This document shows, one piece after another, positions 1-64,000 of a stretch of 64,000 bases of DNA. The position numbers and the translations under genes are program-made. The stretch comes from Tetradesmus obliquus (taxonomy: Eukaryota > Chlorophyta > Chlorophyceae > Sphaeropleales > Scenedesmaceae), in assembly GCA_030272155.1 (NCBI GenBank), contig CP126203.1:3782001-3846000 (forward strand), given 5' to 3'. The notes below the pieces were generated by a model. It was not told where the DNA came from and searched no databases. It saw nothing but the letters and a program-made list of their open reading frames with translations. Every line of letters starts with the position of its first letter. The stretch's first letter is position 1.

Positions 1-101
1 AGCTTGCTGGCGCACCCCAAGTTGGGTTCACACAAGTCTGCAGGCACTTCCTGTCACTCATGACCTTGCTGCTTATGTACGCTTCTGCTGGTGTGCTGCA
101 G

Positions 102-2431
102 TTCTGTTATGCGCGAGATGGCCGAAGAATTGGCAGGCGCACCCGAGGAGGTCCGTGCCGAAATCGCAGGCATGGAGTCTGCTGCGGCAGTGGCCACGCG
201 GCAGCGGCTGGAGGCGCGCAGCGCTGCAGAGGAGGAGCTGATGCTGCGCGTGCCGCTGAGCAAGCAGGAGGCGAAGAAACTGAAGATGCAGCGCAGGTGG
301 GCAAGGTTGGGGCCAGTATGGGTGGTTTAGGGCGGTTGGAGGAGCAGCTTTTTGGTGGCGAGTGTGGAAAGTGTAATCGGAGGGTATGTGTGGTATCTGG
401 TATGTGACTTGCCGGTTCAGCAGCGCCAGTGACGCGGCAGCGGCTGAAGGCTTGAAAAGCAGCAGAGGAGGAGCTGATGCTGCGTGTGCCGCTGAGCAAG
501 CAGGAGGCAAAGAAGCTCAAGATGCAGCGCACGTTGGTGTTGTGTTTGGGCGAGAATATGGGTGGTTTAGGGCGGTTGGAGAAGCAGTTTATTTGATGGC
601 GAGTGTGGTAAGGTGAGCGGAGGGTATGTGTGGTGTCTGGTATGTGAATTGGCGGTTCAGCGGCGGCAGTGACCGCGCGGCAGCCCCTGAATGCTTGAAA
701 TGCACAGAGGAGGAGCTGATGCTGCGCGTGCCGCTGAGCAAGCAGGAGGCAAAGAAGCTCAAGATGCAGCGCAGGTGAGTGGCTTTGAATTGGGGCAGGG
801 AGTGCAAGGGCTCGTGATGGGCACGTGTAGGGCAGGAGAAGATGGATGCTGCGCGTGCCGCTGGGCAGTCAGGAAGCAAAGAAGCAAATGTTAAATATCT
901 TGATATCTCTTGTTTGCCCATCTTCCACTGCCTGTTGCTGCCGGCGTCACAGACTTTGCAGATGACGTGGCAGACCTGGTGGCTGCATCAGGGGAGGGCG
1001 GTGACAAAGCGCCTGTCTGGCACTGCTGCGCTCACAAACAGTGTGTTGTGTTGTGTGCCGCAGGGCTGGGCTGTCTGGTGCTGCTGGGCTCACAGACTTT
1101 GCTGATGACGTGGCAGACCTGGTGGCTGCATCAGGGGAGGGCGGTGACAAGGGCGGCAGCCTGGCTGCGCTGTACGGCAAGAAGCAGCTGTCACAGAGAT
1201 ACGGCGCTGACCTGGCAACGCAGCAGTCCAAGGTGTGTGCAGCGCAGCTCATTCCACTGCATGTGATCAGTGCCGACATTGTGGGCACTTGCACTCTTGC
1301 GTGTGGCTTCGTCAGCGCCCACATCCATGTCTATGCTTCATCTATGCTGCCGACTGCTGCGGATGTGGTGCGAGATGCTGACGTGCTGCCCCTCACGCCG
1401 CTGCACGAGAGCAGCAGGGTGTGCTTGTTCAAGCTTGTTTTTGTGGCCCCATATCTGATTATTTGATTCCTGTGCCTCTCGTGTGCTGCTGCTCTGCAGA
1501 TGCGTTCCGGAGATGCTGATGTGCTGCCGCAGAAGCCTCTGCACGAGCGCCGCGCGGCCTTCGACGCAGTCGCCGCGCGCCGCGAAGCAGCCGCAGCTGA
1601 CTCCGACGGTTTTGAAGACGCAGCGGACATGGGCGGCAAGCAGCGCAAGCGCAAGCAGAGTGCAGCTGACTTTGGTGGGGAAGAGGATGAGCTGTATGCA
1701 GCCACAAAAGCGGCAAAGGCGTCGCTTAAAGCAGAGAAGCGACGTAAGCAGGAGCAGCAGCAGCAGCTGGAGGTGCCGCTTGCTGAGCCTGAGGCTGTGG
1801 GGCAGCGCAAGATCAGCTACGAGATCGAGAAGAACAGGGGCCTCACGCCACACAGGTGCGGCTTTTTGCGGTTATGGTTGTGTTTGTTGTGATTGGTTTC
1901 ATGTGTGTCTGTCTCGTTGGCAGCGACTGTGCCTGATCCGGAGCCGGTGGGGCAGCGCAAGATCAGTTACGAGATAGAAAAGATCAGAGGCATCGCACCA
2001 CAAAGGTCAATTCTCCCTAACAGCCTGATTCGAAACATACGTGCATAATTTACTGGTGCCGCTGCTGTTTGCCCTTGCAAAGTCACCAAGGCGCATGTGC
2101 TGGTCCTTCGTGTTGCATGCACACCGAACGTTGCTGCGTTTGCTGCTTGAAGGTGCGAGGACCTCATGCATCCCTGCAAGCAGCCCACACGCAACCTGCG
2201 CAGACGGTTATGGCTGTCACTTACGCTATTCCTGCATGTCCCTGTGTCACCTGCAGGAACAAGGACCTCAAGAACCCGCGCAAGAAGCACCGCGTCAAGT
2301 TTGCACAGGCCGTGGTGCGCCGCAAGGGACAGGTGCAGGGCGTGCAGGACGCGCCCAGCGCGCCGCGCGGCTATGCAGGGGAGGCCACTGGTATCAAGGC
2401 CAAGCTGGCAAAGAGTACGCGCCTGGGCTGA
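102..2431 (+). CDS. SAS10/UTP3-like small-subunit processome protein, C-terminal part (5' end outside window)
   Basis: Probable exons are 102-296, 1064-1232, 1500-1855 and 2257-2431. Their phases join without a break and give 297 residues ending in TGA. The last two exons hold the Sas10 C-terminal domain: an EIEKNRGLTPHR-type segment, then NPRKKHRVKF, a basic RRKGQ stretch and the GEATGIKAKLAKSTRLG tail. In yeast and plants SAS10/UTP3 (THALLO in Arabidopsis) is a nucleolar protein of the U3 snoRNP/SSU processome acting in 18S rRNA maturation. The domain call is by recognition of this conserved tail; function is inferred from the family. The middle is rich in Lys/Glu/Ala, as usual for this family. 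The N-terminal Sas10/Utp3/C1D domain lies left of the window. All exons have partial copies in the neighbouring introns. The exon at 1064 was chosen because only that acceptor keeps the frame from the exon ending at 296. Confidence 0.82.
421..895 (+). repeat. Three junction echoes of the SAS10 exon ending at 296
   Basis: The exon's 3' part (GAGGAGGAGCTGATGCTGCG and following, through the donor) recurs near 467 and 709, and a shorter piece recurs near 842. The start-to-start distances are 242, 236 and about 126 nt. The copy at 709-777 keeps the GT donor; the one at 467-538 has lost it (cgcacg). The exon's acceptor side is absent from all three, so they cannot be complete alternative exons. Confidence 0.85.
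947..1013 (+). repeat. 5' junction echo of the SAS10 exon 1064-1232
   Basis: About 60 nt match 1091-1151 (CACAGACTTTGC then GATGACGTGGCAGACC and following) with very few differences. The copy lies in the intron upstream of the intact exon, about 140 nt away. It stops before the donor half of the exon. Confidence 0.8.
1357..1420 (+). repeat. 5' junction echo of the SAS10 exon 1500-1855
   Basis: A diverged copy of the exon start (GATGCTGACGTGCTGCC, then CCGCTGCACGAG) lies about 138 nt upstream of the real exon start. The acceptor CAG is degraded. Confidence 0.65.
1940..2006 (+). repeat. 3' junction echo of the SAS10 exon 1500-1855
   Basis: GGGGCAGCGCAAGATCAG, then TACGAGAT and the CACCACAAAGG end repeat the last 60 nt of the exon downstream of its donor. 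The copy encodes nearly the same peptide, GQRKISYEIEK followed by R-G-A-P-Q-R. Confidence 0.8.
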
Positions 2432-3247
2432 TGCGCTGGCTGATGATCTGGCAGGCTTGCAGGAAAAGGGTGCTGTTGATTTTGCTGTACATGTGTTTGG
2501 TAGGCAGCAGGAGAAGCCATGCATGGCTTCTATGGCCAGTGGCGTCAAGGCCAAGCTTGCAAAGAGCACGTGGCTGGGCTGATGGGCTGGCAGGCTTGCA
2601 GGCTTGCAGGAAAAGGGTGTGGCGGTATCTGTTCCTTTGCAGGTGCTTCGCAGCTGCGCGCAGTATGCTTGTTGGCTCTGCCAGTGCTGTACAGCGGTGG
2701 TGCACATGCATGTGTGTCGGCATGCATGTGTGTCGGCGGTGGTGCAATGCTCACGTGGGCCGTGGTGCCTGTTTTGTTCATTGGGCTGTTGGTCGTGGTG
2801 CCTGTGTTGTTCATTGTGCTGCTGCCAGGCTGTTAGTGTGCACACTACGTATCACGTGGTGCTGAGTCAGGTGGCACGAATGACCTATCAAAAGTACACC
2901 AGTGCTGAGTGCTGACCTCGTGCACACAGAGGAGGATGGCGGTTGACTTGAGTTGACATGAGGTTTTGTCAAGCTGCGCTGCAAATGCCATGTTTGGACC
3001 GGCCAAGGCTTGAGCGTCAGTCACACGAGATTAGGGGTGGTTGATGCTTTGAACACTCGTCGTCAGCCTTTGCTCAGTCGTTTGTCAACTAGTAAGGTCC
3101 AGGGTTTGCGACCAGTGTGTAACATAAGCCAATGCGTTGATGCTTGATCGCAAGCGGATCATCTTTAGTTTCCTGCTTGCTTCTTATATGCTGCCTTTAA
3201 TCAGGCAGTCAAGCCGCAAACGCAAGTAGCTGTCGTAGACGTTTGAA
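2432..3247. other. SAS10 3' region and promoter of the carrier gene
   Basis: No further coding exon can be supported here. The stretch 2700-2760 holds short TGCATGTGTGTCGG repeats. A TGTAA motif, the usual chlorophyte poly(A) signal, lies at 3118-3122, about 690 nt past the SAS10 stop. A long 3' UTR is plausible, but this assignment is only motif-based. Confidence 0.4.
2541..2583 (+). repeat. Echo of the SAS10 C-terminus with its own stop codon
   Basis: GGCGTCAAGGCCAAGCTTGC and following, ending in CTGGGCTGA, repeats the final 40 nt of the coding sequence (2390-2431). It starts 151 nt downstream. It shows that the copying is not restricted to introns. Confidence 0.8.
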
Positions 3248-4512
3248 ATGGCGTGGGCTTTCCAGGGCGTGCTGAACGCAGGCGTGCAAATTCTGATATC
3301 TATTTTTGGAGGATGGTTCTGCGGCAGGCTGCACCTCGTGGACCCGGACGCTCTGTCAGCGAGCCTGAACACCTTTGCCATGAAGAGCTGCTTCCCTGCT
3401 TTCGTGATTCACCTGCTGGGAGTCAAAGCCGACTTGCAGGACGCAGCTGCATGGAGGTGCGCGTTAAGTAATAGAAGTTTGACGCAGGCATGCAGCCCTG
3501 CATGCAGCAGAACACGTTACAACCTGAGCAGCTCCTGCTGTATCGATGCTGCTGGCGGTACTGCCTGTTGCGCAGCAGTTTTTACAACACAGAGCAGCCG
3601 GCTCACCAGGAGCACATCAGGCAACTTGGGTCTCATCGTATGGTTCGCAGTCTTGTCGTTGTCCTGTGACGCTGGCACACAGCGGCAGTGCTGCTTCTGC
3701 TGAGCCAGCTTGGACGCTGTACAGAGGCAGTGCCCAGGCTGTTTCTCAACATCAATGGCGCTCACAGCTCTGCATGACTCATTGCACTTGCTACGCAGGG
3801 CGCTGGGTGTGTTCGTGCTGTGGGTGACGCTTATCCAGCTGGGCTGCTTTGCGTGGCACAAGCTGCACAGGCAGCAGGGCATGCAGCAGCTGTGTGTGCA
3901 CTGCCTGCTGCTCACCACAAACAACACAGGTGTGTGAGATGCTGCACGCCCCCCGACCTGCATGCAGCTGCACAGCTGGACGCAGCGCACTCATCTGCCA
4001 AGAAGCGTGAGCATGGCGGTTAAAAAGTAATGCCCAAACACGCTGTTGTGCCTAAACATGCCGCCCGAGGTGTTGAACGCTGGCACATCATGGCAGTGCC
4101 ATTTCCAAACAGTGCCATTTCTAAAAAGCGCCTTTGCATGGTTTGGGTGTATGTTCCTGCAGGCTTTATCGGCTGGCCAGTACTGATGGCAACAGTAGGG
4201 GCAGAGGGAGCCGCCATGTCCATGCTGCTCAGTGAGTTGGTGTTGCTGGCAACAATCCTGCAAGCTCGCAGTGCTGCAGGCAGTCCATCTGCATACTGAA
4301 ATGCGCGCTGACTCAAGATATGTGTTCACAACTGGAGTTTTTCACTTGCAGCTGCCAGGAATAGGCTGCAGGCAAACCGCTGCTAGCGCACGCGAGCCAT
4401 GTCCAGCAAGGACACGATCATCCTGCCTCAATACTAGCTCCTGCAGAAGGATAGCTTGCAGGATACGAGGGTGGGTGCTTTTCCTTGCACAGATATCTCC
4501 CATGGCAGAAAC

Positions 4513-4592
<80 letters not shown>

Positions 4593-5163
4593 AGGTGTGC
4601 TGCTGTTTGTGCAGCTGCTGCCAGTGGCTGTTGCCTGCTTTGAGTACCAGCGCTTCCTGGAGCAGGTGGGCAGGGCAGTACACATGCAGCACACATGCAG
4701 CATATGCAGCACTGTGAGTACACATGCAGCACACATGCAGTACACTAGTAGTACGCAGGCAGTGTGCGCGGGCAGTACACAGACAGCACATAAACATTGC
4801 ACAGGCAGAACACAGGCAGTACGCAGGCAGTGCAGAGGCAGCAAGCAGTGCCTGGCAGTTTCACCGCTGTAGCAGGCGTGCAACAGATGGCACAGAGTCT
4901 GTTATGCTGCATCACTCATCAAAGCCTGTAACGTCACAACATGCTTGCTCCTGAGCCAACTCGTCAGCTTAGGCCTGCAGCTTAGGGCTGCAGGCTTGGG
5001 TAAGTCATGCCGCATGCTTGATGATCACAAGCTGGCCGCCCGAGGGCGACTGCTGGGAAAGAAAGCGTCTGTGTGTGGTGCCGCTGTTGCTGCAGGGGCT
5101 GGAGATTTGCATGATGGTTGCGAGCAAGCTGCTGACAAAGGGCTGCCAGTCAGTATGCAAAAC

Positions 5164-5205
<42 letters not shown>

Positions 5206-6197
5206 CAGCAGAAGCCAGGCCAGGCTGCTCCAAGAGAGGCGTCACAGTTTCCACATGAGTACAGGTACGTTGGCAATGGCTGGGGGTTGCGGGGATAGGG
5301 AAGCACGACACGGCAACATTTGGGCAGCCATGTGGAAAGAATGTTAATTAGCCAGTTCTGCCTTCTGCCAGCAGGAGACCACCTTCAGACCACCTTCAGC
5401 GAGCTAGGGTGAGGTTTGTTGTGAAAGCTTGCAATGCGGTGTCTGCTCGCAGGTAGTGCTTTTGGAGTAATGCTGACTATGTACCCAGCAAGGTATACCT
5501 ACCTGCCGGCAGGAGCAGCAGCAGCATCAGCAGTGCGGCAGCAGAGCCGGCTGCTGTCAGGCTTCCTCGCTTTCCCGCCTCAGGACAGACTTTGGCAAAG
5601 CTGCAGAGCAGTGCGGCAGCGCCTGCACCACAGCAAGCTGGCAAAAGCAGTAGTAGCAGCAGTAGCGGCAGCAGCAGCAGCAGCCAACAAGGCAACCTCA
5701 GCATAGCAGTGGACAGGCATGCACCCGTACAGCCACCACCAGCAGCAGCAGCAGCAGCTGAAGCTGGTGTCAAAGACAAGCCCCAGCCCTGGTGGAAGCT
5801 CACTGGGCTTGCTCAGGCTATGCCACCACTCAAAAGAGCCAAGGACAGCAGTGACAGCCTTGTAGCTGCTGGTGCAGGGCCTGTTGCTGCAACTGGCAGC
5901 TAAGCCAGCATTCAGCAACAGCAGCAGCAGCAAGGGGCAGTCAGGCTTGGCATGACAACAGTAACTAGGAGGTTATCACGCGGGCTCAGCAGTCCTGCAG
6001 CTGCTTCTGCTGCTGCTGCTGCTAATGCGCCGCACATGCTGCCAGGTGTCGCAGCAACAGTAGTTTTGAAGCAGCTGCCTGCAAGCGGCTGCAAGCCCCA
6101 GGAGGCCAGCAGCAGCAGCAGCAGCAGCAGCGGTATGCGGGTGGGCTGTAATGGCAGCCCCAGGGCAGCAGCCGGGCTCAATATACCCCGCAATGCA

Positions 6198-6246
<49 letters not shown>

Positions 6247-6440
6247 GCCAGTCCAGTCACAGTCTGCACAACAGCTGTACAGCTTCAGCAGCAGCAGACT
6301 GCAGAGTGGCATCTCTTGCTCCCGTGCAGTGCGTGGCTGCTGACAGTGCCATAGAGCTGCATCGCTTTGGTGCTGGTGCTGATGATGGCAGCAGCAGCTG
6401 CGGCAACAATACGTCCGTGTTGACGCCTGCTTGCACACTG

Positions 6441-6474
<34 letters not shown>

Positions 6475-8390
6475 CAGGCACTGCCAGCTGTGGTGCAGAG
6501 GGTTCTACGCCAGCAGCTTGCAACGTCGCTGTGCCAGCTGTGCAGAGCATCAACGCTACCACTGCCAAGATGCCTGGCACCGAAGGCGGCAGCAGCAGCA
6601 GCAGCAGCAGGCCTAGCAGAAAAGGCAGCGGATGGTTGGGTGGAATTGCAGCACGCCACCCGCTGGCGTGGCACGTTGCTGCTGTGCAACTGCAGGTGAG
6701 ACTGCTGCTTGCGGCAGCCTGCCTGCTGTGTATATGTGCCTGCTGTGTATATGTGCCTGCTGTGTATATGGTGCATTTTTGAGTGAAGCTGTCGCAGAGA
6801 GCGTCAAGGGATGCAGGAGCATGCACACCTGTCTGCCGTTTTAAGTTGTAGCAAATGTCCTGCATTGCGCACCTGCTGCAGACCTCGACAGGATGACGCT
6901 TGACCCAAGCTCAGCTGCTGGTGCTGCTGCTGCTGCTGCTGCTGCCGCTGCTGCTCAGAGCCCCCTGATGTGGATCAACTTTCTGGCCATAGCCATCTCC
7001 CTGTCAGGCCTGCGGCGCTACCTGGACCCTGCCTCTCCTGCACGATATCATTCAACTTGTGCCATGCTGCTGCTGCTGCTGCTGCTGTGAAGAGCCCCCT
7101 GATGTGGCTCAACTTTCTGGCCATAGCCATTTCACTGTCAGTTCTTAGGCGCTACCTGGACCCTGCCTCTCCTGCTGCGCTGCCTGCACTGGGCTTTATT
7201 GACGGCCTGCTAAACTGGTTCAGCTCCGCGTGCATCCCTGTGCTGCTGTTTGCAAACGGCGTGTGGATGTCAGACAAGCAGGTCTTCAGCAAGCAAGGGC
7301 AGCTGCAGGTGAGAGGGGATACGTGGCAATGCTGCAGATCGGCGCGTGTCTTGTGTTGTGCTGCTGCTTGGGTGGAGGTCGGACAAGCAGGTCTTCAGCA
7401 AAGGAAGGGCAACTGCAGGTGCGGGCAGGGTGTGCTGGCGCTGTGTTGCGCTGGCTCTGCTAGAGCAAATCTGCCAGTGCTTGCGTTGTGCTGCTGCATG
7501 ACATGATCAAGAAAGGGCAGCTGCAGGTGCACATTTTTGCGTGTTGTCTGTGTGCTTTGGCGCTTCTGGCTTTGTGCTGCTGCTGCGTCAATCACCTTTG
7601 ATTTGTGCGTGGCAGAATCAAGCAAGCTGGATTTGCGGCAGTGCAGTGCAGGGCATGCATGCTGCACTTCAGCTGCTGCCAGCGCTGACGTCCTCACACT
7701 AATCCTGCTGTGTGTGTTGATCGCACGCAGGTGACGCAGCTGCTGCTGCTCAAGCTGCTGCTGCTGCCGGCGCTGATGGTTGCGCTGACGCTGCTGTGCG
7801 GCATGCGGGATGAGTATGGGCTGGGTCTGGTGCTGCTGTCTGCATGCCCTCTGGCACAGCTGGCGTTCCTTATGTGCCACCAGTATCATACAGGTGCGGT
7901 TAGCTGGGAGGGATTGGTGCTGGTGCTGATGCCAAGCATAGCTGTGCACAGTTGCTGCCTCAGCTGCAAACTTGCTGCTTGCAGGAAACACTGTTGCAGA
8001 GCTGGCAGAGGCAGCAATTGTGCTGACGGCATCATGCCCATGCATCATATGAAAACAGAAGCAACATGACGTACCTGTCAGCGTGGATGCTACAGAGCAG
8101 CTACGGCTAAGGCTAGAAGTGCTACACGCTGCACACTTCTTCTGTAAGCGATGCACTGCAGTATGGTGTGCCTCAACACTGCCAGCCGGCTTGCTGGTGC
8201 ATGCGTAATGACACGTTCACTGTGTTCACCTCTGTCGCATTTGGTGTTTGCTTTTGTGTTTGCAGCTGCGGAGCTCGCCACAAGCTTGACCATTCAGGGA
8301 GTGCTGCTGATGCTGCCCCATATGATTGCCCTCATCAAGCTCTGCCAACTGGCGCAGCTGTACGATGTGTCAATGCTTAACAGCGCTTGA
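3248..8390 (+). CDS. Auxin efflux carrier (AEC/PIN-like) family membrane transporter
   Basis: Supported exons are 3248-3456, 3799-3929, 4163-4231 and 4595-4665 (N-terminal half), part of a loop region ending at 6695, then about 7095-7308, 7731-7893 and 8266-8390 (C-terminal half). The first four and the last three junctions keep phase. The N-terminus (MAWAFQGVLNAGVQILIS, then GGWFCGRL) and the TNNTGFIGWPVLMATVG stretch match the first membrane bundle of Mem_trans (PF03547) proteins. The C-terminal exons give further hydrophobic helices and end in ELATSLTIQGVLLMLP. Such proteins export auxin or other organic anions at the plasma membrane or ER; the substrate cannot be read here. Between the bundles lies a long hydrophilic Ser/Gln/Ala-rich loop (about 5500-6695) whose exon limits I could not resolve. 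One in-frame TAA at 5901 interrupts that loop. It may instead be a PILS-type protein. Confidence 0.75.
4514..4594 (+). repeat. (CTG)27 tract ending at a 3' splice site
   Basis: An uninterrupted run of about 27 CTG units ends in CAG exactly at the acceptor of the carrier exon 4595-4665. It replaces a normal pyrimidine tract. It is intronic and reads CUG in the transcript. Confidence 0.9.
4676..4845 (+). repeat. Imperfect tandem repeat of CAGTACACATG/CAGCACACATG type
   Basis: Short units such as GCAGTACACATG, GCAGCACACATGCAG and CAGGCAGTACGCAGGCAG follow one another in the intron after exon 4595-4665. This is simple-sequence DNA with no coding frame worth reporting. Confidence 0.75.
6959..7046 (+). 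repeat. 5' junction echo of the carrier exon near 7095
   Basis: About 85 nt beginning AGCCCCCTGATGTGG are repeated 134 nt downstream in the intact exon (7092-7308). Both encode SPLMW-NFLAIAISLS--RRYLDPASPA. Differences are I/L and G/V plus several silent changes. This copy has the better acceptor (CTCAG) but no donor; the downstream copy has the donor but a weak acceptor (GTGAAG). Either could be the spliced start. Confidence 0.75.
7370..7530 (+). repeat. Two 3' junction echoes of the carrier exon ending at 7308
   Basis: GACAAGCAGGTCTTCAGCAA with AGGGCAACTGCAGGTGCGGG (7381-7426) and AAGGGCAGCTGCAGGTGCA (7513-7531) repeat the exon end plus donor downstream of the real junction. They shorten with distance. 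Confidence 0.7.
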
Positions 8391-8939
8391 ATGCTAGTTT
8401 ATGCGACGAAGCTGGCCGTGACCCATGTGGCCCGCCAGCACATGGGCACGTGGGGCATGTGGGCCCAGCTCAGCGTATCCAACCAACGTTTTGATTGCAG
8501 CAGCTGGCATCACAGCTGCTGCCACCTTCTAAACTTGTTGGTGCTTCAGCATTGTTATCGCTTATGGTCTTTTCAGCGCGCCTTGAAGATTGTGCTGCAA
8601 AAAATTGCCAACGTCAAGCACCACCAAGCAGCAGCCATTTGCAATATGCAGCTTAAATCTTGTTTGGTTATGATTTATGAGAAAGTATCGCCAAGCACGG
8701 ATAGAAGAGGGAGACTGGAAGCGAAAAAGTAAAGGGTTACCATCAACCTCAAACCCTGGGTCCCCCTTTTGCATCCGTCTTGCGCGCTCACAAGAGCCAG
8801 CACCCTCGGCCATGCTCCAAACATCAGCTCTTTTCCGCTAGGTCAAGTTGCTTAATCTACGTTTAGCTTTCTCCCAACGCCCTAGCCCAGCTTGTTTGCT
8901 TGCACCTACGCTTCTCCAGCGACCAGGCAACTTTTCGCG
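8391..8939. other. 3' region of the carrier gene and promoter of the deaminase gene
   Basis: There is no coding exon that I can support. The stretch from 8700 to 8939 is less repetitive and precedes the deaminase ATG, so it probably holds its promoter and 5' UTR. No TATA box or known element was recognised. Confidence 0.4.
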
Positions 8940-10753
8940 ATGGCGTGCTGCGATTGCAAGGTGGACTTGATCCCTAGGACTGCTTCGGCAGTGACCAACC
9001 TCGCGCACCTCAATGAGTGCTGCAAGCACTCAGATGATGTGGACACCTCGGGCATCCAGCACCCTCACGGGCCCTTCATGGAGCGTGCAATCTACCTCAG
9101 CCGCGTTGCAGGCCTGGAGAAGCGCACAGGTCAGCGTGTGTGATGACCGGACATGAGTGTGTCGATCAGCTCGCATTGCTTCTGCAGCCAGGTCTCTATG
9201 CACGCATAGCTGCGTTCTTTCAGTTCCAAGGCTTGCACCAAATCCTGCAATCAAGCTGCGCTCTGCAGACGTCGGTTGGTGATACTTCCCGCTCATCCTT
9301 GTTGCTTCTTGCGTTCTGCTGCTCGTAGGTGGTTGCTTTGGCGCTGTCGTCGTGAAGAACGGCAAGATTGTTGGCGAGGGCTACAACAACGTCATCAGCC
9401 ACAACGATCCCACCTGGTGAGTGCCAAACTCTGACTCGCCTCAGTATCCTCGCACAAGGCGCTGTTGCCTCGAGACAGGTTGCCTAGTCTGTACATTCAG
9501 TAATCCTATCCTGATGAATGATTCCGAGGACTTTTATCGGCTGCATGCATGCACCAGACTCAGCTTGACATCACCTGTGCCTTGCTGGTCCCAGTCAGCA
9601 TGCGCCTAGACCTACACCTCTCCTGCTGCACCATGCGCTGCCCTGCTCGTCCCATCACCTCCACTTACGCACATGCTGTTGCTGCCGCACCTCAATCTAT
9701 GCACAGGCACGGAGAGGTCGGCGCCATCAGGGATGCCAGCCAGCGCCTGGGCACCCCCCACCTGAGGTAGGTTGACTCCTCCTAGCTGTGCAGCCCTGCA
9801 TACGAGCAGTGCTGTCATGTGCAAACCACGTCTAAACATCTCAGCTGATGGAGTTCAGACAGGCTGCAACAGCATCACAGGAGCACTTCCTGATGCCATG
9901 TGCCACATCAACTCGACAGTATCCTTGCTCACACTGCTGCTGCTGCTGCTGCTGCTGCTGCCTGGCACATCCATCCCTTTTCCTGCAAACTCCTGCAGGG
10001 GCTGCGTGCTGTACACCAGCAGCGAGCCGTGCCCCATGTGCATGGGCGCGTGCTACTGGGCGCGCATCGACAAGATCTACTACGCCACCACAGCCAAGGA
10101 CGTCAAGGTGGGTATAAAGAATTGCAGGGAAGACCATACATTCTGCAGTAGATGCATGCAACATTTTGCTCACTCACATATCTAGAAGGGCGCCCCCAAA
10201 GGCACCGTGGCTGCTTCAACTTCAGTTGTTCTGGTGTGCTTCTCCTGGGTGCAGTTCTCCTGGGTGCAGATGGATATCCTGCTATGTTTGATGCTGCGCC
10301 GCCTCCTTCACATTGTCACTGCAGCAGATGGTCTGTAGTAAAAGTGTCGTGGTTGTTGTGAAGGGTGTGGCGCTGCTCGCACTGCCGCTGTGAGTGTGCT
10401 GCTGCTGCCGCTGCCATGTTGTCTCACCTGCAAAATCATGGCCGTATTGTTAACCCGCAGCTGTTCCTGCTGCTGCTGCTGCTGCTCTTTGTTCCTGCAG
10501 GAGCACGGCGCTCTGAGGACGAGGACTTCTACGAGGAGTTTGCCAAGCCCCCGGCTGACCACTCCTGCTGCTGCTGCTGCTGCTGTGCTTTGCTGTATTG
10601 CAGGAGCACGGCCGCTTTGAGGACGAGGACTTCTACGAGGAGTTTGCCAAGCCCCCGGCTGACCGCAACATCCCTGCGCTGGAGTTCATGCGCGAGGAAG
10701 CCGTGAAGGTCTGGGAAGAGTTTGGCCAGCTGCCAGACCGCTGCCACTACTAA
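8940..10753 (+). CDS. Guanine/guanosine-type deaminase (CDA superfamily, GuaD/GSDA-like)
   Basis: Exons 8940-9129, 9329-9416, 9707-9766, 9999-10107 and 10604-10753 join in phase to 198 residues, similar to bacterial guanine deaminase and plant guanosine deaminase. The zinc/catalytic motifs are HGEVGAIR, at the start of exon 3, and the CDA signature PCPMCMGACYWARI in exon 4, preceded by LYTSSE. The C-terminal FYEEFAKPP--R-IP and the final tyrosine match the GuaD subfamily rather than tRNA adenosine deaminases. The enzyme would hydrolyse guanine or guanosine to xanthine or xanthosine in purine salvage/catabolism, probably in the cytosol. The first motif is unusual: the family has H-A-E, here H-G-E because codon 2 is GGA. 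There is no clear transit peptide. Exon 5 has an echo on each side. Confidence 0.88.
10498..10564 (+). repeat. 5' junction echo of deaminase exon 5
   Basis: The sequence GCAGGAGCACGGCG, then CTGAGGACGAGGACTTCTAC through GCCCCCGGCTGACC, repeats the acceptor and first 60 nt of exon 5. It lies exactly 103 nt upstream. It breaks off into a CTG tract before the intact exon. Confidence 0.88.
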
Positions 10754-10814
10754 GCGCGCCATGCTGGTGCACTGCACAGCAACAGCATGCAGCTGTGGTG
10801 GGCGACTGGCAGGA

Positions 10815-10872
10815 GGCGGTTGGGGCAAGGTGTGGGAGGAGTTTGGGCAGCTGCCGCTACTGAGCAAGGCCA
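10815..10872 (+). repeat. Echo of the deaminase C-terminal codons past the stop
   Basis: GGCAAGGTGTGGGAGGAGTT and TGGGCAGCTGCCGCTACTGA copy the EAVKVWEEFGQLP-CHY end, starting 120 nt downstream of the original. The copy has its own TGA. Confidence 0.72.
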
Positions 10873-11672
10873 AGGCGAGAAAGTGTGGCGCTGCGAAATG
10901 CCCGGCATGCAGCTCCATGCGGCAGCCGGCGCTGCTGCTGGTGGCCTGTTTGCACAACTACAAAGAGGTCAAGGCAGAAGAGCTTGCTGGTTGTGCCAGA
11001 AGCTGCTGAGGGTATTGCCCATCGTGGCAATCGCGCAAGGGCAAGCATACACACGTGCAAGGGCACAGACTGCAAGGATCCTTGAAAGAAGTGCATGGAC
11101 TGAGTGCATGCACACAGCTTGATTGAAGAGCTTGGTGGTGGTGTTTGTGAAGCATCCACTGCGTATGCGGTGGTGCTTGCGAGCTTGTCTTTTTCAGGCA
11201 GCAACTTGCTGAGGGTGTGTGGATGTGTGTACTTGTGTGTGTGTACTTAGCTAGGGGCGCGCAGCACGCATCTGTGCATGGCGTGTGTGTTTGTGTATGT
11301 GGAGTGTGTTATGGCAGAGGGTGCAGCAGGTGTGCTACAGGTTGTGATGGCTATTGCTAGCCTGAAGTCCCTGCCTGCCTGTCTTTCAGCACAGTGCCTG
11401 CAATGCAGCGCTGGCTTCTGACTTGTACAATGTACCAGTACAAAATCCTGTGTCATACGGTGGTGCGACAGCCACATTTGCATTTGCATCAGCATGCGTT
11501 CCCTCCATTTGTGCATACGGCGCGACTGCCGAGCATATTTATGCAGCAAAGTAGCATTCAGCATGCATGTGCAGCTGCTCTGTAGTTGTGCAATGAGAGA
11601 GTGCTTGTGCGTGCTTCCGGTGCGACCGCCGGGTCGATCAACATGGCTTTATTTGAATGTTGAGGGAATCAA

Positions 11673-11844
11673 GGGTGCGACTGCCCATCAGGTTTTGCAG
11701 GGTGCGACTGCCCAGTATTTGGTTTGCAAGGGTGCGACTGCCCAACTGAATTGGAACTTCTTTATGGGTGCGACTGCCCATTTCTTTATGGGTGCGACTG
11801 CCCATTGCTTCACTGTATAATTTCTCCATGGGTGCGACTGCCCA
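11673..11844 (+). repeat. Cluster of six exact GGGTGCGACTGCCCA motifs
   Basis: Exact copies lie at about 11673, 11700, 11730, 11766, 11790 and 11830, spaced 24-40 nt apart. The spacers are unrelated or only partly alike. Weaker relatives (GGTGCGACAGCC, GGTGCGACCGCC) appear at 11461 and 11619. The motif has GGG and CCC ends and can form a short stem. It is not part of any recognised gene. Confidence 0.88.
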
Positions 11845-14096
11845 TCTGTACTGTTGTGTTTGCTTCAGTTGGTGTTTCTGGTTCAACCAAGTTGTCGGTG
11901 TTGTGGAAACATCGGTGGTGGTGATGGTACTGGTGGTGGCTTCTGCTCAGCATGCGCATAGGCTCTTGCTGGTGGCAAATTGTTCTGTGGGACAAGCTTG
12001 CAGTTGTGTTGTTTTGTCCGATGTGGATTCCTTCACAGCTTGGCAGGCACCATGCAAGTCATGCATACAGTTGACTGCATATGCATACAGTTGACTGCAT
12101 GTGCTGTTGCAGTAGGGCCTCTGCTATGTCATGGCACTGTGCCTTGCTTGCGCTGACTTGTGGCAGCTTGGCCGCATGCTCTGCTGCATGTGCTCAGCAG
12201 ATACTTGCTGGACAGCTGCATTGTGATGTGGACGCAGCACCACCAGTACTGCTGAGGCAGTCTGTTGCATGTAGTGCAGAAAGCAAATGCTGCAGCTGTA
12301 GCTGCTGATGAGGCTTGCAGGAAGTGACTGATGAGGCTTGCAGGAAAGTGGAGCATTGCACTCTCAGTTGCAGTGAAAATCAACAGTGTGCGAAGGTCAT
12401 GTTTGCTGCCCGACATGTGTGACAGCAGCTGCGCGCTGGCAGACTGAGTGCAAGTGGCGCTTTGGCTGGAATGTTTTGGCACAGACATATGTATGATGGC
12501 TACCACATGCATGGCAGGTGTATGACCATGCGTGCAGTGTTACAACAGTAGCTGTGTAACAATTTGCTCTGTGATGTGATCTCGCGTACTGGCCTGCGGT
12601 TCCCCTCTTGCCTCGCGTCAGCTAGCAGCGCTACGCTGCTGCCCCTATCAACACGTCACATCACCAACATGCAGCCTGCCTCGAAGCTTTGCATCTTGCA
12701 AGGGCTGCGACTTGCACTGCCAGGCTTGCGCCGCAGCTCTGGCAACTTGAATCTACCCAACAACGTGCTGAACAACTTGCTACTGACACATAACAGCATC
12801 CCTGAGCTCAAAACCGCGCTGTTACCAGGCTGGTAGCAAAACAGCAATTGAGTTCAGGCGCGGTCAAGACCTGCGTCAGCCCCTGCAGCACATGCTGCCA
12901 GCGCCACTGCCAGTCTTGCTGCCTCTTGTACAACCTGACTAAAAGGCTGCTTGGAACAAGGCCTGCGCACATCGACTGCCACTCAACGACAGAAGCAGAA
13001 GGCCCCTACACACTTGCTTGATTGCGACACACACAAAGTACATACTCCGCCCGTTTTCAGAGCAGCCGTCCCCCTGCTGTCTCGGTCACTGTGCTGCCAC
13101 CACCCCATCAGGCTCAGCAACCCTGTGCCGCTAACAGCCCCACCATTGACTCGGTTGGACGGCACCTCCTGGCCAGGACTCCCATGCCCAGTGTGCATCA
13201 CACCCACCTCAGAAAGGCGTAAAATGCCTCACAGACGCTGCCTCAAAATTGCCCCCTTCAAACCTACTGCTGCAACCCCCGCCACCTCTCTATACCCCCC
13301 AGACTGTTGTCCTCCACCTGTCTGCCATCTCAACGTACTACCACAGCCCAGCCAAGTGCAGCTGAGTCGCCTAGTCAGGCAGCAAGCAACGCTGTGCTGC
13401 CAAGCGTGCATTGCACTGTCTTTGCCTTCCAGTCCTTGAGAGAGCAGACGGCATGCGGTGCAGCACGCGCGACACTGCCAGTACAATGTGCGTAAACAGA
13501 ACAGGCAACTCAGACTCTTGGACTAACCCTTCCATGGCTGTTTGTGAGCTGCCAGTCACACAAACATGAGCAAGCAGCCACTACAGTCGCGGGCATTGCA
13601 TGTGCAACATACTCTACACCATGACCGACTAGTTCTAGTAACCTTTTCTGCAAGATGTATAAGAACGAATTCAGATGTACAAACACCCCAGCAAGGGTTG
13701 ATAGGCAATGGTGGCACAAAAGTGGCAGCGCCACAGATGACAGATACGCAATAGACACAGTACACCGGCATTTGAACTAACCCACATGGTGCGCCATACA
13801 AAGAATGCTGTCCCCTCTCCAAGCCATCCTGCAGCATTGTGTCTGACCAGGCAACCAAAGCGGCATGGTGCACCTTGCCCAGATCTGCTGCCCAACCACA
13901 CACCGCGCTTCTTACCCCTACCGGTCTTACCCCTTGCCCCGCCAAACATTGCAGCAGCCAGAAGGCTGATGCTGCTTCGCTAACACCCATCCTTGAGCTA
14001 CCTGACAGGGCCGCCCCACAGCAAGCCCTAGTCACCAACACCCCAAACGCATCAGCTGGCTTACTGCACCATTAAACTGCATCTCCATTCCTCATA

Positions 14097-16428
14097 CTAT
14101 GGTGACACCACAAGGTCAATCGCCCTGTCTGGAGCCACCACCGCTGCCCTCGCAGCCGCCTCAGGTGGCGCCGCACTGATCGCAGGGCACCGCAGGGCCT
14201 CCACTGCCGCCAGTGTGCTGCTGCCACGCGCCAGCGCCTTCACAGCTGCGAGTGTGATGCCTGGCAGCTGCACCAGGCTCAGCTTGCGCAGCCGAGGGCA
14301 AGCAAACAGCCGCACCAGGCCCCTGTCGGTCATCAACTGGCTGCCGTCACCCAAACTCCCTGCCGCTGGGGCTGCTGCTGCAGCCGGCGCTGCTGCCACC
14401 TTTGCACTGTCTCCGCCAGCACTGCAACTTACAGCTCCTAAAGTCAGCTCCTGCACTGCGCAGAAGCTGCCTCCGCCTGCCGCCCCTGCCCCGCGCATCG
14501 CATCTGCCACCCACTCGTCTGTCAGTTCACTGGTCTCAAGCAGCACCACCTGCTGCAGCTCCGGCATATCCAGCAGCGGCAGCAGCAGCTTGCCCTGCAG
14601 TGCTGCCCCTGGCTGGCAACCCCCCACTAGCTTGAGGCTGTTCAGTCCCTCCAGCTGCCTAATTGCTGCCACTCCTGCTGCATCCAGGCCCCAGCCTGAG
14701 ATCTCTAGTGCCCTCAGGCCGGGCCATACCCTGCTCAGGCCTGCCAGCTGCAGCGGCGGCCTCACATGCAGCGACATGGCTGCCATGCTGCTGCTGACAG
14801 AGCTGCCGCTGTCCGAACCGGTGTGCGCTGCTCCTGCTGCTGATGCGCCAACAGGACTGACTGCCAGCAGCTGCAGCTCACTCACCCCGGACATCACAGC
14901 TGCACCAGGACCCAGGTGTGTTGCTCCCATCGATAGGCTTGAGAGCCGCTTGCACCCCTTGGCCTCTGCTGCCAGTGCTGCGGCTGGTGGCAGCTGAGGT
15001 GCCAGCTCCAGCCGCACCAGCCCAGTCAGCACTGACAGCTTCGCCACATCAGCATTGCCGGCCACATCACACCCTGCCAAGCTGACGTGGCACAAGCTAG
15101 GGATACCTGCTACCACCTCTATCACACTAGGTGGGAGCTCTGGCATGTTGCCAAGCACCAGGGTAGCCAGGCGCGGCTTCAAACTGCCTGCAATCGCCCC
15201 CAGCAGTGCCTCAACAGGCCGCAGTGCGCCAGCTTTTGCCAGGTTGATTGCCGCCAGGCTGACCAGCCGCGTGCACTTGGCGAGTCCCACTTCATCTGAC
15301 GCCTGCAGGCGTGCCAGCTCACTGGGCGTCAAGCTCACTGCGCTGCTGCCTGTTGTACTGCCACCAGCTGAGCTAACCTGGACTGTACTGCCAGGTCTAC
15401 TGCCGCCTGCTGCTGTACTGCCTGGCTCCAGCAGCTCGAGGTGCAGGTGTGTCAGGTTGGGGATTCCTGCAAGCTTGGCTAGCGCCCCAGGCTCAAAGCC
15501 GTGTGCATTCTTCAGGGTGAGGCTGCTCAGCAGCGGCATGTCTGAGAGGGCCGCCACCGACTTGGCTGTCAGCATGGCGGCTTGCTGCAGGGAGAGGCTG
15601 GCCAGCTGGGGCGCGTGCAGCCGGATGGACTTGAGGATGAGGGACAGGTCGCAGTGCTTGTCGTACACACCCTGGTGCATGCAGGTGGAGGGGCAGGGGC
15701 AAGGGACAAAGGCAGGAGCCTTACAACATCCATGAATGGGGTTCTGCTGTTGAGATTGTCGTGCATACCAGGTACTGCGCAACCGCCCATAGAAACTTAC
15801 TTTTGCAGTAGCAGGCTGTGATGTTTGCAACTTGCGAGCAAGTAGGGTGCTGCGTTGGCAGCAGCATTGGCAGCAGCAGGCAGCTGCCCTGCTGTTGCTG
15901 CAACTGGTGAGCAGAGAGGTGCAGCAGAACATCATAATCGCTACAGTACAGTAGATGCAGCTGTCCTGCAAGCTGCCTTACCTGAAGATCCAGCCGCAAG
16001 TCAGCCAGTGCCGGCAGCTGCTTGACTTTGTGCAGCAGCAGAGCTGATGTCATGTTAGACAGCTCGTCCATGGTCCTGGGCCGCACAGCAACACATGTGC
16101 AGTGCGGGAAAGAGGTGCTGCTGTTGTAGCCGGTGCTGCTTGACCTGACAATGCCACTGCCACTGCAGCTTGAAGAGACACTGGCACTGCTAGCAGCACT
16201 GCCACCGCTGCTGCTGTTGTTGCCAGGTTTGGGGCTGCACGTTGCGCTGTACCACTTGTGGCCAAGGTTCAGCTGCATGACTGCTGCAACAGCCAGCAGG
16301 CGTGCATGCTTGCAGGACAGCGAGAACTGCTGCTTGTCATGCTTGCTGAGGTGGCTGATAATGCAAGCAGCTGCTGCGCTGCCTGGCTGCAGCCTCAACA
16401 TAGCAGGCATGGTGTCTGCAGCGTCCAT
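14097..16428 (-). CDS. Leucine-rich-repeat protein with F-box-like N-terminus
   Basis: Two exons, complement 15982-16428 and complement 14097-15671, join in phase 0 to 673 residues. The start ATG at 16428 begins MDAADTMPAML. Residues about 20-55 (IISHLSKHDKQQFSLSCKHARLL) look like a degenerate F-box helix pair, with a Ser-rich linker after it. From about 130 onward there are many 22-28-residue LRR units (LPALADLRLDL, MPLLSSLTLKN, IPNLTHLHLELL, LTGLVRLELA, LEGLNSLKLVGG, CPRLRKLSLVQLPGI). Such proteins in plants and algae often act as substrate adaptors of SCF ubiquitin ligases, but that is only inferred. It is transcribed away from a similar gene at 17788. The intron 15672-15981 has no clear echo. 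Confidence 0.8.
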
Positions 16429-17787
16429 GGCTTGTACAAGACAGCCAGCAGCAGGGCGCTGTCCTGCTGTTGAGCTGACAGTTGGTGCTGTTCAGCTGAA
16501 AAAGACTCTGTCACACTATTCTGGGTTCCGAGAACTCTGCCAGCTGCAACCACTCAGGTTGAGGCTGTTGGCTGTAAACATGGCAGGCAGTAGCACAAAG
16601 GCAGCCTGAGCAAGGTGCAATTGAGGCAGCACCAAGCTAGTCCCTGTTCAGCTGCAGCAGGTGCGCAGCAAACAGTTGATGATATTCCGCCAACTCTAAA
16701 CAAGTGTACTATTCGTCCTGATAAGGCGAAGAGGCAGTGTGGAGTGAAGTACCCAGTCAAGTTATGCACCGGATGCAACAGCTGGTTCATGCCTGCTGCT
16801 GCGGGCTCCACCGCACCTTTCAACGCCTCCTCTGGACTAGCTCAGCAGTATTAGTGGTCTGGTTGCGTGACTTGCGCTCCCAATGCTGAGTGGGCCCAGA
16901 AGCGCGAGGGACAAAGGCGCCAATTCTTCAGAAAGCAATCCTACAAGCTAAACATCTTCAGAACACTGAACATGAATGTTTGGAGGGATTCTTTTTGGCT
17001 TTGAGTGCACCTAGAACTTGTGTCACTCTGCTCTGTGTGTCCAAGTTCAGGGTTCTCTTATAGAGCAGAGTTCGGTCGTGCTGTTTGATAAGGTCGAAAT
17101 GAGGCTATATTTGGTCATTTTTTATGTGCCTGTCAGGGACATTGCACGGTGATTGCACGATCGTGATTTACACGCTGTCGATGCAGCTGCCTTTCGCTCT
17201 GGAGAACCTGCACATGGTTTAATAACTCTACCAGTCCTTTCTTTGGTGCATTCAGCTGCACCTTGCTGCTTGTTGCGACTGCCACGTAACTGCGTAGCCC
17301 TGGTACTGCTGCAGCAGCAGTGCAGTCTCTAGTTGCAACCTGGTGCCAGATGGCCACAGACGTTGCAGGCGCAGGGCATGGATCTTCAAGATACGTGTTT
17401 CCTTTGCTGCACATGCTGGATGTTATGCCAGGCGTGTTCCAGGTGTGCAGTTGTCAGGACAGCGCTGTACTGCTGCACACAACATTCAGCGATCAATCGC
17501 CACCCCACAGCTTCACGTGCAGACGCATGCAAAACCACTACCAGCTCTAAAAACTGTTCAAGCCCCAATCGCTTGGGTTCATGCTGTGCAGCTGCAACAT
17601 ACCACCCACCACGCATGCTTATGAGCCTGTCAGCTGCAGCACCGCAGTGGCGTGTCCAGTTCATCCCGCTGCAAACACACCACACACATGCGCATTTGCT
17701 GCCCCACACATCCAGCAGGCCTCGTACAAACTCATACGCCTCGTCTTCTGCGAAACACACGCTCACAACCGCTGTGCCGCACTACAC
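16429..17787. promoter_or_regulatory. Shared upstream region of two divergent LRR genes
   Basis: This 1.36-kb region separates the ATGs of the two head-to-head LRR genes. The stretch 16860-17110 is AT-richer than the surroundings. No specific motif was identified. The + gene could have an upstream exon here (for example around 17379-17440), which I could not prove. Confidence 0.4.
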
Positions 17788-18880
17788 ATGCACTTGCGCT
17801 TGCAGGACCATGTGCTACCAGCCCTGCAGGTTCAGCACAAAGCGGCACTGTCCTGCAGCTGCAGTGGCCTACGAGTGCTGGTGCAGCAGCGTGTGACCAC
17901 ACTCAAGCTGCTTGCAGGACAGTGCTGCAGGGTGCATGATGATCGGCTTGCCCTCAAGCTGCCTGCTGTTTCGTCAGTTTGCTTGAGGCCTGGCAACCTG
18001 CACGAGGCCATGTTCGTGCTGCCCATCTTCTTCATGCAGGTGACAAGCAGGGTGACCTTAGTGTAGTTGCCTCTAGCAACACAAACCATCGTGGCCCGCT
18101 GCAGCAGTAGCCGCACAGCAGCAAGTGCGGTGCTGCAGCAAGATGACCTGGCAGCAACAGCAGCGATCGCCATGCTAATCCACACTTTGAACCGCTGCAG
18201 CAGGAGGACATGTGCTGGCTGCGCATATATCAAGTACCAAAGCCGGTACAGGCAACTGCTCTTACTCGTGTGTATTGTGGTGTGCTGCTGTGTACCTTGC
18301 GCTGCTGCTGTTCTGCAGGATGCTCGCTACATGCCTGGCATTACCTCATTGCAGCTGCTGGACCAGCTGCCAGACAGGTGGGTGCGGGGCCTGGCAGAAC
18401 AGGTGCCTTCGGGCGCTGCTGACAAGCCGAATAACTGCAGCATAATGCAACCTTGCTGGCAGATCGGCAGCTACAACAAGCACAGCAGCTGGAGCAGCAG
18501 ACGCACTTGCAGGGGTCTTGCTGCTGAGCAGCCTGCGGCAGGCAACGCGCAGCAGCAGGGCATGTGGCGTGCAGCCAATGTTAGCAGCAGCAGCTGCTCA
18601 CTGCAGCTTGTATGGCAGTGCTACATGCAGCAGAAGTTACAGCGTCAACAACAGCAGCACCAATGGCATCAACAACAACTGCATGCTGCAGGGTTCAACA
18701 CCACCTGGGCACCATATGTGCTGGTACCCTTGCATAATGTGTGCTACTCTGCTGCGCCCCTAGATCTGCATGCAGGTGTTGGCTAGCCCTGTTTAAGATG
18801 CGTTACGCTTACAAGCCACTGTGCTATGCCACGTGCAAACACCCAAGCATCTGTCTGCTTGATGCTGGGCCTCTCTGCAA

Positions 18881-18914
<34 letters not shown>

Positions 18915-20089
18915 AGGCCGCCAACTCAGGTGCAGTGCAACAGCTGCACTGCCTGGACCAGCACCTATGACCTGTCTGCCATTCTGGCGACTGCTGCCAC
19001 CTGCATGCCGCAGCTCGCAGCGCTGGATTTCTCCACGCACTACATCAGTGACGCAGAGTGTGCTGCTATTGCACTGATGACAGGTGAGAGAACAGCCTGC
19101 ATGGCTTGCAAGCAGAGGTCTGGAATGTTGGTGTGCTGTCATGAGGGTTCCCCTCACAGCGCTGAAAGAGGATTAGAAGGCCTGCATGGCTTGGCTGCAA
19201 TAAGCAAATTCATGGTGTGGCTGTTAGAGGTCTTCTCTGCACAGGCAGCAGTGCCAATTTTGGCTAGCACACTGGCAATGCGTTCGCAGCATGGTGAGCC
19301 ATGGGGCAAGCATTGACCACATAGCTTGCGCGCCTGCCACATCATGTTGCTGTTTCTTTCATGAGCTTGCGTGTTTTGCCTCTGGCCTGCTGCTGCCGCC
19401 GCCTCCTGCTGCAACTCGACTGCAGGCCTCACCCGCCTGCAGCTGCGCTCCACGCATGGCACCAAGTCAGGAGGCATAGCACGCTTCACCTCCCTCAAGA
19501 AGCTGGCAGGTGCGCTGCTGGGATCTCAGGCGTAGCGGACCAGCTCATGTATGTTGCTGTATGGGTGCATCACTGTTGCTGCACTGCTGCTGCCACACAG
19601 GCCGCTGTTACGGCGGTTGCTTGGCAATTTTGCAGCCGTCGTGTCTACTGTGGCATGTGCCTGTCTATCTGGAATTCATGATAGCTTCTGCTACAAACAG
19701 TAGATGATGGTGTCACACTCTCATATCACTGCCTTCCCTCTTGCCATGCAGATCTGCTGCTGACAGACTATCTGCTTTGCACCTGATGCACTTTGTCTGA
19801 CACCAAGACGATTTCCACTCATTATAGCGTCAAACATAAACATATCATGTTCCTACTGTCGCCATGCAGATCTGCGGCTGACAGACAGCAACCTGCGCAG
19901 CGACCACACAGACGTAGCCATGCTGCTGGGCCGCTGCTGCCTCACGCAGCTGCGGCTCGGGTACTACCCAACACTGCTGCCGCCGCTGCTCAACAGCCTC
20001 GTAGAAATGCAGGAGGCAGCTGAAGCAGCAGCAGACGCTGCTGCCGGTTCAGGCGGCAGCAGTCACAACACAGACACTGCCGGGGGTGG

Positions 20090-20128
<39 letters not shown>

Positions 20129-21447
20129 CCATCGGCTGCGCAGACGCAACTCGAGCCATGCCACAGCAGCAGCAGCAGCAGCTAGAGGGGCCGGCAGCAG
20201 TGCAGCGCCACTGCAGCCTCCTCCGCTGGTTGAGCTATCAGTCACCCTCAGCCCCTACATGAACTTTTCCAGGGACGCTTTCAAAGCGCTTGTTTCGCTC
20301 ACGCGCCTAACACAGCTCCGCATCGGCTGGCTAGTACGGCCGGAGCACGAGCTCGTGACCGAGTCTGTGAGTGCTGTGCTGCCGCTGCAGCAGCAGCGGG
20401 AGCTGAGTCAGCTGGTGCGGCTGCAGCAGCTGGGGCTGGGCTGGGTGCCAAGCTATGAGGTGCTAGGAGTGCTAGGATATTTAACAGGTGAACTGTTTAC
20501 TGTTGTACCAAACAGCTGTTGCTGCACTGGAGTGTGGAAGACTTTTGGACTGCATATGTTCAATTTTTGCTGGAATCTGCTTGACTTTGATGGAGTTGAG
20601 TATAGCTTGATTCAGCTGCCCCTGCAGCAGCAGCGGGAGCTGAGTCAGCTGGTGCGGCTGCAGCGGCTGGGGCTGGGCTGGGTGCCAAGCTATGAGGTGC
20701 TTGGGGTGCTGGGGTACCTTACAGGTGGGTTGCGGCAGTGATGCTATTCCGGGGCTCTTGTTTTTTGAACAGCGTGTGCTGCAGTTGACTGAGAGCTATG
20801 CGCAGTTGTGCAGCTGCAGCAGCTGGCGCTGGGCTGGGTGTCAAGCAACTGTCCTGCTCACATGCACCCAAATGTACTCCCATTGTGAATATGTTGCTCG
20901 CAGGCCTCACTTCATTGCAGCTTGGCGGCTTGCCAGCACGCACGCCGCCAGCCACACTGAAGCTCCCTTCGCTGCTGCAACTGACCTCACACGTGCGGCC
21001 GCCCAGCCGCACAGTGCCGAATGTTGCGCAGCACCCCCAACCAGATACGCTGCCAGCACTGGCAGCATTTCCAGGCTTGACCAGGCTCGAGTTGACTGGT
21101 ACCAATGGGGCTGTAGCACTGGCGCAGCTGCCGGCTGTAGCGGCACCGTGTCTGCAGGAGCTGCTGCTGCCGCAGCGGATGTGCAGGGTTGGGTGGAATG
21201 ACCTGGCAAGTCTGCAGGTGGGTTTAGTATGGTTGATGGTGCCGAGGTTTTCTGCAGCCGGCAGTGTGGGCAATGCAACCTACCTGTATCTGCGGTCCTG
21301 CCATGTCTGTCATCGTTGATTGTGCTGTTGGCACTGGGGTGCACGGAATTGGCTGGCCCAGAACTGCAGTCGTGCAGCCGTGCTGCCGCCAGCCTCTGTT
21401 CAAGTGCCGGGCAGTGCCGTAGGGGCGTGCACAGAACATGCGCTACT

Positions 21448-21493
<46 letters not shown>

Positions 21494-21833
21494 GCAGAAG
21501 CTGACTGGCCTCACCAGCCTTCGGCTCGGCTGGAAGGCAGGCCTGCACAATGGCCCACCAATGCTGCCAGACGATGAAGATGACTTTGAAGTGGAGGAAG
21601 ACTGGCTGTTCGAGCCCATTGCTGTGCTTCCGCCTGGCGTGGGTTTAGGGGTTCAGCCGCAGCAGGTGCTGGCGCAGCCGCATCCAGGCAACGCAGCAGC
21701 AGCAGCGGAGCTGCGGCCCATCAGCTTGTCGGCACTTACGGCGTTGCAAGCAGTTGGTAGCAGCAGCAGCAGCATCAGGCCTCAAAAGGGCCCAGCAGAG
21801 GAGCATCCACCAGCAAGCCAAGCACCTAATAGT

Positions 21834-21880
<47 letters not shown>

Positions 21881-23387
21881 GGCCGGCTCAGCCAGCCAGC
21901 CGCCAGCAGCAACCTGCGGCAGCTGCGGCAGTGCTTCCAGCATCGGCTGCCTCTGCAGACTCGCCAAACTGGAGCTAGTAGGACCAGCATCAGGCCATGA
22001 GCTGCTGCATCTGGCAAACCTGCCAGGCCTGAGGACACTGCTGCTGCGTGACAACCCCAGCTGGAGCAGCGGCTTGCCTTGCACTGATCTTGCGCAGCTG
22101 CTGGCAGCTAGCAGCAGCATAAGAAGGCTGGAGCTGCTGGCGTGCCCAGGAGTGTCAGGCCTTCAGGTGGAGCAAGCTCTGCTGGCTGTCAGGCCACAGC
22201 AAGGTCCTGACAGCCTGATGCCACAGCAGGGTCCTGACAGTTCAGGTGGAGCAAGCTCTGTTGGTCCTGACGGTGTAAAGCCCGCAGCAGCTGTTCCTGA
22301 CAGCCTGACGCCACGGCAGGGTCCTGACAGCTCAGCAACATCTGCTGGGCATGACAGTGCAAAGCCTGCAGGTCCTGACAGCCTGGAACCAACAGTCCCT
22401 GACAGTGCACGGCCCGCTGGTCCTGACAGCCTGGCACAGCCGCCAGCTGCCAGGCTAGCAGGACCTGAGCGGCTACACAGCTGCGACATTGTGGTGAGGC
22501 CGGGGGGCGGCAGGTCAGCAGCAGAGCTTGGGATGGGCTACCATTACTTTGGCACGCTGCTGTCACCTGCTGAGGAGCGAGGCGATGCTGAACTGCCTTG
22601 GTGGGGTGGGGCAGCAGAGGCAGTAGAGGAGGAGGATGGTGGTGAGGGGGCCGCATTTGGGCCTCAGCTACCTTCGGATGGCTGGAATCAGCCTGTCTGG
22701 GCAGTGTGGCAGGCAATGCCACAGCTGCAGTGGCAAATAGGTCAGCAACAGCAGCAGCTGCAGCTGCAGCAGCAGCTGAATGAGATGGCCATGCAGCATC
22801 ATCAGCAGTTCCTGCAGGCATCGCAGCAGTTCCAGCAGCAGATGGAGCAGCAGCAGCAACAGCAGCAGCAGCAACACGAGCAGCTGCTGCAACAGCAGTT
22901 GCAGCAGCTGGAAGCAGGTGCGGCAGCAGAAGAAGCAATGCTGGCTGTGAACCATATCTTTCACCAGCAACACAAGGAGATCCAGCACCTCTTTGAGCAG
23001 GGTACGCAGCAGCTGCAGGCGCTGCAGCTACACCACCAGCAGCAGCAGGGGCAACTGATGCAGCAGCTGCAGCAGCTGCAGCATGCTGCTGCTCAGCAGC
23101 ACATCCTGCCTGTTGCTGCGGGAGCAGCTGTGCCTGAGATGCAGCAGCAGCAACTACAGGAGCCAGGCATGCAGCTGCAGCTGCAGGCGCAGGCTATGCA
23201 GCAGCAGATGCAGCAGCTGCTGCAGCAGATGCAGCAAGGGCAGCAGGCGTTCCAGGAGCAGATGCAGCAACAGCAGCAGGCATTCCAGCAGCAGCAGCTG
23301 CAGCAGCAGCAGCAGCAGGCGGGAGGTGCTGCTGTAGGCGAGCCTGGGGATGCTGATGCTGGGGATGGTGCCGCACAGGAACTGTGA
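17788..23387 (+). CDS. Large LRR protein with F-box-like N-terminus and Gln-rich tail
   Basis: Exons 17788-18039, 18319-18377, 18917-19083, 19426-19509, 19870-20487, 20904-21217 and 21498-23387 join in phase to 1127 residues. The ATG at 17788 is the nearest in-frame start before the F-box-like segment DHVLPALQVQHKAALSCSCSG; an extra 5' exon is possible. LRR units include GITSLQLLDQL, LTRLQLRS, LTQLRLGYY, LVRLQQLGLGW, LTSLQLGGL, LTRLELTG, LTSLRLGWKA and LAKLELVG. These are interrupted by poly-Ala/Gln tracts. After the LRRs come about eight (G)PDS repeats (DNA 22195-22430). A Gln-rich, probably coiled-coil, tail of about 220 residues ends in AAVGEPGDADAGDGAAQEL. It is a likely paralogue of the divergent LRR gene. 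An adaptor role in protein turnover or signalling is inference only. Confidence 0.8.
19747..19780 (+). repeat. 5' junction echo of the LRR exon at 19870
   Basis: GCCATGCAGATCTGC-GCTGACAGAC recurs with its acceptor CAG at 19749-19751, 118 nt before the real acceptor at 19867-19869. Confidence 0.7.
20610..20850 (+). repeat. Two 3' junction echoes of the LRR exon ending at 20487
   Basis: The segment 20618-20733 repeats 20381-20493, 237 nt away, including the donor. Near the junction all differences are silent: VLGVLGYLTG is written with different third bases (CTA/CTT, GGA/GGG, TAT/TAC, TTA/CTT). A weaker third copy starts near 20778. Either of the first two copies could in principle supply the donor. 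Confidence 0.85.
21451..21497 (+). repeat. CTG tract forming the 3' splice site of the last LRR exon
   Basis: About 13 CTG units run directly into TCTGCAG at the acceptor of exon 21498-23387. Confidence 0.85.
22190..22440 (+). repeat. In-frame (G)PDS repeat array
   Basis: Units such as QQGPDSL, QQGPDSS, AVPDSLT, RQGPDSS, AGPDSLE, TVPDSAR and AGPDSLA recur every 12-36 nt inside the last LRR exon. The Ser/Pro-rich stretch is probably disordered and separates the LRR domain from the Gln-rich tail. Confidence 0.85.
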
Positions 23388-23415
23388 CAGCAGCAGCAGC
23401 AGCAGCAGGCAGCAG

Positions 23416-23451
<36 letters not shown>

Positions 23452-23698
23452 CACGGGTTGCTGCTGCAGGCGAGCCTGGTGATGCTGATGCTGGGGATGG
23501 TGCACAAGAACCCTGACAGCAGCAGCAGCAGGCAGGCAGGCACGGGTTGCTGCTGCAGGCGAGCCTGGTGATGCTGATGCTGGGGATGGTGCACAAGAAC
23601 CCTGACAGCAGCAGCAGCAGCAGCAGCAGGCAGGCAGGCACCGGTTGCTGCTGTAGGCGAGCCTGGGGATGCTGATAATGGTGCAGCACAGGACCATT
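23388..23698 (+). repeat. Three echoes of the LRR protein C-terminus beyond the stop
   Basis: The last 60-70 nt of the gene (GTTGCTGCTGCAGGCGAGCC, GATGCTGATGCTGGGGATGG) recur at about 23457-23517, 23547-23608 and 23644-23699, separated by CAG runs and a (GGCA)n tract at 23417-23452. Each copy keeps an equivalent stop region (CCCTGA or CATTAG). Confidence 0.88.
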
Positions 23699-24430
23699 AG
23701 CAACATAGTAGCAGCAGCAGCAGCAGCAGCAGCAACAGCAGTTTTGGCGGTTCACAGTCGTGGCAACTGTGCAAGGCATGTACAATGTTGTGCTGCACAG
23801 CAACAGAAGCTTTTGCAAGCGGCTTGCAGGAGTGGCGGAGTGGCCAAGCGGGCCTGGTGGCATCCTCTTACTGGTGGCCAGAGCAGTGGAGAGGTGGATC
23901 AGTGTAGAGCTGCGTCGTGTGGGGCTAAAACGCTCCGGGCATAGAACCGAGTGGTGCATGGAGTGCAACGCCTGGTGCATCATGGAGGCTAACAAAGCAA
24001 CTGCGCCAGCTGAGTGCTGGCCGGCAGCTTTGTACTGTCATTTTCGGTTGTTTAATCAGAAGCAATGCTTGCTGTTGCGTCTGCACTGCTGGCACAAGCA
24101 CAAGTGAGCGTGTGGTGCTGACACAGTCATGTGGTGCTGACTGTGTCAGCGCAATGCAAGCAGCATTCAATGCATGCATCTTGAAGATGCTGCTGTAGTT
24201 CTTCATAGAGTTGTAACCAGGGTGAGCTCGATCTCATATGCATCGGCCGCAGCAACTGTCAATAACCCAATGGTCTGGGCCCAAATGTTTCAAGCACGGT
24301 TGAGACTCCTCTGTCCGTATTCCAGGTGATGATACTGCTGTCTGGGTGGTTGCCTTTTCTAATGGTTGGAGGGACATGCCATGCTGGGAGACACTGCAGT
24401 GGCAGCTGCCAACAGCTGCAGTGACGCGCT

Positions 24431-24527
24431 GTGTGGCACAAGCCCAGTAGTGTAGTACACATGCCAGCTGTTGTAGTGCACACGTCAGCTAATGCAGTGC
24501 ACAAGCCAACTGGAGCAGTGCACATGG
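24431..24527 (+). repeat. Four-unit tandem repeat, about 23-24 nt
   Basis: Units of the form GTAGTGCACAxGCCAGCT follow each other: GTAGTACACATGCCAGCT, GTAGTGCACACGTCAGCT, GCAGTGCACAAGCCAACT, GCAGTGCACATGG. The array is non-coding. Confidence 0.75.
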
Positions 24528-25039
24528 TGTATGGCATACGACATGCCACGTGCCGCCTGCTGCACATGTTGACAGCATCAGAGCATGCAGAGACACCTCA
24601 AGGCAACGAACAACAACGGATTGAACCAAGTGCAAAGCATCTAGGTACAACACATTCCAAAGCTTTCCCAAAGTGCAGAGTGTAGCTATGCAGGAAAGTG
24701 CAGTATGCTCAACGCAAGTGTCTGACCCAACCGTCTGTGAACTTCAAGGCCCGTCAACTTGCCACAAGGAATGTGGCAGGCTGTGCATGCATTCAGCAGG
24801 GCACCAAACTAACTAGCCTGCCGCACAAGCGACACCAGCAAGTATGCAACCTGCAAACAGAGTGCACACCGCTGTGACGCCTTCTGCAGCATGCTGAAGC
24901 AGGCACGTTGTGCAGTCCGCTGCACTCAAAATCGCCAGCATGCCAAGTGCGACATGACTCAGGGCCGCCGTTTCTGTGATGCCAGGGTGTAGCACAGCAC
25001 GCCAGCCTGCTGCCATGGCAGCAACAAAGTGCATATTGG

Positions 25040-25225
25040 TGCAAGGCAAACACAGTGCATCATTTTAAGAGGGCAAACACAGTGCATCATTGTAAGAGGG
25101 CAAACACAGTGCATCATGCTGACAGGGCAAACAACGTGCATCCTGATACTTGGGCAGACACAGTGCATCCTGATACATGGGCAAACAACGTGCAGCCTGC
25201 TACACGGGCAAACAACATGCAGCCT
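25040..25225 (+). repeat. Seven- to eight-unit tandem repeat, about 27 nt
   Basis: Units read GGGCAAACACAGTGCATCAT or GGGCAAACAACGTGCATCCT plus 5-8 variable bases. They drift from left to right (CATCATTTTAAGA, CATCCTGATACTT, CAGCCTGCTACAC). There is no cas gene, no exact repeat and no spacer structure, so it is a minisatellite. Confidence 0.88.
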
Positions 25226-26327
25226 GACACAACAGCAAACTAGACACAGCCAAAAAACAGTTGCATGCTCTGTCAGGCTGGCCCAAACAGCAGCATCAAG
25301 GTAGTAGCAGCAACCTAAGGCTGTTACTGTAGGGAACCTTTGAAGCGAGCTGCGGAGTAGCAGCAGAGGTCCTGTAGGATGATCAAAGCAACAAGCAAGT
25401 GCAGCGCAAGCTATACAACATACCACGCCGAACCCAACCTGAAACCAAAGCAACTTGTTTGCAGCGTTGGAGATTAGCAGCTGCGAGTCATTGGCATTGT
25501 CCGCGATAGATATATGAACACCACACTAACTCATGGCACAGCAGTTGTGCCTGCAGGTTGCAAGCACATGCAACTTTCACATGAAAGTGGCATTGCTCAA
25601 GCACCACCTGCACAGCACAACTCACATGCTCAGTGCTCGGTGTGGCATGCTTGCAACACTAAAGCTGCAGCAGACGCACTCACCATGTAGCGCCACTCAT
25701 AAGTATAGTATGATTGTACTGCTGTTGTCACACTACAACATGCAACTGGATGATAGGAGCAGAAGCTATAGCGTAACTTATGCATGCAAAACAGCTAAGT
25801 GAAAAGCAGGCCACGGGGCATCCTGCGCAACACAACAAGTTGATGCAACAGCATACTGCAACGGCGCAACTGGCTGACACGAACAGCAGGCATTACACAG
25901 CACACCCATAAATTGCAACTAATTGCACAGCAGGCCAAGGGATATTCTGCTCAGATAAACAACACGGAGAAATGTTGTACTGCAGCAGCACACCACTGCT
26001 TCCACAACAGACTGGCAGCGCTCCCACTAGCAGTTCACTCATGTAAGTCAACGTTGCTGCTGCTCAGAGCAGTGACAGCTCATGAGGCTGCACTACTAGT
26101 GTAGTGACTACAGCAGCAATCCTTGACGAAGCTGGCAGCTGCCGTGTCTGTCAGAGGCTACCACAGCGCAAGGACCAGCACTGCAGTGCATGCAGTCCCG
26201 CCACATATGAAAGAGCCAAAACACACGCGCAGGACAAGGACAGTGCCAGCAGTAGCAGCAGCATCAACGGACCTGCGAGTGCACGTAAGGCTCCACGAAA
26301 CATTACTGTTAAGCCAACAAAAGAGCC

Positions 26328-29300
26328 TCATTGCTGCACCTTTGCCCAGGGTTGGCAGTTGGGGTCGTCGTATGCTGTGCCTTCAGTGGCTCCCATGCCC
26401 CTCAGGCACAGCGCCATGTTGTACTCGTCAGCACCCACCTCCTGCAACAGCAGCAACAGCAGCAACATCAGCAGCAGCAGCAAGTAGGTTAAACGCAGCT
26501 GCTGCCTGGTGCAGCAGCAGTCATGATCCTCTGTGCATTGCACGCAGGAGTTGTGCATGCGTTTCCCCTATAAGCCTTTTGTTGGCCCCTGATTGCGTTT
26601 CCTACTCGTCGACTGAGTGGAGCTTGTAACACATCATAATGCTTTGGATTTTTGCAATCACTGTCAGCTCTCAACTCACCAGTCCAAAGCTGCCCACAGG
26701 GCGCTCCTCTTGAGTTTGAATTTTTTCACAAGACAGCAGACAAACTTCGTCACCAGGCAAAGCAGGCGTCCTCAGCATCACCCTAAGCCTCGACCCCAAA
26801 CCCCAAACCCTGATCCCCAAACCCCAGGCTCACCAGTCCAAAGCTGCCCACTGGGCGCTCCTCGCACAACAGGCAAACTTCATCGACAGGCACAACATGA
26901 CATTGTGCGTCACTCCAAAACCTCAACCCAAACCCCCTGCTCATATGAATTTAAACATTGACTCACCAGTCCAAAGCTGCCCACTGGGCGCTACTCACAC
27001 AGCAGGCAAACTTCATCGCCAGGCACCACAGGCGTCTCAGCATCGAACCCTACAACTTAAACCATCAAAGCCTGAACCCCAGACTCACCAGTCCAAAGCT
27101 GCCCATTGGGCGCTCTTCGCACAGTACGCAAACTTCATCGCCAGGCACCACAGGCGTCTCAGCATCACTTAAAACCTCAAACCCCAAAAGCCTGAACCCC
27201 AGACTCACCAGTCCAAAGCTGCCCACTGGGCGCTCCTCACACAGCAGGCAAACTTCATCGCCAGGCACCACAGGCGTCTCAGCATCCGTTATGTCCACAA
27301 GGATGACAGTGCCGTTGCCGGCTGGCCAGTCGGCAAGCTGCAGGCGCTGGTGGTTGATGTAGACAAACAGCGGAGGCCGGCCAAAGCGGTCGGGTGCCGC
27401 AGCAGCAATGCCTTCGGTTGCAAGCAGCGAAAACACGGTTGCTTTACTTGTCAGTGCTGATGTTGCTGACAGCATTGCACATACACATTTTTGTCAGATG
27501 ATCCAAAGGCCCTGCAGAGTCTGGCCCTTGTGAAGGTAAAGAGCCACAGGCGGCAGCTGCGGTCTTCACTTATAGCACACAGAAGTGGCAATGTGCGGTG
27601 CATGTTGGCAGCAGCAGCCCAAACCTGAGGCCTTCAGGTGACATGTCGTGTTTGAGCAACAAGCACAAAACTCGCAGGAACTACACAGGGCTTATCTGTC
27701 TGCTGACCTTCAGCATTGTCTGCATCACCATCTCCTTCTTCATCTTCATCTTCTTCACCATCATCTTCATCTTCTCCTGTCCCTGGTGCAGCGGGTGTGG
27801 CTGCAGCCGCCTGCAGTAGGCGGCGGCCGGCAGTGCCTGCAGTAAGCAGCAGCCATTGATGCAGCAGCAGGAACGGCACGTGTTGGCTCAAAGTGGCTGT
27901 TGTTGTTGCCAGCTTGTGCCTTACCACTGCAAATTTAGCAGCTGGAGGCTGCAGTTCGTGGCTAGATTTAGGTTAGCCAGACATGCTGTGCTTGCAGGAT
28001 GCAGAGCAGCTTGCATGTGCATGTGGCTGAGCAGCTTGTAATAGACATCCCTGTTGATCGATTGTCCTTTACTGATCCATTTGATATCTGCAGGCATGAG
28101 TCCTGTGATCATAAGGTAGATTGAACAATGGCAGCCGCACCTGCTGTTGCTGCAACAGCAGGAGCCGCAACGCTTGGCGCTGCTGCATCCTCCTCATCAT
28201 CTTCATCATCATCAACATCCTCATCATTGGCTGCGTTGTCAACAGCTGCAGCGGCTGCTGCTGTTGTGTTTGTGGCATTCACACTTGTGGAGTTGGCCAG
28301 TTCAAAGACGAGTGCATTGCTCCACCAGGAGGGTGCGGGGAACCTGCGGCCACCGGCAGAACAAACATGTTTAACATAACAAAAATGACACATGTTGCGG
28401 CAAATATGCTGTGCTGCTGATGTAAGTGTATTGCTCCACCAGGAGGGTGCCGTTAATCTGCAGCCACATGACAAGCTCACAACATGTTACGTAGCAAACT
28501 GACACATGTGATGACATATGAACTGGGGGCCGTTATATGCAAACGCGTAGCTCCACTGGCAGGGAGCTTTAAGGCTACAGCACACAGCTGTATATTTGTA
28601 CAGTTGGAAAAGAGCACTGTACGCAGTTCACGTATGTAACATGTTGGCTCTGCATACGTAACACAGGTGCATGTGAAAATTACCTGGCTGGCCCAAGTCA
28701 ACGAATGCCACTTGTAACATGTTATAAACATGTGACATAGCAGTCATGACATGAGTAAGTAACACACACCTGGCTGGGTCCAAGTCAACGACTGCCACCT
28801 TGCGCACAGCGCCGCTGGGTAACGTTATCTCACCAACCTGCAGTGCATAGAAAGGCAGCTGGCATCAATCAGCAAAAGGGTCGCACTTGCCCCGGTGCAG
28901 GCATTGTTATTAGCAGCTGTGCGCCAATCGCCTGCAGCTGCTGCTGCTGCTGCTGGCATGTGTGTTGGTGCTGTTTCAGCACCAAGCAGCACAAAGGTTG
29001 CAGTTGCTGAAGTGCAGGCGTTGGTTTCAGCAGATGATCACTGCAACACGGCCAAGCGCCCACCAGCCACTCACCCTACACACTTGCCTAAAGCAAGGTT
29101 CTGCTGGTGTGTGCTGCTGCTCAGTTTGTCAACACAGCTAAGCATCCTCAGTCACGCAAGAGACATGGAACGACACCCGAAGTCCAACCACAACATTGCC
29201 AAGCACTTGCAAGCCACACAACGGTTTACAAGCATAAATTAGCATTAATAAGCATTAAATCAAGCATTAATAAATTGCATTGATAAGCATTAATTGATAA

Positions 29301-31702
29301 GCATTACTTACAAGCACTTTCAAGCCACTCACCGATTTGACTTTGGACGTCCAGCGCAGCACAGGAGCCGTGCCCGGCCCAGAGCCCTCCGCAGCATCAG
29401 CATAATTGTCAACAAACGAGCCGTAGATCGCAGTGCCCATGCGCGCCCAGTACTCGATGTTACTTGCGTTGTTACAAACTGCCGGAATAACGGGCTGCAT
29501 GCGGTAGTTCCCGTAGCGCTTGTTTGGCTTGGGGATGAGCTCTAGGGCCTCATCTGAGTTTACCCAGTGCACCGCAACCTTTTGCGGGGCAAGGGAGGCT
29601 GCTACTGGGCAGGCCACCTGCAGTGTGGCAGTGTGGAGTTCGAATGCATTTCAAAGGCGGAAAACCGCAGGCAGCAGTGCGTAGCAGGGGTTAGGTGAGG
29701 CCGCACTGTTGAGACACATGTGGGTGACCAGACGCAGCCCTCCCGCTGTTTGTTTGTAACACGTTGCATAACATAATGGCACATTGATGGCAAATGTACT
29801 GGGGGTGCGCTGAAGCAGGCGCATCGGCACTGGCCAGAGGTACCCTTCGGCTTCCCCAGCTGGCCCTGCTTATCATGCACAACCCAAGCTGGTGTTTGTT
29901 CTAGGTGCCAGCTGTTCAGCCAAAGGTGCAGGGCATCTGAAGCCACAGCACCAACACAGAGCCATGGCAAGGCAGAAGGGTGGGCAGCAGCAGTCTGGTC
30001 TGCTAGGCTCCAGTTGTTAACAACTGGAGCCTGTGACGTGGCACACTTTGTGTGTGCCACGGCTGCTTTAGCGGTTGCTGAGGCAAAAGACCACAGCTTT
30101 TGCTGAGGCCGCTGCAGTGGGCAGTGCCCACTTTGATGGCCCAGAGGGCCACCAGAGATGCTGTGCCCGCCCCCTGCTGGCTCTGCGCGATGGTGACAGC
30201 AGCACCGTGTACTTCTACAAACCACATACTTCAGCAGTACTCATTCTACAAGTCACCGGGGTACCCCGCTTCATTCCTGCCACAGCGGTCTGTTGCAGCA
30301 ATAACTCACTTGCAGGAACTGCGAAGGCAAGCCACATTCGGGAATAGCTGTAGCCACAACTCACCTGCAGGAACTGCTGAGAAAGCGGCATCTTGCTGGC
30401 AACATCTGGGTGTTTGTTGAGGTGGCAAATTACACGCCAGATCCTTGCTGCAATCTACAGTACCAGCTGTAGCAGAAGACAGTGTAACTCACTTGCAGGA
30501 ACTGCTGTGACAGCGGCTCAGTTCACGCATCTGGGTAGCCGTTGAGGTCGTGAGTACATGCAGGATCCTTGTTGCAATGTATCAGTATCAACGTCTGCGA
30601 CACAAAACAGTCACTCACTTGCAGGAACTGCTGCGACAGCGGCATCTTCTTCTCATCCGGGTAGCCGTTGAGATGCATCATGAAGCCCACCACCTTGACG
30701 TAACGCTTGTCCAGGGTGTCCACCAGCGCCTGCGGCAGCAGAGAAGCAGCAACCAACAGCCATCTATGTCATGCCAAACATACATGTGGTGTGCGCATTG
30801 TGTGGCTTGTGAAGCCCACCACCTTGATATAACGCTTGTCCAGCTGGTCCACAAGCGCCTACGGCAGTATTGCAGCAAATATAGCAAAGTAAGGCTTCAG
30901 TACAGATCAAAGAACAGGCGAATCACGCAGCACTTGTCCAGCTGGTCCACAAGCGCCTGCGGCAGCGTCTGCAGCAGATCTTGATATATAAACCAACAGT
31001 AGTCAAACCTGTACGTAATTGATGTATTATACTTGAACACAATTGTCCAGCTGGTCAACAAGTGCCTGCAGCAGCAGCAGCAGCAGATCAGCAGCAGTCG
31101 CAAACCCTACGTAACACGTCCACAGCTGCTGGGCTGCTTTGAAAATTTGCACCACATCCTGAGAGGTTCACAACCTGCACTTTACACCCAGAAGTTCATC
31201 CTAAAAGCTCACCTGCAGCTGCTGTGGTGTAGTGAATTCCAGCCCCAAGCGTCGTCGTAGTGCATGTAGAGGTACAGGTGGATGGGGATGGTCGTGTTGG
31301 TGTCCTTGCCGGCCTTGATAAGGTCTCCAATATTTAGTGGACTGGCCAGCTCCTGCAGGACAGAAAGGTTGCAGTAGCATGTGTGTGTTACACAAGCTGC
31401 ACGAATAATGTCAGAGCAACCGCCTGCAAGCAGGTCAATGATTGTCAGGGCTGGCCAGCTTCTGCAAAACAGGCAGCACACAAATGCATGTGGCAGAGCA
31501 GAGGCGTGGGATACAGAAATGTACACGTGGATGGGGATGGTAGTGTTGGTGTTGTTGCAACAAGGTCTCCGATGTTGAGTGGGCTGGCCAGCTCCTGCAG
31601 GACAGACGGGCAGCAGTGAACAGCATGCAGCTCAGTGTATGCTCGGCAAAGACACAAACGCTGTACAGCACTGCTTGAAGCATGACCACCTGCACCTGCG
31701 GC

Positions 31703-31736
<34 letters not shown>

Positions 31737-32716
31737 CCTGCTGCTGCATTCTGCAGCAGCTGCTACTAGCACACAATGATAGTTCAAGCAGCAGCGCTGC
31801 GACCTGCCTGTGTCTTGTAGCCTGCCTTAATGCTTGCAACCAGGTCGCTGTAGTTGGCGGGGGACATGCGGAAAACCTCCTGCAGGCGGAGCACATGTTA
31901 CAAGTTCAGATTGTCAACATAATCTGGTCAATACGGAGAGGGAAGGCAATGTTTCTGACGCAAGAGGGCGAACTGAACCTGTTTGAGACATATTTGCACT
32001 CACAGACCTTCTGTTGCCATTCGCTGCCTGCTGCCTGCGGCTTGCAGGAAACTGTACCGCTGTCAGGACACTCCTGCCAGTCTGTTCAACATGCAGCAGA
32101 ACTGCCCTGCAGCAGCAGCACTGATCAACCGTACTAATGTTTCATATGGGAGCTGTACAAACGCTGTTCTGTTGGCCTCACCGGGCGCGGTGTGACAGCT
32201 GCAGCAGCAGCCACTTCATCGTTGTACAGCACGCCTACACTGTGCCCTTCCTCTGCTGCCACTGCTGCAGTCTCCTGCAGGCCAGTGCCATAGCCCTCCC
32301 ACTGCAATCGTTGACGATATTGCGTAGAGTTTCAGCTGGTGAGTTAGTGTGTAGCAGCAACACGCAAGATGTGATGATCACAGCAGCAACTGCTTGTCGA
32401 CAGGTACGGCGTTTGCACCGCGAATTGGCAAATGCCCTGCTATATACACGCGTCTGAACACCACTCAAGCTTAATCCTGCAGAACTGAAGCAGCCAGACG
32501 CATCACCTTGACGACTGCGTTGAGCTTCCAGCCCTCCGGGAGCACTGCTGTCGTCAGGTACTGCAGGTTCTTCTTGAACACTTATCTATCAAAGCAAGGG
32601 CCCTGTGATGGGCTGCAGGTCGTGTTCTTCGTTACGTTCTGACCGAGCGCGCTGCCGAAGCATAGCAGCAGCGGCAGTAGCAGCAGCAGACCTAACAGGG
32701 TTATGTGGCGTGCCAT
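26328..32716 (-). CDS. Unrecognised secreted or lumenal protein, about 510 residues
   Basis: Twelve exons on the minus strand: 32644-32716, 32507-32580, 32182-32274, 31804-31879, 31213-31352, 30619-30729, 29333-29617, 28770-28837, 28141-28343, 27708-27800, 27209-27411 and 26328-26441. Phases agree for exons 1-3 and 6-12; joins 4/5 and 5/6 do not reconcile, so an exon limit there is wrong. The start encodes a clear signal peptide, MARHITLLGLLLLLPLLLCF. The body has several N-glycosylation sequons (NYS, NTT, NAS, NST, NAT, NGT), Trp/Tyr-rich segments (YMHYDDAWGWNS, IEYWARMGTAIYGSF) and two acidic Asp/Glu-rich inserts (exons 9 and 10). It ends MGATEGTAYDDPNCQPWAKVQQ. No KDEL or membrane anchor is seen. 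I do not recognise a family. It carries the densest set of junction echoes in the window. Confidence 0.68.
26673..27172 (-). repeat. Four 3' junction echoes of exon 27209-27411
   Basis: The exon end plus donor (plus strand: GACTCACCAGTCCAAAGCTG, CCCACTGGGCGCTCCTC, CAGGCAAACTTCATCGCCAG) occurs in the exon at 27202 and again at 27082, 26960, 26827 and 26673. The intervals are 120, 122, 133 and 154 nt, growing along with divergence. Each copy keeps the donor GT. The linkers contain CCCTAAA/CCCCAAA-like AC-rich sequence. Confidence 0.93.
28420..28570 (-). repeat. Two 5' junction echoes of exon 28141-28343
   Basis: TTGCTCCACCAGGAGGGTGC recurs at about 28431-28455 (plus strand) with an acceptor beyond it. 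A weaker copy, AGCTCCACTGGCAGGGAG, lies at about 28549. Confidence 0.75.
28680..28712 (-). repeat. 3' junction echo of exon 28770-28837
   Basis: ACCTGGCTGGCCCAAGTCAACGAATGCCAC repeats the exon end at 28768-28797 with two or three changes, about 88 nt away. Confidence 0.75.
30303..30545 (-). repeat. Three 3' junction echoes of exon 30619-30729
   Basis: AACTCACTTGCAGGAACTGC and following recur at 30486, 30358 and 30303 (plus-strand starts; the real one is at 30612). The two nearer copies extend into the GGGTAGCCGTTGAGG part of the exon; the farthest is the shortest. Confidence 0.88.
30828..31075 (-). repeat. Three 5' junction echoes of exon 30619-30729
   Basis: CTTGTCCAGCTGGTCCACAA with GCGCCTGCGGCAG recurs at 30835, 30933 and 31042 (real exon 30706), at intervals of 129, 98 and 109 nt. 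The nearest copy also retains GAAGCCCACCACCTTGA upstream. Each keeps an acceptor-like AG. Confidence 0.9.
31435..31605 (-). repeat. Two 5' junction echoes of exon 31213-31352
   Basis: The segment 31510-31603 repeats the exon start. In the ELASPLNIGDL frame its first differences are all silent (AGT/AGC, CTA/CTC, AAT/AAC, ATT/ATC), and this decided the reading frame of the exon. A shorter copy, GGGCTGGCCAGCTTCTGCA, lies at 31448. Confidence 0.85.
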
Positions 32717-33671
32717 GCTATGAAGCTACGCTGATTAACGTTTTGCTAAAAATGTCTTTGCGCGTTGCTTAGCGTGTCTACTGAGGTAAGTGAAGGTCGC
32801 AAGTCCTCTTTATGCGTGCCCTGCTGGTGGCTGAGTCCAGTCAGCGGAGTTCTAGAACTCCGAGATCTCGGCGAGAGCAGTTTGTTGCCGGGCCGGCCAG
32901 TCAGGCCAGAAGAGAAACATACAGCCGCGGAACATGCAGTGAGCGAGCTTTTCATTTGAAGAGCATGTACAAGTGTAGGTTCGTGTTCAGCGAGGCATGC
33001 CTCCAGGTTTGCAGTACCTTGGACGGGGCAGTACCACCGACAAAGTTCGTCTGCCCGTGGCTGACACGAGGGAAGCGACGTCCTGGGACAAGCCAGCAAA
33101 ATCACACACATATGTACTTAGCTGGGTTGCTATACACTCTGCTGTGCTGTGCATTGAAAAAACACGCTGCGGCCAATCGCCAAGCACTAGCAGCACTGCG
33201 GTGTACTGCAGCTGGCCACCCCTCTGGGCCAGCCTTTGCGCACCAGTGTACAGAGTTGCAGGAAACGCGCCTTGAAAAATACAATTCTACATAAAGCTCA
33301 CGCACATGTCTGGTTGGGCCCCCAGTGCTCAGCCGCTGCATTGAACCCTTGCAGTCACCGAAGGACATGCCCGCCCCAGGTCGACTGCAGGAACCGTGAT
33401 AATTCGTCTTATTACAGCTCCATGCGTGGCCTGAATGGGCAAAAACAAAGACACGCCTGCCATGCAGTGCCTGTACAACTCAACCTGCAAGCCAGCAGCA
33501 GTAGCACCAGCACATGCTGCTGCTAGCCGCATACCTGCCCCTGCTCACCACCATCACTCTCACCACGCTCGCACACAAACATACTTCCGCTCTGTACAGC
33601 CCCCAGCCCTAGCCACACTACCTACTATCAATCGTTCGCTGCAGCAGCAGCATGCACCTCTCTGTTCAAGC
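32717..33671. other. Region between the secreted-protein start and the FKBP 3' end
   Basis: Both flanking genes are on the minus strand. It should hold the promoter of the secreted-protein gene and the FKBP 3' UTR. A plus-strand frame of 160 residues at 32812-33294 has no recognisable domain and I do not call it. A minus-strand TGTAA (plus TTACA at 33412-33416), 256 nt past the FKBP stop, is a good poly(A)-signal candidate. Confidence 0.45.
33412..33416 (-). terminator. Candidate TGTAA poly(A) signal of the FKBP gene
   Basis: TTACA on the plus strand reads TGTAA in the sense of the FKBP gene, 256 nt after its stop. TGTAA is the usual chlorophyte polyadenylation signal. A pentamer alone is weak evidence. 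Confidence 0.35.
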
Positions 33672-36600
33672 CTAAGCTGCAGCCTCCACGAAAGGAGCAG
33701 CAGCAGGTGCTGTCGCTGCATCTGTCTCCATTGGCGCTGCATCCGTTGCATCTGCTGCTGCTGCCTGCTCCCCATTGGCTGCCTGCTGCTGCTGCTGCTC
33801 CTCTGCGCTGCTGCTGCTGCCCTTGCCCAGTGCAGCAAACATCTTGCCATAGAGCTTGGCCTCCTTCTTGTTGAGCTCCCGCATCTGCACCCTGCAGTAC
33901 AACAGCGATACGGCAAGATAGTGAGTGCATGCGCATTTCCTCTGACGTTATTGACATAGAGCTTGGCCTCCTTGTCGTTGAGCTCGCGCATCTGCAGCCA
34001 GCAGGTTTGGGCACAAACACTGTTATTTCCGTCTTGTTGGATAGAAGTAAATCTGCTGTTAACCTCGTGCCATACAGCTTAGCCTCCTTCTTGTTGAGCT
34101 CGTGCATCTGCACCCTGCAGGTATAGAAACAATAGACAGCATTTATTACTAACGATGTTATTTTTGTGTTGTGGTTGATCATTGCCGTACAGCTTAGCCT
34201 CCTTCTTGTTGAGCTCGCGCATCTGCACCCTGCTGGCGCAGTGCCATGTAAAATACAGCAAATGTTCAAACTTAAAATACTTCAGACTAGTGCATAACCC
34301 TTTGTTCGAAATGTTGATGTTACTACTGTCTTGTTGTAATGTCTGTGAGCAGCCCTGCCCGGGTGTTCAGCCTCCACACTCACTGGGAAATCTCAGACTT
34401 CCCCAACCATGTGTTATCACTATGCAGGACTCCCGCTCACTTGAGCTCCCACTCACTTGAGCTTGCGGTTGAGGGCGACCAGGTATGCACTTTCTGGCTC
34501 GCTCAGCAGCCCCGAGCGGATGTCCAGCTCTGCTTCAATCAGCTCACCCAGCCCTTGCAAGCCCCGCCGCAAACCAAAAAAGGCAACAAACAACCTGTTG
34601 CACCTTTTATCCACCATTTTCTGTGATTGTTTTTAAAACATAAACATCAGATAGTGTTTGATGTAATGCAACTCACTTGAGCTTGCGGTTGAGGGCGACC
34701 AGGTCTGCATTCTCTGGCTCGTTCAGCAGCCCCGAGCGGATGTCCAGCTCAGCCTCCAGCAGCTCACCCAGCCCCATGCGCGCCTGCGCACGGCGGTACA
34801 GCGCCTTGATGTTGGTGGGGTCCAGCTCCAGCACCTGCAGCAGCAGCATGACACAGCGCACGTAAGAGAAGCATGTCATATTGTTCGGTGCTGAGGGCAA
34901 GGTACAGCGCCTTGATGTTGGTGGGATCCAGCTCCAACACCTGCGGGGGCATGTGCATCCACATACAAGCAGCGATCACATCTGTAAGTGGTTAGCAAAG
35001 AGGTTGCAGCTGATGTCAGCAGGTCATGGCGTAGCAGCAGCACATTGCAGAGCAGTCAGAGCTTGACAACGCAGGTGCTGGCGCACACGCAGTTACACTG
35101 TTTTGACAACCGTCACACAACATTTGAGCATGTACTGCATCCAGCTCTGTGCCGCAAGCGCCTCACACCTTGCTAGCCTGGCTGGCCGCCTCGGCCCAGT
35201 TCTCGCGCTTGAGCTCAGCCCCCAAAAGACATAATTCAGCGACAGCACTAGCACAGCAGCTGCAGGCGCAGTTACGCATAAATATGTCTAGTGGAATCCC
35301 CCTGGGACGACCCCCAGCCCCCGCACCTTTGTTGCCTGGCTGGCTGCCTCGCCCCAATTCTTGCGCTTCAGGCAACACAGGTCACACAATGTGTCACGCG
35401 ATGCAAGTGCACTGCTGCAGGTGCCGCACCTTGGTGGCCTGGCTTGCTGCCTCGCCCCAGTTCTTGCGCTTGAGCTCACCACAAAACAACACACAGCAGC
35501 AGCAGCCACAGCACAGCAGCTGCAGTGATGAGAATTTGTCTAGAAGAAAACATCCAAACCCAGCCCAGCCGCCATACCTTTGTGGCCTGGCTTGCTGCCT
35601 CTCCCCAGTTCTTGCGCTTCAGCTCCACCGCGGCCCAGTTGTTGGCGCAGGCCTTCTTGACGTCCTTGGCCTGTGCCAGCAGCGCAGCAGGGCTGGGGCC
35701 TGCGGAACATGTGTGCAGCGACGGCGCAAACAACGCCAGTCTGAGCAAGCAGAAGCCGATGCAGCCGTCTCTGCGCGCATCAGTGGCACTTGAGACGCCG
35801 ACAATACAGCTCAGGGGAGACAGCGTCACAGGATGCACAACAATGCGTGACCACAATAGCAGCCCAAAACCAAACAACAGAGACACTGTGAAGATGCAGC
35901 GGCAGTGTGCTGACCATCTGCATTGCCTGCCGGGTTGTGTGGCAGGTGGCGCTCTAAGATGGAGTTGGCTGCTTCCACTGCGGCCGAGTACTGCCGAAGT
36001 CAATTACAAACAAGCGTGTGACCAGCAACGCTGACTCAATCCGCGGTGTTGTACCAGTGTACGAAAGGAGCAGCAGCTTGAATATCAAATTAGGAGGCAA
36101 AAGCCTCGGAAATGCAGCCACTCACCGTCTGCATCACCTGCCGGGTTGGGTGACAGGTCGCGCTCCTGGATGGAGTTGGCTGCCTCCACTGCTGCCGAGT
36201 ACTGGCGTGCAGCACGCGCCAGGCGGCCCGCCTTGTAGGCCGCGTTGCCCTTCTCCTTGCGGGACAGCGCAGATGCCAGCTGCGTTGTAAACAGAAAGGG
36301 CAACATGTGTTTTTAGCTAGTTTTGATTGGTGCGTTAGACTGTAGGCTGCATTGCCCTTCTCCTTGCGTAACAGCGCAGAAGCCAGCTGCGTTGCAGAAA
36401 GTGAGAAAAAGCGTGCTGTGTTTATAAGTTTGAAAAAAAAGGAGGTTGCCGCTACCTGCTGGCGACTGTTGCATCAACTGCTTAATCGTCATGATGTGCA
36501 AAAGTACAGGATATGGTGAACGATCAGACACTGCTGCATCGTTCGCGCCCCTCCTGTGCCAGGACTTCCAGCGTTGAAATCACGCCCCACCTTCTCCTGG

Positions 36601-39600
36601 TTGTTCATCTCCCACTTCTCCTTGGTTTGACAAGCTATCCATGTGTACAATCATCACCAACATGGTTGCACCAGCACCTGAGACCTCTCGCAAGCACGGC
36701 CCCTTTCCTTCAAGCGCACACCAAGCAGGCTCTCTTGTAATGTGCTCCTGGCATGAACAGCATAATTTGCCGCTGCGACCCGTTTTTCCTTATAAATGAA
36801 TTTGGGTCTGCTCCTCACCTTCTCCTGGTTGTTCATCTCCCACTTCTCCTTGGCCTTCACAAAGCTCTTCAGCGTGATGTCGTACACTGCGCCAGCGCCA
36901 GCTGGCACGCCGGTGCCGGCCACAGCGCCTGCAGCAGAAGCAGCAGCAGCAGCATGAAGTGTTGGTACTACCTCAAGCACTGCAGGTGCACCCAACATAG
37001 AGCAACAGGCCCCAGGTGTTTCAAACCTACTAGGATGTACTGCAGTCAGTCGCTCAATGCTGCTGCTGGCAGAGCACAAGTGCGATGCATGCGACATTCC
37101 TCACCTTCAGGCGCTGCCGCGAGTGCTGGGTCGCTGATGGTGACCAGAGCGTGCTCCTCCGTGCGCATCGAGTGCACTGCCAGCTCCAGGCCCTCAGGCA
37201 CCTGCAGGAAAGGGACACAGCGCAGCACAAGGGACATGGCTTTCTTTATCGTTGTTGCTGCTTCAGCAAGCACACCCTGACTTTCCCAAACCTGCAGCAC
37301 ACGACACACACAATACATGGAGCACTGCATCATCTGCTGTGCACCAGCGCCAGCGAATGCACCGCCAGCTCCAGGCCCTCACGCACCTGCAGCGTTATAA
37401 CACAACGCAGCGTAAGGACTGTCTCACTACGGGTCATATCACTCATTGAGATGTCAAACAAGGGGAATCATCGCAAGTATAAATACCTGATACCGTGTGT
37501 CAGTGGCCACTACACCCTGGCACTAGCCTTCACACCACGCACCCTGTGCACCTCGCTCTCACCTGCTCCTCGTCATTGGTAAAGGTCACCTCCCGCTGCT
37601 CCTCAACCCTCAACCACTCAATTTTCACCATGGACCAACCCTAAACCCCAAACCCACCTGCTCCTCGTCAGTGGTGAAGGTCACCTCCCGCTGCTCCTCG
37701 TACACGGTTGCCCCATCCACGCTGCGCGTGGTCACCACAACTGTCACGCTGCTGCCGTCATTGGGCTTGTTGTAGTTGCCCTCAAGCTCCGACAGGATCT
37801 TCTTTGTGACACCGGGGGCCGGCGTGTCCACGCGGTGCAGCTCAGACAGTGTGAACTCCACTTCCAGCAGCTGGCCTTCTGGTACCTCTGCCACGCCAGC
37901 AGCGTCTGCAAGACAGTTGAAAAGGGAGACGTCGTTGTGGCATATTTCTTGTTTGCCATAATTGAAAATGAAACAAAGTTTGAAAGCATGAGGTGCAGCT
38001 CAGACAGGGTGAACCCCACTTCCAGCAGCTGGCCCTCTGGCACCTCTGCCACACCAGCGCGTCTGCGGGTAACAAAGTAACAACACAACAGTGTTATAAC
38101 AATCACAGTAACAGATCAGCAGTATGCGGTGGACCTTGCTGAGGGTGAACCCCACTTCCAGCAGCTGGCCCTCAGGCACCTCTGCCATGCCAGCGGCGTC
38201 TGCAGGTCGCATACAACATAACAATGTGACAGTGTAATCAAGACACCATAACAGATCAGCAGTATGCGGCGCAACTAGCTGAGGGTGAAATCCACCTCCA
38301 GCAGCTTGCCCTCAGGCACCTCTGCCACATCAGCAGAAAACGACGATCAACAAGACAGCAAAAGAGAGTGTGCATGTAACAAGGTGACAGTGTTTTGACA
38401 TGTTTCCGGTCAGTGACATGCTTTTTCTGTCAATAACATGCCACAACAGGTTGACAGCATGCAGTCAGGCCCAAACAGAGTGAACTCCACAATGCATCGC
38501 AATACGCCATGTGGGATACCATGACGATTACTCACACTCTGGCTTCAGCGGCAGCAGCACGCTCTCGTGTGCCTTCATGCTCCTCAGCGCAGCAGCAAAG
38601 GCGCTGCAGGGTGCCTGCCCAATATCAAACACAGCACCACCCTCAGGGCTAGCTGCCACCACAGGCAGACCCAGCTCTGCTGCTGCCTGCGGCCTAATGC
38701 AGAGTGCCAAGTACAAGCATACACGACATAAACAGCAACACACGCAACAAAGCACATCAACAGTCGGGTGCAGAACTCACATTCCGGCTTCAGCAGCAGC
38801 AGCGCGCTCTCCTGGTGCTTCATGCTCCTCAGCGCAGCAGCAAAGCCGCTGCAGGGTGCAGCGCCAACCTCAAACACAGCACCACCCTCAGGGCTAGATG
38901 CCACCACAGGAAGCCCCAGTTCTGCTGCTGTCTGCGGCTTCTTGCTTGCTGCTGCTGCAGCATCTTCGGGTGTTGGGGTGGGCTTGAGGCGTGCTGTGAA
39001 GGTGACAACGACTTCGTCGGCGTCCTTGGGGTTCTGCCAGCCCTGGCCTTCGCTGACGATGGTCTTGATCACACCGCCGTCACCTGCAAGAGAAGGCAGA
39101 GATGCAATGAGTAAGTGAAATGATCAACTTCAGGTATGGCCATGGCCTCGTCGGCGTCCTTGGGGTTCTGCCAGCCCTGGCCTTTGCTGACGATGGTCTC
39201 GATCACGCTGCCGTCACCTGCAGGAGCGGCACACACACTCATTTGTGATTGTTATGTCCCTGATGCTCCTCCAGCTGATCAGCCTCACCTCCAACTGTGT
39301 TGCGGCATCAACCCGTGCTTCGCAAAAGTGTAACACAGGAAGTCAATGACAGTCACGCACCTGTGATGTCCTTGACGCTCTTCCAGCTGATGAGCTCCAC
39401 CTCAAACTGCAGCGTGGCGTCATTTCAAACCCCCACAAATGTTTGTAACAAGACAGGAATGACAATAACGCAGTAACACACCTGTAACGTCCTTGACGCT
39501 CTTCCAGCTGATGAGCTCCACCTCAAACTGCAGCGTGGTGTCATCCCATACCCCACAAATGGTTAAAACAAAATAACAATGACAATAACCAAGTAACGCA

Positions 39601-40450
39601 CCCGTGATGTCCTTGACGCTCTTCCAGCTGATGAGCTCCACCTCAAACTGCAGCGTGGCGTCAGGAGGAATGGTGGGAGGCGAGCCCGCGGCACCGTACG
39701 CATAGTCAGCCCTGCAGGTCAGAGCCACACCATGAGTCATGTTGGTGTCATTGTCATTGTGTGTTGCAGTATTGCCACACAGAACAGGTGTAACACACGG
39801 CAGAGATGGTGGGAGGGAAGCCGGCAGCGCCATACGCGTAGTCAGCCCTGCAGGAGAGTGCCACATGTTGGTGTCATTGTCATTGTGTGTTTCAGTTATC
39901 GCCACACATAACATATGTAACACATGGCAGCCACCTCGCTGGCCAGCACAGAAGGACACCGCGTGATACAAACAGCCAGTCCTCCCATGACAGCCTGCAT
40001 GCAAATTGGCACCCTCATCTGCAGAAGAGGTGGGCATGTTCTCCCTTTTCCATGCTGGCTTCTTTACATGCTGGACATCATTGTACTGGCCCAACTGCAT
40101 AACACCAACCGTACTCAGATGTGGTTTTGCAAGGAGCATTGGGTGGAGCACTGTGGCCTGTCAACAGAGGCGCCACAGGGCGTGCAGCTGTCGGCAGCAG
40201 AACTGCATATCACCGACTGTACTGCTGTACTGCCTCACCTGCAGACCAGGTTGGCCAGCTCGCCTGCTTCATGCTGGCCACCACTAATTGTACTGCCCCC
40301 TCATGTGGCAGACCATCAATTGTGCCAAATCACTGCCCTGCACGCCACATCTAAATTGTACTGCTTGTACCACCTCACCTGCACACGAGGTTTGCCAGCT
40401 CTCCCTTCTTCATGCTGGCCACGCCTGTGTCCCAGCCCTTGATCACCTTG

Positions 40451-40500
<50 letters not shown>

Positions 40501-40837
40501 GGGATTTGAGGTAATGAGCGGCTGAAACCTTCAGCTCTCTGGCAGGCGCATCGTAGTCCATTTTCCCCAATGCCTGTCTGAGCCAGAAGCAAGCAGGGCC
40601 ACCTGCTGCACTTGCCGGCACTGGCTGGGTCTATTTCAGCTGCAAGGTGCCCACCCTACAGCACTCACCTTTTTCAAGGTGGAGACTAACCAAAATCACG
40701 AATTTGTACAAGCCCCTAAACCCGTATTCATCCCAGTCCTGCACTTACCTTTGCCCAGCTGGAAGGAGAAGTAGTCGCCCCTGTCCCTGCTGGAGTCAAA
40801 CTTGGTGCCATCCAGCAGCGTGCCCACGTAGTGCACT

Positions 40838-40873
<36 letters not shown>

Positions 40874-41761
40874 GCGGCCGCGGCGCAAAAGCGGTGTTAT
40901 TGTGGTTAGTGGGCGGCTGGGCGGGCATGAGTGGCGTGGCAGGAGCTGTGTTGCTTTGCTGGCAGCAGCAGATGCTTACAGGAGAGGTAGGGGGCACCCT
41001 GCAGCCGAGAGCCCTGGCGTGGCTGTCACAGCACAGACACGGCTTACTGCATGTGTGTCATTTACTGTGTGGCGGCTGCTGTCTTCCTCGCAGTGAGGCT
41101 GCTGTCACGCTTCCAGTGACGCAGCACAGACATGGAGATGACCCGCCATTATTGCTGCTACAGCAACCAAACCAGTGCACTGCTGCTGATCGGCTTCATA
41201 TGTGTAGATCAGTAAACCTTATAGCCCGATCTCAAAGCCACACCTACTGCTGCTGCTGCTGCTGCAGCAGCAGCAGCAATCGTGCGCGGGACCCGGAAGC
41301 ATCTGCTGCAGGCGCACCTGTCACCTCATCGCCAACCTCTGGCGACTCCCAGCCTTCTCCCTTGCGCAGGATGGTCTTCTTGCAGCCACCATCACCCTAA
41401 TAAGCATTAATATCGATCAGCATGTCAGTTTGTGCGATCTGGGCGGCTTTCACAGAGCTGGGCATGATGCAGGGTGCCACAGTTGTCCTGCCGCTGCTGC
41501 TGTACTGCATGTTTCTCACAAAGGCGCATGCATGGGCCAGAAGGACTGCAATACACGCCGATCATTTCATTATACTAGTTTGAGAGGAATGTGTCATCGT
41601 TGGCAGACCAGGCAGGGCAGCAACCTGCGGATTCTTCATGAAGGGGCAAGGTTACTCACGCTGAGGTCCTTCTCCACGCCCACTTTGTCCTCAAAATCGT
41701 ATTCCGCATCATCGTTCATCTCGAAATCCTGAGGCACAGGCTCCACTACAGGCTCGGCCAT
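33672..41761 (-). CDS. ROF1/FKBP62-like multidomain peptidyl-prolyl isomerase with TPR domain
   Basis: Thirteen minus-strand exons: 41660-41761, 41318-41396, 40749-40835, 40379-40451, 39602-39711, 38781-39083, 37658-37905, 37105-37201, 36819-36928, 36126-36279, 35578-35699, 34677-34834 and 33672-33891. All phases fit, giving 620 residues. Residues about 35-150 form a complete FKBP domain ([41 protein letters not shown]) with the usual active-site aromatic residues. Residues 151-250 and 252-400 are two FKBP-like domains lacking most of them. From about 404 there are TPR helices with carboxylate-clamp residues ([30 protein letters not shown]), then a basic [13 protein letters not shown] tail. 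Plant homologues bind Hsp90 and act in thermotolerance and protein folding, in cytosol and nucleus. Nearly every exon has echoes. Confidence 0.93.
33948..34238 (-). repeat. Three 5' junction echoes of FKBP exon 13
   Basis: The exon start (plus strand AGCTTGGCCTCCTTCTTGTT, GAGCTCCCGCATCTGCACC) recurs with GCATCTGCA-like sites at 33988, 34104 and 34219 (real 33881); intervals are 107, 116 and 115 nt. The farthest copy differs from the exon at four third codon positions (CGG/CGC, GCC/GCT, CTC/CTG, TAT/TAC) and nowhere else over about 45 nt. Confidence 0.92.
34425..34560 (-). repeat. 3' junction echo of FKBP exon 12
   Basis: About 105 nt beginning CTCACTTGAGCTTGCGGTTG repeat the exon end at 34673, some 220 nt away. 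There are silent and replacement changes, and a truncated extra donor segment at 34436. Confidence 0.88.
34898..34948 (-). repeat. 5' junction echo of FKBP exon 12
   Basis: GGTACAGCGCCTTGATGTTG, GTGGGATCCAGCTCCAACAC, then CTGCG repeat the exon start at 34795-34836 about 110 nt upstream in the sense direction. The two changes are silent (GGG/GGA side and AGC/AAC wobble on the sense strand). Confidence 0.88.
35165..35480 (-). repeat. Three 3' junction echoes of FKBP exon 11
   Basis: CCTTGGTGGCCTGGCTTGCT, GCCTCGCCCCAGTTCTTGCG (plus strand) recurs with TGGCCTGG-like sites at 35435, 35332 and 35174 (real 35583). The intervals are 148, 103 and 158 nt. Each copy retains a donor on the sense strand. 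Confidence 0.9.
35905..36000 (-). repeat. 3' junction echo of FKBP exon 10
   Basis: About 90 nt (CATCTGCATTGCCTGCCGGG through GCGGCCGAGTACTGCCG) match 36125-36212 with roughly 80-85 % identity by eye. Confidence 0.82.
36338..36396 (-). repeat. 5' junction echo of FKBP exon 10
   Basis: GCATTGCCCTTCTCCTTGCG, AACAGCGCAGAAGCCAGCTG repeats the exon start at 36243-36285, about 110 nt away, with its acceptor. Confidence 0.85.
36590..36634 (-). repeat. 3' junction echo of FKBP exon 9
   Basis: CACCTTCTCCTGGTTGTTCA, TCTCCCACTTCTCCTTGG is an exact copy of the exon end and donor at 36816-36857, then diverges. Confidence 0.88.
37343..37393 (-). repeat. 5' junction echo of FKBP exon 8
   Basis: GCACCGCCAGCTCCAGGCCC, TCACGCACCTGCAG repeats the exon start and acceptor at 37172-37207. 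Confidence 0.85.
37556..37606 (-). repeat. 3' junction echo of FKBP exon 7
   Basis: CTCACCTGCTCCTCGTCATT, GGTAAAGGTCACCTCCCGCT, GCTCCTC repeats the exon end at 37654-37700, about 94 nt away. Changes fall at sense third positions (ACT/AAT region, TTC/TTT). Confidence 0.85.
38000..38335 (-). repeat. Three 5' junction echoes of FKBP exon 7
   Basis: CTTCCAGCAGCTGGCC, CTCAGGCACCTCTGCCA recurs at 38019, 38155 and 38295 (real 37861); the intervals are 158, 136 and 140 nt. Two copies keep the acceptor. Confidence 0.92.
38530..38700 (-). repeat. Long 3' junction echo of FKBP exon 6
   Basis: About 165 nt (CTCACACTCTGGCTTCAGCG through CTGCTGCTGCCTGCGGC) match 38776-38940. The reading frame stays open through the copy ([24 protein letters not shown]). 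It is the longest echo in the window. Confidence 0.9.
39140..39228 (-). repeat. 5' junction echo of FKBP exon 6
   Basis: CCTCGTCGGCGTCCTTGGGG through GTCACCTGCAG repeats the exon start and acceptor (39014-39088), about 135 nt away, with few changes. Confidence 0.9.
39255..39541 (-). repeat. Three 3' junction echoes of FKBP exon 5
   Basis: The exon end (plus strand CCCGTGATGTCCTTGACGCT, CTTCCAGCTGATGAGCTCCA, CCTCAAACTGCAGCGTGG) at 39601 recurs at 39481, 39360 and about 39257-aligned. The intervals are 120, 121 and about 111 nt. The first two are nearly exact. Confidence 0.93.
39800..39862 (-). repeat. 5' junction echo of FKBP exon 5
   Basis: GATGGTGGGAGGGAAGCCGG, CAGCGCCATACGCGTAGTCA, GCCCTGCAG repeats 39670-39717 with its acceptor. 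A further shared stretch (GTGTCATTGTCATTGTGTGT) shows that the copied unit extends into the intron. Confidence 0.9.
40020..40300 (-). repeat. Two 3' junction echoes of FKBP exon 4
   Basis: CCTCACCTGCAGACCAGGTT, GGCCAGCTCGCCTGC (40234-40285) and a weak AGAAGAGGTGGGCATGTTCT copy (40022-40062) resemble the exon end at 40375-40420. Both are followed by TTC-ATGCTGGC. Confidence 0.75.
40452..40499 (-). repeat. CTG tract (sense) at the acceptor of FKBP exon 4
   Basis: A CAG run on the plus strand reads (CTG)n in the gene's sense and ends in CCAG at the exon-4 acceptor. The same arrangement occurs at exon 3 (plus 40836-40871). Confidence 0.88.
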
Positions 41762-42941
41762 CTGGGCTGCAGGACGAAGTGGTGCGCAGGAAGCAGAGTC
41801 GATGCTGCACAACAAGCCGCGGCAGAAAGAAAACGCCGGATAAGATTGACGGTGTTCTGTGCAGCTGTTGAGTTTGAGGGCATCACAGCAGCTGCAGCTA
41901 AAGTATCCCGGACCCCGCCAATGACCGCTGTGACAGGCCTTTCTAGAAGCCCTAGTGCCTTTGTCTCCGTGCCAGCGACTGTTGAAAGCCATACCAAACG
42001 CCATTTGGTAGAAATAAAACAAAATGTGCGTGTGGCACGTGCCTGTGCCTGCTGTGCTGATGTATCCTGCAGGGAGGATGCCTGGGTGTGTACTGCTGCA
42101 TGGCAGTAGTGCACGCTGAACCTGCACTGAACTCTTCAGCGATAAAAATCAACAACTAATTTACAATGTTTCTGTGGTGCTAACCGCGGCTGCCATGCAC
42201 CCCGGGTACAGGTAACCTGGCAGCAGTGCTGCGACGTGGTTGCTTGGCATGTTGTGTGGAGTGATTCATGTGTGCGCAGAGGCATACAGCAAAACCATGT
42301 TTCTTCATGTCGTGCGTTACACACAGTGGTATCAACGGCACAGTATTGTGATTTGCAGCCGCTGCAACAACCAGCAACAACAGATTGCGGCAACTGTTCA
42401 ACCAGTTCTCCTTGCTGAAACTCTACACTTGAAGACCTTGTGAGCAGCGACCAATCTCCTAAGTTAAAACAGCTACAGTAACGCGATCAATAGCCTTCAA
42501 CAGCCGGTGCTGCAGCTATCAGCTGTAGCACGTCAAGTGGAGGCTCGTCAGGCTTGCTGCCACCCCTGAACATAGCCAAGCTGTGCACGACGTGTCGGTC
42601 AACCTGATCAAACGTGAGGACAGATATCGCAGCTGAGACAGCCAATTCTGATTTGAAGCACGTCACACCGATTATGTTCCAGGTCACACTGCAGGGTCAC
42701 ACTCTCTGTCTCCTTTGATTCTGATTATTGACAGCCGCTAAGATCCTATATATGGAACAGCACTCATAAGCATTCAACAGCACTCATAAGCATTCGACAG
42801 CAACACAACGCGATCACCAAAGGTAATCAAACTACTCGACGGAACATCACCTGAACATCTCCGTGCCCCACTTTCGGAAAGAGTCGCATCTAAATCTCGA
42901 CACAAAATAATCAACATATTGTCTAGAAAGCAGCTTTGAAG
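41762..42941. promoter_or_regulatory. Divergent promoter region of FKBP (-) and small repeat protein (+)
   Basis: There is no supportable exon apart from UTRs. The stretch 42720-42810 carries two copies of AACAGCACTCATAAGCATTC in tandem (about 42757 and 42777), close upstream of the secreted repeat protein. No heat-shock element consensus was clearly seen. Confidence 0.4.
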
Positions 42942-44031
42942 ATGTCAAGTCGCGTAGCACTGCGTTCAACTGTGGTGGCTGTGCTGCTGGCATGCCTGTT
43001 CATCAGTCCAGGTGAGCTTTCAGCACTGTGCTGCCTGATATCCACTTTCAACGCAACGGACGCACGAAGAGACGAATGCGATTCTCGCCGTCCCCTTGTT
43101 TACACTGCAAGTGGCATCAAACTGCACCTGATAGCACCTCCCTGAGTTTTGGCCAGGCTATAGCCATAGCTACAACCTGGCCCAGGCCCCGGGCATAAGG
43201 CTTTTGAGGGACCCGGCAACACTGTTTAACGAAACTGAGAACAGTCTCTTTTGTAAGATGCATTTCCGCTCCTACCAGCACAGCTTTGGTGATGGTCCAA
43301 GCTACACACAGCACCAACGCTCACGACGACACACTTTGCTGATGCTATGTGCAGGTGTGGACGGCAGGCATCTGCGGTACAGCAGGGCTGAGAGGCGCGA
43401 AGGCAATGCAGCAGCGGCACAGCAGCTGACCCAAGAAACCATTGCTGCAGCAGCCCGTGGTGATTCTTCTGTATCAACAGCCACAGCTCCCAACCGTCTC
43501 GCAGTGATGATGCAGGATGATGGTGCGATGCACCTGGCAAACCGCATCCTAATCACTAAGATTGAGCAGCGTGAAGACAGTGCAGCTGCTGCTGAGCACT
43601 TCACTGCTGCACAGATTGAGGCAGCAGCCAATGGTGACAAGGCAGTCTCACATGCTACAGCACCACAGCGCGTGTCAGCCATGATGCAGGACCCTCTTGT
43701 AGGCCGTATCCTGATCACAAAGATGGAGCAGCGTGAGGATAATGCAGCTGCTGCTGAGCGCTTCACTGCTGCACAGATCGCCGCTGCAGCCAGCGGTGAC
43801 AAAGCAGTGGCAGATGCTACAGCACCGCAGCGCGTGTCAGCCATGATGCGGGACCCTCTTGCAGGCAGGATCCTGATCACTAAGGCAGAGGTGCGTGCAA
43901 ACAATGCAGCTGCTGCTGCGAGTGACACTGCTGAACAGATCAAGGCTGCAGCTGACGGCGACATAGCAGCATCAGAGGTCATGGCGCCACGCATGCAGTC
44001 AGCTTACGTAAATGGTGCTGGCCGAAACTGA
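42942..44031 (+). CDS. Small secreted protein with four 54-residue repeats (LEA/SMP-like?)
   Basis: Exons 42942-43011 and 43355-44031 join in phase to 248 residues. The first exon is almost entirely a signal peptide (MSSRVALRSTVVAVLLACLFISPG). The mature part is four copies of an Ala-rich, hydrophilic unit: RILITKxExREDxAAAAExF, TAAQIxAAAxGDKAVxxATA, PQRVSAMMxDPLxG. The repeat period is 162 nt (starts near 43375, 43543, 43705, 43867). No cysteine occurs in the repeat region and no enzyme motif is seen. The GDK-V and Ala-rich helix pattern recalls the plant seed-maturation (SMP, LEA) domain, but this is only a resemblance. An extracellular protective or cell-wall role is possible. There is no echo in the single intron. 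Confidence 0.72.
43375..44010 (+). repeat. Four in-frame 162-nt repeats
   Basis: Codons from the units starting near 43375, 43543, 43705 and 43867 align with an exact 162-nt period between the last three; the first has six extra bases. The central two are closest to each other. The fourth is most diverged at its end. Confidence 0.9.
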
Positions 44032-44049
44032 TTGCTGGCAGCCCACATT

Positions 44050-44052
44050 AGT

Positions 44053-44088
<36 letters not shown>

Positions 44089-44108
44089 TGCAGCTGCAGC
44101 TGCAGCTA
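44050..44108 (+). repeat. CAG run followed by (CAGCTG)n
   Basis: About 12 CAG units are followed by CTGCAGCTGCAGCTGCAGCT, directly after the stop of the small repeat protein. It is non-coding and self-complementary in its second half. Confidence 0.88.
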
Positions 44109-46109
44109 CAGCTTCAAGCCGAAGGCGGGTTATGGCAGGTCAAGGGTGAGTCTTGCCAATGCTTGATGAGACTGTGCGGCTGATTTGAGGAGTGCATCCA
44201 GGGGGCGGCTGATAAATCAAAAGAAACGTTGCACGGCGGCGGCTGCCCAGAGCTACAGGGTGGCAGAATGCAGATGCAGCAGGCGCAAAGAGTACGCAAT
44301 TGCTGACAGAGAGATTGCAAGCGGATGCATGTTTGCTTCCGGTTGGATTCTAAGGTTGTAGTGCAGCTCTCACAGCAAGAAAAGAAGAAGACTGGTGGCA
44401 AGGAGCACTTGTGTCACACCTGGTCACACCTATCTGGTGTCATACATGGGGTGGTGTTATACCGGTGTGGACGTGGTACTGAAAACTGTTGCCCTGCTGT
44501 TACCATTTGAGTGTACATAGTACAGCTTTTCACCAAGCTTGTTACCAAGCCTTTTGTTACCCATCAAGCCATAGCATCAACCAAGCCTTTTGTGTTGCTT
44601 GTTACCAAGGAAGGTGACCAAGCTTGTCACGTCGTTCAGTGCATGTGCAAGTTGGCTCTGGCTCACGTTACATAGCTTTAAAAACAGCAGCTTGTTGTAA
44701 ATAGGACGATTCTAAGCATGGTAAAAGCATAACTGCGCACCTTGTTGTGTGTGGCGCCTTCTGTGCTGCAACTTCTTTTGCATACCGTGGGGGTTTGGTG
44801 TTTAGACAGCAGGCTTTGTATATACTCAGCAGTTTGTGTCTGCACATATGGCAATGTACAGTGCTGACCACCGCCATGCATACACATGTGCTGTGCCCTT
44901 TCATCATGAATCATGAAGGTGCTGTGCTTTGTCGATTCATGAAGATGCTGTGCTTCATGAAGATCCTGTGCTTTGCTACAGTCTCATACAACTGTTTGCG
45001 TGGAGCAGTGGTGTGCAGGTTGGCTGCTAGGTCGCTTGCTGACTATTCTGTTCATGCCTGATTGATTGAGGACTTGAATCACAAATCAAACTCGCATGAA
45101 CAGCTCAGAAGCATGTTTTACAGTTCATGTGCTGCAGGCATGCCAGCCTCATCTGCTGCATGCATGCCCAGCCTCTTTGAAGCCTGCCCACTGCAGTGTG
45201 GCCAGCAGTCAGCAGAACACCAACGCGGAATACATCCAGCAGACGTGTCCATAATTATCAGTGTTGTAAACTGCATTATTGCTGAGTTAGGGGATGAAGC
45301 AGATGCCTCGGCACGCAATGTGTGGTGGTGGAGCTGCACTGTTTATGCAGCTGGTGACAAAGACAGCACATGCTGACAATTTGACCCGACACTGTTGGTG
45401 ACGTTGGTGACAGTGGTGAGGTTGGTGGTTATTGGTAACGGTTGAAACTGGTGGTGTTGGTGCTGGTGTTGGCGCTCTGAGTCAATCATTGGTTGCCCAG
45501 AGATATGGTGTGATAGAACGCACCCCCTCAGGGGGGGGGGGTGTTCTACCGTAGCGCTGCCCGTAGAACGCCCCCTGAAACTGATGCTGTGTTCTACTTT
45601 ACGCAAACGACGATGACTGCGGCTTTTAGCGACTTCAATGACATCGTAACTATCTCATTTGGAGTTCTTGAGGATCAAAAGCCCTCCTATAACGCACTGA
45701 TATTAGTGATAGGTCTGGGTGGTTGACTGCAGTGAAACAGGTTCACCGATTGATCTAAACTGCATCATAGTATTCCTTATATAACATATTTGCTACTCTC
45801 AAGCTGCGAGAGAGAGAAAGCTGCACTGCAGTGCAGGGGTATGACAGGCTTTTGATTTGAAGGTGTTTGGTGTCACCCAACCTGCGTCCCATCACGGCCT
45901 ACGCTCCTTTGGCATGCACGCTTAACTTTAGTGGGACATGCGGCTACTGATTTGCATGTATGGATGCACGAAAAGCTGACAGCTGCTCCGTTTCCCTCAA
46001 TCAACCTACCGTGGCTGCGATCTCGCGGTCAGCAGTATGCTCAGCGATCCCGCTTTCCATTAGAAGTTATCTTGTCTAGTTGGTTGATGTGCTGCCAGGT
46101 TTTGAAGTC
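44109..46109. other. Intergenic region with short repeats
   Basis: Repeats of the form ACCAAGC-TTGTTACCAAGCC occur at 44530-44625, and GAAGATGCTGTGCTTCATGA at 44925-44975. A TGTAA at 44696-44700 could end the upstream transcript. The inverted-repeat element at 45513-45597 is listed separately. No gene is supported. Confidence 0.45.
45513..45597. repeat. Small nested inverted-repeat element
   Basis: ATAGAACGCACCCCCT (45513-45528) is complementary to the GGGGGGGTGTTCTAC arm ending near 45549, with a poly-G loop. About 12 nt later GTAGAACGCCCCCTGAAAC (45563-45581) and GTGTTCTAC (45589-45597) form a second pair with the same ends. The shared terminal motif is (G)TAGAACrC. Confidence 0.75.
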
Positions 46110-46691
46110 ATGGAGGCCAGCCAGCATGGTCAACAGGAACAGTCTTTGCCCCCGGTTACACAAGGACAGGCAACTGCAGTGCAGCACCACCTTCAGCAGC
46201 AGATGCTGCAGCCGCTCCAGCACCCACCAGGTTCACTTGATGCTGCACAGCTTAGCACTGCCCCTGCCATGGGTAGTGGCGCTTGCAGTGCCTCAGGGCA
46301 GCAGCTGCAGTCAGAAACAGGCTACAGGTATACACGATGTGCAGCCGGCGCTGGCATACACCATTTGCAGCAGCAGCAGCAGCAGAGGCAGCAGCAGCAG
46401 CACCTACAGCAAGCACCATTGCATGCTGAGGCAGCTGCTGCCTTCACTGCCTTACAAGCAGGACAGGCTGTGGCTGCTACTGCAGATGCATGTGCTGCTC
46501 AGCACATGGCAGGCCTGCAGCACCAAGAGGCACCCATGAGCCTGCCATGGGCTCAAAAACGAGCCATGTTGCCGTCATGTAACATACAAGAGGTTGTACG
46601 CCACGTGTTATGGTCAATGGCGACAGCACGATGTGTAGGTGACTCTCTCAGTCGCCGCGGACTGACTTCCAGTTCGTCGCCCCCAGCTTAG
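46110..46691 (+). CDS. Possible Gln-rich protein, single-exon frame
   Basis: An open frame of 193 residues runs from the ATG at 46110 (MEASQHGQQEQ). It is rich in Gln, Ala and His, with two Q blocks (HLQQQQQQRQQQQHLQQAPL). The end is LSRRGLTSSSSPPA. It has no known domain. In this CAG-rich genome such frames can arise by chance; the even composition outside the Q blocks (LPWAQKRAMLPSCNIQEVVRHV) argues mildly for a gene. It could also be one exon of a larger gene. Confidence 0.35.
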   Translation: MEASQHGQQEQSLPPVTQGQATAVQHHLQQQMLQPLQHPPGSLDAAQLSTAPAMGSGACSASGQQLQSETGYRYTRCAAGAGIHHLQQQQQQRQQQQHLQQAPLHAEAAAAFTALQAGQAVAATADACAAQHMAGLQHQEAPMSLPWAQKRAMLPSCNIQEVVRHVLWSMATARCVGDSLSRRGLTSSSSPPA

Positions 46692-47463
46692 TCACTAACA
46701 ATGGTGCACTGTCGTGACACTGCAGCAGCACGTGCACTGCAGTCGCTGTGCAGCTATGCTTGCATATAGAGCAACTTCATATGACGGATGATGTGTTTCA
46801 TGGCGTTCTGCATGTTTGTGCCACGTGCATTCAACAGAACCTGCCAGCCAGCTCTCAGAGCTTAGAGTTCGGAACATTTGACTTTGACCACTTCTGATAA
46901 GAGTGAGATCCGTGCTAGACCGGCTTCTGTTGTGGACCTGCCCTGACCATATCGTCTTCAATTACAACAAAAAGAAAATTCAACAGCATTGCGGCTGTGT
47001 ATCTCAAAGGGGATGATGTAACGGCAGGCAGAACGGTGTTACTTGCAGTGTAATCAGCTCGCGAAACGGCGCTGGGCAGGGACTCGACAGCCAGCCCAGA
47101 TACTTCATAGTCCGTTAGTCGCCCATGTACACCAACTGCAATAGATACTAGACACGTCTGCGCCTTTGCTAGTCGCGTTACATTGACTGTTACACTGTAC
47201 AGCCGCATCAAGAGGCGCTCCTGCAAGCTCTGCGCTAGCAATTCAGCTGACACCACACGCTGGAATCGTCAAAATATTATCGCGTGCTCATTAACAGCTT
47301 CACAGAAAACATACATCCTCCTTGCCCGGGCCCTCGTGTCCCTGGGCTTCTTGTCGCACCCTTTATTGAATGATTGCTGCTGCTGGTGGCTTTAAGGGCT
47401 GCAGCAGCGTTAGCTGTGCAGAGGCCTGGGGTCCCGCAGTGGATGCTGGCCTGAGCAGGGGCG
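46692..47463. promoter_or_regulatory. Upstream region of the TBC gene
   Basis: There is no supported coding sequence. The stretch just before the ATG (47300-47463) is GC-rich and probably 5' UTR. A 113-residue minus-strand frame at 46915-47256 has no recognisable features. Confidence 0.35.
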
Positions 47464-49195
47464 ATGGCCTCCCAGCTCAAGGACGCGTATGGATTCGCGC
47501 TGCTGGCAACGGGGGAGGACCAGCGGCTGTTGCAGGCTTCATGGGCTGCTGTAAGTGAGATCGACAGAAACGGCCCAGCCTGCCTTGCTGGGTGATTTTG
47601 ACGACATAACGAGTCTGCCCAGCAATTGCTGTGCCTCGTTAATTATCATCACAGTTCGGCTGTCCTTAGCCAGCTCACCTTCCGACCTCCTCTCGCATGA
47701 CTTCATCCGTGTCTACCCTCACCTCTGTTCCTCACATCACGGATGCCTCATTTCTGCTCTGCAGGCAAAGAAAAGGGCTGACAGCTGGTCGGCGGTTAGC
47801 AAGCAGCTGCGCAGCACAAGCAGCAGCTGCAGTGATACAGCATCAGGCCCAGACCAGCGCCGCTCACTGGCCCTCAAGCCACTCGTGAGGCGAGGCATTC
47901 CCTTCGAACTCCGGCCAACGCAATGGTTCCAGCTCTCTGGCGCAGCAGCGCGCCAGGCAGCAGCAGGCAGCGGCTATTATGCCAAGCTGTCTGGCATCAA
48001 TGGCCTGCCAGTCAACATGCTCCTGCAAGTCAGTGAGGACTTATCACCTGGCATCTTCCAGTTTCGCACACACCCACTGTTCAAGAAGCAGGAGGGCATG
48101 GATGCAGTGCGCCGCATCCTGTGCGGCTACCTGCAGCACAACCCCGCAGGTGAGCAGTGTGTGTTGTTTAAACTGGTATGTTGTGTCAAGCAGCAGCAGC
48201 AGCAGCAGCAGCAGGAGGGAGACATGGTGACACATTGACCTGCTAGTGTATGTTGGCATGCATGCAGCACAACCCGGCAGGTGCGCTGCGCATGTCCATG
48301 CACAGAGGCATGGTGGCATCCACCAGTGCAGTAGGCCAGCCATGCAAGCTTGGGTCTGAGCTGCTCCAGCACCAGCTGCTGCCCTGCTCTTTGTTCAAGC
48401 GCACCTTCTGCATCAGCTGCTGGTGTGGGCCTGTTGAATCAGTGGTTGCGTGCTGCAGCTGTCTTGGCAGGTGACCCAAACAGGTGCACCGGCTGATACA
48501 CCTGCAGCATGCACCTACTCGCTTGCGCATTGGTTGTGGACCGGCTGTAAATGTGCTGGACGCTTGCAAAAGTGGCAGCTGCTTGTAGTGTTGCTTGAGG
48601 ATAGGCGCACAGTTTCAGGCACAGCAGCGGCTGTAGTGCATGCAACAGGCGTTGCTTGATCTGCTGCTAGCATAAGCAAGAGGCGCTGTCATCAGCTACC
48701 GTATTCAGAAACTGCAGAGCGCATCAACTTGCGTTCGGTGGTCTCCTGGCTGACCTGCTGCTGCTGCTGCTGCCTCCTCTGAGGCTACTTCAGGGGCCTG
48801 GCGCACATCGCGGGCTTCCTGCTCATCGTGATGGGCTGCTGAAATATCTTCCTTACACTGCTGTTTTTGACTGTTCTTTTGTATGTTACTTCTGCAGGCT
48901 ACTTCAGGGGCCTGGCGCACATCGCGGGCTTCCTGCTCATCGTGATGGGCCTGGACAGCGAGCAGCAGGCCTTCTGGACGCTGGCCGCGCTGCTGGAAGA
49001 CAAGCTCTTCCCCTACTGCAGCGGCCAGGTGCGTTATTATACTGTTGTTTATGTTTATGCCACATGATACAAAAATCATTTGCGTAGATGCATTGTACGT
49101 GATTAGTTGGCTGCGCTGCTGGAGGACAAGCTCTTCCCCATGAACTTCCTGCAAGCCATTTATAGCCTGTGCATTGCTGCCACTGCTGCCCCTCA

Positions 49196-49226
<31 letters not shown>

Positions 49227-50142
49227 CCAGGGTGCCCACGGCACCCTAGTTGCGCTGCGCATGCTGCGGCCTTGGTGGCTGTGAAGCTGCCCAAGGTGGC
49301 AACCCACCTCGCCACATTCAAAACACAAGAGGCTTGAATCCTCAACTTGTGTATGCTGCTGCTGCTGCTGCTGTTGCTCTGTTTTCGTCTTCAGGGTGCA
49401 CACGGCATCAAGGTTGAGCTGCACGTGCTGGACACGCTGGTAGCCCAAAAGCTGCCCCAAGTGGCCACCCACCTCGCAAAGCTCTGATGAAAAGATTCAA
49501 CAACCAAAGCCTGACTTGTTAATCATTGTATGATGCTGCTGCCGCCGCTGTTGCTTTGTTCAGGGTGCTATGGCATCAAGGTTGAGCTGCGCGTGCTGGA
49601 CACGCTGGTAGCAAGATTTTCAATCATAGAGCTTACATCTCATTAGTATGCTGCTGCTGCTGCTGTAGGGTGCCTATGGCATCAAGGTCGAGCTGCGCGT
49701 GCTGGACACGCTGGTCGCCAAAAAGCTGCCCAAAGTGGCCAGCCACCTCGCCAAGCTGGAGACCAACTCCACAGCAGTCACCCCCAGCTGGCTCTCCTCC
49801 CTGTTCACAACCACCCTGCCAGCTGAGGTCACAGCGCGCATCTTTGACTGCCTGCTGCTTGAGGGCAGCAAAGTGCTTCAGAGGGTGGGGCTGGCTCTGC
49901 TGAAGCATTATGAGGCCAGCATCTGTGCAGCATCTCACCCGGCTCAGCTCCGCAAGGTGCTGGACAGCCGTGCTGCAAGGCTGTATGATGCAGAGTCGCT
50001 GCTGAACACTGCTTTCAAGGGTGTTGGGGCGATGCCGACTGCTGTGATTGCGGGCGTGCGCAGCGCGGCTGCTGCTGCTGTCGATGCGCAGATGGAGGAG
50101 CAGCGGCGGCGCCTGGAGCTGATCGTGTGCCGCACGCACTGA
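47464..50142 (+). CDS. TBC-domain (Rab-GAP-like) protein
   Basis: Exons 47464-47550, 47765-48149, 48898-49028 and 49669-50142 join in phase to 358 residues, a usual length for small TBC proteins of the GRTP1 type. The domain begins at LKPLVRRGIPFELRPTQWFQ (about 75) and continues with NGLPVN, a DAVRR segment equivalent to the IxxDxxR arginine-finger motif, LQHNPAGYFRGLAHIAGFLL, FWTLAALLEDKLFPYC, the LxxLxxxKLPKVASHL helix and WLSSLFTTTLPAEVTARIFDCLL--G-KVLQRVGLALLKHYE. TBC proteins stimulate GTP hydrolysis by Rab GTPases on endomembranes. The catalytic glutamine of the usual YxQG motif is Arg here (YFRG), so GAP activity may be reduced or lost. Echoes flank exons 2, 3 and 4. Confidence 0.88.
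48250..48292 (+). repeat. 3' junction echo of TBC exon 2
   Basis: ATGCAGCACAACCCGGCAGGTGCGC repeats the exon end and donor (CTGCAGCACAACCCCGCAGGTGAGC), about 130 nt downstream. The CCC/CCG change is silent. Confidence 0.7.
48783..48840 (+). repeat. 5' junction echo of TBC exon 3
   Basis: GGCTACTTCAGGGGCCTGGC, GCACATCGCGGGCTTCCTGC, TCATCGTGATGGGC is an exact copy of the first 55 nt of exon 3, 115 nt upstream. The acceptor is degraded (CTGAG). Confidence 0.92.
49106..49145 (+). repeat. 3' junction echo of TBC exon 3
   Basis: TTGGCTGCGCTGCTGGAGGA, CAAGCTCTTCCCC repeats 48981-49013 with silent changes (GCC/GCT, GAA/GAG). It lacks the donor. Confidence 0.82.
49228..49618 (+). repeat. Three 5' junction echoes of TBC exon 4
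   Basis: CAGGGTGCxxxGGCATCAAGG, TTGAGCTGCGCGTGCTGGAC recurs with exon-start equivalents at 49564, 49395 and 49231 (real 49669); intervals are 105, 169 and 164 nt. Each keeps the acceptor CAG, often after a CTG tract. The farthest is the most diverged. Confidence 0.93.
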
Positions 50143-53100
50143 GCTGCCGCGCGTGGCCCGCATCGTTAGTCTTGTGCTGTGCAGCAGCCTCTTGCACCGG
50201 CACACAGGGAGCAGTGCAGGGCCTTTGTGTCGGTGACGTCTTTTGGCCTGTTCCTCAGCAGCAGGAACGTGCTTCCGGGTTGTGATGATGCCTGGTTGTT
50301 GCGTTGTGAGGACGCAAGCAGCGTGTCTGATGTGATGGCGTGACGCGCCTGCAGCGCCTGTGAGGATCATCTGACGTATAATTGATTTGACTAGCGTGAT
50401 GGCTGTGTGTGCCGCGGATGTGTCACCTGTGCACATGTTGCAATACCAGCTGCCTTAGCTTGGTGGATGAGCAAACGCGGGCAGATTCAGATAGTCCCTT
50501 TACAAGAGAATGCTGCTTTGCTAGTGCTAGCAGGCTAGCCCTGCCAACCCCTTACTATTTAATTGATTGATTTGATCTAGGGTGATGTCTAGAGTTGGGC
50601 TGATGTGTCTGCGGCAGCAATGCATCCAAAAGGCCTTGAAAAAGGTCTTCCACCGCACTAGCTAAGAAGGCGTGCTTAGTTCATGTTGGTGCATGGCACG
50701 GTGTTGACCGAATTAGCAACGATTACCTAAAGCATCCAGCAGTTGGCAGCACCCTTGTTGGCTGCACTTTGCATAGTACCTGCTTGCGCGGCTTAATTGT
50801 GGTGCTGGTGGTGTCTTTTCCGACATACCATCTGATGCTGTGACTATAGCTTCTGTTGCCATGCGACACATTGCAGGCGTGTGGAATGATCCGCTGGAGT
50901 AGTTGTTGATCAGTCAGCAGGAGGCGCTTGTGTGCTGCCTTCGCTCTGCTGTGTGCTCTACAGAGCAATTGCGCAGCCACTCGGCGTCAGCAGCTTTCCT
51001 GCTGTGGCCACGCGTCCGGTTGAAATTGTCTGCAGCTTGCGTTGCAGGCTGTGGGCTGTGGCTGTTTGCATGCCCCCTGCATGCTGCCGATGTGCATTGG
51101 GCTACTGCTAATTGCGCCTGTAGCTCCTTTGCATACATTGAACCACAGGCAGTGGCAACGGGTGAATGTGGCAATGACGCTTTGCCGCTCCTCGTGAGTC
51201 TGTGGTTGTGCATAGCATGCCGCCTTTCGTTTAGTGTACGGTACACGCTCAGCTGCTTTTCAGCAGCTGGCTACCGGTATCACCTCCGACAGTTTGTTGT
51301 GCATAGTGCTTCTGGCTGCTGGCTACTGGCTTGCCCCCTGGTTAGCCTATGGCTCTGCAGGCGCCCGTTAGCAGCATTATATGCTGCAGTTGCTGTGCGT
51401 CGCCCACAGTTTGCTGTGCTCGTTTCAATGTGATCATGGGACAGGCTGTGCCGCTGCTACATATGTGTATGTATTCATGCCCGTGTTGTGCTGCTCCTCA
51501 TTTCACAATGTGGCGCCCGTAAAGCACCCAACACCTAGAGGTGTGGATTCATCCGGGCTCACACGTCTCTGTACATGGCAGGGCAGGTTGTGCTGCTGGT
51601 GCATGCACTGCGTTCTATCATCAGGAACTGCTGTAGAAGACAGCAGTGACGCTGCGTTCTGCAGCTGCAGCCTCATTCCTAGGCAGCCAGTGGTGCCATC
51701 TACTGTGCAGAAGGGATGCAGATGTGAGGCACTTGCAGATGTGAGGCACTTGGGAGATGGATGTTATCTTATGCAGCTGGGACGGGGGGCGGATGTCATT
51801 TACACTCTCTCTTTGTCTGCTGGGGCTTTCGATGATCGTGTGTTTGCCCGCTGTGTGGGATGCGGTGCCTTGCATGTTGAGGCAGGTGTGGCTCAGTTGA
51901 AGTTGGTTGAATGGCTCAGCTTTTGAAGCACGGAGCTGTGGCGTAGGAGGTGCTGCTGCAGCACATTCTGGTGTGCATTGACGCCTGCTGCTCTCTGCAT
52001 TGCGGGCGGTTGCTGGTTGTCTGACATGCATGCCATATGAGTGACTGGTCTGTGATCGCAGCCCAGTCTGTGTGAGACAGGCAGGATGGTGTGCATGGTT
52101 GGGTCAGTTGTGCTTCTTCTTCTGCCGATGTCCTGTCTCTGGTGTGTGTTCTGCCTGTGCTGTTTTCTGTTCTCCTGGTGGGATTAAGTGTGTGTTTTGT
52201 TGCCTGCAGTTGTCTGCAGGGATGTGGCATTGTGCTGCTGCGCGCTCAGGCGCTGGTTGGCGCTAGCTGTGCTCAGCAGTACTTGCTGCACGTTGCTTGA
52301 TGGCCATATTGTGAAGGGTGCTGCGGTTGGGCATCACAGCAGCTGGAGCTTGTACTCGCTTTGACAGGCTGCCAGGCCGTCTGTGCAGTTTGAGACCCAA
52401 CTGCTGAACTCGTGTTCGTTGGCTGGGCCTCAGTAAGCAGGCAGTGTTTTAAATGTTCCGACTGCGGATCATTCTGCAACTGCAGGCGCTGCTGCTGGAA
52501 GTGGCTTGGCAGCTGTTGAAGACTTGTTTGTGTACCCCGGCCTGTGGGTCGCTTGTGTCTGTTGATGTGTTGTGTTTTGGTTGTTGTCTTCGCATGTGTT
52601 GTTCTATGGCTGGCAGCAGCTGTATGGTGATGGTGCACTTGCACGCATGAGGTTGCAACCATTCTTTGGCTTCACTCAGTAGCTTGTGTTTAAACAACCA
52701 CAAGTGCTGCTGTGCATGCTTAAGTCGGTCATATGAATGCGAGCAGGCAGCGCTTGAGAGTGCATTGGTTCACTCACCGCTGTTGTTACCCGTGAGATAA
52801 TAACATGCACATGGAGGCAATTCCCTTTCAGTGCGTCTGTATTCTATGGCGCTGCTGCCGTGTGTTGGATCTGACTGTCACTGTTGCACTACAGCTGTTG
52901 CTGTCTACGCTACCAAGGAGCGCAACAGCTAGCTGTTGTGCTGCAATGACTGTGTCAACTGCGTGCAGTATATAGCCACACAGCGGAAGTGGAAGTGCGG
53001 GAGGTAGGCCCTGTGGCTGCTGCGTAGCACGTGTTATGCCCAACACAAGCCCTGGGTAGCAGCTTGTAATGAGCTGCTGCAACTGCCTCTGTGCGCATGA

Positions 53101-54234
53101 GAGGTGCTGGAAACTGGCGGTGTGTGTGTGGCTTGTGAAGGCGCATCACTTGCCTCGAGGTGGCTTGATGGACGAGCATGGCATGAATGCGGTGATGATG
53201 GTGCCTGCAGGACGTGCTTCAAGGGGCATTCTATTTGTCTGCTTCTGTCCAGTCTGGAGCGCGTGCCAGGGGCTGTTTGTGCCGAGGTGTGTCCAGGGAC
53301 ATGCACTGCATGGCATGTAGCGTGAATGCGGTGTTGATGTCGCCCGCAGGAGGCTCCTTGAGGCATTTCACATGTGTCTTTCTGCTGTTGTCCAGTCTGG
53401 AGTGCGTGTGTGGGGTTCTGTGTGTTATCAACCAACTCAACTCAATCAGCGGCCTGAAATGGCCCTCCTTGTGGGATGCCTGTCACTGCTGTTGGCAAGT
53501 GACAGGCACCTTATCACTCAAGGGTTTGTAGTGGTGTCTGAGCATTGCAACACAATCCTGCTGGCGCGTGTAATTTGCTGGCATACTTGGGTTGTACGGA
53601 TGTACCCTCATCCTGTGTGAAACACCACCACGTGCTAGCAGCTGCGGAACATCAAAAATCACCAGCATGTTGCAGCTCTTCTCACAGCAATGCTGCTGCA
53701 GCGGCGGTGCTGCTCAACAGTGTCAGGAAACAAGGCCGCTGCAGCCTGCAGCAGCAAGCTTACCCTGTGCTGGCCAGCAGTGCTGGCCTCACCTGGGAAT
53801 AAAGCTCGTTAGCGTGTTTATGAACGCAATATCACACTAGGATCCTCCAGCTTACATGTATTGAGACGCAGGCGCGTTGCCCTGGGCAGCAGGGATGGCA
53901 GTACACCTGAACGCTGTACAGCATATATAGCAGCGTGCTGTTACGGCGCATACAAGAACCCACAGTCGCGATCAAAGTTGATGCATGTTTATAATGGTTC
54001 AAAATTTTATAAAGCCACGCAGCGGCTGGAAAGCAAAGTGACATACGCGTCTCGAACAATCGCTAGTAAGGCTGCTACGCCCTACATCCGGGTGCCACGC
54101 CGCTCGTTGCTGCAACGCGCGTTCACTTTCAACATCTGCTCATCTCCGCCTGCTGCTGCTTCGCACCCAGTTGACTGACCGTAGCAGTCACCAGACTTGC
54201 CAGTTGCCAAAAAGCGTGCTGATCGCTACTCAAC
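50143..54234. other. 4.1-kb intergenic region, possibly with an undetected gene
   Basis: I cannot support a full exon series. Two segments (53184-53280 and 53323-53420) are echo-like copies of each other around an acceptor-like CAG. This suggests an unrecognised transcribed exon. A 181-residue frame at 51381-51926 is Cys-rich without a known domain. A short direct repeat GCAGATGTGAGGCACTT lies at 51717-51750. Confidence 0.4.
53184..53420 (+). repeat. Echo-like pair without an assigned gene
   Basis: GTGAATGCGGTG-TGATG, the following CCTGCAG/CCCGCAG and GTCCAGTCTGGAG-GCGTG occur at 53184 and 53323, 139 nt apart. The spacing and the CAG in the middle match the junction echoes of known genes. 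Confidence 0.7.
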
Positions 54235-54687
54235 ATGGCCCTGCGTCTGCTACTGAGTGCCTGCAAGCAGCAGCAGCCGCTGCTACTGAAGCAGCTGCTG
54301 CCAGCAGCATGCGCAGCACTGCAGGCAGCACCCACAGGATTCCAGGGTAAGGCATCAATCATGTGCTGCTGCCATGCTCTAGCAGTCAAGCTCTCTGCTT
54401 CTGACTCTGCCTTGCCTTTCGCAACATCTGTTATGCACCTTTGAAGGCCTCACATGTCCAAGGCTGAATCTTGTTGATTGTGTGTCTGACCATGCTGCTG
54501 CTGCTGCTGCTGCTGCTGTACAGCCCCAGCAGCTGAGCTGCTGCAGCAGGCAAAAGCCAGCTTCACCAGCAGCAGCCTGACTCTGGCCCCTCAGCTGTCT
54601 TCTATCCTCACAAAGGAGATCAAGCACGAGAAGACAGTGTCAGAGAAGAGCGAAGTCGTGTCAGCAGTGAGTGTTATTGCATGCAAG

Positions 54688-54723
<36 letters not shown>

Positions 54724-55057
54724 CAGTGTCAGAGAAGAGCGAAGTGGTTTCAGCAGTGAGTGTTGTTGCATGCAAGGGCGGCGGCAGCAGCAGCAGCAGC
54801 AGCAGCATGAGAAGACAGTTTCAGAGAAGAGCAAAGTTGTGTCAGCAGTGAGTGGCATGCCTTACAGGTCAAGTACACAGCAGCTATTGCAGTTGGCATT
54901 GCACTAGATGGTGGCAGTTGCAGCAGCAGCAGCAGCAGCCAGCAGCAGTGCAGAGGGATTTGATTGCAGCAGTGAGGGGAGGCCATGCGCGGTCGCTTGG
55001 GCAGTGCGGCAGTAGTCGGCGCAGCGCGCAGCAGCTCTCGCTGTATACACCGCATGT

Positions 55058-55102
<45 letters not shown>

Positions 55103-58100
55103 GCTGGCAGCTGCGCGGAAGAACAAAATTGTAGCAGTAGCAAGTGACATACCCGAAGTGCAGTACTCCAATACCTGGGCAGCGGCATCCAACATCATGG
55201 ACAATGCATGAACAGCAACAGGAGGGGCAGCAGCAGCAGTGCGTGCAGCAGCAGCAAGGGGCTGGCCCGGGGTGCAGTGGCAGCAGTCATGGTCTGGGTG
55301 GTTCAAGCAGCAGCAACAAGGAGCAGCAGCAAAGCAGCAGCAGCAACCGCAAGGAGCAGCAGCAACGCAGGGCTTTGCTTAATCAGAAGTGCAGACAAGT
55401 CGTGTGAAATTTATCTCAATGTTGTGTCACTTGTTATGTGACATGTTATCTGCCGCAGGGCCCGCCAGCTCCTTTTGTGCTGCACAGCAAGCTGGGTGAC
55501 ACCGCAGTGTCACTCACGCGTGACTTCAATGGCGAGAAGGTCTCCGTGGACTGCAGCGTGAACATGCAGGTGAGGGTGGGAAGTTCATACTGTGAGCTTG
55601 TGGATTTAGCTCAAGTGCGTTTGGATTAGTTGCGCGACTTCAATGGCGAGAAGGCCTCCGTGGACTGCAGCATGAACATGCAGGTGAGGGTGGGAAGTTC
55701 ACATTGAGACTATGCATCTAGGCGAGGAGTTCTGACCATGAAGTTGACGCGGTGAGGTGATAGGGCTGGCGGAAGCTAGGACTGTGTGGTTGTGGTTGTG
55801 TTGTTGGGGTTCTGTCTGGCGCAAGAGGCTGGTCTTGAAGATGACACATTACACTTGTCAACGATTTTGCCAATGATTGAGAACATCCTGTACATGAAAC
55901 ATGACTGCAAGTGCCCTGGATACGTGGGCATTGAACATCAGCTGTTCTTGCAGCTTGCAGGACAGCTTGAGCAGCCAACATACTTGGTCTCCCTCTGGGT
56001 CTGATGAGAGTGGTGATGCAATAGAAATTGCCTGCCATTGTTGCTGAACATTTCCTTTTCTGCTCTGCAGGACAGCCTGGGCAGCCTGTCTTTTGGTGGC
56101 GATGAGGACGAGGATGAGTCAGAGATGGATGAGGCAGCAGACGTGCAGTTCAACGTGACTGTGACAAAGGTGAACCATGTACTTGGCCTTTGTTGATTGC
56201 TTATGGTTTGTTACGCGTACAGGTTGCTCCGTCGGATGTTTGTTTGGCTTGTGTGTGTAAGTTAACGCCCGCTGCTGGACAAGTGCCATGTGGCCGCACA
56301 TGACCTACCAGCGTTGCTGGCATGCATGGTTAACCAAACGCTTGCTGGGTTGAGTGTGTCGGGGCTTTGAGTAATGTTCATTTTATCATCCGCCGTGATG
56401 TCAACAAAGCATCAGCAGCTAGCCAGCCAGCCAGCTGAACCCTAGCAGCGCTGCCCAGTGATGCAAAACCTCACCAGAGAGGGCCAATCGGAGCCATAAC
56501 ATCGGTGCCGTGGCTGGCACAGGCCCCGCCAGTGACCCGCCCCGCACCGCCTTGCAGCCACACCCCTGCCTGTATACATGTTCCGCTCCGGCTGTGGGTG
56601 TGTGTGTGGGGTGGGGCCTGGCTGGGTGGCCTGATGTTTCAACATGTTATGAGATCTGAGGGCAGGCAGGGTGCGGCGGCTGGTTGGCTGGTTGACTCCT
56701 TCCTTGGCTGTATGGTGTCTGTGCCACTGGGATTGTTGGTTGGTTGGCTAGGCTGTTGACAGCTTGTTCACTGGCATCTTGGCCTGGGCAATGGCACAGC
56801 AAAGGGCATTTGATTTGCTCGGCATGTCACCTACCCCACCATCTGCCGCATGCCATCCTCTTCACAAATAAATGAGGCATAATCATCCTCCGTGATTTTT
56901 CGTTTTGCAGGCTGTTAAGGCGCTGGTGTTCGAGTGCATCAGTGACGGCACCTACCTTGACATTCGCCACGTGTCACTCACTGCCGCGTAATCCTTCTGT
57001 GTGATTACTCCCTCCCAAACAACACCTGCAGGCTGACAAGGCGCTGGTGTTTGAGTGCATCAGTGACGGCACCTACCTGGACATCCGCCACGTGTCACTG
57101 GAGCCAGCGGAGGGCATCGACTCAGACACCGTGTTCACTGGGCCGGTGTTCAGCGAGCTTGACAGCGAGCTGCAAGATGCCTTCCGTGAATACGTGACGG
57201 TGAGTGCAGCTGGCGTTGCTAGTTAGCGAGGTTTGGGGCTGTTGGGGTGTTGCGGGGCGTCCAGGTGTCAGAATATTTAAGTGTTAGCAGGGTACACAGG
57301 CGTGAACAGCGGCAGCTGTAGCTTGCTTAGTAGCGCTGGGGTTGTAGCCAGCGGTTTTGGGCGCTGCTGGGGTTCTGCTGGTGCCTAGGTGTCAGTGTTG
57401 AGTTTGAAAGCGATCTGCAGGATGCATTGCGTGAGCGTTGCTGCAACGTATGCATGCCCTGCCTCACTCTGTCATTCATCTCCCAAGATTCAAGAGCCCG
57501 CTGTGTGTCAATGCCTTTCGCACCCGCCTCTTCACTTCCCCGCTGCTGGAGTACGGCATCAATGAGGACCGATCTAGTACCTGCACGGTGCTGACCCTGC
57601 AATCATTTGCTGCTGCTGCTGCTGCTGCTGTCTCCCTGCAGGAGCGCGGCATCAATGAGGACCTGGGCGAGTACCTGCGCCACCTCATGTTCGACAAGGA
57701 GCAGGTGGGTTTTGCGTTTACCCTGATTTCCAGCAACGCGCAAACCAGAAGTTATAAGGTTTTAATCATAGAGTACCTGCGCCACCTCATGTTTGACAAG
57801 GAGCAGGTGAGAGCCGCACGCTGTAACATAATGTAACGCAGCATAACAAAACCCCAGTCTTTCAAACCACAAACTTTAGACAGCCTTGATCACGAAACCT
57901 AGGATACGTGCGCCACCTCATGTTTGTCAAGGAGCAGGTGCGGGGTTGTCTACTGCTGATGCAAGGTGTGCTGGTTTTCAGTTGTGCGGGCTTTGGCGTG
58001 CCTGATGATGACAATATACATGTATCAACTCAGATTCTGAACATCAATGGTACATAAGACCATTGGAGTTGACTGGCACGTCTGTGGTTGGTCTTTCATG

Positions 58101-58164
58101 TGCTGCTGCAGGAGGAGTACCTGCACTGGCTGGAGGGAGTGAAGGGCTTCGTGGGCAGCAGCTG

Positions 58165-58165
<1 letters not shown>
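54235..58165 (+). CDS. Mitochondrial p32/MAM33-family glycoprotein
   Basis: Exons 54235-54346, 54524-54666, 55459-55569, 56071-56169, 57032-57199, 57642-57704 and 58112-58165 join in phase to 249 residues, the normal size of the family. The N-terminus (MALRLLLSACKQQQPLLLKQLLP) is a likely mitochondrial presequence. The core shows the MAM33 pattern: L--EIKHEKTVSEKSE, PFVLHSKLGDTAVSLTRDFNGEKVSVDCSVN, an acidic GGDEDEDESEMDEAAD loop, VQFNVTVTKADKALVFECISDGTYLDIRHVSLEP, and the C-terminal GINEDLGEYLRHLMFDKEQEEYLHWLEGVKGFV. Family members form a doughnut-shaped acidic trimer in the mitochondrial matrix and support oxidative phosphorylation and mitoribosome function. Echoes accompany exons 2, 3, 5 and 6, and probably 4. 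Confidence 0.93.
54711..54860 (+). repeat. Two 3' junction echoes of p32 exon 2
   Basis: AGACAGTGTCAGAGAAGAGC, GAAGTGGTTTCAGCAGTGAG recurs at about 54720 and 54812 (real 54631). CAG runs separate the copies. Most differences are third-position (GTC/GTG/GTT, GTG/GTT). Both keep the GTGAGTG donor. Confidence 0.9.
55629..55705 (+). repeat. 3' junction echo of p32 exon 3
   Basis: CGCGACTTCAATGGCGAGAA, GGCCTCCGTGGACTGCAGC, ATGAACATGCAGGTGAGGGT and GGGAAGTTCA repeat 55519-55589. The copied unit clearly includes the first 20 nt of the intron. Confidence 0.93.
56904..56990 (+). repeat. 5' junction echo of p32 exon 5
   Basis: TTTGCAGGCTGTTAAGGCGC and following repeat the acceptor and first 80 nt of exon 5, 121 nt upstream. 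There is one replacement (GAC/GTT) and silent changes (TTC/TTT, CTT/CTG, ATT/ATC). It ends without a donor. Confidence 0.92.
57547..57577 (+). repeat. 5' junction echo of p32 exon 6
   Basis: GAGTACGGCATCAATGAGGACC repeats GAGCGCGGCATCAATGAGGACC, 94 nt upstream, then diverges. Confidence 0.75.
57768..57945 (+). repeat. Two 3' junction echoes of p32 exon 6
   Basis: GAGTACCTGCGCCACCTCAT, GTTTGACAAGGAGCAGGTGA at 57771 and GATACGTGCGCCACCTCATG, TTTGTCAAGGAGCAGGTGC at 57903 repeat the exon end (57669). The intervals are 102 and about 131 nt, and both retain the donor. Confidence 0.92.
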
Positions 58166-58196
<31 letters not shown>

Positions 58197-61185
58197 TGTA
58201 CACAATACAGCAGCCGCAGTGGGTGTGCGCTGGGTATGGCCCCCAGCAGACAGAGCAACAGAAGCACCTCGGCAGAAAGGCACCCTGGGCAGTGGCAGCG
58301 GGCGGTGGAGCTGCTGCGCAGCCGCCCAGGCATGTCAGCAGCAACAGCTGATGGTTTCCAAGGACAAAGGTTGGCAACGGCAGCAGCCTCTCACATGCTG
58401 GTGACCGCCACCATTGTGACAGTGGGGTGGAGTTGCCAGGAAGTTGACGATGACAGAGTTGGATGTTGAGGCATGGTGTGCGTACACAAGCACACCTCCA
58501 GTGCTCCTGCCAGGAGTATGTGGTTGGCAAGCCTTGGCATCAGTATCCAGCTGTGTTATTTGCGGCATGCTGCACTTGCCCTGCAATTGTTGAGTACAAC
58601 GCGTGTGTTGCAACGCCTGGAGTGTGTTACAGATCTGTAACGTGATAGACCCTCATTGCATGGTGTCTCCTCAAACCCCGCGCAGGTGTTGCTTCCCAAA
58701 CGCCAACGTCTGTGATGAGCAGCTGGGTAGCCTATGTGGTTAGTGCAAAGGCAGCCGCGCAACAGTAGCATACTGAGGCTCGGCTGTGCGTTGCTATAGC
58801 AAAGCGCCAGCACGCTTGCTTGCGTTCAGGCGCTGACATGGCTACGGTTTAGGTCATACACACACCGTATGCATTCGTCCTTCAAGTGTACATACATCCC
58901 AAAGTGTGTTACCTGCAACGCGTCACACCTCATATGCTGCAACTTTGCGTCAACACGTCACGTCCCACCAACCCTATCAGGCCTGATCTAATCAGGAAGC
59001 AAAGTACAGCACGCACAGGAGCGCTGGCTGCAGCAAAGCAGTCATATGTTTCGGGCTCAGCGCGCCTGTGTGATGCTATGAAACAGCACAGCTACGGGCC
59101 CTGGCGCTTGCCGCCGGCGGCGTCACACAGCCACATTGCAGGGTGAGCGCTCGTGCTAGCATATTGTGGGCGCCACCACAACCGACTCGCCATCTATGAT
59201 GTGCAATTTGATGCAACCACCAAGCGCAATGCCTCGGGAGCACACTATACCAAAGGGGCCGGTGGTGCTGTGTGGAGTTGCCGCACAGGAGGCAGCTAGC
59301 AGCAGGCCTGCACACAGCCACGTGTTGGCAGCTGCAGGCACAGCACAAAGAGCTGCAGCACTGCAGAAGCAGTGGGCGCTCAAGCGTTGCAGGTCGTCAT
59401 AGGCCGACTACAATGGCTAGGCCTGTGCATCACCACCAGTGTGCTAGAGTTGCATCAGTGACCGCCAGTGGGCATGCCTGCTGCCATAAAGCGTGTTTGG
59501 CAACGCGAGACAGCACGTGCCTTTCCGTGCCCCACTCTGGCTGGCAGTCAACCAGCGCCCCACACATTTGTGCAGTGTGTATCTGCATCCATAGCATTGC
59601 CAATGCTATGCATGTGACAAACAGCCGTGGCACCACTGGTACACTATGAGCACCCACGCACATGCCACACAGGCCTGCCCATGCATTCATCAGATGCTAG
59701 CTTCAAGCGCCAACACCGCGCGCAAACACAGAGCCACCAGGTGTTGCACACGAATGTACAAATCCTCCAGACGAGGCCTCCTCACTATGTTGGCTGCAAA
59801 ATCTATGCCACAGCCACATTTGCTTTGTGCCCCAAGCCATTTCCTGCACCTACACTCCTGTCAACCTATGCCTACCTGCGCTAGCTGCGTGCAGTCAGGA
59901 CTACCCAATAACATGGTACAAACAGAGCTGGCAACTGCTGTTGTGCCAAAGACAGCAGGCAGCGCGGTCCCAGCCAAAACATGAAAATAGTCATGGTGTA
60001 CAAGCACATGGGGTAAAGGTACAAAGCGGCTTTTTGCAAGCCAACTCACTCGCACGACCCACCCGACCAATGCGAGCACACTTCAGGCTTACAACAAGGA
60101 ATGCAAAACCCTGTCATCCCAACGTAACAATGTAACCTAACATGTAACATTACAAGAGGCGCTGACCGCAGCATATGCATAAGAATGCCTTGCTGCCGCC
60201 CTATCACACACGCGCTCAGTATTTTTGTTCTTTTTTTGTTTACGGAGATACACAAAGGCTGGTGCCACAGCATAATGGTACAGATAGCGCTGGCAGTGCA
60301 GCGCTGTACAACTCCTCAAGCCACAAGCAATGCAATGCACGCAGCGCCCTGCACACGCAAACAATCAACCTTTGCAGTCTCGCAGCACAAGAAGCTGCAG
60401 CCACCAGTACAGCCCAGCAGCAGACGCTGTACTCACTCAATGCTGTGTACCACTGTGAAGCCACAGGAGGCCTTGTTGCATGCCTGAGCTGCTGGGTCCT
60501 GCTGCCCAAGCACACTCCAAGAGTAACAGGCACACAGGTCAAAAGCGCGCAACTTCCTAGCACTACAACTGCTCGACTCACCCGGTGGGCAGGAGCAACA
60601 AGGGCTACACATACAAACACATAAGTCACAAAGGCAGCATGGCAAGCTCCACTTCAATAGGCACTGGATTGTACTGTACACACAGTCGCCACCATTAGGC
60701 AGCTGAGTTCATCCTCCAGCACATTCGGATAATGCAATGCAAGCGTCGCGCACATATGCGCGTCACACACATCGAATCCCAACGCATGCACACAGCCAAC
60801 TGCATGCGCGCAACACCATGCGGCAAGCTTTACAGGCCTGTCCAGGCCGTCAGTACATGCATCCAAACACGCAGTCTGCTGCACGCGCAGGTCGATGCAC
60901 ACGTAATCTGGGGCGCAGGCAATGCACAAGTACCATGCACACCACACACGACGTGCACACTCAACATGCGTGCCGCCAACCACCTGCTGCGGCTCCCACA
61001 CAATAGCACTACGTGCCCAGCTTTGTCAAGGTCCTGAAAAGCCAGAGCTTGCAGCCGTGCTTGCACCAACAGCAACAACGCAGCTGCCGCTTGATACACC
61101 GAGTGCCGAGCACAAAGGAAGCAAGCATCATACAATGGAAGGGCCTTGGGATCAGCAACTGACACCAGTAATGTGGTTGCTGCTG
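58166..61185. other. 3-kb convergent intergenic region
   Basis: It lies between the p32 (+) and low-complexity (-) genes, whose 3' ends face each other. A CAG run follows the p32 stop (58166-58194). A TGTAA at 58636-58640 is a candidate poly(A) signal. I see no exon with domain support. Confidence 0.5.
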
Positions 61186-64000
61186 TCAGCTGGCATCTAC
61201 TTCACTGCCAGCAGCGCTTAGCTGTCCCTCGGATGACGGCACAGCACTTGTCTGAGCTGGCTCTACAGCTGATGCTGGAGCGGCCCCAGCAGCAGCAGCA
61301 GCAGCAGCAGCAGCCCTCCTACTGCCTGCTGCAGGTGGGCTCATTGGAGGCGATACCGCCGGTGGGGACACCGCAGGACTCGCCCCGCTGGCGGTGCTGC
61401 TGTTGCTGCTGTCAGCTTTGCTGCCGCCACTGCTGCTGCTCCTGTGGAACAAGTAGTGCATGCTGCTGCTTAGCAAACCTGTGAAACCAGCTGAACCACC
61501 ACCACCAGCAGCAACAGCAGCAGCAGCGGGCTGGGCGGGAGGTGATGCACCATCAACTGACCGCCTGCTGCTACTGCTCAAGCGCTGCTGCCCATCTGCA
61601 CTGGCACTACGTGCTGGCAGCTGCAGCTGCTGCTGCTGCTGCTGAGACTGCTCTGCTGCGACCTCTGCTGGACTTGCCACCATAACAGCCCGCATGTCTG
61701 GCTCACTGGCAGACAGCAGAGGGGCAGTGCTGGCAGCCGCACCTGCGGCAGCCTCTGCAGCAGCACCAGCAGCAGCCTCTGCAGCAGACCCAGCAGCAGC
61801 CTCTGCATCAGCAGGGACGTGCTCTGCTGTTGCTGCCGATGCCCCTTGTGAGCTGCAGGGCTCTGCCTCCTCCTCTGCCACCTCTGTGATTGCAGCTATG
61901 CCAGCGCCAACACCATCGTCGTCTGTTGTGACACTTGCGGCAGCGGCGGGGGCAGCGACCACGGAGGGTGGTTGCTGCGCTGTGCCCTTGCTGCTCTTGC
62001 TGCCCTCGTCTGCCTCTTTTTCTGCCTCTGCTTTATGGAACCCTGCTTCACTTGCTGGACCCCCACTGCTGTCATGTTCAGGGCCAGCAGGGCAAGCAAC
62101 TGCATCGTCAGAGCTGCTGGCAGCCTCTCCTTGCGCTGCAGCTCCCTGCTCTGCTCCTGCTGTTGCAGGTGGCCCTGCTGCAGCTGAGGCAATGCTGCCA
62201 GCTGCTACTTGTGTCTCCTGTTGCTGCTGCTGCTGTTCCACAGGCAGCTGCTCTTCTTGCTGCTGCTGCTGCTGCACATGAGGCTGCTCCTGTACAGCTT
62301 GCGCACCAGCTGGCAGCTGCTGCTCGTCTTCCTCTGCTTCTGGCTGCTGCACTGCGGATGTCACACCACCACCACCACCATCATCTCTACCAGCAGGAGC
62401 AGCTGAGGCTTCAGCGCCATAGGCTGCAAGCTCCCCGCCCAGGAGATTCAACTCACTGCTGCTTGCCTGCTGTGCTGCTGCAAGCTCCTTCCTGCCTGCA
62501 GCCTCATCTAGTTGCCTGACCAACCCTGGAGCAACAGCACTGCTGCTGCTCCTGTTGTCAGCTGCAGCAGCGCCTGCGGTGTCGGCCACTGGGCGCTGCT
62601 GGTGGGGTGCAGTAGCAGCAGCAGGCCTCATGCTGCTGGCAGCTGGTGCGCCAAAGAAGCTTGGCGCCTGTGTCGCATCAAGCACAAATGCAGGCGCCAC
62701 AGACTGCAGCAAGCCACTAGCAGGCGCTGCATCACCTGCTGTTACTGCTGCAGGTGCCACTGCAGGGTCAACCTCCTGGCTTGGCTGCTGCTGTTGCTCT
62801 GGCGGTTGCTGCTGTTGCTGCTGGAGGCTCTGAAGAGCCATGCTGCCAGTGAAGTGTGCTGCTAGCTGTGCCTCCAGCTGAGCAATGCGTGCCTCGTATC
62901 CAGACACATCTGAAGCCAGGGCTGAGCAGCGAGCGTCCAGGCACGCCACGAGCTCATCCTTGGCAGCCAGCGCAGCCTGCGATGCAGCAAGCAGCAGTGG
63001 TGAGGGCAAGTAATGAAAGAGCACGCATGGGCCAACCGCAATACAGCAATCAAGCAGGCAGGCGATCAAGAGCGGACAATGCACTGCTGGTAAAGCAACC
63101 TACTGTCCCTGCTACTGCTGTCTCTGCCCAAGCCATGTTGCCTATGAGACACATCTCTCACCTGCACAGGAGCCAGCACCAGCGCTTGCTGCGCCGCCAC
63201 TGCTGATGCCTACAACTCCCTTGCTAAACATGGCAGCAAACGCTCTAGCTGCACAGCTGACAGGAACCAGGCCGCAGCTTCAGCTTGCTGCACTGCTGCA
63301 ATGCCAGTCACAATATTGTTACTAACCCCTACAGCTCCTGCGGCCGCTGCTCCAGCCATGCTGCCCCAACAACAATACACGAAGACACACATCTCTCACC
63401 TGGACAGGAGCCAGCACCAGTGCCTGCTGCGCTGCCACTGCCGCCGCCTGCTCCTCGCCTGCCTGCTGCAGCTGCTCCAGCGCTGCCGCAACACTCGGCA
63501 GCGGCGCCGCCACACTGGCAGGCACAACAGGCGTCCCGCCGTGCCCATACGCCTTGCCAGGGGCTGCTGTAGAGGCACTGCTGCTCGGGCCAGCAGCAGC
63601 TGCTGCCGGCTCCCCTGCATGTGCTGCTGCTGCTGCTGCTGCTGCTGTCGATGCGGCGAGGCTGATGCTGCCTGCAACAGCAGCACCAGGCGCTTGGGAT
63701 GCCACCATCACAGAAGCACTGCCAGCAGCACTGCGCAGCCCAGTTACTGCTGCTGCCTCCTCCCCTAGCTCCTTTGCTGCCTGCTGTGCTAACAGCGCAG
63801 CAAGTTCTGCCCGGAGCCTTGCATTTTCAAGCGCCAGGTTGCTGCCTGGCCCTGAGCCTGCACCTACACCGGGAGTGTCACCAGCAGCACCTGCTGCTGC
63901 TTCTTGCCTGCCTGGCAGCCCCCAGGTGGATACCAGCATGCTTGCACCTGCTGCTGCTGCTGCTGCTGCAGCACTGCCGGCTCTGCTGCCCGCTGGACCC
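61186..64000 (-). CDS. Low-complexity Ala/Gln/Ser-rich protein with coiled coils, N-terminus outside window
   Basis: Two exons are visible on the minus strand: 63400-64000 (open to the window edge) and 61186-62976, ending in TGA. The upstream exon holds a leucine-zipper-like helix, LALENARLRAELAALLAQQA, after a poly-Ala stretch. The second starts with another short coiled coil (ALAAKDELVACLDARCSALA, YEARIAQLEAQLAAHF). It then runs into about 500 residues of Ala, Gln, Ser and Pro with blocks such as AAEAAAGAAAEAAAGAAA and SPAVSPPAVSPPMSPP. No catalytic domain is seen. The zipper could be a dimerisation segment or part of a bZIP-like protein, but no basic region is in view. Function unknown. 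Confidence 0.65.
63152..63206 (-). repeat. 3' junction echo of the exon at 63400
   Basis: ATCTCTCACCTGCACAGGAG, CCAGCACCAGCGCTTGCTGC, GCCGCCACTGC repeats the exon end and donor at 63391-63443, 239 nt away. This is again about twice 120. Confidence 0.9.

Follow-up and report, generated by a model that had tools for sequence, protein, structure and literature searches.

Introns of the green alga Tetradesmus obliquus contain partial copies of the ends of their adjoining exons, hereafter termed echoes, and these are probably what is left of repeated local duplications in direct (tandem) orientation, whose unit is typically about 90–165 bp. The phenomenon is real, and echoes are widespread yet unevenly spread in the genome. 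In this study, a window of 64,000 nucleotides (contig CP126203.1, positions 3,782,001 to 3,846,000 of the forward strand) was analysed from the assembly GCA_030272155.1, which comprises 104.70 Mb in 17 contigs with an N50 of 6100 kb and a GC content of 56.5% (Table 1 of PMC12571836). The wider sample consisted of 25 other 10-kb stretches (20 regularly placed and 5 random; labelled with L numbers). Copies of exon ends are referred to as donor-type echoes and copies of exon starts as acceptor-type echoes, and positions are those of the window unless a contig is named.

Self-comparison of the window revealed 52 families of local direct repeats (spacing of at least 80 bp) with 131 copies in total, 79 of which are extra copies; the original prediction had counted more than 50 copies in the 64 kb, and this holds. 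In a blastn search of the window against itself, all 67 pairs on the same strand were separated by less than 3 kb, and 4 pairs were inverted. Close spacing and direct orientation are the marks of local tandem duplication, and inverted duplication was rejected as the source of the echoes on the same counts. A few of the 52 families are of low complexity (e.g., 22722–23676 and 4662–4841); such window repeats are not junction echoes, and neither is the repeat at 43542–43969, which lies mostly within one predicted exon. Outside the window, 229 direct pairs less than 1 kb apart were detected in the 25 stretches, 15 of which held at least three pairs, and dinucleotide shuffling (one shuffle per stretch) left 0 near pairs in every one of them. 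Twenty-four of these pairs were located in L004, where the repeat is longer than the echoes and different from them, and this stretch was excluded from the gene-model sample for that reason.

Exon models were obtained using our own gene finder, which was written in C and self-trained starting from the exons of PRP8. It recovered 8/8 PRP8 exons with PROCN matches, the last one terminated at a stop; its weaknesses are that some genes were merged and some echoes were called exons. The 40-mers at predicted exon ends were compared with 500 bp of adjoining intron over approximately 310 kb of genome, and a copy was found for 64 of 321 donors and 51 of 306 acceptors. As controls, introns taken from another locus yielded a copy for 0/316 donors and 0/298 acceptors, and the reverse complement for 0/321 and 1/306. 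The rate of copies dropped deeper in the exon, with 27/254 (donor) and 20/247 (acceptor) at an offset of 40 and 4/163 and 5/159 at an offset of 100. In the same scan, the counts were 58/970 and 70/970 for intron-internal 40-mers, and 13/314 and 16/314 for intergenic ones. The process had been proposed to be genome-wide, and this holds insofar as echoes were seen on many contigs; the distribution is uneven, however, with 4 of 159 junctions echoed in L002, L003 and L005–L009 versus 108 of 446 elsewhere (a grouping made post hoc).

Echoes were also identified by protein homology in an FKBP62-type gene, which runs on the minus strand from 41761 down to 33675 and whose exons were set by comparison with P0044, a relative's protein that is transcript-derived by its name. 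This gene holds 22 echoes at nine exons. For 20 of them, P0044 or P0045 gave a tblastn match (E values from 3e-14 to 0.4), and the weak matches are backed by DNA pairs. All 22 comply with the predicted rule of direction, namely, that exon starts are copied upstream and exon ends downstream. Twelve echoed residue ranges were compared with P0044 itself; for 11 of them the segment is present once, and the twelfth (151–176) rematches only the sister FKBP domain. The exons described below were assigned by protein homology, as were the echoes unless stated otherwise. Exon E5 (39600–39722, residues 111–151 of P0044) has an acceptor-type echo at 39805–39858 and three donor-type echoes, at 39489–39551 (DNA only), 39359–39421 and 39250–39309 (both also by DNA). 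Exon E6 (38782–39087, residues 151–244) is accompanied by an acceptor-type echo at 39141–39218 and a donor-type echo at 38537–38695. Upstream of exon E7 (37634–37903, residues about 246–337) are three acceptor-type echoes supported by homology and DNA (37993–38058, 38123–38212 and 38263–38364), the third of which contains stop codons; the donor-type echo of E7 at 37560–37604 is matched by P0045 only (E 0.4), with a DNA pair of 95.6%. The acceptor-type echo of E8 (37103–37204) at 37351–37392 is the second that was seen by DNA alone. A donor-type echo of E9 lies at 36585–36629 (homology and blastn self-comparison), and E10 (36124–36282) has an acceptor-type echo at 36342–36389 and a donor-type echo at 35886–35996. 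Exon E11 (35575–35706, to residue 490) is followed by donor-type echoes at 35427–35477 and 35324–35371 (both also by DNA) and at 35166–35216. Both the acceptor-type (34902–34943) and the donor-type echo (34456–34554) of E12 (34676–34837) were recovered by homology and blastn self-comparison. The last exon, E13 (33675–33893, residues 542–614), has acceptor-type echoes at 33956–33997, 34069–34116 and 34184–34231, all supported by homology and DNA; the exon halves are approximately 90% identical here, while the four intron halves are nearly unalignable.

Other genes of the window show the same arrangement, with the plus strand applying unless noted. In a SAS10-type gene (Pfam Sas10, PF09368, in the C-terminal part), the exon end at 178–296, taken as the source copy of its repeat family, recurs as donor-type echoes at 417–532 and 657–777, followed by a further short echo at 834–885 (blastn self-comparison and repeat family for all three); the exon beginning near 1064 has an acceptor-type echo at 928–1021 (blastn self-comparison and echo list). 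The exon end at 1783–1857 of this gene is echoed at 1933–2007 (blastn self-comparison and repeat family); the former was taken as the real exon because it is continuous with the upstream exon, whereas the gene finder chose the latter. Repeat families also placed a donor-type echo of 7263–7308 at 7372–7421 and an upstream copy of 7091–7175 at 6957–7041 in an AEC/Mem_trans gene (PF03547), and an acceptor-type echo of the exon 10607–10708 at 10496–10560 in a deaminase gene (PF00383). The named relatives matched by a window deaminase are Scenedesmus sp. PABB004, at 53% identity, and an entry whose identifier is of the Chromochloris style, at 66%. On the minus strand, an array of three to four units occupies 26674–27286 at a predicted donor junction (blastn self-comparison and repeat family). 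In a TBC gene (RabGAP-TBC, PF00566), blastn self-comparison identified an acceptor-type echo (48778–48836) and a donor-type echo (49108–49139) of the exon 48898–49028. The TBC-gene exon starting at 49669 is preceded by three acceptor-type echoes, namely, a (49228–49312, the most diverged; repeat family), b (49390–49483) and c (49559–49612), the latter two by blastn self-comparison. In a p32/MAM33 gene (MAM33, PF02330), the same comparison revealed a donor-type echo of 55518–55569 at 55632–55709, with an intron part that is partly alignable, and an acceptor-type echo of 57032–57199 at 56906–56978.

Copies would be lacking at other loci if the feature were peculiar to this window, and this is not so, as genes for PRP8, tRNA synthetases, kinesins and kinases elsewhere show echoes. 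PRP8 on contig C4 contains six local direct pairs, four of which are at exons with PROCN matches. In the other genes, echoes were read from neighbouring six-frame matches with residue ranges overlapping by at least 20 in a search of the whole genome. Overlapping tRNA-synt_1 matches were obtained at C13:3960174–3960690 (three copies), at two places on C10 and on C15; kinesin matches at C2:7430665–7431399 (a single exon in three copies) and on C6; and kinase matches on C15, C10 and C8. The kinesin case on C6 and the kinase case on C10 are weaker, with some matches carrying internal stops.

The spacing of 112 echoes ranged from 65 to 488 bp, with 3 below 90 bp, 55 at 90–165 bp, 41 at 166–270 bp and 13 above. 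In the 56 echoes with a spacing of 85–165 bp, the intron part measured 60–80 bp in 29. The group at 166–270 bp consists only in part of second units of arrays, as a nearer copy was found in between for just 15 of the 41 (reverse-strand control, 0). Arrays do occur: at least two echoes were borne by 48 junctions, and some junctions hold two to at least six copies, six being the ceiling of the search. Multiples of three were not preferred (34/36/42 for spacing modulo three), and a frame-keeping spacing was thus rejected. Among BLAST pairs, spacings below 90 bp were scarce in all classes (junction, 6/196; exon–exon, 1/47; intron-only, 0/74; intergenic, 2/44; pairs within arrays are non-independent), a pattern more readily attributed to the way the duplications arise than to splicing. 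A blastn self-search is blind to spacings below about 50 bp, so the scarcity is claimed only for 50–90 bp and is presented with the results of Smith–Waterman alignment and Tandem Repeats Finder. The latter reported 12 arrays with a period of 50–89 and 26 with a period of 100–159, and the shortage of short units is thus not absolute.

The tandem duplication of exon–intron junctions had been suggested, and duplications across junctions are supported, whereas an aiming at junctions is conjectural. Among fully alignable units (at least 85% of the unit at an identity of at least 90%), 5/7 were at junctions and 4.8 were expected from uniform placement; the remaining two were called intergenic, and one of these, located in L024, overlaps the end of a predicted exon, such that 6/7 is possible. 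For partial duplications (identity of at least 85%, coverage of at least 30%), 61/77 were at junctions against 38 expected, and looser criteria gave 92/119 against 60; an excess of this kind could also be created by unequal decay. Non-coding duplications were depleted (27/119 seen, 55 expected). Local duplications classed as intron-only or intergenic do occur, and at least two pairs classed as non-coding sit on exon edges known from homology (4647–4803 in PRP8 and 49562–49718 in the window). Tandem Repeats Finder assigned 43 non-redundant arrays with a period of at least 80 to junctions (30), introns only (7), intergenic DNA (6) and exons only (0), as raw counts with no chance expectation. Either non-coding events are hidden by decay, or junctions are favoured.

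The second of these options corresponds to a mutational process aimed at exon–intron junctions, which would repeatedly copy a unit of ~120 bp, or just an exon edge of ~50 bp, into the adjoining intron. In one form, a process tied to transcription or splicing (R-loops, spliceosome-bound nascent RNA or cDNA-guided repair) would duplicate mainly the terminal ~50 bp of an exon, at either end and together with the splice site, to a position in the intron ~70 bp from the original. We regard such directed copying as possible but unlikely, both in general and in this form. It agrees with the excess of partial pairs at junctions, the scarcity of non-coding duplications and the frequent lack of a match between intron halves. 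Moreover, in the 56 echoes with a spacing of 85–165 bp, the exon part measured 40–60 bp in 37. The rate of echoes also showed a weak positive correlation with the codon score, which was one of six features tested in 50 gene models (rho 0.40, uncorrected p 0.004). The narrow size of the exon part may, however, stem from a detection limit of 35–40 bp, the unit of ~120 bp and the requirement that ~50 bp of intron be present, and the fully alignable units have no clear junction preference (n = 7). Furthermore, about half of the spacers (18/34; 3/34 on the other side and 6/34 on the reverse strand as controls) match the rest of their own intron, as a true tandem unit would.

The exon parts of the echoes were 71–100% identical to the exon. 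The divergence argues against assembly or polishing errors, since 100/112 exon parts were below 98% identity; single arrays also mix older and younger copies, and assemblers are blind to splice sites. Seven of 112 exon parts were identical and one assembly was examined, which is what an artefact has in its favour, and we consider errors of this type unlikely in the extreme. Codon positions revealed how the copies have changed. In 30 arrays, changes private to one echo were distributed as 74/68/92 over codon positions 1/2/3 (third-position share 0.39, 0.35–0.44), and those private to the real exon as 9/15/47; this set omits L022, the minus-strand arrays of L015, the low-complexity arrays of L024 and the LRR arrays. 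All 49 arrays gave 128/120/144 and 12/22/62, respectively. The counts thus show constraint on the real exon and little or no coding constraint on its echoes. In a pairwise test restricted to the 41 echoes located outside predicted exons, the third-position share was 0.61 (0.53–0.68), which is above expectation and partly due to the L022 arrays; the constrained coding sequence hinted at by this count was contradicted by the polarised count and rejected.

These results bear on the reading of echoes as alternative or repeated coding exons, arising from exon duplication and alternative splicing, which we consider very improbable. The pairwise share and the gene finder lend it something, as 51/112 echoes were at least half inside a predicted exon, and some echoes may be spliced in on this ground; small whole exons are also repeated in L015 and L022. 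The nearly even codon positions of the private changes, the spacing without preference for multiples of three and the single occurrence of most echoed segments in the relative's protein are against it. So is the structure of the FKBP and PRP8 echoes, each of which holds one exon edge only. It had been claimed for the window that none is a full exon with both splice sites; such a lack of full-exon echoes is largely expected because real exons often exceed the unit of ~120 bp, as did 8/9 of the PRP8 exons predicted between 970 and 4700. Decoy splice sites are often kept, as had been proposed: among the 61/112 echoes of which less than half fell within a predicted exon, the donor-type copies retained GT in 25/30 and the acceptor-type copies AG in 25/31, with scores somewhat below those of real sites. 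The notion that introns are lengthened was not supported, with a median of 160 for introns with echoes (n = 93) versus 222.5 without (n = 476); however, the models often shortened introns by taking echoes for exons.

The intron halves of the copies are far more diverged than the exon halves. In pairs with an exon half of at least 94% identity (10 donor, 11 acceptor), the identity of the intron half past the first five bases was 0.45–0.80, against a baseline of 0.40–0.63 for unrelated intron pairs. This divergence is far beyond the ~2× exon-half divergence predicted by whole-unit duplication and neutral decay, and 16/34 spacers have no significant match to the rest of their intron; both results speak against the duplication of whole units. 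At E5 of the FKBP gene and in L024 and L019, the intron half does match, as in a true tandem unit. On C11, a kinase duplication in inverted orientation was also observed, in which the last exon differs at 3/485 bases and the intron at 24/209 with 93 gapped bases, and the difference of the 3′ flank drops from 5.4% to 0.8%. Introns of this genome may diverge fast in general, although this is a single case that gene conversion could also produce.

Similar exon halves and dissimilar intron halves within one pair could be explained by old tandem duplications whose exon part was repeatedly rewritten from the real exon by gene conversion. This proposal refines local tandem duplication and is compatible with it, and we hold it to be unlikely, to about the degree of junction-directed copying. 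Silent differences, which conversion would erase, exist. In the TBC array, echo c shares bases with echo b that the real exon has lost (by eye), which argues against recent overwriting. The outer echo of E11 does likewise, as eleven residues of this echo and of the real exon were set against NWAEAAKQASK of the relative, and the echo retains residues found there. Echoes can retain ancestral states, as in this echo and in the TBC array, where CAC is found in echoes a and b and TAT in echo c and the exon (by eye). The nearest copy was more similar than the farthest in 29 arrays and less similar in 16 (sign test p 0.07, all 48 arrays), and ageing outward along arrays is a tendency only.

Recurrent local duplication, which we favour, would act on the same strand with a unit of ~90–165 bp and few short ones. 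After the duplication of a unit that spans a live junction, the copy contiguous with the remainder of the exon would continue to serve as the exon. Duplications within an exon would presumably be purged by selection, whereas those crossing a junction would be nearly neutral, adding intron, because one intact exon, splice site included, is left. The exon half would remain identifiable owing to the slow change of the real exon that it is paired with, while intron halves diverge on both sides. Arrays would grow by further rounds, either at the live junction or via unequal exchange inside the array. Exon definition, that is, recognition of the whole exon, would allow partial copies with one splice site to be ignored. 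As for the trigger, our guess is that staggered breaks, for example, are repaired through fill-in and joining.

Echoes offer a countable route by which introns can grow in sequence independently of mobile elements. The introns of this alga were reported to be long for its group, with a mean of 462 bp, versus 230–302 in the four green algae compared with it (PMC5966456, Table 1). The older exon states preserved in them mean that one genome carries its own time series. They raise the question of how splicing passes over good decoy sites that lie no more than ~120 bp away. Gene prediction in this feedstock alga can also be led astray by them, as happened with our gene finder. The frequency of echoes, their size range and their lopsided decay are of specialist interest. 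If copying were directed at junctions, DNA duplication would be coupled to splicing or transcription, and introns would be built outward, with the former sequences of each exon preserved in layers, like fossils.

No description of exon-edge copies in introns was found in searches of open-licence papers, in agreement with the original prediction, which knew of no described system with this signature; as far as these searches show, echoes are an undescribed genome feature arising from a known kind of mutation. According to PMC8355091, break repair via CST/Pol alpha-primase fill-in and end joining yields small tandem duplications in mouse and human cells, and small duplications are the commonest short (<100 bp) insertions of the human genome. 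Echoes resemble these events in being local direct duplications whose size would be fixed by the repair and which need no sequence family, and differ in that spacings below ~90 bp are scarce. In the intron gain described in PMC2891723, an exon segment with an AG/GT site is tandemly duplicated and the new intron has the size of the duplication. Exon sequence is partly duplicated in tandem and becomes intron in both cases; here, however, an existing intron receives a copy of its own edge. Intron gain of that type was rejected, as the spacing was within 10 bp of the predicted intron length in just 1/59 echoes.

Introners and introner-like elements add intron sequence genome-wide. Echoes are like them in this gain, and unlike them in having no element common to loci: 543 cross-locus comparisons of spacers gave a top score of 31 and no family, and a shared introner or mobile element was rejected. 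Local sequence duplication is also pervasive in fly regulatory DNA, as described for transcription-factor sites in PMC3188502; the echoes of T. obliquus are alike as the product of a pervasive local process and differ in that exon edges, rather than transcription-factor sites, are copied.

The frequency of junction echoes, namely, partial copies of an exon edge with one splice site inside the adjoining intron, differed strongly between loci (chi2 = 96.5, 25 df). Among the stretches sampled in the genome, echoes were found at 4 of 159 exon–intron junctions in L002, L003 and L005–L009, versus 108 of 446 in the other stretches, the two sets being grouped post hoc. Codon score was weakly linked to echo rate. 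Simple repeats, many of them CAG/CTG, accounted for approximately 3.3% of bases in the whole sample; they misled naive training of the gene finder and were masked for training.

Inverted kinase paralogues on contig C11 (L035, C11:4523701–4527200; L036, C11:4530601–4534100) differed by 0.6% in the last exon and by 11.5%, plus large indels, in the intron, and their 3′ flank was 5.4% different, dropping to 0.8%.

Repeats of other kinds or sizes were also detected. The 162-bp repeat at window positions 43542–43969 (approximately 2.6 copies) lies mostly inside a single predicted exon of the secreted-type gene, and is probably a protein repeat rather than a junction echo. An intron array in L020 (2342–2894) has a step of 66 bp, which is below the usual duplication unit. 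Stretch L018 (1–10000; C14:1600001–1610000) holds approximately 2.3 head-to-tail copies of a 4,310-bp unit with 100% identity between copies, representing either a very recent duplication or an assembly effect. Finally, whole small predicted exons were arrayed on the minus strand of L015 (51–60 bp; approximately 7060–7900) and L022 (84–129 bp; approximately 8860–9550; presumably dynein-like sequence); in contrast to the partial echoes, these repeated exons have a splice site at each end.
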